Of a stretch of 64,000 nt of DNA, positions 1 to 64,000 are shown piece after piece (position 1 is the stretch's first letter; each line of letters opens with the position of its first letter). A model generated the notes under the pieces. It did no database searches. It saw nothing but the letters and a program-made list of their open reading frames with translations, and was not told the origin of the DNA. Source of the DNA: Campylobacteraceae bacterium (GTDB taxonomy: Bacteria; Campylobacterota; Campylobacteria; Campylobacterales; Campylobacteraceae); contig JAISAU010000007.1 in NCBI GenBank assembly GCA_031266555.1, forward strand, positions 1 through 64,000, in the 5' to 3' direction. The position numbers were made by a program, and so were the translations under genes.

Positions 1-197
1 AAAAAGGATAAAAGAAGAAAAGCTATTATCTTCATATTAAGACCTTATTATAAACTATGCACATATAAAGAATTAACAAAAAGAAATTTTAACTATATAA
101 AGTTAAAGTGAGGCTTAAAAAAGTAATTTTGAGCATAATTTTGGCGTGTTTTTGCCATTTTTATATATAATTGTGTTTTTGAAAGAAAGGAATGTTG

Positions 198-953
198 TTG
201 GATATAAAAGAATTGCTTGATTTGGAGGCGGCGAATAAAAACCGCAGTATTGGGCTTATGGAAGCGGCTGATCCGCTAAGGGTCGCGAAACCATATCGTG
301 ACGATATCATAGCGTTAATTTGCGCTTTATTTGCATATGGAAACGCTAAACTCATTGAAAAATTTCTACTCTCTCTTGATTTTTCAGCATTAAATGACAG
401 CGAAGATGTTATAGAGAAAAAATTGCAAGGACGATATTATAGGTTTCAGACAAACGAAGATGTAGCGGAGATTTTTAAAACATTCGCCAAATTTAAAAAA
501 GAGGCAAGTTTGGAGGATATTTTTTTAGAAGGATACAAAAAAGAGCGTAATGTAATAAATGGGATTAAAAATGTGTTGGAAAAGTTGTACTCTTTAAATC
601 CTTACAGAACTGTAGGCTATGAGTTTTTACTTGGCAAAATACCGTCGCAAAATCCTTCGTCGCCATATAAAAGGTGGAATATGTTTTTGCGTTGGATGGT
701 AAGAGACGATGAGCTTGATATGGGGCTTTGGAAGAGGGTGGATAAAGCTGATTTACTGATGCCGCTTGACGTTCATACGTTTAATGTTTCAAAAAAGCTT
801 GGACTTTTAAAGCGCAAAACTTATGATTTTAAAGCCGTTTTGGAGTTGACGCAAACGCTTCGTGGATTTGACGCCAAAGATCCCGTAAAATATGATTTCG
901 CGTTATATCGTCTGGGACAGTCAAAAGAGATAGAGAAAATTATTAAGCAATAA
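198..953 (+). CDS. TIGR02757 / DUF2400 family protein
   Basis: Protein of about 250 residues resembling the DUF2400 (TIGR02757) family, which is widespread in Campylobacterota and Bacteroidota and has no settled function. A conserved-looking PLDVHTFNVSKKLGLL block lies near residue 190, as expected for the family, and the length is typical. Start choice: an AAGGA Shine-Dalgarno at 187-191 touches the ATG at 192, which leaves no spacer, so the in-frame TTG at 198 (spacing 6) is more likely; the ATG remains possible. The gene stands alone, reads toward cysK and shares a bidirectional hairpin with it. Family call fairly sure, function unknown. Confidence 0.8.
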   Translation: MDIKELLDLEAANKNRSIGLMEAADPLRVAKPYRDDIIALICALFAYGNAKLIEKFLLSLDFSALNDSEDVIEKKLQGRYYRFQTNEDVAEIFKTFAKFKKEASLEDIFLEGYKKERNVINGIKNVLEKLYSLNPYRTVGYEFLLGKIPSQNPSSPYKRWNMFLRWMVRDDELDMGLWKRVDKADLLMPLDVHTFNVSKKLGLLKRKTYDFKAVLELTQTLRGFDAKDPVKYDFALYRLGQSKEIEKIIKQ

Positions 954-1026
954 TTTGAGGTTTTATTTTTTGTACGCAGAAAATGGATAAAAGTTTGTTG
1001 ATTAAAGCCTACATGTAACAACAAAA

Positions 1027-1057
1027 TTTTTCAAGAGACAAATTGCCTCTTGAAAAA
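1027..1057. terminator. Bidirectional terminator between DUF2400 gene and cysK
   Basis: Perfect 11-bp inverted repeat TTTTTCAAGAG / CTCTTGAAAAA around a 9-nt loop, between two convergent genes. The A/T ends of the stem supply a U-run in either direction. Confidence 0.8.
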
Positions 1058-1067
1058 CCATTATTTA

Positions 1068-1991
1068 TCAATCTTCATAAAGTGTTGTGCTTAGATATCT
1101 CTCGCCCGTATCGCAGAAAATTGTTACTATTGTTTTGCCTCTGTTTTCGGGACGGTTTGCTATAACTTTCGCGGCATAAGCGTTAGCTCCTGAAGAGATA
1201 CCGACTAAAAGCCCCTCTTGTCTGGCTAAGGATCTTGAAGTTTGCGAAGCGTTTTCATAACTTACAGTCAAAATCTCATCATATATTTTGGTATTGAGCA
1301 CATCTGGTACGAATCCGGCTCCTATGCCTTGAATTTTGTGAGGAGCTGGTTTACCGCCGCTAAGAACAGGCGAAGTATCAGGTTCTACTGCTATTATTTG
1401 AACTTGAGGGTTTTTCGCTTTTAACACCTCTCCAACACCCGTTAATGTGCCGCCGGTTCCAACAGCCGCTATAAATATATCTACTTTACCTTCAAGGTCT
1501 TTCAATATCTCTTCTGCCGTTGTTTTTCTGTGAACTTCCGGATTTGCCGCGTTCGCGAATTGTTGAGGGATAAAAGAGTTTTTTATCTCGCTTCCAAGCT
1601 CAATAGCTTTATTTACAGCGCCTTTCATACCAAGCTCCGGAGGAGTCAGCACAAGTTCGGCCCCAAGTGCCGCTAAGAGTTTTCTTCGCTCAATACTCAT
1701 AGAGCTTGGCATTGTAAGAATGAGTTTTAGTCCGAAACTTGCGGCGACGGTCGCAAGACCAATGCCTGTATTTCCGCTGGTAGGCTCTATGATAACAGAA
1801 TTTTTATCAATAAGCTTTTTGTCAAGCGCGTCTTTTATCATCGCATAACTGATGCGATCTTTAACAGAATGGCTTGGATTTAAAAATTCGCATTTTCCCA
1901 ATACCAAAGCGCTACTCTCTTCTGAAATTTTATTTAATTTTACAAGAGGTGTATTCCCGATAAGTTCGGTAACATTTTTTGCATAACCCAT
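1068..1991 (-). CDS. cysK: Cysteine synthase A (O-acetylserine sulfhydrylase)
   Basis: PLP-dependent enzyme making L-cysteine from O-acetylserine and sulfide in the cytoplasm. The PLP lysine is Lys44 in NPSHSVKDR, followed by the cofactor phosphate/substrate loop PTSGNTG (residues 70-76) and a GTGGTLTG glycine loop near residue 175. At 307 residues it is full length. It is the last gene of metY - Rrf2 - cysK, starting 11 bp after the regulator stops. Co-transcription with a CymR-like repressor suggests control by sulfur or cysteine supply (inference). A cysM-type specificity cannot be excluded by eye. Confidence 0.95.
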   Translation of the reverse strand: MGYAKNVTELIGNTPLVKLNKISEESSALVLGKCEFLNPSHSVKDRISYAMIKDALDKKLIDKNSVIIEPTSGNTGIGLATVAASFGLKLILTMPSSMSIERRKLLAALGAELVLTPPELGMKGAVNKAIELGSEIKNSFIPQQFANAANPEVHRKTTAEEILKDLEGKVDIFIAAVGTGGTLTGVGEVLKAKNPQVQIIAVEPDTSPVLSGGKPAPHKIQGIGAGFVPDVLNTKIYDEILTVSYENASQTSRSLARQEGLLVGISSGANAYAAKVIANRPENRGKTIVTIFCDTGERYLSTTLYED

Positions 1992-2002
1992 ATTAATCTC
2001 CT

Positions 2003-2416
2003 TTAAATAGAGTACGTTAAACCGTCCAATAGTATGCTTTCATATTTTTGAAATTCCGATAACGGAACCTTCAAAAGCTCCTCAATCCCATTTTGCATAT
2101 CTTTGAAAAACATTTCTAAAATTTTATTATCAAGCGTATATTCGGCAAATATCAACTCGCCTTCAAGCGCGACCAAGATATCGTAAATCAATATTCTATC
2201 CGGAGATCGAGCCAACAAATATCCGCCTTTTGCGCCGCGTACGCTGTTTATTAACCCCGCTCTTCTTAATTGATTTAAGAGTTGTTCAAGATAGTTAAAC
2301 GGAATACCGGCTTTTTGCGCGATATTTTTTATCTGCATTGGGGTTACTCCGTCGCCTTGAGTGAGTTCGTACATTGCGTTTAGTCCGTAAACGCCTTTTG
2401 TCGTTATGAACGACAC
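2003..2416 (-). CDS. Rrf2-family transcriptional regulator, CymR-like
   Basis: Winged-helix Rrf2 repressor of 137 residues. The N-terminal helix, the recognition helix (IPFNYLEQLLNQLRRAG, about residues 38-54) and the wing RGAKGGYLLAR (about 60-70) are clear. The protein has no cysteine at all, so it lacks the three Cys ligands that bind an iron-sulfur cluster in IscR and NsrR. That matches cluster-free members such as CymR, which senses cysteine status through CysK. Its position between metY and cysK supports such a role. Autoregulation through the promoter upstream of metY is inferred. Confidence 0.88.
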   Translation of the reverse strand: MSFITTKGVYGLNAMYELTQGDGVTPMQIKNIAQKAGIPFNYLEQLLNQLRRAGLINSVRGAKGGYLLARSPDRILIYDILVALEGELIFAEYTLDNKILEMFFKDMQNGIEELLKVPLSEFQKYESILLDGLTYSI

Positions 2417-2435
2417 GATGTATCCTTTTTCATAT

Positions 2436-3704
2436 CTACTCCTTATCTAATGCTTGTTTCAAATCGGCTATCAAATCGTCCGCGTCTTCAAGTCCGATAC
2501 TAAGTCTCACAAGTCCTTCGGTTACGAACGATTTGTCCAAATCTTCTTTTGGAACTTGCTGATGCGTTGTACTGGCAGGATGAGTGATAATAGATTTTGA
2601 ATCGCCGATATTAACGACTACGCTAAAGATTTTTGCACTATTTAGTATCTGCTTTGCTTTTTCAAAACTTCCCGTGTCAAAACTTAAAAGTCCTGACGAC
2701 ATACCGTCTTTGAGATATTTTTGAGCTTTTTCATAACCTTTATCGCCCTCAAGCCCCGGATATGAAACGGATTTTACTTTAGGATGGGATTTTAAAAATT
2801 TAGCTATTTTAAGCGCGCTTAACGAGTGCTCTTTTATCCTTAAACTCAAAGTTTCCAGTCCTTGAATCAAAAGCCAGCTATTAAAAGGCGAGATGGTCGC
2901 TCCTATATCTCTTATGAAAGCAAGACGAATTCTTAGTGTATATATAGGAAGCGGCAGCGATGTATAAACAAGTCCGTGATAACTTTCGTCCGGTTCGTTA
3001 AATTGCGGATAGCGCGGATTATCTTTCAAAAATGCGCTCAGGCCTTTTCTTTCCACGATTAATCCGCCGATAGCGGTTCCGTTGCCCGATATATATTTAC
3101 TAGCGGAGTGAACCACTACGTCTACTCCCAATTTCAACGGGTTTAGTAGTATTGGAGTAGCCACTGTGTTGTCAGCTATGGTGACTATATTGTATTTTTT
3201 AGCTATTTGAACGATTTTTTCAATATTTGGGATAGCAATTTGCGGATTTGACAGAGTTTCAAAATAGATAGCCTTTGTCTTATCGTCTATCAAACTTTCC
3301 AAATTATCTGCGTTGTCACTGTCAAAAACTCTGGCCTCGATACCAAATTGTTTTATAGTATGTGTTAAAAGAGTTATAGAACCGCCGTAAATTTTTTCGG
3401 CGACCAAAATATTTTCACCGGATCTTGCCAAATTTACAACAGAGTAAAACGAAGCCGCTTGACCGCTCGCTACCGCGACCGCTCCGTCTCCCTCTTCCAA
3501 AGCCGTTATTCTTGCTTCCAAAATATCTGTTGTAGGGTTATTGAGTCTTGTATAAATTGGTCCCAGTTCCGCCAGTGCGAAACGATTTGCCGCCGTTTCG
3601 GCAGATCCAAAATCATAAGCGGTGGTCTGATATATAGGTACAGCCATTGCGCCGTATTTGTCTTTGTCGTAACCTGCGTGAATAGCTAAAGTTTTTTTAT
3701 TCAT
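2436..3704 (-). CDS. metY: O-acetylhomoserine (thiol)-lyase
   Basis: Cys/Met-metabolism PLP enzyme that sulfhydrylates O-acetylhomoserine to homocysteine. The PLP lysine sits in HSASKYISGNGT and the family N-terminus is MNKKTLAIHAGY. An upstream extension of the frame to 3764 would run through the promoter (-10 at 3735-3740), so the start must be ATG 3704 or the adjacent ATG 3707; an AGCAGG Shine-Dalgarno lies 5-8 nt upstream. First gene of metY - Rrf2 - cysK. A cystathionine gamma-synthase role is less likely because the 420-residue length and internal insertions fit MetY. Confidence 0.92.
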   Translation of the reverse strand: MNKKTLAIHAGYDKDKYGAMAVPIYQTTAYDFGSAETAANRFALAELGPIYTRLNNPTTDILEARITALEEGDGAVAVASGQAASFYSVVNLARSGENILVAEKIYGGSITLLTHTIKQFGIEARVFDSDNADNLESLIDDKTKAIYFETLSNPQIAIPNIEKIVQIAKKYNIVTIADNTVATPILLNPLKLGVDVVVHSASKYISGNGTAIGGLIVERKGLSAFLKDNPRYPQFNEPDESYHGLVYTSLPLPIYTLRIRLAFIRDIGATISPFNSWLLIQGLETLSLRIKEHSLSALKIAKFLKSHPKVKSVSYPGLEGDKGYEKAQKYLKDGMSSGLLSFDTGSFEKAKQILNSAKIFSVVVNIGDSKSIITHPASTTHQQVPKEDLDKSFVTEGLVRLSIGLEDADDLIADLKQALDKE

Positions 3705-3726
3705 CATTTGAACCTGCTTTATAAAA

Positions 3727-3747
3727 TTTCTGAAATTATAGCAGAAA
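3727..3747. promoter_or_regulatory. Candidate Rrf2/CymR operator over the metY -10 box
   Basis: Inverted repeat TTTCTG - 9 bp - CAGAAA straddles the -10 box of the metY promoter. A bound repressor would block RNA polymerase. The assignment to the Rrf2 protein encoded in the same operon is inference. Confidence 0.4.
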
Positions 3748-3764
3748 CTTTTTTTAATTGTCAA
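3735..3764 (-). promoter_or_regulatory. Consensus sigma-70 promoter of metY operon
   Basis: On the minus strand TTGACA (3764-3759) and TATAAT (3740-3735) are separated by 18 bp, and TGC precedes the -10 (extended -10). A full TTGACA is unusual in this phylum, where -35 boxes are usually weak. Confidence 0.85.
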
Positions 3765-4054
3765 GTATATTTATCGGAAAAGTATAAATTAAAATTACAC
3801 TATTATTTCAATAAAATAAATAATAATAGTCAAGTTTAACTTAAAATATAATGTAAATAAATCTTATTTCACGATTTTTACAAAAAAGTTAAAATAAAAA
3901 AAGCAAGTTTTTACAGCAAAAAAATTTTTATACATGTAGGTCGTTTTTTGGCGTATATTAACCGACAAAGTTGTAAATAAAGCTATTTAAATCGTTATGG
4001 CTAAATACAAGATTACTATGCTATAATCAAAACTTTTAAAAACCAAAAATAAAA
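3765..4054. other. AT-rich intergenic region with divergent promoters
   Basis: Separates the divergent metY and DUF2018 genes. It contains one TACATGTA palindrome (3931-3938), the metY promoter at its left edge and a -10 box for the housekeeping operon at 4022-4027. No small gene was recognised. Confidence 0.6.
4022..4027 (+). promoter_or_regulatory. Extended -10 of the DUF2018-hemA-ubiD operon
   Basis: TGCTATAAT, an extended -10 with no recognisable -35, ends 27 nt before the DUF2018 start. This is the usual promoter form in Campylobacterota. Confidence 0.65.
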
Positions 4055-4348
4055 ATGAGCAAAATGAAAGAACTGTTAAATATAGACGAAAATGATGTTT
4101 TAATCGGAAGTCCGCGTTCTAAGTTTTTTGATATGTTGTTTAACGCCAATCAAAATTTAGTAACCGACGCGATGGAAAACTGGATAGAGCGATTTGTGGC
4201 AATGGAGCATTTGTTAAGAGTTGAGCTTGGCAATGAATTTGAAGGTAAAATACAAGAGATATTGTATGAAAACGCCGATGTTATGGAAGAGGGTAAAAAC
4301 GACTTTTTTATAGACAAAGTGGGCGAAATTTTGTCTCAACACGAATGA
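4055..4348 (+). CDS. DUF2018 family protein
   Basis: Small acidic cytoplasmic protein of 97 residues with the DUF2018 signature (GSPRSKFFDMLFNANQNLV near residues 18-36). The family is, to my knowledge, confined to Campylobacterota and has no assigned function. It is probably all-helical. First gene of the block with the prenyl synthase, hemA and proS, as in Campylobacter. No good Shine-Dalgarno precedes either ATG (4055 or 4064), so the start is tentative. Confidence 0.85.
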   Translation: MSKMKELLNIDENDVLIGSPRSKFFDMLFNANQNLVTDAMENWIERFVAMEHLLRVELGNEFEGKIQEILYENADVMEEGKNDFFIDKVGEILSQHE

Positions 4349-4355
4349 GTGGTCA

Positions 4356-5255
4356 ATGATGAAAAATATAGATAAATTTATGCGTTCCTTTATCGTTGAT
4401 TTGGGCGAAGAGAGTGTAGTCTCTTTTTTTGATAAGATTTCTCAGCAAGGTAAAAAACTACGTTCAAAACTTATAATTGAGATAGCAAAAACTTCAAAAC
4501 AATCTTTAGCACTAGCTTCGGTAGTAGAGATGATACACATAGCAAGTTTACTCCATGACGACGTGATAGACAACGCTTTAACTCGCAGAAGCGCAAATTC
4601 TTTTAACGCTGATTTTGGAGATAAGACGGCTATAATGATGGGCGATATTTTATATTCGTGCGCCTTTTCCAAATTAGCGTCTTTACCGCAATCTGTTGCC
4701 GTATTTGTCTCAAACGCGGTTGCGAATTTATCTGTGGGAGAACTTTTGGATGTGGAACTTTCAAAATCGTTCAACACAAATAAAGAGAAATATTTTAAAA
4801 TGATTTATTGCAAGACGGCTTCTTTGATTGAAGCTTCAGCTTATTCCGCCGCGATTTTAGAAGGATTTGAAGGCGAAGATTTTGCTCTGTACGGCAAAAA
4901 TTTAGGACTCGCGTTTCAGATAATAGACGACGTTTTAGACATAACTTCAAACGATAAAATACTTGGTAAACCAGCTTTGCACGATTTTAAAGAAGGCAAA
5001 GTAACGCTTCCTTATCTTTACATGTACGAAGGATGTAAAGATAAAGACAAAAAACATATGATGAGTTTATATAAAAAAAGTCTAAATAGTTACGAATGCG
5101 CTTGGATAAAAGATAAAATGAGCGAATTCAGAGTCGTAGAGCGATGTATTAAAGAGGCTAAAAATTTTGGCGATAAAGCTCTTGATGCTATAGAAAAATA
5201 CAATATGGACGGTTTAAAAAATATTATTAGGCAGATGATAGAAAGAGATTTTTAA
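4356..5255 (+). CDS. ispB: Polyprenyl (octaprenyl-type) diphosphate synthase
   Basis: Trans-prenyltransferase that extends farnesyl or geranyl diphosphate with isopentenyl diphosphate to make the quinone side chain. The first aspartate-rich motif is DDVID (Asp68, Asp69, Asp72) followed by the diphosphate-binding arginines in ALTRR; the second is IIDDVLD (Asp191, Asp192, Asp195). At 299 residues it is slightly short for IspB but full length in its core. It lies 7 bp after DUF2018 and overlaps hemA. Product chain length cannot be read from sequence by eye; ispA-type farnesyl synthase is the main alternative but less likely in this gene order. Confidence 0.85.
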   Translation: MMKNIDKFMRSFIVDLGEESVVSFFDKISQQGKKLRSKLIIEIAKTSKQSLALASVVEMIHIASLLHDDVIDNALTRRSANSFNADFGDKTAIMMGDILYSCAFSKLASLPQSVAVFVSNAVANLSVGELLDVELSKSFNTNKEKYFKMIYCKTASLIEASAYSAAILEGFEGEDFALYGKNLGLAFQIIDDVLDITSNDKILGKPALHDFKEGKVTLPYLYMYEGCKDKDKKHMMSLYKKSLNSYECAWIKDKMSEFRVVERCIKEAKNFGDKALDAIEKYNMDGLKNIIRQMIERDF

Positions 5256-6556
5256 TGCAGTATATGACTTTGAGCTTTACTCATAAGAATACAGATATTA
5301 AGACAAGAGAAAAACTCTCTTTCAATAGCGAAGAGAAGCTATATAACGTTCTTAAAATGATAACAAATCACGAAAATGTCAATGAAGCCGTGATACTCTC
5401 TACATGTAACAGAGTTGAAGTGATAACAAGCGTCAAAGAGTGCAAAGAGAGTTTATCGTTTATATTAAGCGTTTTGTCGCATATATCGAGTATAAATAAA
5501 GAAGAGCTTGAAAATAGAGCCGACGCGTATGAAAACGTAGGCGCTATACACCATCTTTTTGCGGTATGTTCCTCGCTTGATAGTCTTGTTGTCGGCGAGA
5601 CGCAAATATCTGGTCAACTGAAAACAGCTTTTAATTTTTCGCTCAAAAACGGATTTTGCGGACCGAAATTAAAACACGCCATGCAACAATGTTTTAAATG
5701 CGCGGCGACGATTAGAAGCAGCACCGATATATCTAAAAATCCCGTTTCGGTCTCGTCCGTAGCGGTATCAAAAGCAAAAGAGTTATTAAAAAATCTTGAC
5801 GGAATAAACGCCGTAGTTGTAGGAGCTGGAGATATGAGCGAGCTTGCCGCGAAACATCTTCTATCCTCAAACGCTAATGTGATAATAATTAACAGAAATT
5901 ACGAAAACGCTTTGGCTTTAGCTAAGAGGTTAGGTAAAAACAGTTCCGCGCAGCCGTTTTCAAATTTACGCGAAGCCATAAATAAATATCCTTTGGTTTT
6001 CAGTGCTACAGGCGCGCCGCACGCTATTATCACAAACGATATGGTTGAAGGCAAAGTTTTTGAGAGGTATTGGTTTGATATAGCCGTACCGCGCGATATA
6101 GAAGCTTGTCGTTTTGAAAACGTACATGTATACGCCGTAGACGATTTAGAGGAGATAGTCGCGAAAAATTTAGCTCTTCGCGAAGACCAAGCGAAAGTCG
6201 CTTATTCGATAGTGGGGCAGATGACCGCCGATTTTTTTAAGTGGCTTCAGGCGTTGTCGGTTGATCCTATCATAAAAGAGATTAGAAGCAGAGCCAAACA
6301 GAGCGCTTTAAGCGAGGTGGATAAAGCTGTAAAAAAAGGCTATATACAACAAGATATTAGACAAAATGTAGAGAAAATAATACACCAATCTTTTAATGTA
6401 TTTTTACACAAGCCGACAATAAATCTAAAAAATGTCTTAGAACTTGATGAATCCGATAAAATTATACAGTCGCTTCAATATTTTTTTGATATCAAAGACG
6501 AGCAGTTAAAAGATATTTCTACAACTAAATTTGAAAATTTTAGGAGAGATGAATGA
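5255..6556 (+). CDS. hemA: Glutamyl-tRNA reductase
   Basis: Catalyses the first committed step of C5-pathway tetrapyrrole synthesis, reducing Glu-tRNA(Glu) to glutamate-1-semialdehyde with NADPH. The catalytic cysteine is Cys51 in STCNRVEV, followed by GETQISGQ and the Rossmann segment [15 protein letters not shown]; a C-terminal dimerisation helix follows. At 433 residues it is standard. The start overlaps the ispB stop (TAATG) and the end overlaps proS by 4 bp, indicating translational coupling. The codons around Cys51 carry a TACATGTA palindrome (5401-5408). Confidence 0.97.
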
Positions 6557-8262
6557 GATTTTCCAAACTTTTCGCGCCGACAGCAAAAGAAGCGCCTAAA
6601 GACGCTTTGCTTCCAAGCCATATTTTTCTTATAAGGGGAGGTTTTATAAATCAAACCGGAAGCGGGCTTTACAATTTTTTGCCGCTTGGCAAGAGAGTGC
6701 TTGACAAGATAAAAGATGTAGTAAAAGACGAAATGGACAAAGCGGGCGCGCAAGAAGTTAGTATGGGCGTTGTAAGTCCTGCGGAGCTTTGGCGGCAAAG
6801 CGGCAGATATAATGTCTATGGCAAAGAACTTTTGCGTTTTAAAGATAGAAAAGATAACGAGTTTGTTTTAGGACCTACGCACGAAGAGGTCGTTGTAGAT
6901 ATAGTCCGAAATAGGATAAATAGCTATAAACAACTACCTTTGCATTTGTATCAGATTACCACAAAATTTAGAGACGAGGCGCGTCCGAGATTTGGTCTTT
7001 TAAGGGGTCGCGAATTTGTTATGAAAGATGGATATAGTTTTCATTCGTCCATAGAGGATTTAAGACTGGAATTTGACCTTATGGAAGAGACTTATACGAA
7101 AATTTTTACCCGTCTTGGATTGAAATTTCGCGCGGTAGCGGCTGATAGCGGAGCGATAGGCGGCAGTGGCAGCAAAGAGTTTATGGTTTTGACCAAAAAC
7201 GGCGAAGACGATATATTAGTATGCGATAAATGCGAATACGCCGCGAATGTAGAGGCGGCGAAAAGAGCTAAAAAAACTACCCAAAATGAGCCGCCCGAAG
7301 CTATTTTTGCGAAGTTTCACACGCCTATCGGAGAAGATAGTTCGATAGAACAGTTAAGCGAATTTTTTAAAATTGATACGTTTTATACGATAAAAGCCGT
7401 TATTAAAAAAGCCGTTTATAAAGATAAAAGCGAAATAGTCGTATTCTTTATACGCGGATGCGACGCTTTGCAAGAGATAAAAGCGCAAAATGCCGCCAAA
7501 GCTTTAGAACTTTTGGACGTTTCGAAAGAGGATATAAAAGAAGCTGGACTAATTGCTGGTTTTTGCGGTCCGATAGGGCTTGAGAATATAAAATTTTTTA
7601 TAGACAATGAATTAAAAGAGGAGAAAAATCTTATTTGCGGCGCGAACGAGCGGGATTATCACTATGTCGGCGTGTCAATGTTTAATTTCAAAAGCGATAG
7701 ATACGCGGATTTAGCGGCGGTTGAAGATGGCGATTTGTGTCCTTGCTGCAACGGCAAACTTTCTCTTGCTAAAGGTATAGAAGTAGGGCATATATTTCAA
7801 CTGGGACAAAAATACTCATCGCCTATGAACGCCGCGTTTTTAGACCAAAACGGTAAATCTCAGCCGTTTTTTATGGGTTGCTACGGTATTGGAATTAGTC
7901 GCTTGGTTGCCGTTATGATAGAAGCAAATCACGATAATAAAGGGTGTATTTGGAATAAGCAGACTGCTCCTTACATGTTAGATATTATCATCTCAAATAT
8001 AAAAAATGAGACTCAAACAAAATTCGCGACCAAACTTTATGAAGATTTGAAGATGGAGAAAAAAGAGATAATTTTGGACGATAGAAACGAAAGATTTGGT
8101 TTTAAAATGAATGATTTTGAGCTTATCGGATTTCCTTACGCTCTTATTGTGGGACGAGAATTGGACGAAGGTAAAGTGGAGCTTGTGTCAAGAGTTTCTG
8201 GAATAAAAGAGTTTATAAATACGAGTGAACTAAACGAAAGATTAAAAGAGGTTTTTGAGTGA
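6553..8262 (+). CDS. proS: Prolyl-tRNA synthetase (bacterial type)
   Basis: Class II aminoacyl-tRNA synthetase. Motif 2 is [17 protein letters not shown] (about residues 137-153), an editing insertion domain with ANVEAAKRA follows from about residue 220, and motif 3 is [11 protein letters not shown], followed by an anticodon-binding domain. Its 569 residues match the INS-domain bacterial form rather than the archaeal form. It sits between hemA and fxsA with overlaps at both ends, as in Campylobacter jejuni. Confidence 0.97.
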
Positions 8263-8651
8263 AATTAATATTTTTTTTGCTCTATATTTTTGTCGAGATT
8301 ATAATAACCATACCTTTGGCTTCGGCTATGGGAGTTTTTTATACATTTTTAGAGATAGTTTTAAGCGCATTTTTTGGTATAGTTATGCTGTTAAATACTC
8401 CATTTAAATTTCAAGACAGTATTCATAGAATTATGCAAAAAAGACTTTCTCTCTCTACAGTATCTTTAGCTTCCACTGTACGTATTTTAGGAGCTTTTTT
8501 ATTAATATTGCCGGGATTTTTCGGCGATACGGTAGGAGTGATTTTGCTCATTTTTTCGGCTGTTTTGCTAATAGGAATTAAAATTTCGCCCGATAAAGAC
8601 GACGAGGACGTAATAGATGTTGAAATTATTGACGATAATAGTCGTAAGTAG
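8259..8651 (+). CDS. fxsA: FxsA family membrane protein
   Basis: Small integral membrane protein of 130 residues with three or four hydrophobic helices and an acidic cytoplasmic-looking tail ([13 protein letters not shown]). The N-terminal [12 protein letters not shown] and the [13 protein letters not shown] segment are typical of FxsA, whose E. coli member is linked to phage T7 exclusion by F plasmid. The start is GTG overlapping the proS stop. It occupies the same place as the C. jejuni membrane protein between proS and hemC. Confidence 0.85.
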
Positions 8652-8973
8652 CGGGCTAATGTTCGCTTCCGATGTTTTAAGCGAAGGCGAACTTTTAGCA
8701 TTTTTAAAAAATTCGCTTTCAAATGAAAAAAACTATGGTTTGAAAGATGTAAAATTACATACGACAAAAGAGATAGAATACCCTATAGGTTGGCGCGCCT
8801 ACTTTGTGACGCTTAAATTCAGAGCGGCTGAAAGAGAGATAGAGTTAAAAGATATAATTTTTTCAGATAATAAAATGATAAGTAGGGATTTTATAACGTT
8901 AAAAGAAGCCAAAAGTCTTAAAAATGAGTTGCTTGATAAATGGAATGAAAATATACAAGAGGACGACAAATGA
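8617..8973 (+). CDS. Predicted periplasmic protein of unknown function
   Basis: 118 residues with a clear signal peptide ([15 protein letters not shown], cleavage probably after residue 17), so exported. The rest is a charged alpha/beta domain that I do not recognise. It starts inside fxsA (35-bp overlap) and its stop overlaps hemC (ATGA), so it is translated with the operon. In the C. jejuni order I remember, hemC directly follows fxsA, so this is an extra gene here. A folding or redox role is possible, but no Cys pair is present. Confidence 0.75.
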   Translation: MLKLLTIIVVSSGLMFASDVLSEGELLAFLKNSLSNEKNYGLKDVKLHTTKEIEYPIGWRAYFVTLKFRAAEREIELKDIIFSDNKMISRDFITLKEAKSLKNELLDKWNENIQEDDK

Positions 8974-9914
8974 GAGAGTTGATAATAGCTACAAGAGGAA
9001 GTAAATTGGCTCTTTGGCAATCTTGGTATATAAAAGCAAAATTAGAGGAAAAATATCCGAGTATCAGCGTTAAATTAAATATCATGAAGACTAAAGGCGA
9101 TAAGATATTAGATACTCCGTTGGCTAAAATCGGCGGCAAAGGTCTATTCACAAAAGAACTTGAAGACGCGATGTTAAAAGGCGAAGCGCATATAGCCGTT
9201 CATAGTCTTAAAGACGTTCCTGTGGTTTTTCCTAAAGGTCTGGTGCTTGGCGCGATAACAAAAAGAGAAGACGTTAGAGACGCTATGTTGTCTCAAAAAT
9301 ATGAGAATATAAACGCACTTCCCAAAAACGCGATCGTAGGAACCACAAGTTTAAGACGCAGAATGCAGCTTTTGCACGCGCGTCCTGATTTAATCATAAA
9401 AAATTTGCGAGGCAATATAAACACAAGAATTGAAAAATTAAAAAAAGGCGAATTTGACGCCGTGATTTTAGCGGTAGCCGGCGTAAAAAGACTTGGGCTT
9501 GAAAGCGAAATAAGATATTTTTCACCTATAGATACCGATTTTATGATTCCTGCTATGGGACAAGCCGCTTTAGGAGTAGAGACGGTTGACAAAGCGGAGA
9601 TTTTAGAAATAATAAATTTTTTAAACGATGACGATTGCGTTATGGAAACAAGAGTTGAAAGGGATTTTGTAAAAAGATTGGAAGGCGGTTGTCAAGTCCC
9701 GATAGGCGTAAACGCCAAAATCGATAAAAATAACATACATATAAAAGCCGTAGTCGGACTTCCAAACGGTAAAGAACTCTTACATGTAAGGATTGAAACA
9801 AAACGAGAAAATTATGAAAACGCAGGCGGCGAATTAGCCGACATAATAATCGCAAAAGGCGCTCAAGATATTTTGGCAAGAGCTGAAAAAATGGCGCTTG
9901 AGACGATTTTTTAA
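8970..9914 (+). CDS. hemC: Porphobilinogen deaminase (hydroxymethylbilane synthase)
   Basis: Polymerises four porphobilinogen units into hydroxymethylbilane. The N-terminal IATRGSKLALWQ, the substrate region HSLKDVP and the TTSLRRRMQLL arginine block are present. The dipyrromethane cofactor attaches to the Cys in LEGGCQVPIG (about residue 240). Length of 314 is standard. It overlaps the upstream exported-protein gene and is followed 13 bp later by ubiD. An in-frame TACATGTA lies at 9781-9788. Confidence 0.97.
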   Translation: MRELIIATRGSKLALWQSWYIKAKLEEKYPSISVKLNIMKTKGDKILDTPLAKIGGKGLFTKELEDAMLKGEAHIAVHSLKDVPVVFPKGLVLGAITKREDVRDAMLSQKYENINALPKNAIVGTTSLRRRMQLLHARPDLIIKNLRGNINTRIEKLKKGEFDAVILAVAGVKRLGLESEIRYFSPIDTDFMIPAMGQAALGVETVDKAEILEIINFLNDDDCVMETRVERDFVKRLEGGCQVPIGVNAKIDKNNIHIKAVVGLPNGKELLHVRIETKRENYENAGGELADIIIAKGAQDILARAEKMALETIF

Positions 9915-9927
9915 TTAAGGGCAGACA

Positions 9928-11742
9928 ATGAAAAATATTATAGAACTATTTAAACAACACAATCTTTTGAAAGTTATAGACGAAAGCGTCGATATTGATT
10001 TGGAGATACCGCACATAGCTTTCATAGAAGCCAAAAAAGAAGACTCCAAAGCGTTGCTGTTCTTAAAGCCCATCAGTAAAAGACTTGGCAAAGAGTTTCA
10101 TATACCTGTTTTAATGAATATATTCGGCTCAAAAGAGGCGGTAAAATTAATTTTCGGTAAAGAAGTTGAAACTATATCGCAAGAGATAGAAGAGATTATA
10201 AAACTTCGTATAGAAGCCGGTTTTAGAGGTAAAACGGAGTTTTTAACTAAACTTTTGTCTTTTAAAAATATTCCGCCTAAAAGGGTTGGCGGCAAGGGAA
10301 TATGTCAAGAATTTGTGAAGCAAGGCGATAAGGTAAATCTCTTCAATATTCCGATTTTAACCACTTGGCCGGAAGATGGCGGAGCTTTTATCACTATGGG
10401 ACAAGTTTATACGCAAAGTTTAGACGGTAAGCTGCAAAATCTTGGCATGTATAGAATGCAAGTATATGATAAAAATCATCTTGGAGTACATTGGCAAATA
10501 CATAAAGACGGAATGCATTTTTTTAACGAATATAAAAAAGAGGGCAAAAAAATGCCAATCTCTGTGGCTATAGGAGGAGATCCTCTTTATATATGGTGCG
10601 CTCAAGCTCCGATGCCGTATGGTTTTTTTGAATTGATGCTTTATGGTTTTATACGCAATAAAAAAGCAAAACTTATTAAATCCATAACAAATCCGATATA
10701 CGTTCCCGATGATGCCGATTTTGTTTTGGAAGGGTGGGTAGATCCGCAAAACTTGGTTCTTGAAGGACCTTTTGGAGATCATACCGGGTACTATACTCCA
10801 AAAGAACTTTATCCCGTAATGGAAGTTAGTTGTATAACAAGCAAATTAGAGCCTATTTATCACGCTACTGTAGTAGGAAAGCCGCCTATTGAAGATAAAT
10901 ATATGGGGCAGGCGACAGGTCGCATATTTTTACCGCTTTTAAAAACTACCGCGCCGGAACTTATAGACTATGATATGCCCGAAAACGGAGTTTTCCATAA
11001 TCTGATATTGGCGAAAATGAAAACGCGTTATTTTGGTCACGCAAAACAATTTATGCACGCGTTTTGGGGCGTTGGACAGATGAGTTTTGTAAAACATGCC
11101 ATATTTGTCGGAGACGACGCGCCTAATTTACAAGATCATGAAGATATCTCAAAATTTATATTAAATAGAGTAAGCAAAGATAATATCATAATCAGCGAAG
11201 GTATTTGCGACGCGCTTGACCATGCTTCGCCGAACGCTTGTTATGGCGGAAAATTGGGGCTTGATTGTACAGGCGGCGAGATAGAAGCGGAAATGAAAGA
11301 GATTGTGAGCAATAGCTTAATGCTTGACAAGATATCTTCCATTTGCTCCGAAATAAAAGACGCGCGTCAATTTATGACCGACACAAAAACTCCCGTAACA
11401 TTTATAGCCATAAGAAAAGAGCGACCAATAAAAGAGATTTTTAAAATGTTGCGACCGATTAGAAAACATACAAAACTATTAGTTTTTGTAGATGCGGATA
11501 GTGACGATATCAAAAATCTTTACATGTTAATATGGAAAGTGGTAAATAATATTGACGCCAAACGAGATATATTCATAGAAGACGAATTCTTTGGGATTGA
11601 CGCTACAAAAAAAGGCGAGCTTGAAGGATACAACCGCGAGTGGCCGAATGTTGTAAACTGCGATAAAAATGTATTGGAAAATTTGCGAAAAAGAGGATTG
11701 ATAGACGTTTCGGACGAGTTCTTGAAAAAGTTTTGGATATAA
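9928..11742 (+). CDS. ubiD: UbiD family (prenyl-FMN) decarboxylase
   Basis: Large UbiD-type decarboxylase of 604 residues that uses prenylated FMN. Conserved segments include HLGVHWQIHKDG (about residues 185-196) and the EGPFGDHTGYY block (about 279-289). In Campylobacterota, which make menaquinone by the futalosine route, such a protein probably decarboxylates a late naphthoate intermediate rather than 4-hydroxy-3-polyprenylbenzoate (inference from the phylum). Last gene of the hem/pro operon. The partner prenyltransferase ubiX is not in the window. Confidence 0.93.
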   Translation: MKNIIELFKQHNLLKVIDESVDIDLEIPHIAFIEAKKEDSKALLFLKPISKRLGKEFHIPVLMNIFGSKEAVKLIFGKEVETISQEIEEIIKLRIEAGFRGKTEFLTKLLSFKNIPPKRVGGKGICQEFVKQGDKVNLFNIPILTTWPEDGGAFITMGQVYTQSLDGKLQNLGMYRMQVYDKNHLGVHWQIHKDGMHFFNEYKKEGKKMPISVAIGGDPLYIWCAQAPMPYGFFELMLYGFIRNKKAKLIKSITNPIYVPDDADFVLEGWVDPQNLVLEGPFGDHTGYYTPKELYPVMEVSCITSKLEPIYHATVVGKPPIEDKYMGQATGRIFLPLLKTTAPELIDYDMPENGVFHNLILAKMKTRYFGHAKQFMHAFWGVGQMSFVKHAIFVGDDAPNLQDHEDISKFILNRVSKDNIIISEGICDALDHASPNACYGGKLGLDCTGGEIEAEMKEIVSNSLMLDKISSICSEIKDARQFMTDTKTPVTFIAIRKERPIKEIFKMLRPIRKHTKLLVFVDADSDDIKNLYMLIWKVVNNIDAKRDIFIEDEFFGIDATKKGELEGYNREWPNVVNCDKNVLENLRKRGLIDVSDEFLKKFWI

Positions 11743-12040
11743 CAATATAATTTTGTGGTTTTTTTCTTAAAAACATATCTTATCATTTAAACTGAAGTAA
11801 GTTTGTGTTTTTAAGATTTTATCGGCAAAAATGCGAAGCGGCAACGTAAGTTTTACAAATTTTCAGCTAATCCCGCAAATACCAATGATGATAGTTTTCG
11901 AAGATACAAAATTGATCTTCAAAGTAAAAGTAGACGTATTAATAACAATTTAACTAAAAACACAGTTAACAAGATAAAAAAATCATATTTTTTCGCTATA
12001 ATCTTAGAACTTTTTTAAGATATTTATTTAAAGGAATATT
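11743..12040. other. Intergenic region upstream of the HTH-like gene
   Basis: Holds the end of the ubiD transcript and a promoter at its right edge. A 40-codon open frame at 11831-11953 has no ribosome binding site and is not called. No repeats of note. Confidence 0.5.
11997..12002 (+). promoter_or_regulatory. -10 box of the 196-residue HTH-like gene
   Basis: TATAAT preceded by T-rich sequence, about 39 nt before the start codon at 12041 and followed by an AAGGA Shine-Dalgarno. Confidence 0.55.
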
Positions 12041-12631
12041 ATGAAAAAAGTTAGTTATAAGCCTCTTTTGGAGAGATTTAATATCCCAAGGCCAACTTTA
12101 ATAGAATGGGAAAAACTCCCCAAAAGCGACGACAAAAATTGGCGCACGGGACATATAACGTATCTGCGCGAACAAATAGAAGTGGAAGCCAGAACAAAAG
12201 ACGAGCTAAAAAAGAGAATTATTCTGCCAAACGAGCTTTTTTTGATATGCGCTCATCTTTTTCTTACATATACAAAAAGTACTCCGGTGAAAGACGAATT
12301 TAAAAAGTCGTTCAAGGATTTTTTGCTGAATCCGAAAAAAAGCATAGAATATCAGCATAATTTCGCGAAACGTATTTGGAAAGATGAGAATAACGACAGA
12401 TACGGCGATTACCAAAAAATAATGCTTTTGATAGACGAACTTACCTATTTTCAGTATTATCTTTTAATACGTCTTTGTCTGAAATTTAATATGAAATTTT
12501 TTAATAACGAAAATCTTATCTGTTCTAAAGGATTAGAGGGTAAAACTTGGCAAGAGCTTCACATGTATGATAAAGAATTTTCTTTAAAAAAAATAGAAGA
12601 TTATTTTAGATATGAAGAGATAATTTTTTAA
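12041..12631 (+). CDS. Hypothetical protein with N-terminal HTH-like segment
   Basis: 196 residues, cytoplasmic, no membrane segment. The N-terminus (PLLERFNIPRPTLIEWEK, residues 8-25) reads like the helix-turn-helix of a MerR- or phage-type DNA-binding domain. The remainder is helical and rich in Lys, Phe and Tyr and I do not recognise it. A good AAGGA Shine-Dalgarno and its own -10 box support expression. It lies alone between ubiD and the hydrogenase operon; a link to hydrogenase regulation would be guesswork. Confidence 0.75.
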   Translation: MKKVSYKPLLERFNIPRPTLIEWEKLPKSDDKNWRTGHITYLREQIEVEARTKDELKKRIILPNELFLICAHLFLTYTKSTPVKDEFKKSFKDFLLNPKKSIEYQHNFAKRIWKDENNDRYGDYQKIMLLIDELTYFQYYLLIRLCLKFNMKFFNNENLICSKGLEGKTWQELHMYDKEFSLKKIEDYFRYEEIIF

Positions 12632-13139
12632 ATTTTTTTGAAAAAATTTGTTAAATGACATACGTTTTTTAAAAATATTTTAATTGGATATTTTTTTATT
12701 ATTTTTTTGCTTTTTAGCTTTTGAAATTAAAATTATTAGTTAGCCAAAATGCCGTTTTTATCGAGCTTTTGCAGTAAAAATATAAAAAATTATCAATAAA
12801 ATTTTCGCTTTATTAAATATGAAAAATACCTTAATTTTATTACTAAAATATAGTTCGGTTTAGATATAATTTTTAACTTTTTTGGCAAGATTTTTTTTAT
12901 ATAAAAATATTAATAATTTAAGACTTATAATATCTTATTTATGCGTTTCTAATCTATACATTTTAAAAATTTTAGAAGCTTAATTGAATATTGTACATAC
13001 ATGTAGTGCAGCATAATTATAGAAATTTCGCTTTAATATGATGACTAAAATAAAATAGTATGAGTTATATAAATTTATATTAGTTTATCAGTTTAGTATA
13101 GATACTTAAAGTTAAATCCAAGAATAAGGAGCATTGTTG
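12632..13139. other. 500-bp AT-rich leader region of the hydrogenase operon
   Basis: Very AT-rich, no open frame worth calling. Two TATAAT boxes (12865-12870 and 12926-12931) are possible -10 elements for hydA, and a TACATGTA palindrome lies at 12998-13005. The length suggests a long 5' leader or several regulator sites, but no specific site (NikR, Fur, CRP-like) could be identified with confidence. Confidence 0.5.
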
Positions 13140-14288
13140 ATGGAAAACGCCAAAATATTTTCTGACATTACTGAAAGACTAAATACTCTTTCGCAACTTC
13201 CAAAAGTTAAAGAAAATAGATCAATAAGCGAAGTAATGCGAGAGCATGGTATATCCAGACGTGATTTTATGAAGTGGGCTGCGGGTATGACCGCTATGTT
13301 ATCTTTGCCTTCGACTTTTACGCCGTTAATGGCTCAAGCTGCCGAACTTACGGACAGACTTCCGGTCATTTGGCTTCATATGGCGGAGTGTACTGGCTGT
13401 AGCGAAAGTTTATTAAGAACGGACGCGCCTACTATCGATAGTTTGATATTTGATCATATTTCTCTTGAATATCACGAAACGGTAATGGCGGCGGCAGGCT
13501 GGCAAGCCGAGAGCAATTTAGAAGACGCCATAAAAAAATATAAAGGCAAATATATACTTATGGTCGAGGGCGGAATTCCCGCCGGAAGCAGCGAGTTTTA
13601 TTTGACTGTAGGACCTCACGGCAAAAAAGGCGCGGAACACGCCAGAGAAGCGGCGGCAAATGCGGCGGCTATATTTGCCATAGGTACATGTTCGAGTTTT
13701 GGAGGAGTTCAAGCCGCTCATCCTAATCCCACAAACGCGCAGCCGTTGAGTAAAATAACAAATAAGTCTGTTATAAATGTTCCAGGCTGTCCTCCAAGCG
13801 AAAAAAATATTGTAGGAAATGTGCTTCATTACATATTTTTCGGAACACTTCCATCGCTTGATGTATATAATCGTCCGAAATGGGCTTACGGGTTTAGAAT
13901 TCATGACTTATGCGAAAGACGCGGTCACTTTGATGCAGGCGAATTTGTACAGCAATTCGGCGACGAAGGCGCTAAAAAAGGTTACTGTTTATATAAAGTC
14001 GGGTGTAAAGGACCTTATACTTTCAATAACTGTTCACGCGAAAGATTCAATCAACACACATCTTGGCCTATTCAAGCGGGTCACGGCTGTATAGGTTGCA
14101 GCGAGCCCAATTTTTGGGATTCTATGGGAACCTTTGAAGAACCTCTTGGGGATAGATTGTACAATACTCCTTACACTATTGGCGCGGATAAAACGGCGGA
14201 TAGAATCGGGGTTGCCATTTTAACGGTTACAGCGGTTGGCATTGCGGCTCATGCTGCTATTTTGGCGTTTAAAAAAGATAGAGCTTAA
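13140..14288 (+). CDS. hydA: [NiFe]-hydrogenase small subunit, Tat-exported
   Basis: Electron-transfer subunit of the periplasmic uptake hydrogenase (HupS/HyaA type). A twin-arginine signal with RRDFMK at residues 40-45 sends the folded dimer across the inner membrane. Cysteine ligands for the three iron-sulfur clusters are present: ECTGCSES, GTCSSFGG and GCPPSE (proximal), HDLCERR, CKGPYTFNNC and GCIGCSEPNFW (distal and medial). A C-terminal hydrophobic helix anchors it. Start: AAGGAG at 13126-13131 is 8 nt before ATG 13140; TTG codons at 13134 and 13137 are less likely. First of hydA-B-C-D-hydE-hypF. Confidence 0.97.
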   Translation: MENAKIFSDITERLNTLSQLPKVKENRSISEVMREHGISRRDFMKWAAGMTAMLSLPSTFTPLMAQAAELTDRLPVIWLHMAECTGCSESLLRTDAPTIDSLIFDHISLEYHETVMAAAGWQAESNLEDAIKKYKGKYILMVEGGIPAGSSEFYLTVGPHGKKGAEHAREAAANAAAIFAIGTCSSFGGVQAAHPNPTNAQPLSKITNKSVINVPGCPPSEKNIVGNVLHYIFFGTLPSLDVYNRPKWAYGFRIHDLCERRGHFDAGEFVQQFGDEGAKKGYCLYKVGCKGPYTFNNCSRERFNQHTSWPIQAGHGCIGCSEPNFWDSMGTFEEPLGDRLYNTPYTIGADKTADRIGVAILTVTAVGIAAHAAILAFKKDRA

Positions 14289-14309
14289 CGCTATTGGGAG
14301 AAATTAATA

Positions 14310-16034
14310 ATGAGTAAAAGAATAGTAGTAGATCCGATTACCAGAATAGAGGGACATTTAAGAGTAGAGGTAGTGGTTGACGACAATAATGTTGTAACCG
14401 AAGCTTATTCGTCAGCTACTCTTTGGAGAGGACTTGAGCAGATTTTAAAAGGCAGAGATCCGCGTAACGCGGGCTTTTTTACACAAAGAATATGCGGTGT
14501 ATGTACATTTTCGCACTACAAAGCAGGTATCGTAGCGGTAGAAAACGCGCTTGGTATCACGCCTCCTTTGAATGCGCTTTTAACAAGAACGCTTATGAAT
14601 TGCGCGCTTTTTTTGCACGATCATCCGGTGCACTTTTACCAATTGCACGGACTTGATTGGGTGGATATAGTATCGGCGCTTAGCGCGGATCCGAAAAAGG
14701 CGAGCGACGAAGCGTTTAAATACGCGCCAACGCCTTATGCTACAGGCGCTGATCAACTAAAAGCCGTACAAGACAGAGTTGCGGCATTCGCGGGCAGAGG
14801 ACATCTTGGACCATTCAATAACGGTTACTGGGGACATAAAACTTACCAATTAACTCCAGAGCAAAATTTAATAGCTCTTTCACATTATCTTGAGTGTTTG
14901 AAAATCCAAAGAACAGTCGCTCAAATGATGGCGATTTTTGGCGCTAAACAACCGCATCCGCAAAGTTTAACGGTTGGCGGCGTTACATGTATTATGGATT
15001 TATTGGATCCCGCTCGTCTTGGTGAATATTTGACTAAATTTCAAGAGGTTGCCGACTTTATTAACCGAGCTTATTATCCAGATCTCGTTATGGCAGGCAA
15101 AGCTTACGCTAAAGAGGGAAGCGTTAATAAAGATATGGGCGTGGCTAATCTATTTACGTTTAAAGAGTTTCAATTGGGCGCGAATGATTGGTTGTTCGAT
15201 AGCGGTATTATTTTAAACGGCGATATAAGTAAAGTATATGAAGTTGACGAAGACAAAATAACGGAAGAGGCTACAAGATCTTGGTATAAAGACGATGAAC
15301 CGCTTCATCCGTACGATGGTAAGACAAATCCGAATTATACGGGCTTTAAAGAAGAAAAGACGATAGACGGCGACGGCAAAATGTCTTCAACGCAAGTTTT
15401 AGACGAGAGCGGCAAATACTCTTGGATAAAAGCTCCGCGATATGACGGCAAGCCGATGCAAGTCGGACCTTTAGCAAATATAGTTGTAAATTACGCTAAA
15501 GGAAATGAGAGAGTCGCGAAAGTAGTTGAGAAATTTTTAAGCGACACAGGACTTCCGGTGAGCGCTGTTTTTTCAACTTTAGGACGAACGGCATGTCGTA
15601 TGATAGAGGCAAAAATCGTTGCGGACAATGGACTTGAAGCGTTTAATAACTTGATAAACAATCTAAAAGTAGATCAAGAAACATGCGCTACTTATACGAT
15701 TGATAACAATCAAGAATATAGAGGCAGATACATAGGACATGTACCGCGAGGAACATTAAGCCATTGGGTAAAAATTAAAAACGGCGTTATAGAAAATTAT
15801 CAAGCCGTTGTTCCTTCAACGTGGAATGCGTCTCCAAAAGACGCGAGCGGCGTGCGCGGACCTTATGAAGAGTCGCTAATCGGTCTTAAAATAGCCGATT
15901 TGTCAAAACCTTTGGAAATTATCAGAGTTATCCATTCATACGACCCTTGCATCGCATGCGCCGTGCATGTAATGGATACTAAAGGTAATGAGATCGGCTC
16001 TTACAAAGTTGCTCAAGACAACATTGTTTGCTAA
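14310..16034 (+). CDS. hydB: [NiFe]-hydrogenase large subunit
   Basis: Catalytic subunit that splits H2 at the NiFe(CN)2CO centre. The nickel ligands are RICGVC (Cys62, Cys65) and DPCIACAVH (Cys547, Cys550). A 21-residue tail follows His553 and is the expected cleavage product of the HydD endopeptidase. At 574 residues it is normal for group 1 uptake enzymes. It is carried through the Tat pathway by the HydA signal. Twenty-one bp after hydA, 12 bp before hydC. Confidence 0.98.
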   Translation: MSKRIVVDPITRIEGHLRVEVVVDDNNVVTEAYSSATLWRGLEQILKGRDPRNAGFFTQRICGVCTFSHYKAGIVAVENALGITPPLNALLTRTLMNCALFLHDHPVHFYQLHGLDWVDIVSALSADPKKASDEAFKYAPTPYATGADQLKAVQDRVAAFAGRGHLGPFNNGYWGHKTYQLTPEQNLIALSHYLECLKIQRTVAQMMAIFGAKQPHPQSLTVGGVTCIMDLLDPARLGEYLTKFQEVADFINRAYYPDLVMAGKAYAKEGSVNKDMGVANLFTFKEFQLGANDWLFDSGIILNGDISKVYEVDEDKITEEATRSWYKDDEPLHPYDGKTNPNYTGFKEEKTIDGDGKMSSTQVLDESGKYSWIKAPRYDGKPMQVGPLANIVVNYAKGNERVAKVVEKFLSDTGLPVSAVFSTLGRTACRMIEAKIVADNGLEAFNNLINNLKVDQETCATYTIDNNQEYRGRYIGHVPRGTLSHWVKIKNGVIENYQAVVPSTWNASPKDASGVRGPYEESLIGLKIADLSKPLEIIRVIHSYDPCIACAVHVMDTKGNEIGSYKVAQDNIVC

Positions 16035-16046
16035 GAGGAGGGTATT

Positions 16047-16733
16047 ATGTCTAAAGAAATTATTAGAGAGGTAGAGACAGAATATACCTCCGGCACAAGA
16101 TGGGTGCATTGGCTAAGATTTGTCTCGATAATAGCTCTGAGCGTTACAGGATTTTATATAGCTTATGTTTTTGTATCTCCCGAAATCTCTAATGAGCCCG
16201 TTTTGTTCTTGCAAGCGAAGATGAGAATGTGGCACGAGATATTCGGATTTTTGCTGATAGCGGTTACTTTGATAAAGATTTATCTATTCTTTTTTGATAG
16301 AAGCAGAGTACAGAAACTGGAAATTGTCTCTTTCAAAGACGTTTTAAGTCTAAAAGTTTGGATAGCGCAGATAAAATATTATCTTTTTTTAGGAGAACAT
16401 CCTAAATTGCATGGGGTTTATAATCCTTTGCAATTCGCTACTTACGCGTTTTTTTACATCGTACTGGTTTTGTTATGCTTAACAGGTTTGATACTTTATG
16501 TACATGTATATCATGAAGGACTCGGCGGTCTGCTATATCCTATTATGCGCCCGTTTGAAGCGCTTTTTGGCGGACTTGCCAACGTAAGAATAATCCATCA
16601 CATCGGTATGTGGGTAATTTTCTTATTTGTTCCGGTGCATGTGTATATGGTCATATTTAACTCCATAAAGGGTAAAGAGGGCGCTTTAGACGCTGTTGTG
16701 AGCGGTTTGAAATTTAAGCACAAAAAACACTAA
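16047..16733 (+). CDS. hydC: Ni/Fe-hydrogenase b-type cytochrome subunit
   Basis: Membrane di-heme cytochrome b that passes electrons from HydA to menaquinone. About four transmembrane helices are visible, with heme-ligand histidines in WVHWLRF (about residue 22), MWHEIFGF, IIHHIGMW and FVPVHVYM. The 228-residue length fits the family. A strong AGGAGG-like site precedes ATG 16047. Its presence indicates respiratory H2 oxidation rather than H2 evolution. Confidence 0.95.
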   Translation: MSKEIIREVETEYTSGTRWVHWLRFVSIIALSVTGFYIAYVFVSPEISNEPVLFLQAKMRMWHEIFGFLLIAVTLIKIYLFFFDRSRVQKLEIVSFKDVLSLKVWIAQIKYYLFLGEHPKLHGVYNPLQFATYAFFYIVLVLLCLTGLILYVHVYHEGLGGLLYPIMRPFEALFGGLANVRIIHHIGMWVIFLFVPVHVYMVIFNSIKGKEGALDAVVSGLKFKHKKH

Positions 16734-16744
16734 GTTCGTTTTTT

Positions 16745-17290
16745 ATGAAAATACTACTTCTTGGTATTGGCAATATAATGTTCTCCGATGAGGGTATCGG
16801 AGTTCATTTATGCCGATATATTCAGCAAAAGTATCGTTTTGTCTCTTCGTCTCATACGCTCGACTTTATAGACGGCGGCACATTGGCGGAGAGACTTATA
16901 CCAATAGTAGTCCAATATGATTATGTCATTATATTGGATTGCATAAGCGCTGAGGGTGGAGAGTTCGGCGACGTCTATTTTTTTGATTTTGACGATATTC
17001 CAAAACATATTTCTTGGCAAGGAAGCGCTCACGAAGTTGAAATGCTGCAAACTTTGACTATGATGGATATAGTGGGCGATAGACCAAAAACCAAAATTAT
17101 CGGTATTATCCCCAAAGTTGTTAAAGGAACTACGTTAAAACTTACCGATGAGATTATAAAAGGTTCAAAAACTATGGAAAGCGCGTTAATTAAACATTTA
17201 AGAGAGCTTGGATTTGAAATTGAGGTTATAAATGAAAAGATTGATATTCAAAGCGAGGCTTATAAATTTGGTCAAAATGAGGGTTTATGA
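16745..17290 (+). CDS. hydD: Hydrogenase maturation endopeptidase
   Basis: HyaD/HupD/HybD-type protease that removes the HydB C-terminal tail after nickel insertion. Family motifs are the N-terminal LLGIGNIMFSDEGIG (Glu and Asp region binding nickel), DGGTLAERL and LDCISAEG, with a conserved His in GSAHEVEM. It is 181 residues long, and its stop overlaps the next start (ATGA). The neighbour HydB carries the expected cleavable tail. Confidence 0.95.
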   Translation: MKILLLGIGNIMFSDEGIGVHLCRYIQQKYRFVSSSHTLDFIDGGTLAERLIPIVVQYDYVIILDCISAEGGEFGDVYFFDFDDIPKHISWQGSAHEVEMLQTLTMMDIVGDRPKTKIIGIIPKVVKGTTLKLTDEIIKGSKTMESALIKHLRELGFEIEVINEKIDIQSEAYKFGQNEGL

Positions 17291-18939
17291 TATTAGTTTA
17301 TGAGTTTGAGTATGTTTCTAACAATAACGTTTTAGAGAATTTTTTACAAAATTTCGCGGACGAAAGCAAAATAGAATATTATATAACAAAAGACGGATGT
17401 AAAATTTCTTTACATGTAAGAGGCGATGAAGATATTTTGATAGCTTTTTCAGATAAATTATCAAATTCGCTTCCTTTTTCAATTTTTCTAAAGTCAACTT
17501 CTGTGAATGTTGCGAATGAATGGGATAACGATAAAGCTATCGTGGTACAAAAGTGCGAGATTTATATCCCTTTTACCAAAAAGGCTTTAAACGCGGCGAA
17601 AGATGAGTTTAATCCATTTGTAAAAAATGAAATAGGGCGAAATCTTGATATATATCCGCCGCTTGTTTTTACATGTAACGACAAAAGCACTGAATATAAA
17701 AACAGTTTCAAAGACGCTTTTTCAAAGGCGGTAGACGTTATCGCAAACGGTGAGAAAATAAATTTTAAAACTCTAAACGGCACGTTTTGCGTGTCTATGA
17801 TAAAAAAAGAGGCGATTTATAAAGACGATATACTGATAATGCCTTCGGATTTGAGTTTTGTCGATAAGATAGCCGTTTTAGAGGACGAAGAGGTCGCGAT
17901 ATTGGCTTCGCTTGAAAAGCCAACGATAAAAGCGCATACAAATTTGGTTTTTAGCTCGCAATATCCGAATTTTCCAAGGTTTATAAAATTAAAGCTCGCA
18001 AGCGACCTGTTTTTATATTTTTTATCTTTGGCGTTATTTAAAAAAGGGGTAAAGTTTGTTGTCTTAGAAGCTAAAGACGATAGAGTAAATACCTCGCTTT
18101 ATTTTAAACAAGAGATTAGAGATATTGAGCAGATTGAGGTTTGCGCGTTAAAAAGCGGGCAAAATATCATAACAAAAGGCACGTCTTTTACAACGCCAAA
18201 TCTTTTAAAAAATATAAAAACTCTAAAAAAGCGCCACCATATGCAGTTTGCCGCTACAATTCAAGAACTTGAACTTTTTGAGAAGACAAATTGCGGCATA
18301 TATTTGAGTTTAAATAACGACGATATGATTATGCTATACAACGACAAAGACGGTGTTCTTGATTTTATACAAGTTGATTTTGAGGATTGTTTGAGTCAAA
18401 TACTTGAAAATATAGAAAAAGACGACGATAACGGCAGAAAATTAATAGAAAAATATAAACAAAATTTTCCACAAATTTATGAAAACGCGAAAAATATATC
18501 GTTTAAAAATAAAAATATTTCAACTCTTTGGGCTGCGGCGGCTTATCTTTTAGGTTTTGGTGATAATCTATCTGACGCGCAAAGAAAGCTTTTTGAAAAT
18601 ATTGAGATTTTCGGCGGGCAAAAAGGACCAAGGATTGACTATAAACTTACAGATGAAAATAGCGTAAAAACATCGCTAAACGAACGTAAGTTTTTAAGAA
18701 GTGTGATGAGTTTCAAGTTAGCTGGTACGGACGATGAGATATTATCATTTGGAATAGCGGAGAGTTTGGTCTATTTTTTAAGCGATTTTGCGGATAAGGT
18801 GAAAGACGACTTTGAAGTTGAAAATATTTTACTTATGGGTTCTTTATTTGGCAGTAAAACCATATCAAATCTTTGCGTTAAACATATTGGCGTAAATCAC
18901 AAAGTCCATTTTAACAAAGAGCTGCCCATAGAGTTATGA
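17287..18939 (+). CDS. hydE: HydE-like hydrogenase accessory protein
   Basis: 550-residue cytoplasmic protein at the position of hydE in the hydABCDE operon of Helicobacter pylori and Wolinella. No catalytic motif is recognised. The C-terminal 150 residues (LAGTDDEILSFGIAESL, ILLMGSLFGSKTISNL) resemble in layout the Kae1-like end of HypF, but the metal-binding histidines are not evident. It is translationally coupled to both hydD and hypF by ATGA overlaps, so a maturation role is likely (inference). Two TACATGTA sites lie inside, encoding different residues (LHV and TC). Confidence 0.75.
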   Translation: MILVYEFEYVSNNNVLENFLQNFADESKIEYYITKDGCKISLHVRGDEDILIAFSDKLSNSLPFSIFLKSTSVNVANEWDNDKAIVVQKCEIYIPFTKKALNAAKDEFNPFVKNEIGRNLDIYPPLVFTCNDKSTEYKNSFKDAFSKAVDVIANGEKINFKTLNGTFCVSMIKKEAIYKDDILIMPSDLSFVDKIAVLEDEEVAILASLEKPTIKAHTNLVFSSQYPNFPRFIKLKLASDLFLYFLSLALFKKGVKFVVLEAKDDRVNTSLYFKQEIRDIEQIEVCALKSGQNIITKGTSFTTPNLLKNIKTLKKRHHMQFAATIQELELFEKTNCGIYLSLNNDDMIMLYNDKDGVLDFIQVDFEDCLSQILENIEKDDDNGRKLIEKYKQNFPQIYENAKNISFKNKNISTLWAAAAYLLGFGDNLSDAQRKLFENIEIFGGQKGPRIDYKLTDENSVKTSLNERKFLRSVMSFKLAGTDDEILSFGIAESLVYFLSDFADKVKDDFEVENILLMGSLFGSKTISNLCVKHIGVNHKVHFNKELPIEL

Positions 18940-21152
18940 AAATTTGCAAAACTTATGAAATTGAGGGCAGGGTGCAAGGGGTAGGATTTCGCCCGTTTGT
19001 CTTTGTTCTCGCGCGAAAATTCAATCTAAACGGTTTTGTATATAATAATTCTAACGGCGTTTATGCTGAAATTGAAGGCGATGAGAGTGATATAAAAGAG
19101 TTTGAGTTTGAGCTCAAAAATCACACGCCTCCTCTTGCCAGAATAGACAAAATTGTCGTAAATAGCGTGTTTATAAGAGATTTTACAGATTTTAAAATAC
19201 TAAAAAGCGAAACTTCACACTCCAAAAATACGCCGATTTCTCCCGATATGTCTTTATGTCCGGAATGTTTAAAAGAGATGTCGGACGCAAGTAACAGACG
19301 CTTTGGTTATCCTTTGATAAATTGCACGAATTGCGGTCCAAGATACTCTATCGTCTATACCGTTCCTTATGACAGGGCGAATACATCTATGAGCAAATTC
19401 AAAATGTGTCCGGAATGTGAAACCGAATACAATAATCCGCTGAATCGTCGTTATCACGCTCAGCCGATAAGTTGTTCAAAATGCGGCCCAACTATAAAAT
19501 TTTATGATTTAAACGGTTTTAACACAGAAAGCAATCCGCTTCAGCGATTGGCTTTAGCTATAAATGAGGGTAAGATAGTAGCCCTCAAAGGCATGGGCGG
19601 TTTTCATATAATTTGCGACGCTTTAAACGAGCGAGCCGTTTTAAATTTGAGGGATAAAAAAAGACGCAAAACAAAGCCTTTTGCCGTACTTTTTGATTCT
19701 CTTGAAATGATAAAAGAGTATTGCGACACAACTGAATATGAAGAAGAAGCGCTTTTAAGTCAGGTTCGCCCCATAGTTCTTGTTAAAAAGAAAAAGCTAT
19801 GCGCGTTGCCGGATAGCATTGCTCCGAATATTGATAGGCTCGGCGTTTTTTTACCTTATACGCCCTTACATGTAATGCTTTTAAAAATACTTCAAAAACC
19901 TCTTATCGCTACAAGCGCCAATATAAGCGGCGAACCTATAATAACAGATAGATACGAGATCGAGCAAAAGTTAAAAAATGTTATAGAAGCGTATGTTGAT
20001 TTTGACAGAGACATAGTAAATTTTAGCGACGACAGCGTTTTGCAACTTATAGGGAAAAATACTATTTTTTTAAGACTTTCAAGAGGTATCTCGCCAAAAT
20101 CATTTAAAACGTCTTACATATGCAAGGAAAAAATATTGGCTCTTGGTGCGCATCAAAAAAACGCTATCGCTATCTTTAACGACTCAAATGTCACGATGAG
20201 TCCTCATATAGGGGATTTGGAAAACATAAAAAGCATTGAAGCGTTTGAGCATAGTATAGATATGTTTAAAAGATTTTACGATTTTACCCCTTCGCTTTTG
20301 GTTTGCGATAAGCATCCGAATTACTACTCTACGCTTTGGGCAAAAAAGCAAAATATTCCTATAATCTTCGTGCAACACCACTACGCGCATATTTTGGCTG
20401 TTATGTTTGAACACAATATAAGCGACGAAGTTTTAGGTATAGCATGGGACGGAACCGGATTTGGAGACGATAAAAGTATTTGGGGCGGAGAGTTTTTTTT
20501 ATGCGATTTAAAAACTTATAAAAGAGTTTGCTCATTTAAGCCGTTTAAGCTATTAGGCGGCGATAAAAGCGTCAAAAATATCGGTAGAATTGCCTTTTCA
20601 ATTCTGTATCCTCATAAACAAAATCCTATTGTCGCGGCGTATTTGGACAACTTCTCAAAAGGGGAGCAATATCTTTTAGAACAAGCTTACGAAAAAAATA
20701 TAAACGCGCCGCTGTGCAGTTCTGTCGGACGACTTTTTGACGCCGCGGCAGCCATAATTCTAAAACAAAAAACAGTAACTTATGACGGCGAGAGCGGATT
20801 GTGCCTTGAATCTTTGTATGACAAAGATATTCAAGATAGCTATGACATAGTTATTAATGAAAATGGTGAGATAGAGTATGTTCATTGGTTTTTAGAAATG
20901 CTTCAAGATGAACCCAAAATCGCCGCTTCAAAATTCATCAACACTCTTTCAATATTAATAGCGCGCATAGCCGGAAAATATGGGAAAAAAGTTGTGCTTA
21001 GCGGAGGCGTTTTTCAAAATTGGACGCTTGTAGAAAAGACAATGGAACTGTTGGAAAAAGAGCATGTAGAACTATTTTTGCCAAAAACTATATCGCCAAA
21101 TGATAGCTCAATCGCTCTTGGACAGATAACCTACGCGTTAAATAATTTATAA
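18936..21152 (+). CDS. hypF: Carbamoyltransferase HypF, cyanide ligand synthesis
   Basis: Makes the thiocarboxamide on HypE that becomes the CN ligands of the NiFe centre, from carbamoyl phosphate and ATP. Domain order is complete: acylphosphatase (VQGVGFRPFVF, residues 14-24), two zinc-finger pairs (CPECLKEM, CTNCGPRY; CPECETEY, CSKCGPTI), YrdC-like ATP domain, and Kae1-like domain with HHYAHILAVMFEH and SGGVFQNWTL. At 738 residues it is full length. Last gene of the hyd operon. The remaining hyp genes begin 9.7 kb downstream, after an accessory stretch. Confidence 0.97.
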   Translation: MKICKTYEIEGRVQGVGFRPFVFVLARKFNLNGFVYNNSNGVYAEIEGDESDIKEFEFELKNHTPPLARIDKIVVNSVFIRDFTDFKILKSETSHSKNTPISPDMSLCPECLKEMSDASNRRFGYPLINCTNCGPRYSIVYTVPYDRANTSMSKFKMCPECETEYNNPLNRRYHAQPISCSKCGPTIKFYDLNGFNTESNPLQRLALAINEGKIVALKGMGGFHIICDALNERAVLNLRDKKRRKTKPFAVLFDSLEMIKEYCDTTEYEEEALLSQVRPIVLVKKKKLCALPDSIAPNIDRLGVFLPYTPLHVMLLKILQKPLIATSANISGEPIITDRYEIEQKLKNVIEAYVDFDRDIVNFSDDSVLQLIGKNTIFLRLSRGISPKSFKTSYICKEKILALGAHQKNAIAIFNDSNVTMSPHIGDLENIKSIEAFEHSIDMFKRFYDFTPSLLVCDKHPNYYSTLWAKKQNIPIIFVQHHYAHILAVMFEHNISDEVLGIAWDGTGFGDDKSIWGGEFFLCDLKTYKRVCSFKPFKLLGGDKSVKNIGRIAFSILYPHKQNPIVAAYLDNFSKGEQYLLEQAYEKNINAPLCSSVGRLFDAAAAIILKQKTVTYDGESGLCLESLYDKDIQDSYDIVINENGEIEYVHWFLEMLQDEPKIAASKFINTLSILIARIAGKYGKKVVLSGGVFQNWTLVEKTMELLEKEHVELFLPKTISPNDSSIALGQITYALNNL

Positions 21153-21344
21153 TTTACAAATCCGCCCCATTTTTATATGTACTTTTTATTGTTTATAATA
21201 TTTTCGCATTCAGTTTTTCTCGTCATTGCGGTAACTATCTATACGAACTATACGAAAACTTTACATGTAAGGTTTAGAGTTAGTAAAAATATGCGGATAT
21301 CATAAAAAAGAGATACCTGTAAAGGTTTTTGCATCTTTTTTTCT

Positions 21345-21379
21345 GGATTGCTTCGTCGTTAATGCTCCTCGCAATGACC
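21345..21379 (-). repeat. Short dispersed repeat, class B, copy 1
   Basis: Reverse orientation of a 35-bp element with ends GTCATTGCGAG and GCAATCC. The middle (GGAGCATTAACGACG) does not form the inner hairpin seen in class A. Confidence 0.8.
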
Positions 21380-21389
21380 TAATTTTTCC

Positions 21390-21424
21390 GTCATTGCGAG
21401 CAAACGAAGTTTGCGCGGCAATCC
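21390..21424 (+). repeat. Short dispersed repeat, class A, copy 2
   Basis: Ends GTCATTGCGAG / GGCAATCC. The inner hairpin is GCAAAC-GAA-GTTTGC (21400-21414) and the outer arms ATTGC/GCAAT (21393-21397 and 21418-21422) also pair. It opens the first unit of the 160-bp duplication. Confidence 0.85.
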
Positions 21425-21552
21425 ATCTCTACATGTAGAGCTTTTATCGTTTTACGCTTTTATATAAAAACATTCGCACATCTTATCTTTTATCTCAAAC
21501 ACAATATTTTCTCTTTCAATTCTTACATATAAGCTTTTCCGTCATTGCGAGC
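21390..21552 (+). repeat. 160-bp imperfect direct repeat, unit 1
   Basis: Runs from one class A element to the next and includes the shared stretch ATTCGCACATCTTATCTTTT and a following T/C-rich block. It matches unit 2 with scattered substitutions, offset about 425 bp. Confidence 0.85.
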
Positions 21553-21575
21553 AAACGAAGTTTGCGCGGCAATCC
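21541..21575 (+). repeat. Short dispersed repeat, class A, copy 3
   Basis: Identical to copy 2 over the 35-bp element, including the GCAAAC-GAA-GTTTGC hairpin. It closes the first unit of the 160-bp duplication. Confidence 0.85.
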
Positions 21576-21683
21576 AGAAAAACACAAACCAGAGCTATAT
21601 TTTTTGAAGAAAGAGATTTGTGTTATTTGTATCGTTAAATGTAAGATGATTTTGGAATTTAACTTTTGGAATGTTTTGTTTAT

Positions 21684-21717
21684 GGATTGCTTCGTCGCTA
21701 ACGCTCCTCGCAATGAC
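21684..21717 (-). repeat. Short dispersed repeat, class B, copy 4
   Basis: Reverse-oriented class B element, nearly identical to copy 1 apart from a few middle bases (CGCTAACGC instead of CGTTAATGC). Confidence 0.8.
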
Positions 21718-21814
21718 ACAATTACAATTCTTTGTCATTGTTAGAATATACGGAGTATCCACCAACATTCGTTCTCAAATCTTACATGCAGGTTGTAAGC
21801 TGCGTCTCCCATTT

Positions 21815-21980
21815 CGTCATTGCGAGCAAACAAAGTTTGCGCGGCAACCTATCTCTGTATGTAAGAGCTTTTGTCGTTTTGCACTTTGATATATAAAACA
21901 TTCGCACATCTTATCTTTTATCTCAAGCACAATATTTTCTCTTTTAATTCTTACATATAAGCTTTTCCGTCATTACGAGC
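21815..21980 (+). repeat. 160-bp imperfect direct repeat, unit 2
   Basis: Second, more diverged unit. It differs from unit 1 by single-base changes and small indels, so the duplication is not recent. The class A element at its right end is the compensated copy 6. Confidence 0.85.
21816..21850 (+). repeat. Short dispersed repeat, class A, copy 5
   Basis: Class A element with hairpin GCAAAC-AAA-GTTTGC; the outer right arm has drifted (GGCAACCT). It opens the second unit of the 160-bp duplication. Confidence 0.8.
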
Positions 21981-22002
21981 TGATAAAGTCAGCGCGGCAA
22001 TC
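21969..22002 (+). repeat. Short dispersed repeat, class A, compensated copy 6
   Basis: Same frame as the other class A copies, but the inner stem is GCTGAT-AAA-GTCAGC instead of GCAAAC-GAA-GTTTGC. Both arms changed together so that pairing is kept (one G-T wobble at the loop). It closes the second unit of the 160-bp duplication. Confidence 0.8.
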
Positions 22003-22105
22003 TGGGAAAATAGTTTTTAATAGTAGCAGTTTTTATAGTTTAGATTTGATGTAATATTAGCTCTTACATGTAATAGCGACTTGTCGCATGCACATATATA
22101 TTATT

Positions 22106-22140
22106 GTCATTGCGAGGAGCATTAGCGACGTGGCAATCCA
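22106..22140 (+). repeat. Short dispersed repeat, class B, copy 7
   Basis: Forward class B element, GTCATTGCGAGGAGC at the left and GGCAATCC at the right. Confidence 0.8.
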
Positions 22141-22229
22141 TATGAAATCGACGACGAACCAATCCGTAAACCAACAATTCCTTAAAATAAATAGTTACGG
22201 TAAAAATGTTACTTTTATATTGATTTTGT

Positions 22230-22257
22230 TATAATAAGTAGAAATTCATTTATGAAT
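22230..22257 (+). promoter_or_regulatory. Promoter and candidate operator of GLUG lipoprotein
   Basis: TATAAT at 22230-22235 after a T-rich stretch, then the inverted repeat ATTCAT-TT-ATGAAT at 22244-22257, near the expected transcription start. A regulator binding there is possible. Confidence 0.45.
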
Positions 22258-22338
22258 TCATCTTAAATTACAGGAGGTCTACATGTTGTCTTCAGTGACC
22301 AAATTTAAAGTTTTATCCTTGTTTAAGTTTAAAGCGTT

Positions 22339-22356
22339 CTCTCTCTCTCTCTCTCT
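22339..22356 (+). repeat. (CT)9 dinucleotide tract in signal-peptide codons
   Basis: Nine CT units encode the Ser-Leu run of the signal peptide. The unit length of 2 means that any gain or loss shifts the reading frame. With ten units the frames of start codon and lipobox agree. Confidence 0.9.
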
Positions 22357-22365
22357 TAGTTGCTC

Positions 22366-22373
22366 TTTTTTTT
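22366..22373 (+). repeat. T8 homopolymer tract just behind the CT tract
   Basis: Eight T residues, immediately before the stop codon of the OFF frame. Loss of one T would also restore the lipoprotein frame, giving a slightly poorer hydrophobic core. Confidence 0.75.
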
Positions 22374-23627
22374 AGTTTTTCATTAGTTGGTTGTGGTGGA
22401 GGCGGAGGTTCGTCAAGTCCGAATAACTCTCCGAGTGCAACTCATTCTATAAGTTTCTATGATGAAAACTTAGATTTTATAGAAACTATATCTGTGGAAC
22501 AAGGTGCAATCAACCTTTCAGATGTCAAGTTAGGCGTATGGTACAAAGCGGGTGAGAATACTCCCTTGACAAGTCATAATCTGGATAGCGATACGGCTCT
22601 TTATGCTGTAGCGAATATAGTCGAGATAACCTCTCAAGACGAGTTAGCTTCTATCAATACCGATAGTGTTACTCTTGCTGGTAAATACATCTTGTTAAAC
22701 GATATAAACCTAGATGAAAGTGGAGCTGGCTTTGAGGATACATTAGGTTGGATACCGATAGGAAACTTGTCAGATAAGTTCACAGGTATTTTTAACGGTA
22801 ATTTCCACAAAATAACAAATATGTGGACAAATAGAACATCTACTTATCATGTCGGATTTTTCGGCTCTACTGACAACGCTCAGATAAAAAATCTTGGAGT
22901 TGAGATAGCTGAGGGAATGGAGATAAGAGGATTTTACGGTATTGGCGGTATCGCGGGATTTATTTCCCATAGTAATATAACCAATGTTTACTCAGTCGGA
23001 AATATTAGCGGTTATAGTTCTGTCGGCGGTATCGTTGGATATGTTTCCAATAGCAATATAGCCAACGCTTACTCAACAGGAAATATCAATGGCAACAATT
23101 CTGCTGCTGGCGGCATTGTAGGGGATGCTGGCTACATCAATATAACTAATGCTTATTCAACTGGAAATGTCAGTAGCTATTGGGCTACTGGAGGTATTAT
23201 AGGATATTTTTACATCGGCATTGTAACCAATGTTTACTCAACGGGAAATATCAGCGGTTACAATTATATAGGCGGTATAGCAGGACGTATTTATGATAAT
23301 TCCAACGTTTCCAATGTAGCTGCTATCAATGGTTTGGTTAGCGGAAACAGTGAGGTAAATCGCGTTGCCGGAGGACATATAAGCGTTGCTTCAAACAATT
23401 TCGCGTTAAATAGTATGAGCGGCAGTTTTTCAAATAGCGGCGATATAAAATATCATGGGACAGACAAAACCGAAGCCGAACTAAAAATACAAGAGACTTA
23501 CTTAAACGATTTAAGTTGGAATTTTGGAAATAACGCCGATAATCCTTGGGTTTGGGGAGCGTTTGAAGGTTACGCTTATCCTACTCTTTATTGGCAGACA
23601 CAAAAACCGTAATATAAGTTTTTAAAC

Positions 23628-23653
23628 TTTGGAGTTTGAAAAATAACTCCAAA
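23628..23653 (+). terminator. Terminator of the GLUG lipoprotein gene
   Basis: Perfect 9-bp stem TTTGGAGTT / AACTCCAAA with an 8-nt loop, 15 nt after the stop codon and followed by T-rich sequence. A second inverted repeat, ATTTTATC-AGACC-GATAAAAT, follows at 23666-23686. Confidence 0.75.
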
Positions 23654-23819
23654 CGATTATTTCTTATTTTATCAGACCGATAAAATGATATAAATTTATG
23701 TTATTAAAAAGATAGCTATTTTATGAGTTTTTTTGTTTTTCTGTCGACTGACACGATTTATAAGATACTAAGTATTTTAATATTAACATACGACAAATAT
23801 TCATTTAGGTATATAGATT

Positions 23820-24233
23820 ATGGATAAAATAATACGATTTACGATTTCACTTCCCGAACCTCTTTTGGACGAGCTTGATAAAAAAGTTATGGGACAAGGT
23901 TATGTTTCAAGAAGCGAATTTATCAGAGATTTGATAAGAGAAAAAATGATAAAAGACGAGTGGGAAGGCGGATACGACGAAGTTATCGGCGTTTTAACTA
24001 TCGTATATACGCACCACCAAAACGATTTGGTTCAAAAGATTACCGATATTCAGCACGACGCGAACGTTCACATAATGTGCAATACGCATGTACATGTAAA
24101 TCACGAAAATTGTCTTGAGACGGTAATGTTAAAAGGTATGGCTGATGATATCGTAAGCTTTTCACAAAAGATTTCAGGTCTTAAAGGCGTGAAATTCGCA
24201 AGACTTGTCAAAGCCGCGATACCGGTGTCGTAA
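23820..24233 (+). CDS. nikR: Nickel-responsive transcriptional regulator NikR
   Basis: Ribbon-helix-helix DNA-binding domain at the N-terminus ([16 protein letters not shown] and [16 protein letters not shown]), followed by the ACT-like nickel-binding domain with the conserved ligands in [22 protein letters not shown] and NCLETVML. Length 137 is typical. It controls nickel uptake and nickel-enzyme genes; its position between the hyd and hyp gene sets suits nickel control of hydrogenase maturation (inference). An ATACTAAGTAT palindrome at 23765-23775 lies upstream; whether it is a NikR box is not known. Confidence 0.96.
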
Positions 24234-24449
24234 ATGAACAAATACGAACCGCTTTGGAAATATCTTCAGGTTGATGGAAGCAATACGCTAACGCTTGATT
24301 TTGAGCAAATCAAAAATATTATCGGATTTGATATAGACCACTCTTTTTTAAATTACAAAAAAGAGGCGGGTCAATTTGGATATCAAGTGAAAAAAATCTC
24401 TTTAAAAGAGAAACTTATCATATTTAGCAAATTAATACAAAAACCATAA
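24234..24449 (+). CDS. Small conserved hypothetical protein
   Basis: 71 residues starting at ATG directly after the nikR stop codon (no gap), so translated with nikR. It contains LTLDFEQIKNIIGFDIDHSFLNY and a basic C-terminal half, a pattern I recall from small uncharacterised proteins of Firmicutes and Proteobacteria that begin MNKYEPLW. No metal ligands are evident. Function unknown. Confidence 0.7.
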   Translation: MNKYEPLWKYLQVDGSNTLTLDFEQIKNIIGFDIDHSFLNYKKEAGQFGYQVKKISLKEKLIIFSKLIQKP

Positions 24450-24680
24450 TATCGTAAGTTTGGATGCGCAATGGCATTTCACCGCCATTTGTGTAAAAGT
24501 TGTGTTTGGCCAGATATCATGATTGACTTTTTATGCCATTTTTTTACAGATTATAGTGTTGTTATTTTGAGGAACAAAAAGCCTCATATGTAAAACTAAA
24601 AGTATTTTACAAAATAACGCGACTTTTCGCTTTATGTTGATTCATTTTCTCATGATAACACTATAAATACCTGCCGTCCA

Positions 24681-25085
24681 TTAGGATAGCAGTAAGCGAT
24701 CTATTTCAGATCTTACGATGCTCGTTACTTCTTCATCTTCTTCAACATATCTTTCAAGCCAATTATCAATATTAGAAAAAACAGCAGGAATGATTTCTAT
24801 ATCTGAATAATAAGAATCGTTCATTTTTATTATCATATCTGAAATTGAGGCATCAAAATAAAATAACACAGCAGGAACAATATTAATATCATAAATGTCA
24901 TTTAGAGGAACTACATACAGCCATAAAGTTCCTTTTCTTTCGATGACTCCAAGTACTAAATACTCATTATAGCGCTGAATGTCAAATTCATAATCTAAAG
25001 GGTGAACGAATTCACAATAAGCCGACACATCTACATTGATAGGAAGATTGGAAAGTGATACATATTGTCAAAATGCTTTAATCAT
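24681..25085 (-). pseudogene. Small acidic protein gene with premature in-frame TGA
   Basis: A strong AGGAGG (25096-25091) sits 5 nt before ATG 25085. The frame reads MIKAF and then TGA (25070-25068), and the same frame continues open without a gap for 128 more codons to 24681. Only a GTG at 25028, with no Shine-Dalgarno, could start the remaining 115 residues. The product would be acidic and soluble (YVEEDEEVTS near the C-terminus), reminiscent of immunity-type proteins, but I do not recognise the family. Most likely a recent nonsense mutation; a sequencing error or reinitiation at the GTG are alternatives. Confidence 0.6.
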
Positions 25086-25324
25086 GCATTCCTCCTTTTG
25101 ATTTGTTTTACAATACCTAATTATCTCTTGTTTCTCAAATTTAAAGTTAATTTGGATTTTTTTAATGAGGCAAAGCCGTTTTATCGTTTCTTTGTAATCC
25201 GTGTAATTGCTTTTGTGTGTCGCCAATTTAATTCTGTAATTACTTTATTATTTTTTCTTGTTAAAAAAATCGCGTTTATCTAGCAAAAACCAAACAAACC
25301 CCTGCAAGTCCACAGAATATCAAT

Positions 25325-25986
25325 CTATTCACTATTTTTTCCCTTGATTCTCAACAGACCTTTTTCCTCAAAAATTCGCAATATTTTACAATCGCCTAGT
25401 TCGCATGCTTTTCGCACGTCTTGTATCGCTTCTTCAACACAATCCGACGCGTTATTGGCTAAACAACGGCCAATAAAGCTGAAGCGCGGTTGTTGTAGGC
25501 TTTTACATTGTCTGGGTCAAGTTCAATCACTTTTGTATAATCTTCTATCGCTTTATCGTATTTATTCATTTTGTGATAAGCGATTCCGCGGCTATGATAA
25601 GCGCAAATATTATTCTCATTAAGCTCTATTGTTTGTTCATAATCTTCAATCGCTTTTTCATAATCGCCGAGAATATAATAAGAGTATCCGCGGTTACAGT
25701 ACGTGTCGGCGTCGTAAGGATTGAGTTGTAACGCGCGAGTGCAATCCTCTATCGCTTTGGCGTATTCTCCCGTGCCCATATAAGCGCAAGCGCGATTGCA
25801 ATAGCAATCCTGCTCCGTATTGTTTCGCTCATCTTCTATGACTTTTGAATAGTATTCTATCTCGTCTTCGTAACCGCCCTCTCTTTGTTCATGCAACGCC
25901 TCCGCGCCGCTTTTGTTGGCGCAGCCTTGTATGAATATTGCGCTTATCAAAAATAGTAACAGCGCAACTATTATATTTTTACTCAT
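25325..25986 (-). pseudogene. TPR lipoprotein with frameshifted 3' end
   Basis: Lipoprotein signal with lipobox FIQGC (about residue 21), then at least three TPR units (ADTYCNRGYSYYILGDYEKA type), open from 25986 to a stop at 25459. Past that stop another frame continues the protein down to TAG at 25325 with the tail KACELGDC and EEKGLL. That tail matches the C-terminal KKACELGNC and KEKGLLDE of the neighbouring 1012-residue TPR protein. A frameshift near 25460-25490 thus seems to have cut the last 45 residues. The start overlaps the upstream gene (ATGA). It may still be functional as a 175-residue lipoprotein. Confidence 0.7.
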
Positions 25987-28900
25987 CTAACAGCCCTTTC
26001 TCCTTCATACCTTCCAGCGCTTCGCAATTGCCGAGTTCGCAAGCTTTTTTGGCTTCTATGGTCGCTTGCTTAAGATCGTTCAGCCATATATAAGCTGCGG
26101 CGCGGTTAGAGTAAGCTTTCGCGTCTTTAGGATTGGCTTTTATTGCTTTGTTGCTCTCATCAAGCATTTTCAATGCTTCCTGTGCGTCGCACTTACCAAG
26201 TTCGCAAGCTTTTCTGGCATCTGTTGCCGCTTTTTTGAAATCCTTTAACGCCGCGTAAGCAAACGCGCGGTTAGCATAAGACGCGACATATTCCGAATCG
26301 AGCTTAATAGCCTGCGAGAAATCTTTTACGGCGTTTTTGTAATCTTTATATTTATAATAACTGAGCCCTCTGAGATTATACGCTTTCGCGATGCCTGTCT
26401 CGTCGATAATCTCCGAAAAGACTTCTATCTCTTTTTCTTTTTCGGACTTTGGCAGCGAATATTCCACCGTACCTACTAACGCTGATTTCTCATCTTTTTC
26501 AGCGTTTTTAATATCGCCCAACGCTCTGTAAGCTTCCGCGCGGTCCATATAAATCCACTCCGCATCGTCGCGATATTTTTTGATAGCTATAGTATAAAGC
26601 CTTACCGCTTCTTTATAATCTTTGTTTATAAACGCTTCCTTGCCGAGTTCATGTTCCGTGACCGAATTTTTAAGATGCGCAAGTTGGAAGCATCTGTCTC
26701 TTGGGTTCAATTCACACGCCGTCTTAGCGTCTTTGATAGCCGGCGTATAAAGATATGCCGATTCATAAACCTTAGAGCGTCCGTCATAAAGGTCGGCGTC
26801 GTTTGGATCGAGTTCAATGGCTTCGCTGTAGTCCGCTATGGCTTTTTCATACTCTTTTGTCTCTTTATAAACATTCGCGCGGTTTGCCTTATACAAAGTT
26901 TCTTTCGAGTCTATCCTGATAGCTTCGCTGAAATCCGCTATCGCGTTACTGTATTTTTCAAGTTTGCCGTATATGAGCGCGCGGTTGTTATAAGCGCTGT
27001 CGTAATTGGGCTCAAGTTTAATCGCTTCTGTATAGTCAGCTATGGCTTTGTTGAGAACCTCATCGCGTTCACTTCGTTTCACGAATCTGCTCCATTCTAC
27101 ATAAGCGTATGCGCGGCTGAAATACCCATCTGCATTGCTTGGTTCAAGTTTGATGACTTCTGTAAAATCGGCAGCAGCATTATTCCATCTGTAATCTATC
27201 GGCTTACCTTCGCTACTGTAGGCAAAGTATGAATTTTCATTTTTAAATAAAAGGCGTCCGCGCGCGTAATAAGTTTTCGCGCTTTTGGGATTGATCTTAA
27301 TAGCTTGGTCAAAGTCCCTAATCGCGTCGTAATAGGCATTGCGGATATCGCTGTTATAAACTCCGCGCGAATAGTAAGCCTCAAAACTTGGCTTTAGCGC
27401 AATGGCTTTTTTGTAATCTTCGCTTATATTCCAATTATTTCCGCCCAAATTGACATATGCCTCTGCGCGCGCAAGGTAAGCTATAGCGTCTTTTGGATTT
27501 TTTCTTACGGCGGTCGTTGCTTTTTTGAAGGCTTGCTCGTATTCGGCTCTTTTTTGCGGGTCTAATTTTTCATAATTCTTTACGGCTTCGGCGTAAATAT
27601 TGTTTTGCCGCGAATTGAGTTTAACCGCCTTTTGATAATCCGCCATAGCATTCGCGTAATCGCCTGTTTTTTCATAATTTTTAGCGCGGTTTTTATAAGC
27701 CTTATCATCGTTTGGTTTATGGGCGATTATATGAGTGTAGTCTTGAACGGCTTTTTCGTATTCGCCCGTTTTTTCATAAATCTCAACGCGGTCATAGTAT
27801 GTGTCCGTATAGTTTGGGTACAGCTTGATTGCTTGCGCATAATCGGCGAGCGCTTTGTCGTATTGACCGATTTCTTGATAATTAAACCCGCGGTTGCGGT
27901 ATGACCAGTAGTCCGGATCTAAATTAATCGCTTTGCTGTAATCCTCTATCGCTTTATCGTATTCTCTCCACTTGAAATGAATAAACCCGCGGTAATTGTA
28001 TGCGTCCGCGTACTTTGGGTCGAGCGCGATAGCTTGCGTAAAATCTTCCATAGCTTGTTCGTAACCTCTGCGTCCCGTGTCGGTATAAATTACTCCGCGA
28101 TAATAGTATGCTCTTGCCTCTTTGGAATAGTTTTTAACAAGCTCGTCGCCCAGCGTACGCGCTACTTTTTCCTCACCTATTCTTGCAAAGGCGGAGGCGC
28201 GGTTAAAGCCGGCCTCTAACTTATCCGCCGCAAGATTATCCGCGTAAGCCAAATCTTCCTCTGCTTTCGAGTTTTTATCCAGCATTTCATAGAAGATCTC
28301 GCGCGCATAGTAAGCAAACGTATCTTTTGGCTTTAGTTTAATGATCTGAGTATAATCTTCAACAGCCTTATCGTATTCTTTTTCTCTGTAGTAGGCAAGG
28401 GCGCGTTTCTCATAAGCCTCCTCATTGTTTGGATTTTCTTTGAGAGCGATAGAAAAATATCTGGCTGCCTCTTTGCTGTTCCATTGCAAAAGCTCTAAAG
28501 AACCAAGTTCATATGCCATCTCTTTTTCTATCCCTTGCAGTACGTCGCAATATCCGAGTTTGCACGCTTTTTTTGCGTATTCAACCGCCCAGTGTGTATC
28601 TCCCTCATTGCCTCTGTCTTTGCAAGCCAGAGCATAGGCAGCATAGTATTTGCCGTTATTCTCATCCAATTTAACAGCTTGATTGAAATCACTAATCGCA
28701 TCGTCGTATATGCCAAGTTTTTGATAGGTAAGCGCGCGATAATAAAAAGCATCGCCTGATCTTGTATCGGAAGTGATTATTTTATTGAACTGCGCGAGAG
28801 CCTCTTCGTATTTGCCTTTATTATAAAGAGCGATGGCATTATCATAAACATTTTGCGCGCTTACGTCTTCTTTGAATATTTCGGAAAGCTCTTTGGTCGT

Positions 28901-29017
28901 CTCTTTACTAAATATATCCTTAAGTTCTATTTTAAGCCAGCCGTTATTAGCCCAAGCAGACCCAAACAATCCAAAGATCGAAAACATTATGATTAATCCT
29001 CCTGCCGTTTTTTTCAT
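25979..29017 (-). CDS. Large exported tetratricopeptide-repeat protein
   Basis: 1012 residues. A signal peptide (LIIMFSIFGLFGSAWAN, cleavage near residue 24) sends it to the periplasm. The rest is an almost unbroken solenoid of more than 20 TPR units (AYYYRG..., KAIEDYSKAINLDP type), ending in Sel1-like KKACELGNC segments. A strong AAGGAGG site precedes the start. It heads a two-gene unit with the TPR lipoprotein, with which it shares repeat type and C-terminal sequence, so one probably arose from the other. Scaffolding of an envelope complex is the general expectation; the partner is unknown. Confidence 0.85.
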   Translation of the reverse strand: MKKTAGGLIIMFSIFGLFGSAWANNGWLKIELKDIFSKETTKELSEIFKEDVSAQNVYDNAIALYNKGKYEEALAQFNKIITSDTRSGDAFYYRALTYQKLGIYDDAISDFNQAVKLDENNGKYYAAYALACKDRGNEGDTHWAVEYAKKACKLGYCDVLQGIEKEMAYELGSLELLQWNSKEAARYFSIALKENPNNEEAYEKRALAYYREKEYDKAVEDYTQIIKLKPKDTFAYYAREIFYEMLDKNSKAEEDLAYADNLAADKLEAGFNRASAFARIGEEKVARTLGDELVKNYSKEARAYYYRGVIYTDTGRRGYEQAMEDFTQAIALDPKYADAYNYRGFIHFKWREYDKAIEDYSKAINLDPDYWSYRNRGFNYQEIGQYDKALADYAQAIKLYPNYTDTYYDRVEIYEKTGEYEKAVQDYTHIIAHKPNDDKAYKNRAKNYEKTGDYANAMADYQKAVKLNSRQNNIYAEAVKNYEKLDPQKRAEYEQAFKKATTAVRKNPKDAIAYLARAEAYVNLGGNNWNISEDYKKAIALKPSFEAYYSRGVYNSDIRNAYYDAIRDFDQAIKINPKSAKTYYARGRLLFKNENSYFAYSSEGKPIDYRWNNAAADFTEVIKLEPSNADGYFSRAYAYVEWSRFVKRSERDEVLNKAIADYTEAIKLEPNYDSAYNNRALIYGKLEKYSNAIADFSEAIRIDSKETLYKANRANVYKETKEYEKAIADYSEAIELDPNDADLYDGRSKVYESAYLYTPAIKDAKTACELNPRDRCFQLAHLKNSVTEHELGKEAFINKDYKEAVRLYTIAIKKYRDDAEWIYMDRAEAYRALGDIKNAEKDEKSALVGTVEYSLPKSEKEKEIEVFSEIIDETGIAKAYNLRGLSYYKYKDYKNAVKDFSQAIKLDSEYVASYANRAFAYAALKDFKKAATDARKACELGKCDAQEALKMLDESNKAIKANPKDAKAYSNRAAAYIWLNDLKQATIEAKKACELGNCEALEGMKEKGLLDE

Positions 29018-29314
29018 CTTTCCTCCTTTTTAAAACAACTCCAGAGTGTAGCGAATACTAAACTCGCATATCCTTTATATTTTCCATCGTTTCTTTTTAA
29101 AGTTTTCAACGTATTACATGTATATAATTCATATGATATTTTAGCGTCTTTTTAGTATATTTTTAAGATTTTTTATATTTTACGAATAGATTATTTAAAA
29201 GCTTACATGTAGACATTAAAAATTTATTATTTTTTGAGTTTACATGTAAAGATATTTTGAAGTCATTTTCTACCGAATAATGGGTATTTAGCGTAAAACC
29301 AAATACCCTTAGAT
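29018..29314. other. Intergenic region with three TACATGTA palindromes
   Basis: Upstream of the TPR gene and downstream of the porin. TACATGTA occurs at 29115, 29204 and 29241. A GGGTATTT / AAATACCC hairpin (29282-29308) follows the porin stop. No gene seen. Confidence 0.6.
29282..29308 (-). terminator. Weak terminator-like hairpin behind the porin gene
   Basis: 8-bp stem GGGTATTT / AAATACCC with an 11-nt loop, 6 nt after the porin stop codon. It lacks a good U-run on the minus strand, so it may stabilise the 3' end instead. Confidence 0.45.
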
Positions 29315-30478
29315 TTATCTGTTTTTGAAGTTATAGACAAAATAGCAAGCGTATTTACTATGATCTCTGATGTATGGAGTTTCATTGTCTACATTGCTGT
29401 TTACGAACACGAGGCTAATCTTGAGCGAATCGTCTATACCGCTGAATACATTGTCAAATTTATATCCGCCTATCAAGTTAAACTCTTGCACGCTTGGCAG
29501 TCCGTCTCCTTTGCTTTTACCTATTAACGCGCTGATACTCCATGCGTCAAACGCGTACGCGCCTTTTAAATATACTGTGCTCACATCCGGTTCATAGACA
29601 ATATCGCCGTTCCAAAACGGGTCTATACTATCTCCTAACATATTGATAGAGCCGATACCGTTTTTATCTATTTTGATAAGTCCAAGCCGCATATCAAACC
29701 CTTCGTAACCGCCTCGCAATTCCGCGAAGCCAATCGCACCGTCTTTACCGTTTGTATCTTCGCTGCTTGCTGTGTATACAACGCTACCGCCGATAGAAGT
29801 TTTATCGCCAATTTTTGTGTCATATGCCGCTTTCGCGCCATACCAACTCGCGATATCCGGCGCGTTATAATAAAATGGATTAATATTCAGTCCAAAATCG
29901 CTTATATATTCGCCGCCCATAACATATGCGCCGTTATTGCCGTTAAATTTATGGAATTTAACGAGCGGATCATCGCCTGCGGCTTCGCCTTTTTCTTTAA
30001 TATACGCTAAAGTCACCGAAAGACTTGGCAATGGTTTTACAACCGCTACCGCCGCTTGATGATAATCGCTAACCCATTCAAAATCGGCTTCTTGAAATCC
30101 AACTATCGCGTCAAAGTATTCGCTGACATAACCGATATTTGCCGTATGAAGTAAAATATCGGTATTTTGGTGAAAATCATTTTTGGTTTTTTCCCATATT
30201 TGATAGTTAAATCGCGCGCCAAGTGAAAAATTAAAACCGTAAAATTGGTCGCTGGAGTAGTATAGATTTAAAGATCCTTGTCCGTAGCCTGACGCTTTAT
30301 TATTGCGATTAACATAATTGCAATAACCGTCGTCGTTATAACAGTCCGTATAACGATTGTACATGTAAGCGTCGCCGCCCCATTTGCCGTTTACCAATGC
30401 CTCTTGTATTGAAGAGGATTCTGCCAAATGCGCGGTAATTGCAAGCAATACCAACGCCGTACCCTTTTTGAGTTTCAA
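29315..30478 (-). CDS. Outer-membrane porin, Opr family-like
   Basis: 387 residues with a signal peptide (MKLKKGTALVLLAITAHLAES) and alternating beta-strand sequence throughout, as in the Campylobacterota Opr/OprD-like porins (LGARFNYQIWEK; AYDTKIGDKTSIGGSVVY). The chain ends YFVYNFKNR, so the terminal aromatic of a classic beta-signal is four residues from the end. Substrate unknown; a location between nikR and hypB makes a nickel-related role conceivable but unproven. A strong Shine-Dalgarno (AGGAGG) precedes the ATG. Confidence 0.8.
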   Translation of the reverse strand: MKLKKGTALVLLAITAHLAESSSIQEALVNGKWGGDAYMYNRYTDCYNDDGYCNYVNRNNKASGYGQGSLNLYYSSDQFYGFNFSLGARFNYQIWEKTKNDFHQNTDILLHTANIGYVSEYFDAIVGFQEADFEWVSDYHQAAVAVVKPLPSLSVTLAYIKEKGEAAGDDPLVKFHKFNGNNGAYVMGGEYISDFGLNINPFYYNAPDIASWYGAKAAYDTKIGDKTSIGGSVVYTASSEDTNGKDGAIGFAELRGGYEGFDMRLGLIKIDKNGIGSINMLGDSIDPFWNGDIVYEPDVSTVYLKGAYAFDAWSISALIGKSKGDGLPSVQEFNLIGGYKFDNVFSGIDDSLKISLVFVNSNVDNETPYIRDHSKYACYFVYNFKNR

Positions 30479-30891
30479 AGTCGCCTCCTATGAAAGTTTG
30501 TGATAAATTAGATTAAAATAGTAGCGATATTATGATGATATTTTAATTTTATTTATGTATAAAAAATAACCAATTTTAAAAAAATAGGGTTTTTATTTAG
30601 TATTTTTTCTATCATTTTAAGATTTAAATATCAAAATATAAATCTTTTTTATATCGTAAAAGCGTAAAAATTTTATATTTTTATACTCGATGATTACAAC
30701 AATATATCTGTTTAAATAGTCAGATTAATTAGTTGTTTGTATCTTTTTGCGTTTTTTTAAATAAAAGTGCGATCGATATAATAATATAAAAGCTTAAAAA
30801 AACTTTCGCGGTAATTTATGCAGATTTTATTAATTGTTTTTTGTATCCTTTCTTGGTATAATCTCCAACTTTATAAAAACAGGAGATTATT
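30479..30891. other. Divergent AT-rich regulatory region, porin / hypB
   Basis: No gene. An extended -10 for hypB lies at its right edge. The porin promoter must lie on the other strand; no unique box was identified. Confidence 0.55.
30857..30862 (+). promoter_or_regulatory. Extended -10 of the hypBCDEA operon
   Basis: TGGTATAAT, extended -10, about 30 nt before hypB, followed by an AGGAG Shine-Dalgarno. No convincing -35. Confidence 0.65.
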
Positions 30892-31692
30892 ATGTGTAAA
30901 GATTGCGGCTGTTCTATTGCCGGTTCACATACTCACAGCCATACTCACGAAGACGGCACTGTTCATATCCACGAACATACGCACAATGAAGAGCATAATC
31001 ATAATGCGGCGCACGACAACGCGAATCCGCAATTGAATGAGACTAAAACGATAGAGGTTATAGCTAAAATCTTAGATGCGAATGATAAAGAAGCGACTTC
31101 AAATCGCGCTCATTTTGAAGAGCATAATATTTTTGCCATCAATCTTATGAGCAGTCCGGGCGCAGGTAAAACAACTTTGCTTGAAGCGACTATAGAAGAG
31201 GGCGATTTTAAAATAGGCGTGATAGAAGGGGATTTGGAAACAAATCAAGATGCAGATAGAATAACCAAAAAAGGAGCGCCCGCTTACCAAATAACAACGG
31301 GACAAGCATGTCATTTAGACGCTTTTATGGTACACAACGGATTGCACCATTTGCCACTTGAAGGGCTTGATTTTGTATTTATAGAAAATGTCGGCAATCT
31401 TGTTTGTCCCGCGAGTTATGACGTCGGAGCTCATTTAAACGTCGTGCTTTTATCCGTTCCAGAAGGCGACGATAAACCAGCTAAATATCCCGTAATGTTT
31501 CGCGCAGCTGATATCTTGCTTATAACTAAAACGGAGCTTTTGCCTCATTTTGACTTTAGCGTTGAAAAAGCCGTAAAGGAAGCTAGAAAACTAAATCCAA
31601 AAGTCGATATCATAGAGTGTGACAGCAAATCCAAAAAAGGTATTGACAAATGGATACAATATCTTAAAATGAAAAAATCTTTGAGAGGTTAA
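30892..31692 (+). CDS. hypB: Hydrogenase nickel-incorporation GTPase HypB
   Basis: Metal-binding GTPase that delivers nickel with HypA. Three nickel-binding regions are visible: N-terminal CKDCGC (Cys2, Cys5, Cys7), a stretch with 11 histidines between residues 13 and 41 that probably stores nickel, and the G domain with P-loop SSPGAGKTT (87-95) and the GQACHL metal site. At 266 residues it is full length. First gene of hypBCDEA, which is separate from hypF. Confidence 0.97.
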   Translation: MCKDCGCSIAGSHTHSHTHEDGTVHIHEHTHNEEHNHNAAHDNANPQLNETKTIEVIAKILDANDKEATSNRAHFEEHNIFAINLMSSPGAGKTTLLEATIEEGDFKIGVIEGDLETNQDADRITKKGAPAYQITTGQACHLDAFMVHNGLHHLPLEGLDFVFIENVGNLVCPASYDVGAHLNVVLLSVPEGDDKPAKYPVMFRAADILLITKTELLPHFDFSVEKAVKEARKLNPKVDIIECDSKSKKGIDKWIQYLKMKKSLRG

Positions 31693-31695
31693 TCT

Positions 31696-31977
31696 ATGTG
31701 TCTTTCCATACCATCGCGCGTTGTAGAGATAGATGAGAATAATAACGCTACCGTTGAAACTTTAGGGATTTTAAGAAAAGTTTCGCTCGATTTGATAGAC
31801 GAAGAGGTGCGTGAGGGAGAATATGTGCTTATACATGTAGGCTTCGCGATGAGTAAAATAGACGAAAAAGAGGCTAAAGAGAGTCTGTCTATTTATGAAG
31901 AGATAGCTAATCAAATGAGAGATGGGACGATAGACGAACTAGAAGGGGATATGGGATTTGCCGATAGACTTAATTAA
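31696..31977 (+). CDS. hypC: Hydrogenase chaperone HypC
   Basis: 93-residue chaperone that carries the Fe(CN)2CO moiety with HypD and hands it to the large subunit. The diagnostic MCLSIPSRV N-terminus provides Cys2, which binds iron. Three bp separate it from hypB and its end overlaps hypD. A TACATGTA at 31832 encodes IHV in this frame. Confidence 0.97.
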   Translation: MCLSIPSRVVEIDENNNATVETLGILRKVSLDLIDEEVREGEYVLIHVGFAMSKIDEKEAKESLSIYEEIANQMRDGTIDELEGDMGFADRLN

Positions 31978-33073
31978 CTCTTTCAAAAAACCAGAACATA
32001 TAAAAGCTTTAAGTCTCCGGATAAAAAAAGAGGCGAAAGAAAAACTGAATATTATGGAGATTTGCGGGGGACATACTCATACCATTATGAAATACGGATT
32101 AACGCAGCTTTTACCTTCGCAAATAGAGTTTGTTCACGGTCCGGGCTGTCCTATTTGCGTTATGCCAAAAGAGCGTATAGACGAAGCTATAGAGTTGGCG
32201 AAACAGCCAAATGTTATACTCGCTACGCTTGGCGATATGATAAAAGTGCCCGGAAGTAAAACGTCTTTGCAGAATTTAAGAGCCGATGGATACGATATAA
32301 GAGCTTTGTATTCGCCGCTTGACACGCTTAAAATCGCGAAAGAAAATCCCGACAAAACAGTTATATTTTTTGCCATTGGCTTTGAGACTACGACGCCTAT
32401 GAGCGCGGTATTGATAGAAAAAGTTGTAAAAGAGAATATAAAAAATGTCCTTTTTCATATAAATCATGTGCTGGTTCCGCCGCCAATCCACGCTATTATG
32501 AGTGAGGGAGCAAATATAAACGCGTTTTTAGGACCTTCACATGTAAGCGTTATAACGGGATACGATATTTTTGCTCCTATAACGCGAAAGTATAAAACTC
32601 CTGTCGTGGTTTCAGGTTTTGAGCCAAGCGATGTGATGGAGAGCGTTTTGCGTATCGTAAGAGAGTTTAATGAGGGACGTTGCGAAGTTGAAAATGAGTA
32701 TTCAAGAGCGGTTAGCAAAGAGGGCAACACGAAAGCGCAAAGATTGATAGAGACATATTTTGACATAAGAGATAGTTTTCGTTGGCGCGGTCTTGGCGAC
32801 ATACCAAAAAGCGCTTTGAAAATGAAGTCAAATTTTTCGCATTTGGACGCTGAAGCGGTATACGCGTCAAAACTTTCAAAAAAACCTATAAACGATCACA
32901 AGCTTTGCATTTGCGCCGATATTTTAAAAGGCAGAGCAAAACCGTTTAATTGCAAAGTTTTCGCTAAGGCGTGTACTCCAAAAACCCCGATAGGTTCTTG
33001 TATGGTATCGAGCGAAGGGGCGTGTGCGGCATATTTTAAATATGGAAAATTTTTAAGGAATGAGAGTGAGTAA
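31958..33073 (+). CDS. hypD: Hydrogenase maturation factor HypD
   Basis: Iron-sulfur scaffold on which the Fe(CN)2CO group is assembled. Conserved cysteines lie in MEICGGHTHT, HGPGCPICVMP and the C-terminal CICADILKGRAKPFNC and CTPKTPIGSC segments. Length 371. The start appears to be TTG at 31958, 9 nt after AAGGGG (31943-31948), overlapping hypC by 20 bp; no in-frame ATG precedes the conserved core except one at residue 33. Confidence 0.96.
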   Translation: MPIDLINSFKKPEHIKALSLRIKKEAKEKLNIMEICGGHTHTIMKYGLTQLLPSQIEFVHGPGCPICVMPKERIDEAIELAKQPNVILATLGDMIKVPGSKTSLQNLRADGYDIRALYSPLDTLKIAKENPDKTVIFFAIGFETTTPMSAVLIEKVVKENIKNVLFHINHVLVPPPIHAIMSEGANINAFLGPSHVSVITGYDIFAPITRKYKTPVVVSGFEPSDVMESVLRIVREFNEGRCEVENEYSRAVSKEGNTKAQRLIETYFDIRDSFRWRGLGDIPKSALKMKSNFSHLDAEAVYASKLSKKPINDHKLCICADILKGRAKPFNCKVFAKACTPKTPIGSCMVSSEGACAAYFKYGKFLRNESE

Positions 33074-34067
33074 AAAGATTTTGTTAAGCCATGGTGGAGG
33101 AGGGGAAGAGATGCAATCTTTAATAAGCGATCTTTTTTTCAACCATTTTGGCAATGAGATATTAAATAAAACCGAAGATAGCGCAACCTTACATGTAAAG
33201 AATAAAATCGCTTTTACAACGGACTCTTTTACCGTAACGCCGTTTTTTTTTAACGGAGGAGATATAGGGAAAATCGCGATCGCGGGAACTGTAAACGATT
33301 TAATAAGCGTCGGTGCGAAACCTTTGTATATAAGCTGCGGTTTTATCATAGAAGAGGGATTTTTGTATGAAGATTTGGAGCGTATCGTTATATCTATGAA
33401 AAAAGAGTTAGAAAAAAGCGGCGCTAAAATCGTGGCGGGCGACACAAAAGTTGTTCCAAAAGGCAAAGCGGACGGTATTTTTATCAATACAAGCGGTATA
33501 GGCGAGATAGTTTGCGAAGACATCTCTTCGCACAATTTAGAAGAAGGCGATGTAATAATAGTCTCAAATGAAGTTGGAAATCACGGCGCTTGCGTATTGG
33601 CAAACAGAGAAGAGTTGAAAGTAGACGGGGATTTGAAAAGCGATTGCGCTTCGTTGTTTGCGCCGATTTTCGCGCTTTTTGAACACGGCATTAAGCCAAA
33701 AGCGTTAAGAGACGCGACAAGAGGCGGACTCAGCGCCGTTTTAAACGAATGGGCTTTGGCTTCGCATGTAGGTATTGAAATAAACGAGAGCGATATTTTA
33801 GTCTCAAACGAAGTTAAAGGACTTTGCGAAATATTTGGGTTTGAGCCTTATGAGTTGGCAAACGAAGGCACAATGGCGCTTTGCGTAAGAAAAGAAGACG
33901 CGAATGAGGCGCTTAAAATTTTAAGGAAGTTTGACGAATGCAAAAAAGCTAACGCGATAGGCGAAGTTTCAAACTCTCATAAAGAACATGTGATATTAAA
34001 ATCGCCGTGGGGAACAAGCCGCTTTTTAGAGTTGCCAAAAGGCGAATTACTGCCGAGGATTTGTTAA
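33066..34067 (+). CDS. hypE: Carbamoyl dehydratase HypE
   Basis: PurM/AIR-synthase-like enzyme that dehydrates the carbamoyl group from HypF to thiocyanate on its C-terminal cysteine. The chain ends in PRIC, the required terminus. ATP-binding segments HGGGGEEM and TTDSFTVTP are at the N-terminus. An AAGGA site at 33055-33059 abuts ATG 33060, so the in-frame GTG at 33066 (spacing 6) is the better start. It overlaps the end of hypD. Confidence 0.96.
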   Translation: MSKKILLSHGGGGEEMQSLISDLFFNHFGNEILNKTEDSATLHVKNKIAFTTDSFTVTPFFFNGGDIGKIAIAGTVNDLISVGAKPLYISCGFIIEEGFLYEDLERIVISMKKELEKSGAKIVAGDTKVVPKGKADGIFINTSGIGEIVCEDISSHNLEEGDVIIVSNEVGNHGACVLANREELKVDGDLKSDCASLFAPIFALFEHGIKPKALRDATRGGLSAVLNEWALASHVGIEINESDILVSNEVKGLCEIFGFEPYELANEGTMALCVRKEDANEALKILRKFDECKKANAIGEVSNSHKEHVILKSPWGTSRFLELPKGELLPRIC

Positions 34068-34409
34068 ATGCACGAGCTTTCGGTTGTAAATTCGCTTATA
34101 GAACTTTGCGAGAAAAACGCTAAAAACAACAGTGCGAAAAAAGTCATAAAAATTGAAGTGAAAATTGGCAAATTAAGCGGTATAGAACCGCATTTTTTGA
34201 AACTTACTTTTGATACTTTTAAAGAGAAAACTATCTGCGAGGGTTCGGAACTTGTCGTTAATATACAAGAGGTGATAGCAAAATGCCGCTCTTGCGGCAG
34301 TGAGAATGAAATAACAAACAACGAGTTTACATGTAAGCGTTGCGGCGATAATAATGTTGAGGTTATAGACGGCGAAGATATGCTTTTAATGCGTCTTGAA
34401 ATGGAATAA
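34068..34409 (+). CDS. hypA: Hydrogenase nickel-insertion protein HypA
   Basis: 113-residue nickel chaperone. The N-terminal MHE (His2) binds nickel, and two CxxC pairs (CRSC, CKRC) form the zinc site. The start directly follows the hypE stop. It works with HypB to load nickel into HydB; in urease-positive relatives it also serves urease, but no urease genes are present here. Confidence 0.97.
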   Translation: MHELSVVNSLIELCEKNAKNNSAKKVIKIEVKIGKLSGIEPHFLKLTFDTFKEKTICEGSELVVNIQEVIAKCRSCGSENEITNNEFTCKRCGDNNVEVIDGEDMLLMRLEME

Positions 34410-34424
34410 GCGTAAAAACCGCTT
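34408..34424 (+). terminator. Weak hairpin at the end of the hyp operon
   Basis: 5-bp stem AAGCG / CGCTT with a 7-nt loop at the hypA stop codon, followed by TTAAAT. A TACATGTA lies shortly after (34445-34452). Confidence 0.4.
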
Positions 34425-34614
34425 TTAAATATACGTATTTTGTCTACATGTAGTATTTTTATTTTGATTAAATGATGTTGTGTTTGACCCCAAATATCAA
34501 TCAAGCTATTAACTTTTTTCTAAAAAAGGTTTTATAAAAATATATATTTTTGCTTCTATTAAATAAAAAACAGATAAAATAAATGTTATTTTTGCTTGTT
34601 TGGGGAGGATATTT

Positions 34615-37600
34615 ATGGACGTGCTACGCTTTTTCAAATCCGCGCTGTTTTTTATATTAAAAATCTTTTCAAAAGTATTTAAATTTTTAGCTTTTTTACT
34701 AAAGTCTATTGTCGGCGATATAAAATGGAGTTCGCCGTTTTGGTTTTCGTATGTCAAAAAAGCTTTTAAAATATTAGGCGGTAAAACGCTCAAACACTAT
34801 AAAGCTATTTTGATAACATTTTGCGTTATCGCCATCGCGGCTTTTGGCAGTTATTATGGTTATATTTGGAAGCAAAACCAGCCAAAACCTATAGAGATAG
34901 CTCCGATAGAGTATCAAACTTATAGTGCGAGCTTAGGATCGCCGAGCGTTACTAATTACCGCTATGACAAACCGATTGTTTATCCATTGTACGTGTATTT
35001 TGACGGGGACGTCGCTCCTGTTGAGAGTGTTGGCAAAAATGTGACCGAGGGCATATCTTTAACTCCTCATGTTAATGGCGAATGGGTATGGTTTAACTCA
35101 AAAATACTTGAATTTAAACCCGCAAACGAAAGCGATTGGGCAATAGGAGAGAGTTATACGGTGAAGATTAACCCTAAAAAACTTTTGCCCGAACAAATTC
35201 TTATCAGTTCCACAGAATATAATTTCGTGACAAGAGAGTTTTACTATACTATTGATTACAGAGAACTTTATCAAAATCCTGAAAAACCGTCTGAGAAAAA
35301 TGTCATATATGAAGTATCTTTTTTACACCCCGTGGACGCGGCAAGCTTTGAAAAGCAGATATCGTTAAATTTGATCGCTCTCGGAAAAGACAAAGTAGCG
35401 CCAAAACCGTACAAATTCGCGGTTAAATATGACGATAAAAAGCTAAAAGCGTGGATAAGATCCGAATTTGTAACGCTTCCTGAGGTAGATAGCGATATGG
35501 TTTTAAAGATAGGCAAAGGCGTGAAATCGTCATTAGGAGGAGCCGCTACTAATAGCGAAAAAACAAGCTATCAAGAAGTTACAAGCGCGTACAGAGATAT
35601 TATAAAAAATATATTTTTGACATTAGCCGAAAGCGAAGATAATGAACAAGAGCAAGTTTTAGTAGTGACGTTGGTGGATAATGTAAATATAAATGATTTG
35701 TCCAAACAGATAAAAGCTTGGATCTTGCCTAAAGACAAACCTAAAATTAACAATAATAATGAGATAAAAAATTATAGGTGGTCAAATTACGACGATATCA
35801 GCAACGAGATTTTAGCGAAAGCGACTCCTTTGACTCTTGCAAAAGACAATTCAGAAACTGACATGCAAAATATTATAAGTTTCAAATACAAAGCGTCTCC
35901 GAAAGATTATATATATGTGACTGTGGGCAATAATATTGAAACGGTTGGCGGGTACAAAGCAAAAAGCGGCAAAAGATCGGTTTTAAGCGTGCCGGAATTT
36001 CCTCAAACGCTCTCATTCGCCGATAGCGGTTCAATTTTATCGTTAAAAGGCGAACGTAAGATTTCCATAGTGTCAAGAAATATAAAAGGCGTCGATCTTA
36101 ATATAAAAAGAGTTATTCCTTCTCAGCTTCACCATCTAATGACATTCGGACGCTATTATGATAATTTCGATGAGGCTTCTTTTAGGGATGATGAAAATTA
36201 TTATGACAGATATGATTCTTCGGAACATTTTACAGAAATATTTTCACATAAGCAAAAAATAAACGAGATGAATCCCAACAAAATAACGTATACGGGCGTT
36301 GATTTGACAAATTATCTTTTAAATAGCGCCAACGGCAGGCAAGGCGTGTTTTTGGTAACATTAAACTCCTGGAATCCGGACACAAACGCCACCGGTTATG
36401 AAACGATCTCAAAACTTGTCGTGGTTACGGATATCGGACTTATAATAAAAAGGTCGGCAGACGGCTCAAGCGATGTTTTTGCGCAATCAATAAAAAATTC
36501 CACTCCGCTTGAAGGGGTAAAAATATCGGTTTTGGGTAAAAACGGCATACAAATCGCAAGCGCGATTACAGACGCTGACGGACATGTAAGGATCAAAAAT
36601 CTAAAAGAGTTTAAAAATGAAAAAGAACCTACCATTTTTATAGCTCAAAAAGATGGAGATACCTCATTTTTGCCAGCTTTTTATAATAATAACGGCAAAT
36701 ATGGCGACAGAAGGCTTGAATTTTCAAGATTTGATATAGGCGGCGTTAGCAATGTATTGGAGCAGGGTAGATTGAGCGCGTATCTATTTTCGGATCGCGG
36801 ACTATATAGACCCGGAGATAGCGTAAATATAGGCACGATAGTAAGAGCTGAAAATTGGGATATAGGAGTGGGCGGAATTCCTGTGATAGCTACTATTTAT
36901 GATCCAAGAGGTCAAGTTTTTGAGAGTATTCCGCTTGTTCTTGATGAGAGCGGTTTTAACGAGCTTTCGTTTACTACTACCGAAGCGTCACCTACTGGAA
37001 ATTGGATTATAAATTTAAGCGTGGCGTCTAATTTTAATGATAAAAGCAAAGCCGGAATATTTTTAGGTTCCGTTAATGTCGCGGTAAGAGAGTTTGAACC
37101 TGACAGAATGAAGGTTGATTTGAAGTTATCGCCTACAGATATAAAAGGATGGATTAAACCGGACGAATTGCAAGCGCTTATTAGAGTTGAAAATCTATTT
37201 GGCGCTCCCGCGCAAAACAGAAGAGTATCGTCTACTCTTATACTAAATCCAACCGATTTTTATTTTGGTGAACATAAAAATTACCATTTTTACGATGGAC
37301 GCAGAAGTTCCAGACAAGATAAGTTCGAGATTAAGCTCGAAGACGTATTAACTGACGACAACGGCGAAGCTAAACTCTCTTTACTTTTGGAAGAACACGA
37401 AAGAGCGAGTTATCATCTTTCTATAATCACCGAAGCTTTTGAACAAGGAAGCGGAAGAGGCGTTAGCGCTACGGCTAAAGCCGTTATCTCTCCGAACGAC
37501 TATTTGGTAGGCGCAAAAGCGGACGGAGATCTGGGGTATATCAAAAAAGACGCAATAAGAACTTTAAATTTTATCGCCATCGATCAAAATCTTAGCAAAA

Positions 37601-40600
37601 TCGTTTTAGACAATTTAACTCTGGAGATAATTGAGCAAAAATATGTCTCCGTTTTGACGCTCCAAAATTCGGGAGTTTACAAATATCAGTCAAAACTTCA
37701 AGAAGTATCTATAGACGAACAAGACTTTAGCATTGAAAAAAGCGGAACGGACTACTTGCTTAACAGTAAAAAGCCTGGTACTTACAAACTGCTTGTCAAA
37801 AATGAAAAAAGCGACACGCTGTATAGAAGTTATTATGCAATTGTGGGAGACGCTAACATAGATCGATCTTTGGAGAGAAACTCAGAACTTGAGATGAAAC
37901 TCTCAAAAGGCGAATATAAAAACGGCGACGAGATAGAGATATCCATTAATACCCCTTATGTGGGAAGCGGACTTATAACTATAGAAAAAGATAAAGTTTA
38001 CGCGTGGAAATGGTTTAAAGCTTCTACCACAAGTTCGACTCAAAAGATTACCGTTCCAAGAGAGCTTAAAGGCAACGGATATATAAATGTTCAGTTTGTA
38101 AGAGATCCGAATTCTGACGATATATTTATGAGTCCTTTAAGCTATGGGGTTTTACCGTTTAAAGTGACTATGGAGAAAGAGAGCGCTAGTGTTAGGCTCT
38201 CTTCTACAAAACTTATAAAGCCGGGAGAAGACGTAGATATCACTATTAATACAGACAGAAATCAAAAGGTTGTAGTGTTTGCCGTGAACGAGGGAATTTT
38301 GCAAGTAGCCGATTATCGCCTGACAAATCCTCTCAATTTTTTCTTTCAAAAGAGATATTTGGAAGTAAGCAGTTATCAGATACTTGATTTGATATTGCCT
38401 GAATTTAGCAAATTTGAAAGGTTAATGTCGGCTGTTGGCGGCGATGTTGAGGCTGATGAGGTTAGCTTAAGTCAGAGATATCAAAATCCATTCAAAAGAA
38501 AAGTGGACAAACCTGTCGTATTTTGGTCCGGTATTATAGATGTGGACGGAGAAAAAAGTTTTACATATAAAGTTCCGGATTATTTTAACGGAAAGTTGCG
38601 AGTAATGGCTGTGGCGGTATCTGAAAAGCAAATAGGCATAGCTCAAAGCGACACTATAGTAAGAGACGATTTTGTCTTAACGCCGAATGTTCCGTTCACA
38701 GCTGCTTTAAATGATGAGTTTGAAGTGACTTTGGGCGTTTCAAATAATCTTGAAAATGTAACCAAAAAAGCGCCTGTCTCCATATCTTTAGTTGCTACGC
38801 CACATGTAAAGGTTTTGGGTAACTCTACCGCTATTATTGAGTTGGCGCAAAAGAGCGAAGGATATGTGAAGTTTAAAGTAAAAGCTTCCGGTTTGGGCGG
38901 CGGAGAATTGATGTTTAGAGCCGCTTACTTTGATGAAGATAACCAAATAAATTATTTATCGCAAAGAGTTGGCACAATATCCGTAAGACCGGTCACTCCT
39001 TTTAGAACCCAAAGTATTATGGGACGAATGGGAGGAGACAAAGAAGACATAAAAGATATTCGCAACATGTACGATGAATACGCGATAAGATACGCGAGTG
39101 TGGCAAATACTCCTATGGCTATTTCAAACGGGCTTACAAGCTATCTTGACAATTATCCGTATCATTGTTCCGAACAGATTATAAGCAACGCTATATCGGC
39201 CATGATACAGCAAAAGTATTCTTTTTTAAATAGAGCGGACGTTAATAAAATTCCGTATGAGAATATAGCGGCGATTTTAAAATCAAGGCAAAACTCAAAC
39301 GGAGCTATAGGCTTATGGAGAACGACAGCTTACGGCGATACTTTTGTCAGCGTTTACGCGGCTCATTATTTGATTGACGCTAAAGAGAACGGCATAGCCG
39401 TATCGTTTGGTTTGCTTGAAAGTTTAAATGCTTATTTGACCAGTTTAGCGAATGATAACAGCATAGAACACATGGAAGGATTAAGACTTAGAGCGTATGC
39501 TGTGTATCTGCTCACAAGACAAGGAATAGTAACTACGAATATGTTAAGTTCCGTGCAAAAATCGCTGCAAACTCATTATGAAAACAGTTGGAAAAGCGAT
39601 GTAAGTGCGCTTTATCTTGCCGCGACTTATAAAATGCTCAAAATGGATAAAGAAGCAGATCTGCTTTTGCAAAAACCTTGGAGCGAGCTCAACAAAGCAT
39701 ATAATAACGCTTGGTGGTCAAGAGACTATTACGACCCGCTCGTCATCAACTCGACATATATATATTTGATATCAAAACATTTCGCGGAAAAAGTTAGCGA
39801 TATTCCTCCGCAAGCGTTGGAAAATATCGTATTAATGATTAGAACGAACCGTTTCACAACCACATCTTCAGCTATGAGTATTTTGGCTATAGAGAGTTAC
39901 AGTAAGCAAATTGAGAATATCTCAAACGCGCGAGGAAAAAATCTTTCTATTGAAGCCTTATCCAAAGGTGCAAATAGTCCACATGTGATAGCAAATGAAA
40001 GCGGTATATGGGCTTTTGGCAATTTTACGAAGAATGATGTAAATATTATTTTCAATAATCCTTCTAAATTACCCGCTTGGTATTCAGTGGTACAAGAAGG
40101 TTATGATGAAGCGGCTCCTTCGTACGCGATAAAAAAAGGGTTGGAAATATATAAAGAGTTTACCGATGAGAGCGGAAAACCGATAAAGTCCGTAAAGTTG
40201 GGTGAGAAGATAAATGTCACCGTAAGAGTTAGATCTAACTCTAATGAAGGCATAGGAAATGTCGCTGTGCTGGACTTGTTGCCCGGCGGTTTTGAGATAG
40301 TGCAACAAGATCGTCAAAGTCAAGATAGGTATGAATATGATGAATATGACGACGAATACGAATACGATGAGTATGAAGACGAATATGACGATAGATTTAT
40401 CTCGCCGATAGGGTTTAGCGGGACAACATGGGATATCGACTATAACGATATTAGAGAGGATAGAGTAATCATATACGGTACGGCTCAAATGCAGACAAAA
40501 GAGTTTATTTACCAGATAAAATCCACAAATGTCGGCACATATCAAATACCTCCTTCATTTGCGGAGGCTATGTATGACAGAGAGATTCAAGCCGTGTCGG

Positions 40601-40638
40601 CAAACATAGGCAACATAACCGTTTTACCTGTCGAGTGA
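34615..40638 (+). CDS. Bacterial alpha-2-macroglobulin (YfhM type)
   Basis: 2007-residue envelope protein thought to trap proteases, paired as usual with PBP1C. An N-terminal transmembrane helix (about residues 64-84) anchors it in the inner membrane; there is no lipobox. The thioester motif CSEQ (Cys1518) in the NYPYHCSEQ block is intact, followed by the alpha-helical TED-like domain. Start: GGAGG at 34604-34608 is 6 nt before ATG 34615. Odd feature: a 21-residue run of Tyr, Glu and Asp only (about residues 1905-1927) in the C-terminal region. pbpC follows after 1 bp. Confidence 0.93.
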   Translation: MDVLRFFKSALFFILKIFSKVFKFLAFLLKSIVGDIKWSSPFWFSYVKKAFKILGGKTLKHYKAILITFCVIAIAAFGSYYGYIWKQNQPKPIEIAPIEYQTYSASLGSPSVTNYRYDKPIVYPLYVYFDGDVAPVESVGKNVTEGISLTPHVNGEWVWFNSKILEFKPANESDWAIGESYTVKINPKKLLPEQILISSTEYNFVTREFYYTIDYRELYQNPEKPSEKNVIYEVSFLHPVDAASFEKQISLNLIALGKDKVAPKPYKFAVKYDDKKLKAWIRSEFVTLPEVDSDMVLKIGKGVKSSLGGAATNSEKTSYQEVTSAYRDIIKNIFLTLAESEDNEQEQVLVVTLVDNVNINDLSKQIKAWILPKDKPKINNNNEIKNYRWSNYDDISNEILAKATPLTLAKDNSETDMQNIISFKYKASPKDYIYVTVGNNIETVGGYKAKSGKRSVLSVPEFPQTLSFADSGSILSLKGERKISIVSRNIKGVDLNIKRVIPSQLHHLMTFGRYYDNFDEASFRDDENYYDRYDSSEHFTEIFSHKQKINEMNPNKITYTGVDLTNYLLNSANGRQGVFLVTLNSWNPDTNATGYETISKLVVVTDIGLIIKRSADGSSDVFAQSIKNSTPLEGVKISVLGKNGIQIASAITDADGHVRIKNLKEFKNEKEPTIFIAQKDGDTSFLPAFYNNNGKYGDRRLEFSRFDIGGVSNVLEQGRLSAYLFSDRGLYRPGDSVNIGTIVRAENWDIGVGGIPVIATIYDPRGQVFESIPLVLDESGFNELSFTTTEASPTGNWIINLSVASNFNDKSKAGIFLGSVNVAVREFEPDRMKVDLKLSPTDIKGWIKPDELQALIRVENLFGAPAQNRRVSSTLILNPTDFYFGEHKNYHFYDGRRSSRQDKFEIKLEDVLTDDNGEAKLSLLLEEHERASYHLSIITEAFEQGSGRGVSATAKAVISPNDYLVGAKADGDLGYIKKDAIRTLNFIAIDQNLSKIVLDNLTLEIIEQKYVSVLTLQNSGVYKYQSKLQEVSIDEQDFSIEKSGTDYLLNSKKPGTYKLLVKNEKSDTLYRSYYAIVGDANIDRSLERNSELEMKLSKGEYKNGDEIEISINTPYVGSGLITIEKDKVYAWKWFKASTTSSTQKITVPRELKGNGYINVQFVRDPNSDDIFMSPLSYGVLPFKVTMEKESASVRLSSTKLIKPGEDVDITINTDRNQKVVVFAVNEGILQVADYRLTNPLNFFFQKRYLEVSSYQILDLILPEFSKFERLMSAVGGDVEADEVSLSQRYQNPFKRKVDKPVVFWSGIIDVDGEKSFTYKVPDYFNGKLRVMAVAVSEKQIGIAQSDTIVRDDFVLTPNVPFTAALNDEFEVTLGVSNNLENVTKKAPVSISLVATPHVKVLGNSTAIIELAQKSEGYVKFKVKASGLGGGELMFRAAYFDEDNQINYLSQRVGTISVRPVTPFRTQSIMGRMGGDKEDIKDIRNMYDEYAIRYASVANTPMAISNGLTSYLDNYPYHCSEQIISNAISAMIQQKYSFLNRADVNKIPYENIAAILKSRQNSNGAIGLWRTTAYGDTFVSVYAAHYLIDAKENGIAVSFGLLESLNAYLTSLANDNSIEHMEGLRLRAYAVYLLTRQGIVTTNMLSSVQKSLQTHYENSWKSDVSALYLAATYKMLKMDKEADLLLQKPWSELNKAYNNAWWSRDYYDPLVINSTYIYLISKHFAEKVSDIPPQALENIVLMIRTNRFTTTSSAMSILAIESYSKQIENISNARGKNLSIEALSKGANSPHVIANESGIWAFGNFTKNDVNIIFNNPSKLPAWYSVVQEGYDEAAPSYAIKKGLEIYKEFTDESGKPIKSVKLGEKINVTVRVRSNSNEGIGNVAVLDLLPGGFEIVQQDRQSQDRYEYDEYDDEYEYDEYEDEYDDRFISPIGFSGTTWDIDYNDIREDRVIIYGTAQMQTKEFIYQIKSTNVGTYQIPPSFAEAMYDREIQAVSANIGNITVLPVE

Positions 40639-40639
40639 T

Positions 40640-42982
40640 ATGCGAAGACTGAGACGTTTTTTAGGCAATATTGTTATTTTTATAGCGGTTATAGCTTTAG
40701 CGTTTACCGCGCTAAAGCTTATAATTCCGCGTCCAGATTTGTCAGTTCAATTTTACTCTACCGCCTTTTACGACAAAAATGGCGAACTTTTACGTTTGAC
40801 TTTATCAAAAGACGATTTTTATAGAATTCGCACTCCTTTAAATGAAGTATCAAAAGATTTAATTAACGGAGTTTTACTGCATGAAGATAAGTGGTTTTAT
40901 CAACATTTTGGTTTTAATCCCATAAGTTTAATAAGAGGCGGCTGGATAAGTTATATCAAGGGTGGCAATAGACAAGGCGGCTCAACCATAACAATGCAGC
41001 TTGCCAGAATGCATTGGAAATTAAATACAAAAAGCGTAAAAGGAAAGTTAGCGCAGATTTTAAGAGCTATACAGATAGAGCTTTTTTACTCTAAAGACGA
41101 GATTTTGGAAGCTTATCTAAATTATGCTCCATATGGCAGAAATATAGAGAGCATAGGTGCGGCGAGTCTTATATACTTTAACAAACTTCCAAATAAGTTG
41201 ACGCTTCCGGAAGCTTTAACATTGGCTGTGCTTCCGCAATCTCCAAGTTATAGGATAGATAAAAATACAGGCTATGTTGGAGAAAAACTAACTAAAGCCA
41301 GAGATGAATTGTTTGAAAAATGGCAAAACGAGTTTGAAGTTGATAATCTGACAAAAGCGCTTTTTAAACTCCCATTTTCACTAAGACAGCCGGAGAATTT
41401 ACCTTTTATAGCGCCTCATTTTACTCAGCAGCTGATTAATGATGATTTTTTAAAAGGAGAATTTAATACCAAAATAAATACCACAATTGATATAAGAATT
41501 CAAAAGCTTATAGAGACTCAAGTGCGTTCGTTTATTAAGCAAAATAATAAAAAAGGTATAAACAATGCCGCTGTGTTGCTTGCGGATTTGAGAGATATGA
41601 GCGTTGTCGCACATGTAGGATCTGCTGATTATTTCAACAACGATATACAAGGACAGATAAACGCTGTCAATATAAAACGCTCCCCCGGCTCTACTTTAAA
41701 ACCTTTCATATACGCTCTTGCTATAGAACAAGGTTTTATACACCCTATGAGCGTTTTAAAAGATGTGCCTACAAGCTTTAGTTCATATACGCCTGAGAAT
41801 TTTGACAATAAATTTATGGGTCCTCTTAGCGCCATGCAAGCTTTGGCAAGAAGCAGAAATATTCCCGCCGTATATTTGAGTTCAAAGATAAATAATCCAA
41901 ATCTTTACGGCTTTTTAAAAAAGGCGCAAATTAGCAAAATGGCGAGCGAAGGACATTACGGTTTGGCTCTAACGCTTGGAGGCGGAGAGATTACGATATT
42001 TGAGATGGCAAAGCTATACGCGTCGCTCGCTAATGGCGGGATAATGTATGATATCGGAACAAAAACCGAGCAAAACAGAAGCAAAGGAGTTAAGCTTTTA
42101 AGCAAAGAGAGTTCTTTTATCGTAATGGATATGTTGTCCAATATTCCTCGCGTAGATACGCTGGCGGCAGAAACGCGAAAATTGCCTATATATTGGAAAA
42201 CAGGCACTTCGTGGGGATTTAGAGATGCGTGGAGTGTGGGCATAGTAGGGCAATATGTTTTGGTTGTGTGGCTCGGCAATTTTGACAATAGCGGAAACCC
42301 GGCTTTTGTCGGAGCAGATAGCGCGGCGCCGCTGTTTTTCAATATAGTAAATAGTTTACAAGCGACGCAAAAGTTATACGATATAAATAAAATAGTTCCA
42401 AGCGGCGTTAAGATGGTTGACGTGTGTTTATCAAGCGGGGATCTGGTAACCGTTTGGTGTAAAAGAAAAGGTAAAAGCTGGTTTGTCCCGGGCATATCGC
42501 CGATAAAGGTAGATAATATTTACAGACCCGTAGTTATAAACGACGATACAAACAAACCTTTGTGCTCAGGAGAAAAGGCGCAAAAAACAAGAGTTGAAGT
42601 ATACGAATACTATTCGTCCGATATTTTGGAGATTTTCGCGAAAGCCGGACTTCCAAAAAGAAAACCGCCGGATATGAATCATTGCAAGCAAAAGTTTCAA
42701 GACTCAGTGGGTATAACTCCTTACATTACATCGCCTTTAAAAAATACAACTTATACGATAAGAGAAGCAAAAGCCGATAAAGAGAGAATAATCTTTTCAG
42801 CGACAAGCGACGCTAACGCCAAGACGCTTTATTGGTTTGTGGACAACGAGTATATCGGAAATACCGAACAATCAAAAACGCTTGCGTGGCTGCCTGACAA
42901 AAGCGGAAAATTTGAGGTAAGCGTTGTTGACGACCATGGAAGATTTGATAAAATGAGTTTACGAGTAACATTGTTAAAATAA
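40640..42982 (+). CDS. pbpC: Penicillin-binding protein 1C
   Basis: Bifunctional peptidoglycan synthase of 780 residues. An N-terminal membrane anchor (IVIFIAVIALAFTALKLII) precedes the glycosyltransferase domain with catalytic Glu82 in HEDKWFYQHFG and the GGSTITMQLAR motif. The transpeptidase has its serine at Ser351 (SPGSTLKPF) and KTGTSWGFRDAW. A BiPBP_C domain ends the chain. Together with the upstream A2M it forms the known repair/defence pair. A degenerate copy of its 3' end lies downstream. Confidence 0.94.
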   Translation: MRRLRRFLGNIVIFIAVIALAFTALKLIIPRPDLSVQFYSTAFYDKNGELLRLTLSKDDFYRIRTPLNEVSKDLINGVLLHEDKWFYQHFGFNPISLIRGGWISYIKGGNRQGGSTITMQLARMHWKLNTKSVKGKLAQILRAIQIELFYSKDEILEAYLNYAPYGRNIESIGAASLIYFNKLPNKLTLPEALTLAVLPQSPSYRIDKNTGYVGEKLTKARDELFEKWQNEFEVDNLTKALFKLPFSLRQPENLPFIAPHFTQQLINDDFLKGEFNTKINTTIDIRIQKLIETQVRSFIKQNNKKGINNAAVLLADLRDMSVVAHVGSADYFNNDIQGQINAVNIKRSPGSTLKPFIYALAIEQGFIHPMSVLKDVPTSFSSYTPENFDNKFMGPLSAMQALARSRNIPAVYLSSKINNPNLYGFLKKAQISKMASEGHYGLALTLGGGEITIFEMAKLYASLANGGIMYDIGTKTEQNRSKGVKLLSKESSFIVMDMLSNIPRVDTLAAETRKLPIYWKTGTSWGFRDAWSVGIVGQYVLVVWLGNFDNSGNPAFVGADSAAPLFFNIVNSLQATQKLYDINKIVPSGVKMVDVCLSSGDLVTVWCKRKGKSWFVPGISPIKVDNIYRPVVINDDTNKPLCSGEKAQKTRVEVYEYYSSDILEIFAKAGLPKRKPPDMNHCKQKFQDSVGITPYITSPLKNTTYTIREAKADKERIIFSATSDANAKTLYWFVDNEYIGNTEQSKTLAWLPDKSGKFEVSVVDDHGRFDKMSLRVTLLK

Positions 42983-43413
42983 AACAGCTTACAAGTAAAG
43001 AAAAAAAATTTAGATTTTTACATATTAATATCTTTACATGTAACAAAATAATATTGGAGCAAGTGTTGTTGACAATCACGAGAGGCTTGATTAAATGAAC
43101 TTGCGAGTAATGATACTAAAATAGCTTACATGTAGAAATATAATTTAACATTAAATTGTTAATGTTTTAGGTTTTTACATATTAATATTTCTACATGTAA
43201 GAGATAATTTATTTTTTGAATTTAATAGCGGCTCTACATATAACAAAGTTGACAATTTTGATATAAAGCTATAAAAACTTATGTTTTTTTTGCATACTAA
43301 AAGCTCTACATGTAGCAATATGCGATTTATTTTTTTAAAAGCTTACATGTAACAAATAATATTGATAAACTAGAAACAAAAAGATGTGGGGCTAAAAAGC
43401 CCCAAAATTTTTA
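42983..43413. repeat. Duplicated pbpC tail with five TACATGTA palindromes
   Basis: The sequence at 43062-43119 is a degenerate copy of the pbpC 3' end: SVVDDHGRFD in the gene becomes SVVDNHERLD, then a stop, then MNLRVMILK against MSLRVTLLK, offset 142 bp. The following module (TTTTTACATATTAATAT with TACATGTA) is also repeated (43015-43044 and 43173-43200). TACATGTA occurs at 43035, 43127, 43192, 43307 and 43344. No intact gene. Confidence 0.75.
43388..43403. terminator. Bidirectional terminator between pbpC and pyk
   Basis: GGGGCT-AAAA-AGCCCC hairpin followed on the plus strand by a T-rich stretch and on the minus strand by a TCTTTTT run. It lies 10 bp from the pyk stop codon. Confidence 0.85.
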
Positions 43414-44862
43414 TTACGGTTCTAAATTCGCCAGATAATCTATTTCACTTTTTTTGACTATTCTTATGAAGTTTGTGCTTCCTTCAACTCCTGCAGGATA
43501 ACCCGCCGTTAATATATAAGTATGCTCTTTGTCAATCCATCCCGTTTTAAGAGCATTTGTAAACGTGCTGCTAAGCATTCCGTTTAGAGTTGATTTTTCT
43601 ATTACGAGTATCGGTTCAATCCCCCACGCTATAGTAAGCGAACGCGCCACTCTCTCATCATGACATACCGCGTAAATATCGTTTTTTATTCTATATCTCG
43701 CCATTTTTTTTGCCGATTTGCCAGAACCCGTGATAGAAATGAGAGCTTTTACGTCAAGTCTTTGAGCCAGCATTCCGGTTGACGAGGCTATGACATCCGT
43801 TTCATCAAAGAACGCGACGTTTGAAAATTTATTGTAATTATAAATTTTTTCAGTCTCTTTTATGGTATTTGACATAGTTTCCACTACATGTATAGGGTTT
43901 TTGCCTATAGCGCTCTCTTCTGAGAGCATCACAGCGTCTGTTCCGTCAAGTACCGCGTTCGCTACGTCGCTAATTTCAGCGCGTGTAGCCATCTCTTTTT
44001 CCGTCATGGAAAGAAGCATTTGCGTCGCCGTTATTATCGGTTTTGAAGCGGCGTTAGCTTTTTTAATGATATTTTTTTGAATGCTCGGCACTTTATAGTA
44101 CGGCACTTCTATGCCCAAATCCCCTCGCGCAACCATCAAACCGTCGCTAATTTCTAATATATCGTCTATATTTTCAACCGCGTCAAATTTTTCTATTTTC
44201 GCGAAAATTTGCGCGTTTCCGCCGTTTTGTTTCAATAATTCTTTGGCGTATAAAACGTCCTCTTTTCTTTGCACAAACGATATCGCTATAAAATCCACTT
44301 GATGTTTTACGCCCCAAATTAAGTCGTTTTTATCTTTTTCGGTGACAACGTCTATATTTATTTTGGTATTTGGGAAATTTATTCCTTTATTTGAGGAGAG
44401 TTTGCCAAAGTTACACACTTGCGCCGTGATATAATCATCATTTGCGCCAATAATTTCCGTTTGTATATTTCCGTCGTATAGATATATAGGTTCGCCGACT
44501 TTTAAAAGTTTCAAAATTTGGGGTTGATTTATACTTAACTTATAGCGTCCCTCATCTATTTTTTCTCCGTCCGCTTGTTTTGCATGAAACTCTATCAAAT
44601 CGCCTTGTTTTAAGTCAAAATCGTATTTTAATTTCCCAATTCTTATTTTAGGACCGCACAAATCTTGTAAAATGCCGACTCTTTTACCGACTCTTTTTTC
44701 GGCTTCTTTGATATTGTTAAAAGTTTGCGAGTGGTATTCGTGCGAACCGTGGCTGAAATTTAAGCGAAAAACGTTAACGCCGGCTCTTATTAATCCCTCC
44801 AATGTATCTACCGAATCGCTTGATGGTCCTACTGTGGCTAAAATTTTTGTCTTTTTTTCCAT
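43414..44862 (-). CDS. pyk: Pyruvate kinase
   Basis: Converts phosphoenolpyruvate and ADP to pyruvate and ATP. Signature segments are KILATVGPSSD, FRLNFSHGSHEYH (substrate Arg and Asn), the catalytic FAKIEKFDAVEN lysine region, GLMVARGDLGIEV and TATQMLLSM. Length 482. Together with the nearby gap-pgk-tpiA set it shows lower glycolysis is present. It is transcribed from its own region after a 60-bp gap behind the methyltransferase gene. Confidence 0.97.
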   Translation of the reverse strand: MEKKTKILATVGPSSDSVDTLEGLIRAGVNVFRLNFSHGSHEYHSQTFNNIKEAEKRVGKRVGILQDLCGPKIRIGKLKYDFDLKQGDLIEFHAKQADGEKIDEGRYKLSINQPQILKLLKVGEPIYLYDGNIQTEIIGANDDYITAQVCNFGKLSSNKGINFPNTKINIDVVTEKDKNDLIWGVKHQVDFIAISFVQRKEDVLYAKELLKQNGGNAQIFAKIEKFDAVENIDDILEISDGLMVARGDLGIEVPYYKVPSIQKNIIKKANAASKPIITATQMLLSMTEKEMATRAEISDVANAVLDGTDAVMLSEESAIGKNPIHVVETMSNTIKETEKIYNYNKFSNVAFFDETDVIASSTGMLAQRLDVKALISITGSGKSAKKMARYRIKNDIYAVCHDERVARSLTIAWGIEPILVIEKSTLNGMLSSTFTNALKTGWIDKEHTYILTAGYPAGVEGSTNFIRIVKKSEIDYLANLEP

Positions 44863-44943
44863 AACTATCCTTTTTTAAAATTTTATAATATCATTTTTTA
44901 GCTACATAATTATTTCTAATAATACCAATAAAAGATTATCATA

Positions 44944-45642
44944 TTATGAGCTTTTTTGAAAAACCATCAGGTTTTTATCAGAATTTTCTTTATCGAACAT
45001 GTAGATTGGAATAACTCTTTTGAGATGAAAAAGATTTAATTTTTTAAAATATTCCAAAGGGTAAAAATATTGCTCAATAACAGCTTGTTCTTTATTGTAA
45101 TATTCATTGTTTTTCTCAAAAAGCGTAAATTTTGTCGCAAGTTTTTTATTTTGAAAATTTGCTTCCACAGCCAAAAAACAGTCGTCGTTTTCTTTGATGA
45201 GCAAGCCGTCGGCTACATGCGCAAAACCGTACAATGTATTTATATCGGCTAAAAAATAGCCTTTTGACGTAAGCTTTTGAGATATATTATTTAAAACGTC
45301 ATTTAACTCGTTTTGATCGAAATAGTTTAAAACGTCTCCTGCTGCTATGATAAGATCAAATTCGCCGTTTAACTCTTTAATATCTTTTTGATAAGCTTTT
45401 ACGCCTTTTGTGAGCGCTCTTTGAATCATATCCTGACTCAAATCAATTCCCAAAGCGTCAAATCCGCACTCTTTTAATCTTTCCAAAAGTCTGCCGTTAC
45501 CGCAACCAAAATCTAAAACGCTTTTAGGATTTAAAGAGGTTATGATTTGCAAATACGTATCATATAACCTCTCGTACTCTTGATAAAATCCAATGAGATG
45601 CTCTATTTTCGCATATAAATTTAATGGCGTTTTTTTATTCAT
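44944..45642 (-). CDS. Class I SAM-dependent methyltransferase
   Basis: 232 residues. Motif I is VLDFGCGNGRLLE (about residues 39-51), followed by the acidic loop ALGIDLSQDMI and DLIIAAGDVLNYF. The pattern is that of the small-molecule methyltransferase 11/25 families; substrate unknown. It overlaps the end of mqo by 8 bp, so the two are co-translated. A link to quinone methylation is possible but not supported by a UbiE signature. Confidence 0.85.
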   Translation of the reverse strand: MNKKTPLNLYAKIEHLIGFYQEYERLYDTYLQIITSLNPKSVLDFGCGNGRLLERLKECGFDALGIDLSQDMIQRALTKGVKAYQKDIKELNGEFDLIIAAGDVLNYFDQNELNDVLNNISQKLTSKGYFLADINTLYGFAHVADGLLIKENDDCFLAVEANFQNKKLATKFTLFEKNNEYYNKEQAVIEQYFYPLEYFKKLNLFHLKRVIPIYMFDKENSDKNLMVFQKSS

Positions 45643-46981
45643 CTACCAATTCTGAGGTAAATTTTTTATCGTCAAATTTTATTTTCAAATATTCGCAAAC
45701 TATTTTGGCGTCCCTTTCCGCGTTACCAAGACAACTTGTGGCTCCCGGGCTTGGAGTCATATTGAAAATTATTCCGGTACCCGGATTTATACTGGCTTCT
45801 CCCAGCATTAATTTTAATTCCGTTTTATTTAAAACTTGCGGTCTTACTCCGCCAAAACCTTTGGCGTATTTAATGTCTTCAAGTTTTAAAGAAGGCACAA
45901 GACGCTTTATATTTTTTAAAAATATTCGTTTATTAAAATACGGAATTTCATATAAGAAATTTTTTAATATATAGTTTCTGATATCGGAATCTGCAAATAG
46001 ATTTTTTAGTATTGTAAATATTTTGCCGTCAAAATTAAGCGTTTTGAAAAAATCAGGCATGGTTGAAATTCCGTGAAACCGTTCAAGCACAGGAAGCGCT
46101 AAAGCGGTTGGCCCAAATCTTGTAGCCATATCAAGCAATACGTCCGGATCCCCGTGTAAAGCGGCGAATGGAAGTTTTGGATTTTGCACCATATAAACTT
46201 TACCTTTTAAAAAATGACCGTTTGTGACATAGTAACTTCCGGCTACTGGAAGACAGCCGAAATCTTTTCCATATCCCATAGAGTGCGCCAAATACAAAGA
46301 GTGCGCGCCGGCGTCCACTACTACAAAATCAGCGGTAAATAGATCTCCGTTTGACGTTTGCAATACATGTTGGGATCCTAGCTGTTTTATCTTTTTTACT
46401 TTAGAGTTAAAAAATACGTCACATTGTTTATTTTTTACTTTTTTAGCGTTTTCCACAAGACTTTCCGTCATAGCTCCATAATCAATGGTAGAGTATTGGT
46501 CTAAAACTCCTACGCCTATAATATCTTCGCTTCTTTCGTTTCCGTTTTCATCAAATACGACGTTTGGCTCAATATCTTTTAATTTTTCTTTATTATAAAT
46601 TTCAAGATACGGGAAAAGTTCTTTAAACTCCTCATATCTTTTTTTCATATATTCCACTTCTTCGTCACCTATGCCTACAACCATTTTTTGATGAATAAAC
46701 ATAAATTTATTTTCATATCCGTGTTGCAAACAGTAACGTCTTATCATATTTGCCGTTCGTTTTACCTGTTTTGCTTTTGCCAAGGAGTAGTTTGTCTCGA
46801 TATCGCCCGTATGAATTGTTTGCGAATTTCCGCGTCCACTTGAGCTAAGACGAGCCAAGCCGTCGTATTTTTCAATCAAAGCGATAGATTTCACATCGGA
46901 ATATGTCGCCAATGTGTAAAAAAGCGCAGCCCCTGAGATTCCGCCACCGACTATTATAACATCGTAATGTTTTTCAGCCAT
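45635..46981 (-). CDS. mqo: FAD-dependent malate:quinone oxidoreductase
   Basis: Membrane-associated TCA enzyme oxidising malate to oxaloacetate and reducing menaquinone. The FAD-binding motif VIIVGGGISGAALFYTLA is at residues 8-25, and a second cofactor segment near the C-terminus is NMTPSPGATSCLG. Start: AAGGAAG lies 6 nt before ATG 46981; an upstream extension to 47032 has no ribosome binding site. The 448-residue size fits the Helicobacter/Campylobacter type. L-2-hydroxyglutarate oxidase is the main alternative. Confidence 0.88.
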   Translation of the reverse strand: MAEKHYDVIIVGGGISGAALFYTLATYSDVKSIALIEKYDGLARLSSSGRGNSQTIHTGDIETNYSLAKAKQVKRTANMIRRYCLQHGYENKFMFIHQKMVVGIGDEEVEYMKKRYEEFKELFPYLEIYNKEKLKDIEPNVVFDENGNERSEDIIGVGVLDQYSTIDYGAMTESLVENAKKVKNKQCDVFFNSKVKKIKQLGSQHVLQTSNGDLFTADFVVVDAGAHSLYLAHSMGYGKDFGCLPVAGSYYVTNGHFLKGKVYMVQNPKLPFAALHGDPDVLLDMATRFGPTALALPVLERFHGISTMPDFFKTLNFDGKIFTILKNLFADSDIRNYILKNFLYEIPYFNKRIFLKNIKRLVPSLKLEDIKYAKGFGGVRPQVLNKTELKLMLGEASINPGTGIIFNMTPSPGATSCLGNAERDAKIVCEYLKIKFDDKKFTSELVDE

Positions 46982-47184
46982 ATTTTGCTTCCTTAAAGAT
47001 TTTATTACAAACAGTAAGCCAAATCTCCCCACAAGATTGCGAAGGTAATTTAAACATTTTTTAATTAAATATTCGCTTATTTTTTTTTATAGTTTTTAGT
47101 AAATATTTTCGTTTAAAAATTGAGATAAAATTTTAGATAATAGATTTTTTTATCATGTAATACTCTACATGTAGAGGCTATTTT
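46982..47184. other. Intergenic region with 14-bp palindrome CTCTACATGTAGAG
   Basis: AT-rich. It contains the perfect palindrome CTCTACATGTAGAG at 47163-47176, behind the amidotransferase gene, flanked by T-rich runs on both sides. Confidence 0.6.
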
Positions 47185-47883
47185 TTAATTTTTCTCTTTA
47201 CAAAACTCCACAAATTTTTCAATTAAACTATTCGCGTAAAGCGTTTCGCAAATCTCTTTTAAAACTATAGGAACATTTTTAATGCGATTCGCCTCTTTAA
47301 ATACATACTCTTTTAAGATATCGGCGTTATATTCGGGATGAAATTGTACTCCCCAGATGTTATTTTTGATTCTGAAAGCATGACAGCTTTCGTAACAATT
47401 TGACGCTAATAAAACGGCGTTTTTTGGAAGTTTTAAAACCGATTGCGTATGAGTTACATGTACTAAAAAATTTTCCGGCAAGTTTTTAAAAAGCGCGTCT
47501 GATTTAGCTTTTTCGTGCAAAGTTACGCTAACAGTGCCGATTTCCGGACCTACGGGATGATTATCGACAATCCCGCCAAAAGTTTGAGCCAAAAGTTGAT
47601 GTCCGAAACATATTCCAAAAATCGGCAAATTGTTTTTAGTCGCTTCTTTTAGCCACGCCGACGATTTTTTAATCCAATCAAATTCGTCGGTAACCATATC
47701 GTGAGAGCCTGTTATGATTATGCCTTGCACATTTTTGAAATCTGGCAAATTTTGACTTTTAGGATTTACTATTTTAACTTCTTTAGCGTCTACATGCATA
47801 GAGTTTAATGTCCAATCTTCAAAGTCGCCATATTTCTCCACGCACTTTCTCATGGAGCTGCCAGCTTTCAATATGATAAACAC
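47185..47883 (-). CDS. Class I glutamine amidotransferase, GMP synthase-like
   Basis: Stand-alone 232-residue GATase domain. The catalytic Cys is in IFGICFGHQLLAQ (about residue 93) and the His-Glu pair in GVQFHPEYN. The N-terminal ILKAGSS and GDFEDW match a family often annotated as GuaA-like without a synthetase domain. Substrate unknown. The start is GTG with a weak Shine-Dalgarno; an internal ATG at residue 11 is less likely because family members keep the ILKAG segment. It follows the MliC-like gene by 20 bp. Confidence 0.88.
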   Translation of the reverse strand: MFIILKAGSSMRKCVEKYGDFEDWTLNSMHVDAKEVKIVNPKSQNLPDFKNVQGIIITGSHDMVTDEFDWIKKSSAWLKEATKNNLPIFGICFGHQLLAQTFGGIVDNHPVGPEIGTVSVTLHEKAKSDALFKNLPENFLVHVTHTQSVLKLPKNAVLLASNCYESCHAFRIKNNIWGVQFHPEYNADILKEYVFKEANRIKNVPIVLKEICETLYANSLIEKFVEFCKEKN

Positions 47884-47903
47884 TTTTTTAAAACTCTTAA
47901 AAA

Positions 47904-48230
47904 TTATTTTTTTGCTTTAAAGATTGTTTTGTTATCCTTTTTAAGCTCTATCTCTCCATGCCATTCGCTGTATTCGTATTCGCTGTTCGCGTATTTTATT
48001 CCGGAAGCCATAGGTATGCTTTTTAATATTACGCTGCTGTTATCAGGAAGCGTGATGTTGAGCGCATTATCATAGTTATCAGGAAGCATGGCATTGGTTG
48101 TATTATCATAAAAAACAACGCGTATGACGCTTCCGTCTTCTCCTGTTATGGTATTATCAATAATATTTTTTGTATCATAGCAACCGCTTAAAAACAATAA
48201 AATAGATATTGCCGATATAGATTTTTTCAT
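47904..48230 (-). CDS. Lipoprotein resembling MliC lysozyme inhibitor
   Basis: 108 residues with lipobox LSGC (Cys17). The mature part has the MliC/PliC pattern: ALNITLPDNSSVILKS followed by ASGIKYANSEYEYSEWHGE, matching the SGxxY...W inhibitor segment. MliC-type proteins sit in the periplasm and block C-type lysozyme. The usual disulfide cysteines appear to be missing, so the call is a resemblance, not certain. It lies between ridA and the amidotransferase gene. Confidence 0.6.
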   Translation of the reverse strand: MKKSISAISILLFLSGCYDTKNIIDNTITGEDGSVIRVVFYDNTTNAMLPDNYDNALNITLPDNSSVILKSIPMASGIKYANSEYEYSEWHGEIELKKDNKTIFKAKK

Positions 48231-48273
48231 AATTTATTCCTAGATTTGTGAATTTTGATAATTTTACCGAAAT

Positions 48274-48645
48274 TTAGATAACAGCTACAGCTTCTATCTC
48301 AATTTTGGCATTCTTAGGCAGAGATTTTACGCCTACGGTACTACGCGCCGGCTTGTGTTCGCCAAACGCTTTGGCGTATATCTCATTTACTGTCGCGAAA
48401 TCGCTAATATCTGTCAAAAAAATAGTAGTTTTTACAACTTTCTCAAGCGAACTGCCGCTTTTCTTTAAAATTTCAGATAAATTTTTTAATACTTGCTCAG
48501 CTTGGGTTTTTATATCCTCGTCTAAAAAAATTCCTTCCGATGTTAAAGCGATTTGCCCGGAAGTAAATACAAAACCGTTCGCTACAATAGCTTGCGAATA
48601 AGGACCTATCGCTTCAGCCGCTTTTTTTGTGGATACTATGTTCAT
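48274..48645 (-). CDS. ridA: RidA family reactive intermediate deaminase
   Basis: 123-residue YjgF/YER057c/UK114 protein that hydrolyses enamine/imine intermediates from PLP enzymes. The signature region AIGPYSQAI (residues 12-20), the ligand arginine in PARSTVGV and the C-terminal IEIEAVAVI are present. It starts 12 bp after dapE. PLP enzymes MetY and CysK are elsewhere in the window. Confidence 0.95.
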   Translation of the reverse strand: MNIVSTKKAAEAIGPYSQAIVANGFVFTSGQIALTSEGIFLDEDIKTQAEQVLKNLSEILKKSGSSLEKVVKTTIFLTDISDFATVNEIYAKAFGEHKPARSTVGVKSLPKNAKIEIEAVAVI

Positions 48646-48657
48646 GATTTTTAGCCT

Positions 48658-49785
48658 TTAAAATTTTTCAATCAACGTTCTAAAAACGCTTATTAAGCCG
48701 TACAAGTGTGACAAGTGACATCTCTCGTTCGCCGAATGTATCGTATCGTGCAATACGCCAAATTCCACTACGTTTACGCCAAAATCAGCGAAAAATCTCG
48801 CGTCGCTTGTGCCGCCTCCCGCTGAAAGTTCGGGTACCAATCCGGTCACTTCTTCAATACTTCTGCTAAGATGCGCTATAACAATAGAACTTTTATCTGT
48901 TAAAAAAGGTTTGGCTGATTCTTTTAATTCCAAATTGAACTTCAATTGCTCTTTTCCGGGATTATTTACAAGATATAAAAGACCGAAAGTAGAGCGTATA
49001 TATCGCTCTACATTTTCTATTTTTGTAGATGGCGAATTTCTGACATTAAACATAAGCTTGAGAGTTTTTGGGGTTACGTTTGTTATACCGTTTCCTGCTT
49101 TTATGTCCGTTATCACAAGTCTGCTCGGAGCAAATACGTTATTTCCCTCGTCAAAAGCGTGTTCGGCTAATTTCGGTAAAATCGTGGCAATTTGATGTAT
49201 GGGATTTTTGACATTTTGCGGATAAGCTACATGTCCTTGTTCGCCGATTAATTCAAGAATTCCGTTTATAGAACCGCGTCTGCCTATTTTGATAGTATCT
49301 CCGAAACTTTTTTCGCATGTAGGTTCCGCTATAACGGCAAAGTCCGGCAAAAGCCTCTCTTGATTTAGTATCTCCAGAACTTTTGCAGTTCCGTTTTTTG
49401 CTTCGCCCTCTTCATCGCTTGTGAGCAAAATAGACAAAGTACCGTTAAAACGAGTAATTTTTTTGCACGCTTGCAAAATAGCGCAAATGCCGCTTTTCAT
49501 ATCTTGAGCGCCTCTCGCGTAGACAAATCCTTCTTTTTCTATAGGTTCAAACGGATCGCTTTCCCAGCCTTCCCCCGGCGGTACAACATCTACATGTCCC
49601 GCGAAGCATAAATGAACGCCTTCGCCGAATTTTTTATATAAGAAGAGATTTTTTACATTACCCACATCTACTCTTTTTGCTGTAAAATCGGGCAAATAGT
49701 CTTCTATAAATGTCAACAATCCTCCATCGTCCGGAGTAATCGACGGCGTATTTAGCAAAGCTAAAAAGAGTTCTTTATCTTCCAT
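48658..49785 (-). CDS. dapE: Succinyl-diaminopimelate desuccinylase
   Basis: M20 family zinc hydrolase of the lysine/peptidoglycan DAP pathway. Metal and catalytic residues lie in CFAGHVDVVPPGEGW, RGAQDMKSG, TSDEEGEAKNGT and ELSAGGGTSDARF; a dimerisation domain is inserted in the middle. Length 375. The ATG overlaps the end of rsfS by 11 bp. Confidence 0.95.
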   Translation of the reverse strand: MEDKELFLALLNTPSITPDDGGLLTFIEDYLPDFTAKRVDVGNVKNLFLYKKFGEGVHLCFAGHVDVVPPGEGWESDPFEPIEKEGFVYARGAQDMKSGICAILQACKKITRFNGTLSILLTSDEEGEAKNGTAKVLEILNQERLLPDFAVIAEPTCEKSFGDTIKIGRRGSINGILELIGEQGHVAYPQNVKNPIHQIATILPKLAEHAFDEGNNVFAPSRLVITDIKAGNGITNVTPKTLKLMFNVRNSPSTKIENVERYIRSTFGLLYLVNNPGKEQLKFNLELKESAKPFLTDKSSIVIAHLSRSIEEVTGLVPELSAGGGTSDARFFADFGVNVVEFGVLHDTIHSANERCHLSHLYGLISVFRTLIEKF

Positions 49786-50134
49786 TGTGTTTTTCCGTTG
49801 TTTCAGTATTGTTTATAATTTCATTGCGTTTTGCCAAAAACTCTTCCAAATTATACTTAACTCTAAAATTTGGCGTTAAAAGGTGTATCAAAATATCGCT
49901 TAAATCAATTACAATCCATTCGCTGCCGGCTTCAATATGTAAAAAATTCTCACCCTGTTTTTTCAGTTCTGCTTTCAAAACGTCCAGTAAAGAGATACCG
50001 TGTCTTTCTCCCATCGTGGTAGCTACTATGACCTGTTCTACGAAATAATCTTTGCCGCTCATATCAAACACTTGAATATTTTCGGCTTTTTTCTCTTCGA
50101 GTATTTTAACTATGTAGTTAATCCTTTTATTCAT
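49775..50134 (-). CDS. rsfS: Ribosomal silencing factor RsfS
   Basis: 119-residue Iojap/RsfS protein that binds uL14 and keeps ribosomal subunits apart during starvation. Typical segments are QVIVATTMGERHG, EAGSEWIVIDLSDILIHL and the C-terminal YNLEEF. It heads the minus-strand group rsfS-dapE-ridA and lies divergent from gap. Confidence 0.93.
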   Translation of the reverse strand: MNKRINYIVKILEEKKAENIQVFDMSGKDYFVEQVIVATTMGERHGISLLDVLKAELKKQGENFLHIEAGSEWIVIDLSDILIHLLTPNFRVKYNLEEFLAKRNEIINNTETTEKHNGR

Positions 50135-50348
50135 CTCTTTCCTTGGGCTTAATTTAATTTAAATGATTTTTCACAATGCGTTATATTCTACTATTTTTTT
50201 TCTCAAATTACGATAATATTTGTGACGTTTTTATTGTTTTATCTATATTTTTTTAAAATAAAGTTCCTACATGTAAGGGTTCTTAAACTTTTTTATACTT
50301 CGTTTTGGCTAATATTTCAATAAAATTGAGAGTCAAGGAGAGAGCAAA
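50135..50348. other. Divergent promoter region rsfS / gap
   Basis: Contains a TACATGTA at 50268-50275 and the AAGGAGAG Shine-Dalgarno of gap. No gene seen. Confidence 0.5.
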
Positions 50349-51350
50349 ATGGCACTAAAAGTGGCAATTAATGGTTTTGGTCGCATTGGGCGATGCGCCG
50401 CGAGAATCTTAAATGAAAAAGAAAATATAGAATTAGTAGCCATAAATGACACGGCAAGCCGCGATATGACAAAGCAACTGCTAAAGTACGATAGCGTTCA
50501 CGGAAGTTTTAACGACGTTGTGGAGTGGTTGGAAGACGATTATCTGCAAATCGGTAAGTCAAAAGTCAAAATGTTCTCTACAAGAGACCCCAAAGAGCTT
50601 GATTTTGTAAAATACGGCGCTGATATTGTGCTTGAGTGTACCGGAGCGTTTTTAACTCAAGAAAAAGCGCAGGTATTTATAGACAAAGGCGCTAGAAAAG
50701 TTATTTTTTCAGCTCCGGCGAAGGACGATACTCCAACGTTTGTTTTGGGTGTCAATGAGAAAAAATACGACGGGCAAAAGATTATTTCAAACGCGAGTTG
50801 CACAACAAACTGTTTAGCTCCCATAGCAAAAATAATAGACGATGAGTTTGCTATTCAAAAAGGTTTGATGACGACTATACATTCATATACAAACGACCAA
50901 AATATACTTGACGTTAAACACTCAAAAGATTTAAGAAGAGCCAGAGCCGCCGCGCTTAACATAATCCCAACAACCACAGGAGCTGCAAAAGCCATCGGAC
51001 TTGTGCTTCCTCATTTAAAAGGCAAATTGCACGGTCAAAGCGTAAGAGTGCCGACTCCGAATGTATCTATGATAGATTTAAATGTGCTGGTTTCAAAAGA
51101 GACGTCAAGAGAAGACGTAATCACTGTATTAAAAGCGAAAGCTTTAGGCGAAATGAACGGCATTTTGGATTTTGACGAGGATTTTAGAGTTTCGGAAGAT
51201 TTTCAAACAAGTTCTTTCAGCGGCATAATAGCCGGAGATCTTACGCAAGTAGTGGATAAAAATATGATAAAAGTTATGGCTTGGTACGATAATGAATGGG
51301 GATATACCAGTAGACTGCTTGATATGGCGTTTTATATTTCAAAAAATTAG
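50349..51350 (+). CDS. gap: Glyceraldehyde-3-phosphate dehydrogenase
   Basis: NAD-dependent GAPDH of 333 residues. The Rossmann start is AINGFGRIGRCAAR, the NAD-selective Asp34 is in AINDTA, the catalytic Cys151 in SNASCTTNC and a phosphate-binding loop in TTTGAAKA. First gene of gap-pgk-tpiA-fabI. In the Campylobacterota the set usually runs in the gluconeogenic direction. Confidence 0.98.
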   Translation: MALKVAINGFGRIGRCAARILNEKENIELVAINDTASRDMTKQLLKYDSVHGSFNDVVEWLEDDYLQIGKSKVKMFSTRDPKELDFVKYGADIVLECTGAFLTQEKAQVFIDKGARKVIFSAPAKDDTPTFVLGVNEKKYDGQKIISNASCTTNCLAPIAKIIDDEFAIQKGLMTTIHSYTNDQNILDVKHSKDLRRARAAALNIIPTTTGAAKAIGLVLPHLKGKLHGQSVRVPTPNVSMIDLNVLVSKETSREDVITVLKAKALGEMNGILDFDEDFRVSEDFQTSSFSGIIAGDLTQVVDKNMIKVMAWYDNEWGYTSRLLDMAFYISKN

Positions 51351-51362
51351 GAGTTATATTTT

Positions 51363-52561
51363 ATGAGCACTGTCAAATCTATCAGAGATATAAATATAAA
51401 CAACAAAAAGATATTTATTCGTTGCGACTTTAATGTCCCGATGGACGAGTTTTTAAATATCACGGACGACAGGCGTATTCGTTCGGCGATTCCTACTATA
51501 AAGTATTGTTTAGATAATAATTGCGGCGTAATTTTAGCGAGTCATTTGGGGCGACCTAAAGGAGTTGACGGCAAATTTTCATTAAAACCCGTAGCTAAGC
51601 GTTTGAGCAGACTGCTTGATAGAGACGTTATTATGGCAGACGATATTGTCGGACAAGATGCTAAAAACAAAGCGGCGAATTTAGAAGCTGGCGACGTTTT
51701 GTTGCTTGAGAATTTAAGATTTGAAAACGGCGAGACAAAAAATGACGAGAATTTAGCGAAAGATTTGGCGTCTTTTGCTGATATTTATATTAATGACGCT
51801 TTTGGCGTATGTCACAGAGCGCACTCTTCGGTTGAGGCTATTACAAGGTTCTTTTCAGACGATGCCAAAGCCGCGGGATTTTTACTTCAAAAAGAGATAG
51901 AATTTTCACAAAACTTACTCAAAAAGCCAACGCGTCCGTTTGTGGCAGTTGTAGGCGGAAGTAAAGTAAGCGGAAAACTTCAGGCGCTAAATAATCTATT
52001 GCCGCGCGTGGATAAGATAATAGTAGGCGGAGGAATGGCTTTTACGTTCTTAAAAGCCAGAGGATATGACGTTGGAAATTCGCTTGTTGAAGATGATTTG
52101 GTGGAAGAAGCCTATCAAATCATACAAAAAGCAAAAGAGTTAAAGGTGAAATTTTATCTTCCGGTTGATATTCTCGCGGCTCAAACGTTTTCGGCGGATT
52201 CTGCCATAAAGTTTGTAACAACCCAAGAGATACCTAACGGTTGGATAGGTCTTGACATAGGTCCAGCTTCTGTTAAAGTGTTTAAAGAGGCGTTATCAGA
52301 CGCGCAAACAATCCTTTGGAATGGTCCTATGGGCGTTTTCGAGATAGATAAGTTTTCAAAAGGAAGTATTAAAATATCGCACGCAATAGCTGAAGCTCAC
52401 GCTACGACGGTAGTCGGAGGCGGCGATACAGCCGATGTTGTCAATCGAGCGGGAGACGCTGATGAGATGACGTTTATCTCAACCGGAGGCGGAGCTAGTT
52501 TGGAACTTATAGAAGGTAAAGAACTTCCGGGCGTTAGAGTACTAAGAGTGAGAGATGAAGA

Positions 52562-52565
<4 letters not shown>
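51363..52565 (+). CDS. pgk: Phosphoglycerate kinase
   Basis: 400-residue two-domain kinase. Substrate motifs are RCDFNVPMD (residues 20-28), ASHLGRPKG and HRAHSS; the nucleotide loop is [11 protein letters not shown] near the C-terminus. It starts 12 bp after gap and overlaps tpiA by 4 bp. Confidence 0.98.
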
Positions 52566-54120
<1,555 letters not shown>

Positions 54121-54139
54121 AGATAAAAAAATAACTGAT

Positions 54140-54176
54140 ATTTTCACGTTGATTTTCAAACTTTCAGCGTGAAAAT
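54140..54176 (+). terminator. Strong hairpin behind fabI
   Basis: 13-bp stem ATTTTCACGTTGA / TCAGCGTGAAAAT (one G-T wobble) with an 11-nt loop. No U-run follows; instead TACATGTA begins at 54180. Confidence 0.65.
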
Positions 54177-54291
54177 GTCTACATGTAACTTCAAAATTTA
54201 GTTTACACAACTTAAAAATCTGACTATTTTATATTTATATTTTTTTCAACATGTGATACAATATCAAATCTCAATACAAAGAAGGATTGTT

Positions 54292-55149
54292 GTGAAAAAA
54301 TATCTCCTTTTGCCATCTCTCATTCTTATTTTTATCCTCTTTTTTTCAGGCTGCTCCACAAAAACGCCTCTTTTTTCAGACATAATACCCGAAGGATCTC
54401 CGATATATAATGTAAAAGGCTTTAAAGACAAAAGAATAAGAGCCGCATTTATTACAACATTCAAAAGTACCGCAAACTTTGAGAAAGACGAATGCGGAAT
54501 ATACAATATCAATACAAATAAAAGAGGGGCGAGACTTGCAGGACAAATGTATGTAGCCGAAGATGAAAATTATGAGATAGACATACCTGTAGTTATTAAC
54601 GACAATGGTAATGGCTGCAATTATAAATTTGTCGGAATTGAACTTGATTTAAGAAGGATAAGCAGCGAAAAAGATATTGATTACATGTACTCCAGATTTA
54701 TGCTGTTGCTTGACAGACCTGAGAATGATTTGACTATATATTTCGGACGAAAAACAGGAAGCGGCGGAAGCGGTTATGACGCTGAAGTGTTGCCTCCATT
54801 TTTCTTTACAAACAAAAAGTATTTTCAAATAGCTCCCGATACCACCTTTCTTTGTAGAACCGTATGGAGTGAATGGATAGAAAAAGAAGATAAAAGTAAT
54901 GATTTTCATTGCGCTATGGAGATAAATAGCGGAGACGCTAAGTTTTATCCAAAAGATAAGTTAGAAAGAGTTGTTACCAACCCACAATTTGGAGTAGAGA
55001 CAATAGTAAGCTCAAATCTAACCATAAACATCATAGCTGACGATAACGGCTCTATTGCTTATCATGGCGGTGGTACTGGAATACACCCTGATAGATTTAG
55101 AGAATATATTCCATCTAAGAAAAGCGTATTTCAAAAACTATTTGACTAA
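54292..55149 (+). CDS. Lipoprotein, candidate immunity partner of the Tle lipase
   Basis: 285 residues from GTG 54292 (AGGA 5 nt upstream). Lipobox FFSGC at about residue 20, so an outer- or inner-membrane-anchored periplasmic protein. No known domain recognised. It ends 12 bp before the DUF2235 lipase gene and is co-directional. Tle effectors of the type VI system are normally encoded next to a periplasmic lipoprotein (Tli) that protects the producer; the role here is inferred from this layout only. Confidence 0.7.
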   Translation: MKKYLLLPSLILIFILFFSGCSTKTPLFSDIIPEGSPIYNVKGFKDKRIRAAFITTFKSTANFEKDECGIYNINTNKRGARLAGQMYVAEDENYEIDIPVVINDNGNGCNYKFVGIELDLRRISSEKDIDYMYSRFMLLLDRPENDLTIYFGRKTGSGGSGYDAEVLPPFFFTNKKYFQIAPDTTFLCRTVWSEWIEKEDKSNDFHCAMEINSGDAKFYPKDKLERVVTNPQFGVETIVSSNLTINIIADDNGSIAYHGGGTGIHPDRFREYIPSKKSVFQKLFD

Positions 55150-55161
55150 AAGGAGACAAAT

Positions 55162-56595
55162 ATGCCAAATGACACAACAAATAATACGGTCAGAATTGGA
55201 GTGTTCTTCGACGGAACCGGAGCGCATAAAGATAATGATATAAAGATAGGTGACGGAGTGTTAACAAATGTCGGTAAGCTTTATGAGTTGTACGAAAAAG
55301 AATTTACCTCTCTTTATGAACCAGGAGTAGGAACAATACCATTAACTGACGAACAAATTCAAGCCATAAAGGAAGGAAAAGCCGAAAGAATGGATTATTA
55401 TGGCAAATCCGATATGGCGTTTGGATCTGGAGCAAAAAATATATCCGAAAATATGATGGGGCAAATTAACGAAAAGATAAACAAGATTAGGGAAACAAAC
55501 CCAAATGCCCAAATCCTTGTAGATGTTTACGGTTTCAGTAGAGGTGCCGCGATAGCGAGAGATTTTATGAACAGTTTCAATGAAAAATACAAAAACGATA
55601 ACAATGCGAATATTGATTTTGCGGGACTTTATGACACAGTAGCTTCCGTCGGAACAAAGCATAATATATTTAACGGGGGACTAAACTTAAACCTAAATGA
55701 ACACAGCGCCAATAAAATAGTTCAATTTACCGCAAAAAATGAGTTAAGAACCAACTTTCCTCTTCACTCTTTGAAAGATAAAGACAGCGATATTCCAAAT
55801 AATATTGTAGAAAAAAGTATTTATGGAGCTCATGCGGACGTTGGTGGAGGATACGCAAATATATATCACGACAATATCATAAAAGAGCAAGGAACTGTTA
55901 ATTACATAGGCGAGATCGACAAAGCAAGAAAAATAGAGAATTTATGCGAAGACGCTAAAGATAAAAATTACGAAAGAGTTATAGTTTCCGAAAACGACTC
56001 TCTTGGATTTGTCAATTATCAATGTGTTCAAAAAGAAGAGAAAACAAACGAATTGGGCATAGTTGGGCTGCACGCGATGATGCAAGAAATTTCAAATCAT
56101 GAAATAAAATTTAAAGACTTAGACTCTTTCAATGAAAAGTATCCTTTACCCGAACAATTTCAAGAGTATGCAAACGCTATTTCCAACAACGAAGATATAA
56201 GCAGATACGAAAACAATTTAAAAGGTTATATAAGCCAATCGGGAAGAAGTTTGTTTCCAGGAATAGACGATGTAAAAGAAGATAGCTTTTTGATACATTT
56301 GGTGAATGCCAAAAGAGATGAAAGAGAAGTATTTAACAATAATCCAGATAAAGCTGTTAGCAATAACGCTTTAGCTGAACAAGAACAACAGTATGACGCT
56401 TTGATTGGGCAAGAATCAATTGAAGAGCCTACCTTAATGGAGTTAATGGAAGCCACAACAGGGCATTTGAGCGATAAAGAGATAGGGGAGAGTAAAATCG
56501 AATTTGAGAAGCTTGAAAGAGAGTATAAAGAGCAACAACAAACGTTATCCGAAAAGAGCAATAGTGATGACAATATAAGAAGAATGGGAGATTAG
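55162..56595 (+). CDS. DUF2235 / Tle1-like phospholipase
   Basis: 477-residue alpha/beta hydrolase of the type VI lipase effector (Tle1-like, DUF2235) family. N-terminal VFFDGTGAHKD (residues 14-24), nucleophile Ser126 in YGFSRGAA, catalytic Asp158 in LYDTVASVG and His224 in GAHADVGGGY complete the triad. The C-terminal 100 residues are charged and coiled-coil-like. No signal peptide, as expected for a secreted effector. An AAGGAG site precedes the ATG. No T6SS structural gene lies in the window, so delivery is unproven. Confidence 0.88.
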   Translation: MPNDTTNNTVRIGVFFDGTGAHKDNDIKIGDGVLTNVGKLYELYEKEFTSLYEPGVGTIPLTDEQIQAIKEGKAERMDYYGKSDMAFGSGAKNISENMMGQINEKINKIRETNPNAQILVDVYGFSRGAAIARDFMNSFNEKYKNDNNANIDFAGLYDTVASVGTKHNIFNGGLNLNLNEHSANKIVQFTAKNELRTNFPLHSLKDKDSDIPNNIVEKSIYGAHADVGGGYANIYHDNIIKEQGTVNYIGEIDKARKIENLCEDAKDKNYERVIVSENDSLGFVNYQCVQKEEKTNELGIVGLHAMMQEISNHEIKFKDLDSFNEKYPLPEQFQEYANAISNNEDISRYENNLKGYISQSGRSLFPGIDDVKEDSFLIHLVNAKRDEREVFNNNPDKAVSNNALAEQEQQYDALIGQESIEEPTLMELMEATTGHLSDKEIGESKIEFEKLEREYKEQQQTLSEKSNSDDNIRRMGD

Positions 56596-57079
56596 CGAAT
56601 AGCTTAAAAATTAAGTACATGTAATAAATTTTTACCGCACTTTTACATGTGAAACCAAAAATCTTAAATATTATCAACAGAAACAGGTTAAGATCATAAG
56701 CTAAGCTTCACATGTAAATGGTTTTGTTGATAGTAGGTTTGCGCATAAACCTTACATGTAGATAACTTATTGATGGTTACCTTGCAAGCCATACATGTAA
56801 GATAACCGTATCAAAAACTAAGTTCACGCAAAAAACTTTACATGTAAAGAAATTTTTGAGCAAAAAGAGACGTTGTTTTAGCTAAACTTATACAACAAAA
56901 GTCTTACATGTAAAGGTGCGGGTTGCGAAAATAAAACTTGCATAAAAGATCTTACATGTAACAAACTCGTGATATGTTATTTTATTGTTCGTTGTTTTTG
57001 TTTAATATATCGCGCTAATTTTTGACGCTTTTATTTATTATTGTTTGTTGAGGAAAAAAATTGATTAAAGAGCTTTACG
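56596..57079. repeat. Array of eight TACATGTA-type palindromes
   Basis: Gene-free 484 bp. Exact TACATGTA at 56616, 56753, 56792, 56839, 56905 and 56953, with one-base variants at 56644 and 56709, spaced 28-66 bp. The flanks are partly shared: CATAAA or CAAAAA-like bases before, and TAGATAAC or TAAGATAAC after, two of the sites. Confidence 0.85.
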
Positions 57080-58042
57080 ATGAAATTATTACTTAAAAAG
57101 ATGGGTTATATCGTATTTATGCTGCTTATAATCAGCATTATATCTTTTGGAGCTATTCATCTTGCTCCGAACTCTTTTTTCGCGAGCGGTGAGTTAAATC
57201 CGAATATTACGCTTGAAAGTATTGAAAGATTAAAAACGGTTTACGGACTTGACAAGCCTTTATTTGCGCAATATTTTTCGTGGCTTAAAGCTATTTTGAT
57301 GCTGGATTTTGGTATCTCTTTCGCGAGCGGAAAAAGTGTGAGCGATGAGATATTGTCGCGTATTCCTATTACACTTTTGATCAACGTGATAAGTCTCGTT
57401 TTTATTTTTTGCATATCCGTATATTTTGGTATCAAATCTGCCATCAAAGAGGGCGGCGCGTATGATTATGCAATAAAGCAAATCTCTCTTGTAAGTTACG
57501 CTATGCCATCATTTTACCTATCTCTTTTGTTGGTGATTTTTTTTAGCGTATATCTTGGATGGTTTCCGATAAGCGGGTTAAATTCGGCATATACTCAAAT
57601 TCCGCGATGGCTTGATAGCGCGTGGCATTTGGTTTTGCCGATAACAGTTATGATTTTTGGCGGGATAGGAAGTATGATTTTGTACGTTAGAGGACTTACC
57701 GTATCAATACTTAAAAGCGATTATTTTTTCTTTGCGAAAGCCAGAGGTATAAAAGGAAATAGACTTTTAAAATATATTGTAGTGCCAAATCTCATGCCGC
57801 CTCTCATCACGATACTTGGACTGTCGCTTCCCGGACTTATCGGAGGTAGCGTTATATTAGAATCCATATTTTCAATAAACGGAATGGGACTTTTATTTTA
57901 TCAAAGCGCGCTTGCTCGCGATTATCCCGTAATTATGGGTATTTTGGTCATCTCCTCATTTTTGACTCTTTTTGGAAATATGTTGGCTGATTTGTGGTTA
58001 ACGGCGATAAATCCGCACTTTAAAAAAGCAAAAAGAGATTAA
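57080..58042 (+). CDS. ABC transporter permease, DppB/OppB type
   Basis: 320 residues, six transmembrane helices, binding-protein-dependent transport domain with the EAA-like loop AKARGIKGNRLLKYIVVPN (about residues 218-236). N-terminal segments match peptide/nickel permeases (LDKPLFAQYFSWL). A second permease, ATPases and binding protein are not adjacent, so the substrate (peptide, nickel or other) is open. It follows the TACATGTA array and is convergent with the next gene. Confidence 0.85.
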   Translation: MKLLLKKMGYIVFMLLIISIISFGAIHLAPNSFFASGELNPNITLESIERLKTVYGLDKPLFAQYFSWLKAILMLDFGISFASGKSVSDEILSRIPITLLINVISLVFIFCISVYFGIKSAIKEGGAYDYAIKQISLVSYAMPSFYLSLLLVIFFSVYLGWFPISGLNSAYTQIPRWLDSAWHLVLPITVMIFGGIGSMILYVRGLTVSILKSDYFFFAKARGIKGNRLLKYIVVPNLMPPLITILGLSLPGLIGGSVILESIFSINGMGLLFYQSALARDYPVIMGILVISSFLTLFGNMLADLWLTAINPHFKKAKRD

Positions 58043-58047
58043 CGATA

Positions 58048-58761
58048 CTATAAATCAAACAAACTTCTAGTCTGTTTCGCTTTTTTTTGAGATGTTGGTG
58101 ATTTTTTTGTTTTAGTCGCTTTGTTTTGTGTCGGCTCTATGATTTCATCATTATTCGTGTTCTCGCCTTTATCTTGTTTTTCATCCGAAAACTCACTGTT
58201 TTCCTCTACATGTAAGGCGTTATTTTCAATATCAATATTTTTTACGTTTGCGCGCGGAAATAATTTCACTTTTACAAATATAAAAAAAGCGGCTATTAGA
58301 GCAGCCAAAAATATGGCTACATAGAGTAAAGCATCTAATATATATGCGACAATACTTTCATTATTAGCGCCGTTTGCTATGGCTTCTATCGTAATGGGGA
58401 TTGATTTTGGCGTTAAGCTTATGCGAATTTCATTTGTGTTGTTTGAGATGAGCGCGTCGTAAGTTTGTTCGCTTTTTACAATCAAGCGAGATTCGTTCGC
58501 GCTCAATTGGCTTAATTTTATATACTCTATATTTGGAGAGTTTCGCTGATTTTGCGCGGATAATTTTACTCCAAGACCTTTAATGACGAATATCATCTCT
58601 TCATCGCTGTTTTTTTGCTCTATCAAACCTTCCCAATTGCCCTCAAACGACAAAACTACTTCAGCGTTTCCAGTCTCGTTTTCTTGAATTTCATAACTTA
58701 AGATATTTGCCGCCAATAGCGGTAAAGAGATGAAAATAAGCGATAATAAAAAGCAACGCAT
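58048..58761 (-). CDS. Exported membrane protein, AMIN-like N-terminus
   Basis: 237 residues: signal peptide (FLLSLIFISLPLLAAN), a periplasmic beta-rich part of about 110 residues (YEIQENETGNAEVVLSFEG, reminiscent of AMIN domains that bind peptidoglycan), one transmembrane helix (about 138-160) and a lysine-rich cytoplasmic tail. Not a named family as far as I can tell. Divergent from uvrA. Confidence 0.75.
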   Translation of the reverse strand: MRCFLLSLIFISLPLLAANILSYEIQENETGNAEVVLSFEGNWEGLIEQKNSDEEMIFVIKGLGVKLSAQNQRNSPNIEYIKLSQLSANESRLIVKSEQTYDALISNNTNEIRISLTPKSIPITIEAIANGANNESIVAYILDALLYVAIFLAALIAAFFIFVKVKLFPRANVKNIDIENNALHVEENSEFSDEKQDKGENTNNDEIIEPTQNKATKTKKSPTSQKKAKQTRSLFDL

Positions 58762-58854
58762 ACGCTCTCCTTAAAGGATATGAATTATTTTATACATCAT
58801 AATACATTAAGAGCCTTTAAGATAAAATAATAGGCTTTTAATATAGGAATAATT

Positions 58855-61671
58855 GTGAACACCATAAAGATTTACGGCGCGAAAGAGAATAACTTAAAAT
58901 CAATTAATTTAGAGATACCCAAAAATAAACTGATAGTTTTTACAGGAATTTCAGGAAGCGGAAAAAGTACGCTTGCTTTTGATACGCTTTATGCCGAAGG
59001 ACAAAGACGTTATATAGAATCTCTCTCTTCATACGCGAGACAATTTTTAGATAGAGTAGGAAAACCGGACGTTGATAAGATAGAAGGACTGACACCAGCT
59101 ATCGCGATAGACCAAAAGACTACCAGCAAAAATCCTCGCTCAACAGTTGGAACAATCACGGAAATTTATGATTATTTGAGACTTTTGTATGCCAGAGTAG
59201 GACATCAATACTGTTATCAATGCGGTAAGCCGATATCAAAAATGTCAAGCGCCGATATCATTGAGCAAGTTTTAAAACTTCCCGAAAACGCGACGCTCGT
59301 TATAACATCTCCTCTTGTGCGCGAAAGAAAAGGCACGTTTGCTGATATGATAGAGTCTTTAAGGCTCGAAGGGTACGTTCGAGCAATGATAGACGGCGTA
59401 ATGGTGCGGCTTGATGAGGAGATAGAACTTTCAAAAACCAAAAAACATACGATAAAAGTTGTTATAGATCGCGTTATCATGAAAGAGGAAAATAAAGAGC
59501 GAATAGCTTCCAGCGTTGAGAAGGCTTTGGAAAAAAGTTTTGACGAAGTGGAGATAGAGATACCAAACGCGAAAGATATAGGATATCCAAAAGATATTAT
59601 CCATTTTAGCGAGCATTTGGCTTGTTTTGATTGTAAAATAAGTTTTAATCCTTTGGAACCTTTATCTTTTTCATTTAATTCTCCAAAAGGCGCTTGTCCT
59701 TCTTGCGACGGTCTTGGCATAAAATACGCTTTGGACATGAGTAAGATTATAAACGAAGATTTGAATATAGAAGACGGTGCGGTAAAAATACTTTACGGTT
59801 TTAATAAAAGCTTTTATTATAAATTTTTGATGGCGTTTTGCAAAAGCGAAAATATAGATACAACCATTCCATTTGGCGAACTTAAAGAGTATGAAAAAAA
59901 AGCTATTTTACATGGACGAACCGAAGCTGTGGAGTTTTTTTGGAAACATCATAAAATAAGTAAAAAGTTTGACGGTATAATGCAAATCGCATACGACATG
60001 ATAAAAGACGAACAGATTTTAAGCGAATATATGAGTGAAAAAGTATGCGATAAATGCGGCGGTTTCAGACTAAATCAAGAGTCTTTGGCGGTCAAAGTAG
60101 CCGATAAAAGAATTTCCGATGTGCTTATAATGCCGATAGAAAATTCAGTCGATTTTTTTGCAGATGAGCAAAATTTCAAATATTTTAACACGCAAGAACA
60201 TATGATAGCCGTGCCGATTTTAAAAGAGATAAACGAAAGATTGCGTTTTTTGCATGATGTCGGATTAGGATACTTAACGCTTGGACGAGACGCTAGAACA
60301 ATAAGCGGCGGAGAAGCGCAAAGAATAAGAATAGCTTCTCAAATAGGAAGCGGACTTACCGGAGTTATGTATGTGTTGGATGAGCCCAGTATCGGACTTC
60401 ATGAAAGAGATACGTTAAAGCTTATAAAAACTCTTAAAGCTTTGCAAGAAAAAGGCAATACACTGATAGTTGTGGAGCATGACAAAGAGACTATCAATAA
60501 TGCCGATTTTGTCGTGGACATAGGTCCGTATGCCGGAAAACTCGGAGGAGAAGTCGTATTTAGCGGCAAACTTTCGGAATTCCAAAAAAGCGATACGTTG
60601 ACAGCTGAGTATTTAAACGGCAAAAGGGTTATAAATTATCAGGAAAATAGAGAACAAAACAGGTGGATTGTTTTAAAAAATGTCAATATAAATAATATTC
60701 GCGATCTCAATGTCAAAATTCCGCTTGGAAATTTAGTGGCAATAACTGGCGTAAGTGGCAGCGGGAAAAGTTCATTGATACTTCAAACTCTTCTTCCGGT
60801 CGCGAAAGAGCTGTTAAATCATTCCAGAAAGATAAAAAAAGTAGCGGGCGTAGAGTGTGAGGGGCTGGAACAACTTGATAAAGTTATATATCTTGACCAA
60901 AGTCCTATAGGCAGAACCCCAAGAAGCAATCCCGCCACATACACAGGACTTATGGACGAGGTAAGAGCGCTTTTCGCGAAAACCAAAGAAGCGAAGATAA
61001 GAGGTTATAAAGTAGGGCGGTTTTCGTTCAACGTTAAAGGCGGCAGATGCGAAAAATGTCAAGGTGACGGCGAGATAAAGATAGAGATGCATTTTTTACC
61101 CGATATTATGGTTAAATGTGACATATGCAACGGTAAAAGATACAACGCTCAAACTTTAGAGATCAAGTATAAGAACAAGTCAATTTCCGACGTTTTGGAT
61201 ATGAGTGTTGACGAAGCGGCTGAGTTTTTTTCCGCTATTCCAAAATTTCACCAGATTTTAAAAACGCTTCAAGACGTTGGACTTGGATATATTACGCTTG
61301 GCCAAAATGCCACAACTTTAAGCGGCGGAGAGGCGCAGAGGATAAAACTCTCAAAAGAACTTAGCCGAAGAGATACCGGCAAGACACTTTATATTTTGGA
61401 CGAGCCTACAACGGGACTTCATTTTGCGGATGTGGATAAATTAGTGCGTGTGCTTCATCGTCTAACTTCGCTTGGAAATTCGGTTTTAGTGGTAGAACAC
61501 AATATGGATGTTATTAAAAATGCTGATTTTATCATAGATATGGGACCTGATGGCGGCAGTAAAGGCGGTAAAATCGTAGACAGCGCGCCTCCTTTAAAAC
61601 TTGCCGAAAACTATAAAAAAACCGGTAGTTATACGGGAGAATTTTTAGCGTATGAATTTGGAATAGCGTAG
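58855..61671 (+). CDS. uvrA: Excinuclease ABC subunit A
   Basis: Damage-recognition ATPase of nucleotide excision repair. Two ABC modules are seen: Walker A GISGSGKSTLAF (about 31-42) and GVSGSGKSSLIL, signatures SGGEAQRIRIA and LSGGEAQRIKLS, and zinc-finger pairs CYQCGKPI, CFDCKISF, CDKCGG and CEKCQGDG / CDICNGKRY. Length 938. GTG start at 58855. uvrB and uvrC are not in the window. Confidence 0.98.
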   Translation: MNTIKIYGAKENNLKSINLEIPKNKLIVFTGISGSGKSTLAFDTLYAEGQRRYIESLSSYARQFLDRVGKPDVDKIEGLTPAIAIDQKTTSKNPRSTVGTITEIYDYLRLLYARVGHQYCYQCGKPISKMSSADIIEQVLKLPENATLVITSPLVRERKGTFADMIESLRLEGYVRAMIDGVMVRLDEEIELSKTKKHTIKVVIDRVIMKEENKERIASSVEKALEKSFDEVEIEIPNAKDIGYPKDIIHFSEHLACFDCKISFNPLEPLSFSFNSPKGACPSCDGLGIKYALDMSKIINEDLNIEDGAVKILYGFNKSFYYKFLMAFCKSENIDTTIPFGELKEYEKKAILHGRTEAVEFFWKHHKISKKFDGIMQIAYDMIKDEQILSEYMSEKVCDKCGGFRLNQESLAVKVADKRISDVLIMPIENSVDFFADEQNFKYFNTQEHMIAVPILKEINERLRFLHDVGLGYLTLGRDARTISGGEAQRIRIASQIGSGLTGVMYVLDEPSIGLHERDTLKLIKTLKALQEKGNTLIVVEHDKETINNADFVVDIGPYAGKLGGEVVFSGKLSEFQKSDTLTAEYLNGKRVINYQENREQNRWIVLKNVNINNIRDLNVKIPLGNLVAITGVSGSGKSSLILQTLLPVAKELLNHSRKIKKVAGVECEGLEQLDKVIYLDQSPIGRTPRSNPATYTGLMDEVRALFAKTKEAKIRGYKVGRFSFNVKGGRCEKCQGDGEIKIEMHFLPDIMVKCDICNGKRYNAQTLEIKYKNKSISDVLDMSVDEAAEFFSAIPKFHQILKTLQDVGLGYITLGQNATTLSGGEAQRIKLSKELSRRDTGKTLYILDEPTTGLHFADVDKLVRVLHRLTSLGNSVLVVEHNMDVIKNADFIIDMGPDGGSKGGKIVDSAPPLKLAENYKKTGSYTGEFLAYEFGIA

Positions 61672-61712
61672 AATTTGTATTAAAATTTTATGTTTACATG
61701 TAAGAGTTTGAT

Positions 61713-61718
61713 TATAAT
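61713..61718 (+). promoter_or_regulatory. -10 box of polA
   Basis: TATAAT within the palindrome GATTATAATC, 36 nt before the GTG start of polA and just after a TACATGTA (61695-61702). Confidence 0.5.
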
Positions 61719-61753
61719 CAGCTACGACGTAATTTAATAAATTAGGATAAAGA

Positions 61754-64000
61754 GTGAAAACCATAACCATAATTGATACTTTCGGATTTTTTTTTAGAAG
61801 TTATTACGCGCTGCCGAATTTAAAAAATTCAAAAGGAGAACCTACCGGACTATTGATGGGTTTTGCTAATTTTATACACTCGATAGAGAAAGATTACCCC
61901 TCTGATTATATACTGTTCGCGCTTGATAGCAAAGGCAAGACGTTTCGTCACGATATTGATGAAAATTATAAAGCGAACAGAGTTGAACCGCCTGAGGATT
62001 TAAGAAAGCAACTTCCCATCGCTATAGAGTGGATTAAAAAAATGGGATTTGCCGAATACTCAAAAGAGGGTTATGAAGCGGACGACGTCATAGCTTCAAT
62101 GGTGAAATTTGCAAAAAACAGCGATTTAAGAGTGCGAATTGTTACGCACGATAAGGATTTGTATCAGTTAATAGACGATGGTAAAGTCACTATATTTGAA
62201 CCTGTCAAAAAGATAGAGATAGGCGAAAAAGGGTGCTTTGACAAGTTTGGATTGCCGCCTTCAAAAATTAGAGACTATTTGGCGCTTACCGGCGACGCGT
62301 CCGATAATATTCCCGGAGTTAAAGGCATAGGGCCGGTGGGAGCGAGAAAGCTTTTAAGCGAATTTGGCGATATAAAAAATATATATGAAAATATAGATAA
62401 AGTGAGAAACGAAAGGATTAAAGAGCTTTTAAAAGAGGGTCGGCAAAGCGCGTTTATAAGCTTAAAACTTACCGCGCTTGACGACTCTTTGGACGTTTAT
62501 GAAAAACTTGAAAAGTTTCAATTCCCGGTTGATGAACCGCTGCTTGCGATAAAAGACGAATTGCTTGAAAATAGTATGCATACTATCTTAAATCGCGTTA
62601 GTGTAAAAAAGAGACAAGAGGTTTTGAGTTTTGAAGCTATTTTGCTTGACAGCAGAGAAAAACTTTTTGAAGTCGTAGACAAAATCCCGCAAAGCGCGCT
62701 TTTAGCGTTTGATACCGAAACAAACTCTTTGGATTCGAGAAACGCCGATATTATCGGATTTTCATTTTGTTTTGAAGAAGATAGAGCTTATTATGTGCCT
62801 ATCGCGCACTTTTATCTTGGAGTCGGCGAGCAAGTAAGCAAAAGCGACGCCAAAGAAGCGCTTCGTAAACTCTTTGAGCGCAAAATTATAGGTCAAAATA
62901 TCAAATTTGACATGAACGTTATATCTAATAATTTTGATTTAAAGATAGATATTTATGCTGACACTATGATAATGGCATGGCTTTTAAGTTCCGAATATAG
63001 CGTTAGTATGGACTCTTTGGCAAAAAGACTTTTAAATTATACTACTGTGAAATTTTCCGAGATTGTACAAAAAAAATCTACTTTTGCCGACGTTGATATA
63101 AAAACGGCTTGCGATTATGCCGCGGAAGACGCGTGGGTGACGCTTAAGCTATTCCATAAATTAAAAGATTTGCTTGAGCCAAAACTTCTTGAGATAGCAA
63201 GACATGTAGAGTTTTTGTTCATAGAAATTTTAAGAGATATGGAAAACGAGGGTATAAAAGTAGATACGGATTATTTGTCAAAATTGCTTCAAAAAAGCGA
63301 AAGTGCTATCGGAGAACTCACTAAAGAGATTTATAAACTATGCGACAGAGAGTTTAACATAAATTCGCCTCAGCAAATGGGTAATATTTTATTTGAGCAT
63401 TTAGGTCTAAAAGCATATAAAAAGACGAAAATCGGCTATAGCACAGATGAAAATGTTTTAAGCGAACTTGTAAAAGAACACCCTGTAGTTGAAAAACTTT
63501 TGGAGTATAGGGAACTTTATAAATTAAAATCCACATACATAGAGCCGCTCTTAAAACTTGGACTTTCAGATAAAAATTCGCGCGTGCGCACAAGTTTTTT
63601 GCAGACAGGAACATCTACGGGAAGACTTAGTTCAAAAGAGCCGAATTTGCAAAATATTCCGGTCAGAACCGAGCTTGGCAAAGAGGTAAGAGCGGCGTTT
63701 ATAGCAAAAGAGGGATTTAAACTCATAGGTATTGATTATTCGCAAATAGAGCTTAGGCTTTTAGCGCATTTTAGTTTGGACGAAGCTTTGGTAAACGCTT
63801 TTATGGGGGATAAAGATATCCATTTTGAGACTGCCGTTAAGCTTTTCGGCGAAAACGCCAAGAGTATGAGAAACGTTGCGAAAAGTATCAATTTTGGACT
63901 ATTATACGGTATGGGCGCTAGAAAATTAGCGCAAACCATTAATGTCTCTCAAACAGAAGCGAAAGGCTATATAGATAGCTATTTCGCCTCTTTTCCAACC
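61754..64000 (+). CDS. polA: DNA polymerase I (partial, 3' end outside window)
   Basis: 749 codons without a stop up to the window edge. The GTG start gives MKTITIIDTFGFFFRSYYALP, the typical N-terminus of the 5'-3' exonuclease domain (YEADDVIAS, HDKDLYQL, GDASDNIPGVKG). The 3'-5' proofreading domain keeps DTETNS and the YAAED motif, so it should be active. The polymerase domain begins at about residue 500 with STGRLSSKEPNLQNIP and IDYSQIELR (metal-binding Asp). Repairs gaps and removes RNA primers; next to uvrA, as in related genomes. Confidence 0.97.
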   Translation, partial: MKTITIIDTFGFFFRSYYALPNLKNSKGEPTGLLMGFANFIHSIEKDYPSDYILFALDSKGKTFRHDIDENYKANRVEPPEDLRKQLPIAIEWIKKMGFAEYSKEGYEADDVIASMVKFAKNSDLRVRIVTHDKDLYQLIDDGKVTIFEPVKKIEIGEKGCFDKFGLPPSKIRDYLALTGDASDNIPGVKGIGPVGARKLLSEFGDIKNIYENIDKVRNERIKELLKEGRQSAFISLKLTALDDSLDVYEKLEKFQFPVDEPLLAIKDELLENSMHTILNRVSVKKRQEVLSFEAILLDSREKLFEVVDKIPQSALLAFDTETNSLDSRNADIIGFSFCFEEDRAYYVPIAHFYLGVGEQVSKSDAKEALRKLFERKIIGQNIKFDMNVISNNFDLKIDIYADTMIMAWLLSSEYSVSMDSLAKRLLNYTTVKFSEIVQKKSTFADVDIKTACDYAAEDAWVTLKLFHKLKDLLEPKLLEIARHVEFLFIEILRDMENEGIKVDTDYLSKLLQKSESAIGELTKEIYKLCDREFNINSPQQMGNILFEHLGLKAYKKTKIGYSTDENVLSELVKEHPVVEKLLEYRELYKLKSTYIEPLLKLGLSDKNSRVRTSFLQTGTSTGRLSSKEPNLQNIPVRTELGKEVRAAFIAKEGFKLIGIDYSQIELRLLAHFSLDEALVNAFMGDKDIHFETAVKLFGENAKSMRNVAKSINFGLLYGMGARKLAQTINVSQTEAKGYIDSYFASFPT

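Follow-up and report, generated by a model that had tools for sequence, protein, structure and literature searches.

The window, by which we mean the whole 64-kb stretch of DNA analysed here, contains 43 exact copies of the octamer TACATGTA, which by inspection is its own reverse complement and has a GC content of 25%. A simple gene prediction places 25 of these copies between genes, in the 11% of the window that is intergenic, and 18 in coding sequence. Longer forms are present as well, TTACATGTAA 15 times and CTACATGTAG four times. One hundred dinucleotide shuffles of the window gave a mean of 0.44 copies of TACATGTA and a maximum of 3, and Markov models of order 2-3 predicted 0.8-1.1. An earlier note on this DNA had estimated about 43 sites, about 25 of them in the roughly one tenth of the window that is intergenic, and a 20-fold excess. 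The count was exactly right, the intergenic figures agree with ours, and the excess itself stands; its size was too low, because 43 sites against 0.4-1.1 expected amount to about 40-fold or more.

The intergenic sites are found at 1010..1017, 3931..3938, 12998..13005, 21262..21269, 34445..34452, 47166..47173, 50268..50275 and 54180..54187, and after uvrA at 61695..61702. Two further ones (21430..21437 and 22065..22072) lie within a dispersed repeat, being among 12 sites with shared flanks. The others are clustered: three at 29115..29122, 29204..29211 and 29241..29248; five in a convergent intergenic region at 43035..43042, 43127..43134, 43192..43199, 43307..43314 and 43344..43351; and six after a gene end at 56616..56623, 56753..56760, 56792..56799, 56839..56846, 56905..56912 and 56953..56960.

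Window sites were compared with the aligned relatives G141 and G140. Among the coding sites, those at 5019..5026 and 5401..5408 are present in G141 and substituted in G140, where the site at 6123..6130 reads TACATATA, that at 19867..19874 reads TGCATGTA and that at 9781..9788 is missing, all three being present in G141. The reverse is seen at 14984..14991, 24091..24098 (in a nikR-like gene) and 30360..30367, which are present in G140 and read TACATGTG, TGCATATA and TATATGTA, respectively, in G141. G141 also has the sites at 16501..16508 and 17411..17418, and reads TACATATA at 17670..17677. The remaining coding sites are located at 31832..31839, 33190..33197, 34328..34335, 43885..43892 (in the pyruvate kinase gene), 47455..47462, 54682..54689 and 58207..58214.

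The over-representation of TACATGTA is genuine, as genome-wide counts confirmed. The whole genome (1.52 Mb) holds 874 copies, about 570/Mb, in comparison to 32 of a reversed control. In the 1.157 Mb of its DNA covered by detailed counts there are 687 copies versus 17-19 expected (Markov order 2-3), which makes TACATGTA by far the most over-represented of all 8-mers, palindromic or not. The earlier note had named a Markov-like genome count, or enrichment confined to the 64 kb, as outcomes that would speak against the observation; we found neither. One could still suspect a compositional or coding artefact of the assembly or lineage, as an AT-rich motif stands here in an AT-rich genome and its commonest reading phase in genes is x-His-Val. 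Such an artefact is extremely improbable, since the excess persists under Markov models and against the reversed control, it is found again in genomes assembled as single contigs and in G151 with its 45% GC, and, after correction for composition, it amounts to about 29-fold in coding DNA (292 versus about 10), in all three reading phases, and to about 68-fold in intergenic DNA. We are nearly certain that TACATGTA is a genuine genome-wide functional or driven motif. CATG as such does not explain it: total CATG in this genome is at expectation (2618 versus 2643), and only the TA-CATG-TA context is enriched.

Placement of the sites is strongly biased. Their density is 2.6 per kb between genes and 0.29 per kb inside genes, and among intergenic regions it falls from 4.1 per kb in convergent gaps to 2.5 in tandem and 1.6 in divergent ones. 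In tandem gaps, successive fifths counted from the end of the upstream gene contain 52, 63, 44, 30 and 9 sites; thus they crowd toward that end and become scarce in the final fifth, just ahead of the following start codon. The preference for positions between genes and behind gene ends, noticed earlier in the window, is thereby seen to extend to the genome. Intergenic clusters are spaced at 30-75 bp. Site-free stretches were also considered as prophages, and this idea was rejected, as the two regions concerned gave almost no PHROG matches.

The octamer is the core of a longer motif. Its extended form is CTTTACATGTAAAG, and around it lies a long, soft, two-fold symmetric consensus with pyrimidines 5', purines 3' and AT-rich sequence 6-9 bp out. 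Near-misses are enriched in the window's own genome (CACATGTA 153 versus 15 expected, AACATGTA 126 versus 45, GACATGTA 73 versus 22, TGCATGTA 70 versus 21), with this enrichment limited to positions outside the central CATG; changes inside CATG there show no excess, save weakly TACCTGTA (21 versus 11-18). No near-miss excess was seen in G151 and G152, which simply lack near-misses. The octamer is conserved in its own right: 56 of 89 sites of this genome are retained in G141 (29% for random octamers) and 34 of 47 G140 sites are retained in this genome (32%), that is, 63-72% of sites in comparison to about 30% of random octamers. Against G141, identity is elevated across the 8 bp of TACATGTA and not in the flanks.

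Copies of TACATGTA originate through point substitution and not through insertion. This bears on the earlier suggestion of a spreading mini-palindrome, or of a transposon footprint at many loci, which the intergenic clusters and the 12 sites within a dispersed repeat might seem to favor. We find this explanation very unlikely. In the aligned relatives the corresponding positions carry base substitutions and the flanks run on uninterrupted, with an indel state at 9% of sites (3% of random octamers), and no more than 72 of 687 sites have flanks in common with another site. Mobile mini-palindromes and REP-like elements insert with shared element ends, a feature that TACATGTA lacks.

The motif is present in several genera of three families within one order, the Campylobacterales. 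Counts in relatives reach 1605 in G150, 1480 in G151 and 1031 in G152, while within the window's own genus they range from 5 to 874 per genome. Sulfurospirillum genomes contain up to about 1,500 copies of TTACATGTAA (maximum 1,496, in family f20); this genus (g31) could be named because the second replicon of G171 is 100% identical, over the 5 kb compared, to the S. diekertiae plasmid pSDCE1 (39,868 bp). The motif occurs as well in two more genera of the Campylobacteraceae and, in a scattered way, in members of another family. Campylobacter-like genera do not have it, and in the Helicobacter-like genomes of the sample it is at background. In viral contigs the 14-mer was found in 120 stretches, almost always as a single match. 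That no element of this kind has been described in the Campylobacterota, as the earlier note supposed, is consistent with limited literature searches.

A candidate partner of the motif is a D12-class adenine methyltransferase of 332 aa (Pfam MethyltransfD12, with a DPPYN motif), which has no adjoining restriction gene and is solitary in the high-count genomes inspected. Its clade includes two Helicobacter enzymes with 58% identity, and M.HpyI of H. pylori is a C-m6A-TG enzyme (PMC10423294). By a hand tally, 40 genomes have 60 or more copies of TTACATGTAA, and 29 of them contain a clade member, as do about 76 of 359 others (Fisher p about 1e-10, uncorrected for kinship). In Sulfurospirillum, 14 genomes with the vertical methyltransferase gene have 362-512 TTACATGTAA sites per Mb, and five nearly complete genomes that lack this gene have 19-389 (p 0.0003, again uncorrected for kinship). 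Still, the link is partial, because no D12 enzyme at all was detected in several high-count, nearly complete genomes, namely G321 (934 copies of TTACATGTAA), G237 (567), G373 (412), G269 (340, a single contig) and G260 (238). The earlier proposal of a modification site is partly supported, strengthened by a D12 gene of the CATG-type clade in most high-count genomes and weakened by these five. Within the genus of the window, the association is not significant when D12 fragments in G140 and G136 are counted as absent, being favored by 26 of 42 pairwise comparisons; a p value of 0.04 was withdrawn, as it required these fragments to be broken copies and they could not be assigned to the clade.

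The motif co-occurs with divergent methyltransferases of 36-67% mutual identity. In nine low-count genomes the methyltransferase adjoins a shared HNH-type gene, which is probably its restriction partner. As to other enzyme families, PF01555 methyltransferases are absent from G000, G141, G150, G331, G311, G247 and G488, and PF00145 cytosine methyltransferases from G000, G152, G247, G488 and G423. The density of TACATGTA within methyltransferase genes is not special. The chances that a methyltransferase is involved in the motif appear to us evenly balanced. The CATG restriction-modification systems of the NlaIII and iceA-HpyI type offer a comparison, given the Helicobacter relatives (58%) in the clade and the HNH-type gene that often adjoins the enzyme in low-count genomes; they differ in that the methyltransferase stands alone in the inspected high-count genomes. 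We know of no system of this type that enriches an extended octamer.

The closest known parallel is HIP1 (GCGATCGC) with the alternate HIPs of cyanobacteria (Elhai 2015, PMC4390886), likewise palindromic octamers that are tens-fold over-represented in coding and intergenic DNA. HIP1 densities of 300-2,700/Mb (PMC4390886), and HIP densities of hundreds to thousands per Mb in general, are matched by TACATGTA and by TTACATGTAA in Sulfurospirillum. HIP1 deviations are fewest at the methylated center and most frequent at positions 1 and 8; similarly, near-misses of TACATGTA fall mainly at outer positions. Flank extensions that preserve the palindrome, an association, with exceptions, with solitary methyltransferases (here with putative recognition of the core), and loss of the motif from some genomes are further HIP-like traits. 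On the other hand, TACATGTA is an AT-rich motif of other sequence in another phylum, and alternate HIPs are GC-rich, so that it falls outside the GC-rich, cyanobacterial range in which the class has been described, this range not being a functional criterion. It also differs in its strong gene-end bias, in that three families share one motif while having divergent methyltransferases, and in the lack of MutL. Our best reading is that TACATGTA belongs to a HIP-like class that is new to the phylum.

For HIP1 a methylation-guided repair drive was proposed (Elhai 2015), in which mismatch repair makes use of the methylated motif, turns near-misses into it, and no benefit is necessary. The HIP1-like near-miss pattern together with the methyltransferase association would suit such a drive, as would the finding that transitions account for 38 of the 39 single-base differences seen at sites, compared with a background of about 78% (p 0.0007). 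However, MutL (PF01119) is absent from 20 of 20 genomes tested, while being present in 11 of 14 control genomes. MutL-dependent mismatch repair is therefore unavailable, and the MutL-dependent form of the HIP1 explanation does not fit; that explanation, a hypothesis in itself, probably depends on MutL. A repair drive would moreover need selection as well, given the strong gene-end placement bias. We thus consider it improbable here.

Within the same order, DNA uptake in Campylobacter jejuni requires RAATTY methylated by CtsM (PMC8468864, PMC8627207), also a solitary adenine methyltransferase. We infer from size and distribution that the Campylobacter D12 homologues (364-375 aa; M.Cco280II has 364 aa) are CtsM. 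The enzyme associated with our motif is about 32% identical to them, and they form an outgroup in the tree, so it is not an orthologue. RAATTY is besides a common six-base motif (28,482 copies in a C. coli genome), whereas TACATGTA is rare and over-represented.

An uptake signal, one of the meanings listed in the earlier note, is possible. Uptake sequences are known from other bacteria, and TACATGTA might be an ordinary uptake signal without methylation, its octamer read by a pilus or competence protein and the methyltransferase link coincidental. The Neisseria DUS and the Haemophilus USS are non-palindromic, in contrast to TACATGTA, which is in addition tied to a methyltransferase clade, an association that would then need another reason. 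The likeness consists in comparable copy numbers, an excess in intergenic DNA and at gene ends, and some facing pairs at gene ends. Pairs capable of forming hairpins are somewhat commoner than expected, although the numbers are small (5 of 6 versus 1.3 expected in G151 and G152 together; 7 of 72 versus 2.9 in the window's own genome). A first shuffle control (18 versus 4.4) was dropped as unfair, since consensus flanks that face each other are complementary anyway, and the corrected control leaves a weak excess. The backbone of plasmid pSulSP is sparser in sites (4 in 50 kb, when eight short samples of chromosome gave about 0.7/kb), but pSDCE1 carries 14 in 39.9 kb. ComEC is present in 21 of 21 genomes examined, high-count and low-count alike, and therefore does not discriminate between them. 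On balance, an unmethylated signal seems rather unlikely. Chi sites differ in being orientation-dependent and non-palindromic.

The main rival for the uptake step is binding by an abundant chromosome-organising, segregation or nucleoid protein, a meaning that the earlier note also listed and that would leave similar marks. A dimer would read the palindrome, selection would favor even coverage, and the methyltransferase would be a bystander or modulator. The symmetric motif with its long soft consensus fits a dimer footprint, the same motif accompanies divergent methyltransferases and occurs in genomes without one, and the sites shun promoters while favoring gene ends. Yet a genome usually has some tens to roughly a hundred binding sites of organiser type, and 900-1,500 are found here; a range of 5 to 874 within one genus would be odd if the protein were essential, and no candidate protein was found. 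We regard this possibility as doubtful, though clearly ahead of an unmethylated signal or a repair drive.

The explanation that we favor, tentatively as a whole, is a HIP-like self-marking palindrome that is marked by a methyltransferase and spread via uptake. The solitary D12-class N6-adenine methyltransferase would methylate CATG at the center of the motif, or a longer form of that core; the motif is probably methylated at CATG. A second protein would recognise the octamer, and DNA with the (methylated) motif would be preferentially taken up and recombined in natural transformation, so that copies multiply. Copies may have spread because self DNA is recognised when it is taken up, CtsM in Campylobacter being the precedent; we take uptake to be the likeliest driver of their multiplication, though at less than even odds. 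Going one step further, the methyltransferase of a former CATG restriction-modification system may have become solitary, the methylated CATG in TACATGTA turning into a tag of kin DNA that transformation multiplied to hundreds of copies or more than a thousand, a speculative scenario which we hold to be unlikely as it stands.

HIP1 remains unexplained in cyanobacteria, and TACATGTA provides an independent instance in another phylum. Cultured hosts (Sulfurospirillum), the spread of copy numbers among close relatives and the absence of MutL separate hypotheses that are hard to part in cyanobacteria, and the TACATGTA system makes the link between a solitary methyltransferase, DNA uptake and a genome-wide motif directly testable. 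If the kin-DNA tag reading were true, HIP sequences, uptake sequences and the CtsM system would be joined in one mechanism.

The palindromic octamer TACATGTA, with its central CATG, occurs exactly 43 times in the window, as the earlier note had estimated by hand, against a mean of 0.44 and never more than three in 100 dinucleotide shuffles and a Markov expectation (order 2-3) of about 1. The excess is thus real, and larger than the roughly 20-fold proposed there. The claimed placement was borne out as well: 25 sites are intergenic and 18 lie in genes, with intergenic DNA making up 11% of the window by simple gene prediction (about 25 sites and a tenth had been claimed). The enrichment extends beyond these 64 kb. 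The whole genome, an assembly of 1.52 Mb in 25 contigs that is 75% complete, holds 874 copies versus 32 of the reversed control; in the 1.157 Mb readable of 1.19 Mb covered by our detailed counts (contig G000:C1, 30,823 bases, is N throughout and lies outside them) there are 687 versus 17-19 expected, and TACATGTA tops the over-representation ranking among all 8-mers. GATC, CTAG, GGCC, TCGA and TTCGAA are strongly depleted in this genome.

Corrected for composition, coding DNA has about 29 times the expected number of sites, with each of the three reading phases enriched, and intergenic DNA about 68 times. Density is highest in gaps between convergent genes, at 4.1 sites per kb, lower between tandem genes (2.5) and lowest between divergent ones (1.6). 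Sites lie behind gene ends, as had been noticed in the window, and avoid the stretch preceding start codons. Distances of about 30-75 bp between sites are frequent. Pyrimidines are preferred on the upstream side and purines on the downstream side, a preference narrowed to CTTTACATGTAAAG in genera g11 and g12. Single-mismatch forms are over-represented where outer positions differ, namely CACATGTA (153 observed, 15 expected), AACATGTA (126 and 45), GACATGTA (73 and 22) and TGCATGTA (70 and 21), while mismatches inside CATG stay at or below expectation, except for TACCTGTA, which is weakly in excess.

Two other features of the window may be recorded. Positions 21318-23612 form a dispersed repeat region, pieces of which find matches at many loci, both here in the genome and in further members of the genus; inside it lie an ORF of 372 aa carrying a GLUG motif and the TACATGTA sites at 21430 and 22065. 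At 34600-42982, a 2,012-aa bacterial alpha-2-macroglobulin is directly followed by a penicillin-binding protein of 780 aa whose C-terminus is of the PbpC type.

Comparison with relatives argues that sites are gained and retained by substitution. In G141, the closest relative found (about 85% identity across the 17 kb compared), 56 of 89 aligned sites are intact (random octamers, 29%), and identity is elevated in the 8 bases alone, not in the flanks. Conversely, 34 of 47 aligned sites of another relative, G140, are intact in our genome (random octamers, 32%), the octamer-flank comparison being noisier there. Point substitutions account for gained and lost sites. Of 39 single-base differences, 38 are transitions (background about 78%), and just 72 of the 687 sites have flanks common to another site. 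We therefore reject insertion as their source, and with it the spreading mini-palindrome suggested earlier.

High counts recur elsewhere in the order. The window's genus ranges from 5 to 874 copies per genome; three genomes of the same family, G150, G151 and G152, hold 1605, 1480 and 1031, and the many genomes of its genera g2-g7 are at background. The extended form TTACATGTAA reaches up to 1,496 per genome in family f20 and 77-367 in some genomes of f16. The second replicon of G171 matches plasmid pSDCE1 (39,868 bp) at 100% across the 5 kb compared; judged by this sequence match, G171 belongs to Sulfurospirillum diekertiae, and genus g31 is Sulfurospirillum. Chromosomal samples carry 31 sites in 44 kb, pSDCE1 an intermediate 14 in 39.9 kb and the backbone of another Sulfurospirillum plasmid a low 4 in 50 kb. 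Of the 14 pSDCE1 sites, four fall within the D12 methyltransferase gene that the plasmid carries and five in and around a LexA-family gene (L448, 1918-2461 and 20494-21355). The nearest named UvrA (93%) comes from an uncultured Campylobacteraceae MAG, Ct408_bin2. Counts below the reversed control in G148 (5 versus 17) and G117 (1 versus 15) suggest avoidance, perhaps caused by a restriction enzyme.

Which enzyme might methylate the octamer? PF01555 and PF00145 methyltransferases were rejected, several high-count genomes being without them. Our genome encodes one D12-class adenine methyltransferase outside the window (332 aa, DPPYN motif; G000:C13:91434-92432, minus strand, locus L119), and no restriction gene adjoins it. 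In the tree its clade groups with two Helicobacter-family enzymes (58% identity), which we infer to be relatives, of CATG specificity, of H. pylori M.HpyI, an enzyme of C-m6A-TG methylation (PMC10423294); the Campylobacter D12 homologues, which share about 32% identity and match the RAATTY enzyme M.Cco280II in size, fall outside. By a tally compiled by hand, 29 of the 40 genomes that have 60 or more copies of TTACATGTAA encode a member of this putative CATG clade, as do about 76 of the 359 others (Fisher p about 1e-10, kinship ignored). The 14 Sulfurospirillum genomes with a vertically inherited D12 gene have 362-512 sites/Mb, and the 5 nearly complete ones without it 19-389 (p 0.0003, kinship ignored). 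In nine low-count genomes the D12 gene adjoins a common HNH-type ORF, probably its endonuclease partner. Within the window's genus, the CATG-clade methyltransferase of G145, G142 and G138 (L318, L304, L305) adjoins fragments resembling restriction-modification genes, which suggests decay of a former system.

The D12 methyltransferase is nevertheless a candidate and not a demonstrated cause, because no D12 enzyme was detected in G321 (934 copies), G237 (567), G373 (412), G269 (340) or G260 (238), because the association within the genus is not significant if G140 and G136, whose D12 fragments cannot be assigned, are scored as lacking the gene, and because CATG overall is not enriched in the 1.157 Mb. 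A CATG enzyme alone therefore cannot pick out the octamer, a choice that requires either a second reader or an enzyme whose site is longer.

With modest confidence, we favour a methylated palindrome that would have multiplied through biased DNA uptake. In Campylobacter jejuni, uptake is limited to DNA methylated by CtsM (PMC8468864), so methylation-dependent self-recognition at uptake exists in the order; ComEC, found in all genomes tested, is compatible with it and lends it no support. The main rival is a site bound by a chromosome-organising protein. The nearest known phenomenon is HIP1, the highly iterated palindrome of cyanobacteria, which shares over-representation of the same kind, near-miss geometry and a partial link to solitary methyltransferases (PMC4390886). 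The explanation put forward for HIP1 draws on mismatch repair, but MutL is absent in 20 of 20 genomes, high- and low-count; this bears on the MutL route only, and another repair route may operate.

The earlier note knew of no such element in the Campylobacterota, and we found none in the open-access literature, an absence that is not proof. As a whole word, TACATGTA occurs there only in three oomycete papers; the titles and abstracts of 18 papers containing TTACATGTAA describe no genome-wide bacterial motif; work on Sulfurospirillum and on over-represented motifs yielded no account of it, and the passages found of a comparative-genomics paper on that genus do not discuss the motif. With its occurrence confirmed, we would place TACATGTA among the HIP sequences, as a novel variant of that class whose mechanism can be tested directly, in several ways, in cultured relatives.

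What the first reader, a model, noticed from the sequence alone, without database searches (positions are those of the whole stretch)
22283..22500. Contingency locus: CT tract controls a GLUG lipoprotein
A good start with AGGAGG and a lipobox sequence are in different frames, separated by (CT)9 and T8. One more CT unit restores a full surface lipoprotein with a standard hydrophobic core. Dinucleotide tracts inside signal-peptide codons are classic phase-variation switches of surface proteins in host-associated bacteria, but CT repeats in Campylobacterota are less usual than poly-G tracts. The state here is OFF.
Basis: partly seen in the sequence, partly recalled or inferred. Interest (0 to 1): 0.72.

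Follow-up and report, generated by a model that had tools for sequence, protein, structure and literature searches.

The report
Phase-variable lipoprotein switch in termite bacteria
A stretch of repeated CT letters inside the start of a surface-protein gene acts as a random on/off switch, it is off in this sequence, and the same switch sits in dozens of related surface-protein genes across a genus of termite-gut bacteria.

Summary
ATG 22283 (AGGAGG) runs into (TC)9.5 at 22338-22356 and stops at 22373. The lipobox and GLUG frame (22356-23612) is open for 418 codons, has no start of its own before its Cys, and lies in another frame: OFF as assembled. Such a tract is expected about 4e-7 times in this 1.52 Mb genome.

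It belongs to a system. In 14 genomes of one genus (relatives are termite-gut "Campylobacteraceae" MAGs), 31 lipoprotein genes with a clear start carry the tract at the same place in the signal peptide. Their frames fall 10/9/12 over the three phases (10 ON, 21 OFF), as free slippage predicts. Tract-less homologues, one in this genome, are intact and confirm start and frame. Bodies are under purifying selection. The same signal cassette precedes unrelated bodies (GLUG beta-solenoid, RCC1 propeller, unknowns).

The mechanism is the known one of H. pylori oipA/sabA/hopZ; lipoproteins, host, scale and modularity differ. A second class found on the way is more novel: an (AG)n tract in a leader ORF whose long frame ends at the start codon of a downstream gene, mostly a lipoprotein, suggesting phase-variable translational coupling. 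Read-level variation could not be tested.

The parts
22230..22235 (+). TATAAT, probable promoter -10 box
   Evidence: A TATAAT-like box recurs about 50 nt upstream of the ATG in most of 22 homologues lined up; inferred, no transcript data
22243..22258 (+). 5'-UTR palindrome AATTCA-TTTA-TGAATT, possible mRNA hairpin
   Evidence: 15 of 17 homologous leaders hold a stem of at least 5 bp here against 5.9 in shuffles, with changes on both arms (ATTCAT/ATGAAT, ATTCAC/GTGAAT, ATTTAC/GTAAAT)
22272..22277 (+). Shine-Dalgarno AGGAGG
   Evidence: Sequence
22283..22375 (+). ORF translated in the assembled (OFF) state: 30 codons from ATG to TAG
22338..22356 (+). (TC)9.5 contingency tract, encodes (SL)n in the hydrophobic core of the signal peptide
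   Evidence: homologous tracts in 31 scored genes; expected 4e-7 per genome
22366..22373 (+). T8 run, possible minor slippage site, not conserved in homologues
   Evidence: Sequences
22383..22394 (+). Lipobox LVGC; lipidated Cys codon 22392-22394
   Evidence: Translation; same motif in homologues
22356..23612 (+). Open frame of the GLUG lipoprotein (418 codons plus stop), out of frame with the ATG in this assembly
   Evidence: AlphaFold model mean pLDDT 89.8, beta-solenoid
23010..23090 (+). GLUG motif, Pfam PF07581
   Evidence: hmmscan E 9.8e-12, residues 219-245

Best explanation
This is a translational contingency locus. Slipped-strand mispairing at the TC tract changes its length in steps of 2 nt; only one residue class modulo 3 joins the strong start at 22283 to the lipoprotein frame. 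In the other two classes the ribosome stops a few codons after the tract and no lipoprotein is made. In frame, the repeat encodes extra Ser-Leu pairs in the hydrophobic core of a lipoprotein signal peptide, so length can vary without losing export, and a GLUG beta-solenoid on a Gly/Ser linker is lipidated and exported. The assembled allele is OFF. It is one of at least three such genes in this genome and one of about thirty found in the genus, which together make a combinatorial surface repertoire. Shown: anatomy, frames, homologous tracts of differing length, phase distribution, selection on the body. Inferred: slippage as the cause, switching in a living population, lipidation, surface exposure, function in the termite gut.
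For: Tract, start and frames. Rarity. Three loci of the own genome carry the tract in the same signal peptide, all out of frame (C14:22338, C14:141449, C13:107965). Genus-wide: 31 genes with a Shine-Dalgarno ATG, phases 10/9/12, ON 10 against 10.3 expected (p = 1.0). Intact tract-less homologues with the same signal peptide: own genome C12:57479 (445-aa frame) and G005:C3, G004:C59, G001:C33. Body open for 418 codons, dN/dS about 0.34 against the G005 homologue, 0.23-0.49 in the other pairs. 20 TC tracts from other genera of the family: none in a lipoprotein signal peptide. Fold: nearest solved structure 3n6z, a Bacteroides ovatus protein labelled putative IgA1 protease, E 8.5e-8. Known precedent for CT tracts in signal-peptide codons: PMC10564699, PMC3960876.
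Against: No reads, no second strain of the same species and no expression data, so variation within a population is unproven. All three tract genes of this genome are OFF (chance about 0.3). dN/dS reflects long-term history, not the present allele. Lipidation and outer-membrane location rest on motif inspection only.
Confidence: 0.88

Rival explanations
1. Dead gene: the frameshift is fixed and the locus is a decaying pseudogene.
For: The assembled allele is out of frame; the other tract genes of this genome are too.
Against: 418 codons without a stop; codon-position pattern and dN/dS of coding sequence; promoter box, Shine-Dalgarno and signal peptide intact; homologues with the same tract in frame in other genomes.
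Confidence: 0.04
2. Assembly or sequencing error: the true allele is in frame and constant.
For: Metagenome assembly, 25 contigs, 74.6% complete; repeats can be mis-sized.
Against: Relatives' contigs are named k119, a MEGAHIT-style label that suggests short reads, in which 19 nt is easily spanned (inference); 21 of 31 homologous genes in independent assemblies are out of frame, spread evenly over phases, while tract-less homologues are intact.
Confidence: 0.04
3. Recoding: RNA polymerase or ribosome slippage at the TC or T8 run makes some full-length protein at all times.
For: T8 directly follows the tract and slippage there is possible; recoding of this sort is known in bacteria (own knowledge).
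Against: T8 is not conserved among homologues; a recoding site would hold a fixed phase, but the three phases are used equally.
Confidence: 0.04

Closest known systems
Helicobacter pylori oipA (hopH) and related genes sabA, hopZ, babA/babB
   Same: CT dinucleotide tract in the 5' (signal-peptide) codons of a surface-protein gene; frame set by repeat number; same phylum (PMC10564699, PMC3960876)
   Different: Those encode outer-membrane Hop proteins; here the product is a lipoprotein with a GLUG solenoid, in termite-gut bacteria, with one signal cassette shared by unrelated bodies
Campylobacter phasome (SSR-driven phase-variable genes)
   Same: Large set of SSR contingency genes per genome; the 6-unit dinucleotide cut-off is exceeded here (PMC6321876)
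   Different: 91% of Campylobacter SSRs are poly-G/C and dinucleotides are rare; here TC tracts are concentrated in lipoprotein genes, beside poly-G
GLUG-motif proteins: B. ovatus 3n6z and the GLUG region of M26 IgA1 proteases
   Same: PF07581 match and best fold matches
   Different: No peptidase M26 match; only the solenoid part resembles them
Mycoplasma variable lipoproteins (Vlp, Vpma)
   Same: A family of surface lipoproteins with independent ON/OFF states, giving combinations (PMC11868660)
   Different: Switching there is by other means (recombination for Vpma); here by TC tract length in the signal peptide

Membership tests
SSR contingency (phase-variable) locus | Uninterrupted simple repeat above the slippage threshold (6 or more dinucleotide units) | tested here: met
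   (TC)9.5; threshold in PMC6321876
SSR contingency (phase-variable) locus | Change of one unit shifts the frame between start and body | tested here: met
   Three-frame translation
SSR contingency (phase-variable) locus | Body intact and under selection although out of frame | tested here: met
   418 open codons, dN/dS about 0.34
SSR contingency (phase-variable) locus | Repeat number differs among homologues, with ON and OFF alleles | tested here: met
   31 genes, 11-27 nt, phases 10/9/12, (a 32nd gene with a 31-nt tract has no clear start)
SSR contingency (phase-variable) locus | Repeat number varies within one population and expression switches | not testable with these tools
   No reads or isolates available
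Bacterial lipoprotein (signal peptidase II substrate) | Basic n-region, hydrophobic core, lipobox with Cys | tested here: met
   By inspection: MLSSVTKFK..FKFKAF and SLSLLVALFFSFSLVGC read from the two frames, contiguous in tract-less homologues; no signal-peptide program was run
GLUG-motif protein (PF07581) | Match above the Pfam gathering score | tested here: met
   44.9 bits against 20.5
Helicobacter Hop/OipA family | CT tract in signal-peptide codons | tested here: met
Helicobacter Hop/OipA family | Outer-membrane beta-barrel Hop protein | tested here: not met
   Lipobox and beta-solenoid model
Peptidase M26 (IgA1 protease) | Peptidase M26 domain | tested here: not met
   Only PF07581 matches; resemblance limited to the solenoid

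The most novel reading that the evidence does not exclude
The genus uses one repeat unit, (TC/AG)n, in two switch designs. In the first, a phase-variable signal-peptide cassette, homogenised within genomes, is fitted to unrelated lipoprotein bodies. In the second, the tract lies near the start of a 60-130-codon leader ORF; in one phase this ORF stays open until it ends at the start codon of a downstream gene (mostly a lipoprotein) or runs into it, and in the other two phases it usually stops within about 20 nt. Expression of the downstream gene would then switch through translational coupling or polarity rather than by a frameshift in the gene itself.
Probability: 0.5. Interest if true: 0.75.

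Novelty: new variant of a known kind. Interest (0 to 1): 0.62.

Why it matters
Large SSR phase-variation repertoires are known mostly from vertebrate pathogens and commensals; a 2025 review notes that this may reflect database bias (PMC11868660). Here is a large, genus-wide repertoire in bacteria whose relatives come from termite guts, so selection for random surface variation does not need an adaptive vertebrate immune system. Phages, gut protists, insect immunity or rival bacteria become testable drivers. Gene callers also lose these proteins: in the OFF state the annotated start falls after the lipobox, so the repertoire is probably under-counted in MAGs.

Tried and rejected
The T8 run as the main switch: not conserved. 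An alternative start in the lipobox frame: none before the Cys. Recombination inside G005: the identical 94 nt before the tract at the ends of C10 and C13 and inside C30, followed by three different bodies, first looked like cassette switching; C10 and C13 share exactly 119 nt (94 plus 25 of tract), which is what a k=119 assembly break gives, so it shows near-identical 5' ends but not switching. MAFFT did not align the 5' hairpin arms, so stems were counted directly.

Full report
Observation. A strong start (AGGAGG, ATG 22283) opens MLSSVTKFKVLSLFKFKAFSLSLSLS, enters (TC)9.5 at 22338-22356 and ends at TAG 22373-22375. The lipobox frame (LVALFFSFSLVGC, then GGGGGSSS) is open from before the tract to 23612 and has no ATG, GTG or TTG before GTG 22494, which lies beyond the Cys. 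A first-order model expects 4e-7 TC tracts of at least 19 nt in 1.52 Mb. The whole genome (25 contigs, 74.6% complete) has six TC/AG tracts of at least 11 nt against 0.16 expected.

Organism. The window's genome belongs to a genus with 13 other held genomes. The named relatives that carry the lipoprotein are 'Campylobacteraceae bacterium' MAGs such as Gx485_bin81 and Kf353_bin114. These sample codes are termite guts: Gx485 is Glyptotermes sp. and Kf353 Kalotermes flavicollis (PMC11707648). The window's own host was not identified.

Same switch elsewhere in the genome. Three of the six tracts lie at the same codons of homologous signal peptides: this gene, C14:141449 and C13:107965; all three are out of frame. 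A homologue without the tract (C12:57479, MLSSMTNLKALCLFRFKAF-SLLVALFLSFSLIGC, 445-aa frame) is intact and shows which start and frame are the natural ones.

Same switch in the genus. Pattern searches and a signal-peptide search led to 32 lipoprotein genes with a tract of at least 11 nt in the signal-peptide codons; 31 have a clear Shine-Dalgarno ATG and lengths of 11-27 nt. The body lies in phase 0, 1 or 2 relative to the ATG in 10, 9 and 12 genes. Equal use of the phases is what free slippage gives; a recoding site or a fixed N-terminus would not. Homologues without the tract are intact. Among 20 TC tracts taken from other genera of the family, none lies in a lipoprotein signal peptide, so in the family sample examined the device is a feature of this genus.

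Selection. Between this body and its G005 homologue dN is 0.28 and dS 0.81; seven other pairs, several of them with OFF alleles, give dN/dS of 0.23-0.49. The open frames are maintained.

What is switched. The body matches GLUG (PF07581). AlphaFold on ten homologues gives a confident beta-solenoid (mean pLDDT 89.8), closest to 3n6z and to the GLUG region of M26 IgA1 proteases; there is no M26 domain. Other genes with the same signal cassette carry GLUG bodies, an RCC1 propeller (L086) or bodies without a Pfam match. In G003 several copies share an N-terminal insertion not seen elsewhere (DLSLIGHRV), which suggests that the cassette is homogenised within genomes.

Upstream parts. Most homologues have a TATAAT-like box about 50 nt before the ATG and a short 5'-UTR palindrome whose arms change together (15 of 17 with at least 5 bp against 5.9 expected). 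These are inferences about promoter and mRNA stability.

A second design. Other TC tracts of the genus read as (AG)n on the coding strand. Thirteen loci were first examined, then more. In most a short ORF starts 26-31 nt before the tract (for example MIKINLRIFA-(RE)n). In one phase it stays open and its stop lies -12 to +19 nt from the start codon of the next gene in 11 of 14 loci tested, is fused in frame with it in 2, and stops 68 nt short in 1; in the other two phases it stops within 18 nt of the tract in all but one locus. Most downstream genes are lipoproteins. Shuffled leaders seldom do this (0-19% per locus). Some loci are syntenic between species, so they are not all independent. Two loci are in this genome (C24:12222, C16:30285). 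Phase-variable translational coupling or polarity is the obvious reading; with the homologous start only about one locus is ON, so the true start is not certain. Two further loci with such tracts (L082, L083) do not fit the pattern.

Comparison with the known. Mechanistically this is the H. pylori oipA type of switch (PMC10564699, PMC3960876), so the principle is not new. The genus Campylobacter relies mainly on poly-G/C (PMC6321876). New are the lipoprotein target, the shared cassette on unrelated bodies, the scale in termite-gut bacteria, and probably the leader-ORF design. A library search for a phase-variable upstream ORF with coupling found no direct precedent, but that library is incomplete.

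Limits. No reads, isolates or expression data were available. Lipidation and surface exposure are inferred from motifs.

Noticed in passing
L038 (G000:C24:12222), L036 (G000:C16:30285), L093, L098, L105, L113, L114, L116, L235, L246, L248, L073, L102: (AG)n tract in the 5' part of a leader ORF whose long phase ends at (-12 to +19 nt) or is fused with the start of a downstream gene, mostly a lipoprotein; a candidate phase-variable translational-coupling switch.
   Followed up: partly
L226, L230, L237, L247 (G004, G007, G002): TonB-receptor-like genes (by eye) with (AG)n directly after the start codon (ATG-AGAGAG...), probably phase-variable receptors.
   Followed up: no
L034 (G000:C14:100100) and L229, L249, L252: A TetR-like gene (by eye) with a (GA)n tract in its 3' part, directly upstream of an RND adaptor-like lipoprotein gene, seen in four loci of the genus.
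   Followed up: no
G000: C13:56816, C13:106068, C14:108138, C17:57768, C18:13589, C21:15863, C21:139148: Seven poly-G tracts of 9-15 nt against 0.7 expected: further likely contingency loci in this genome.
   Followed up: no
window 21336-22147: Intergenic region between hypF and the lipoprotein is full of REP-like palindromic repeats (CGTCATTGCGAGCAAACGAAGTTTGCGCGGCAATCC and relatives), four direct copies plus inverted ones.
   Followed up: partly
L123 (G008:C46:9000-28990): A tandem array of about a dozen GLUG lipoprotein genes in one genome, 47 matches in all in that genome.
   Followed up: no
L109, L110, L112 (G005 C10, C13, C30): Three lipoprotein genes with identical 94 nt before the tract but different bodies, at contig ends: near-identical 5' ends that break the assembly, possibly gene conversion of the cassette.
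   Followed up: partly
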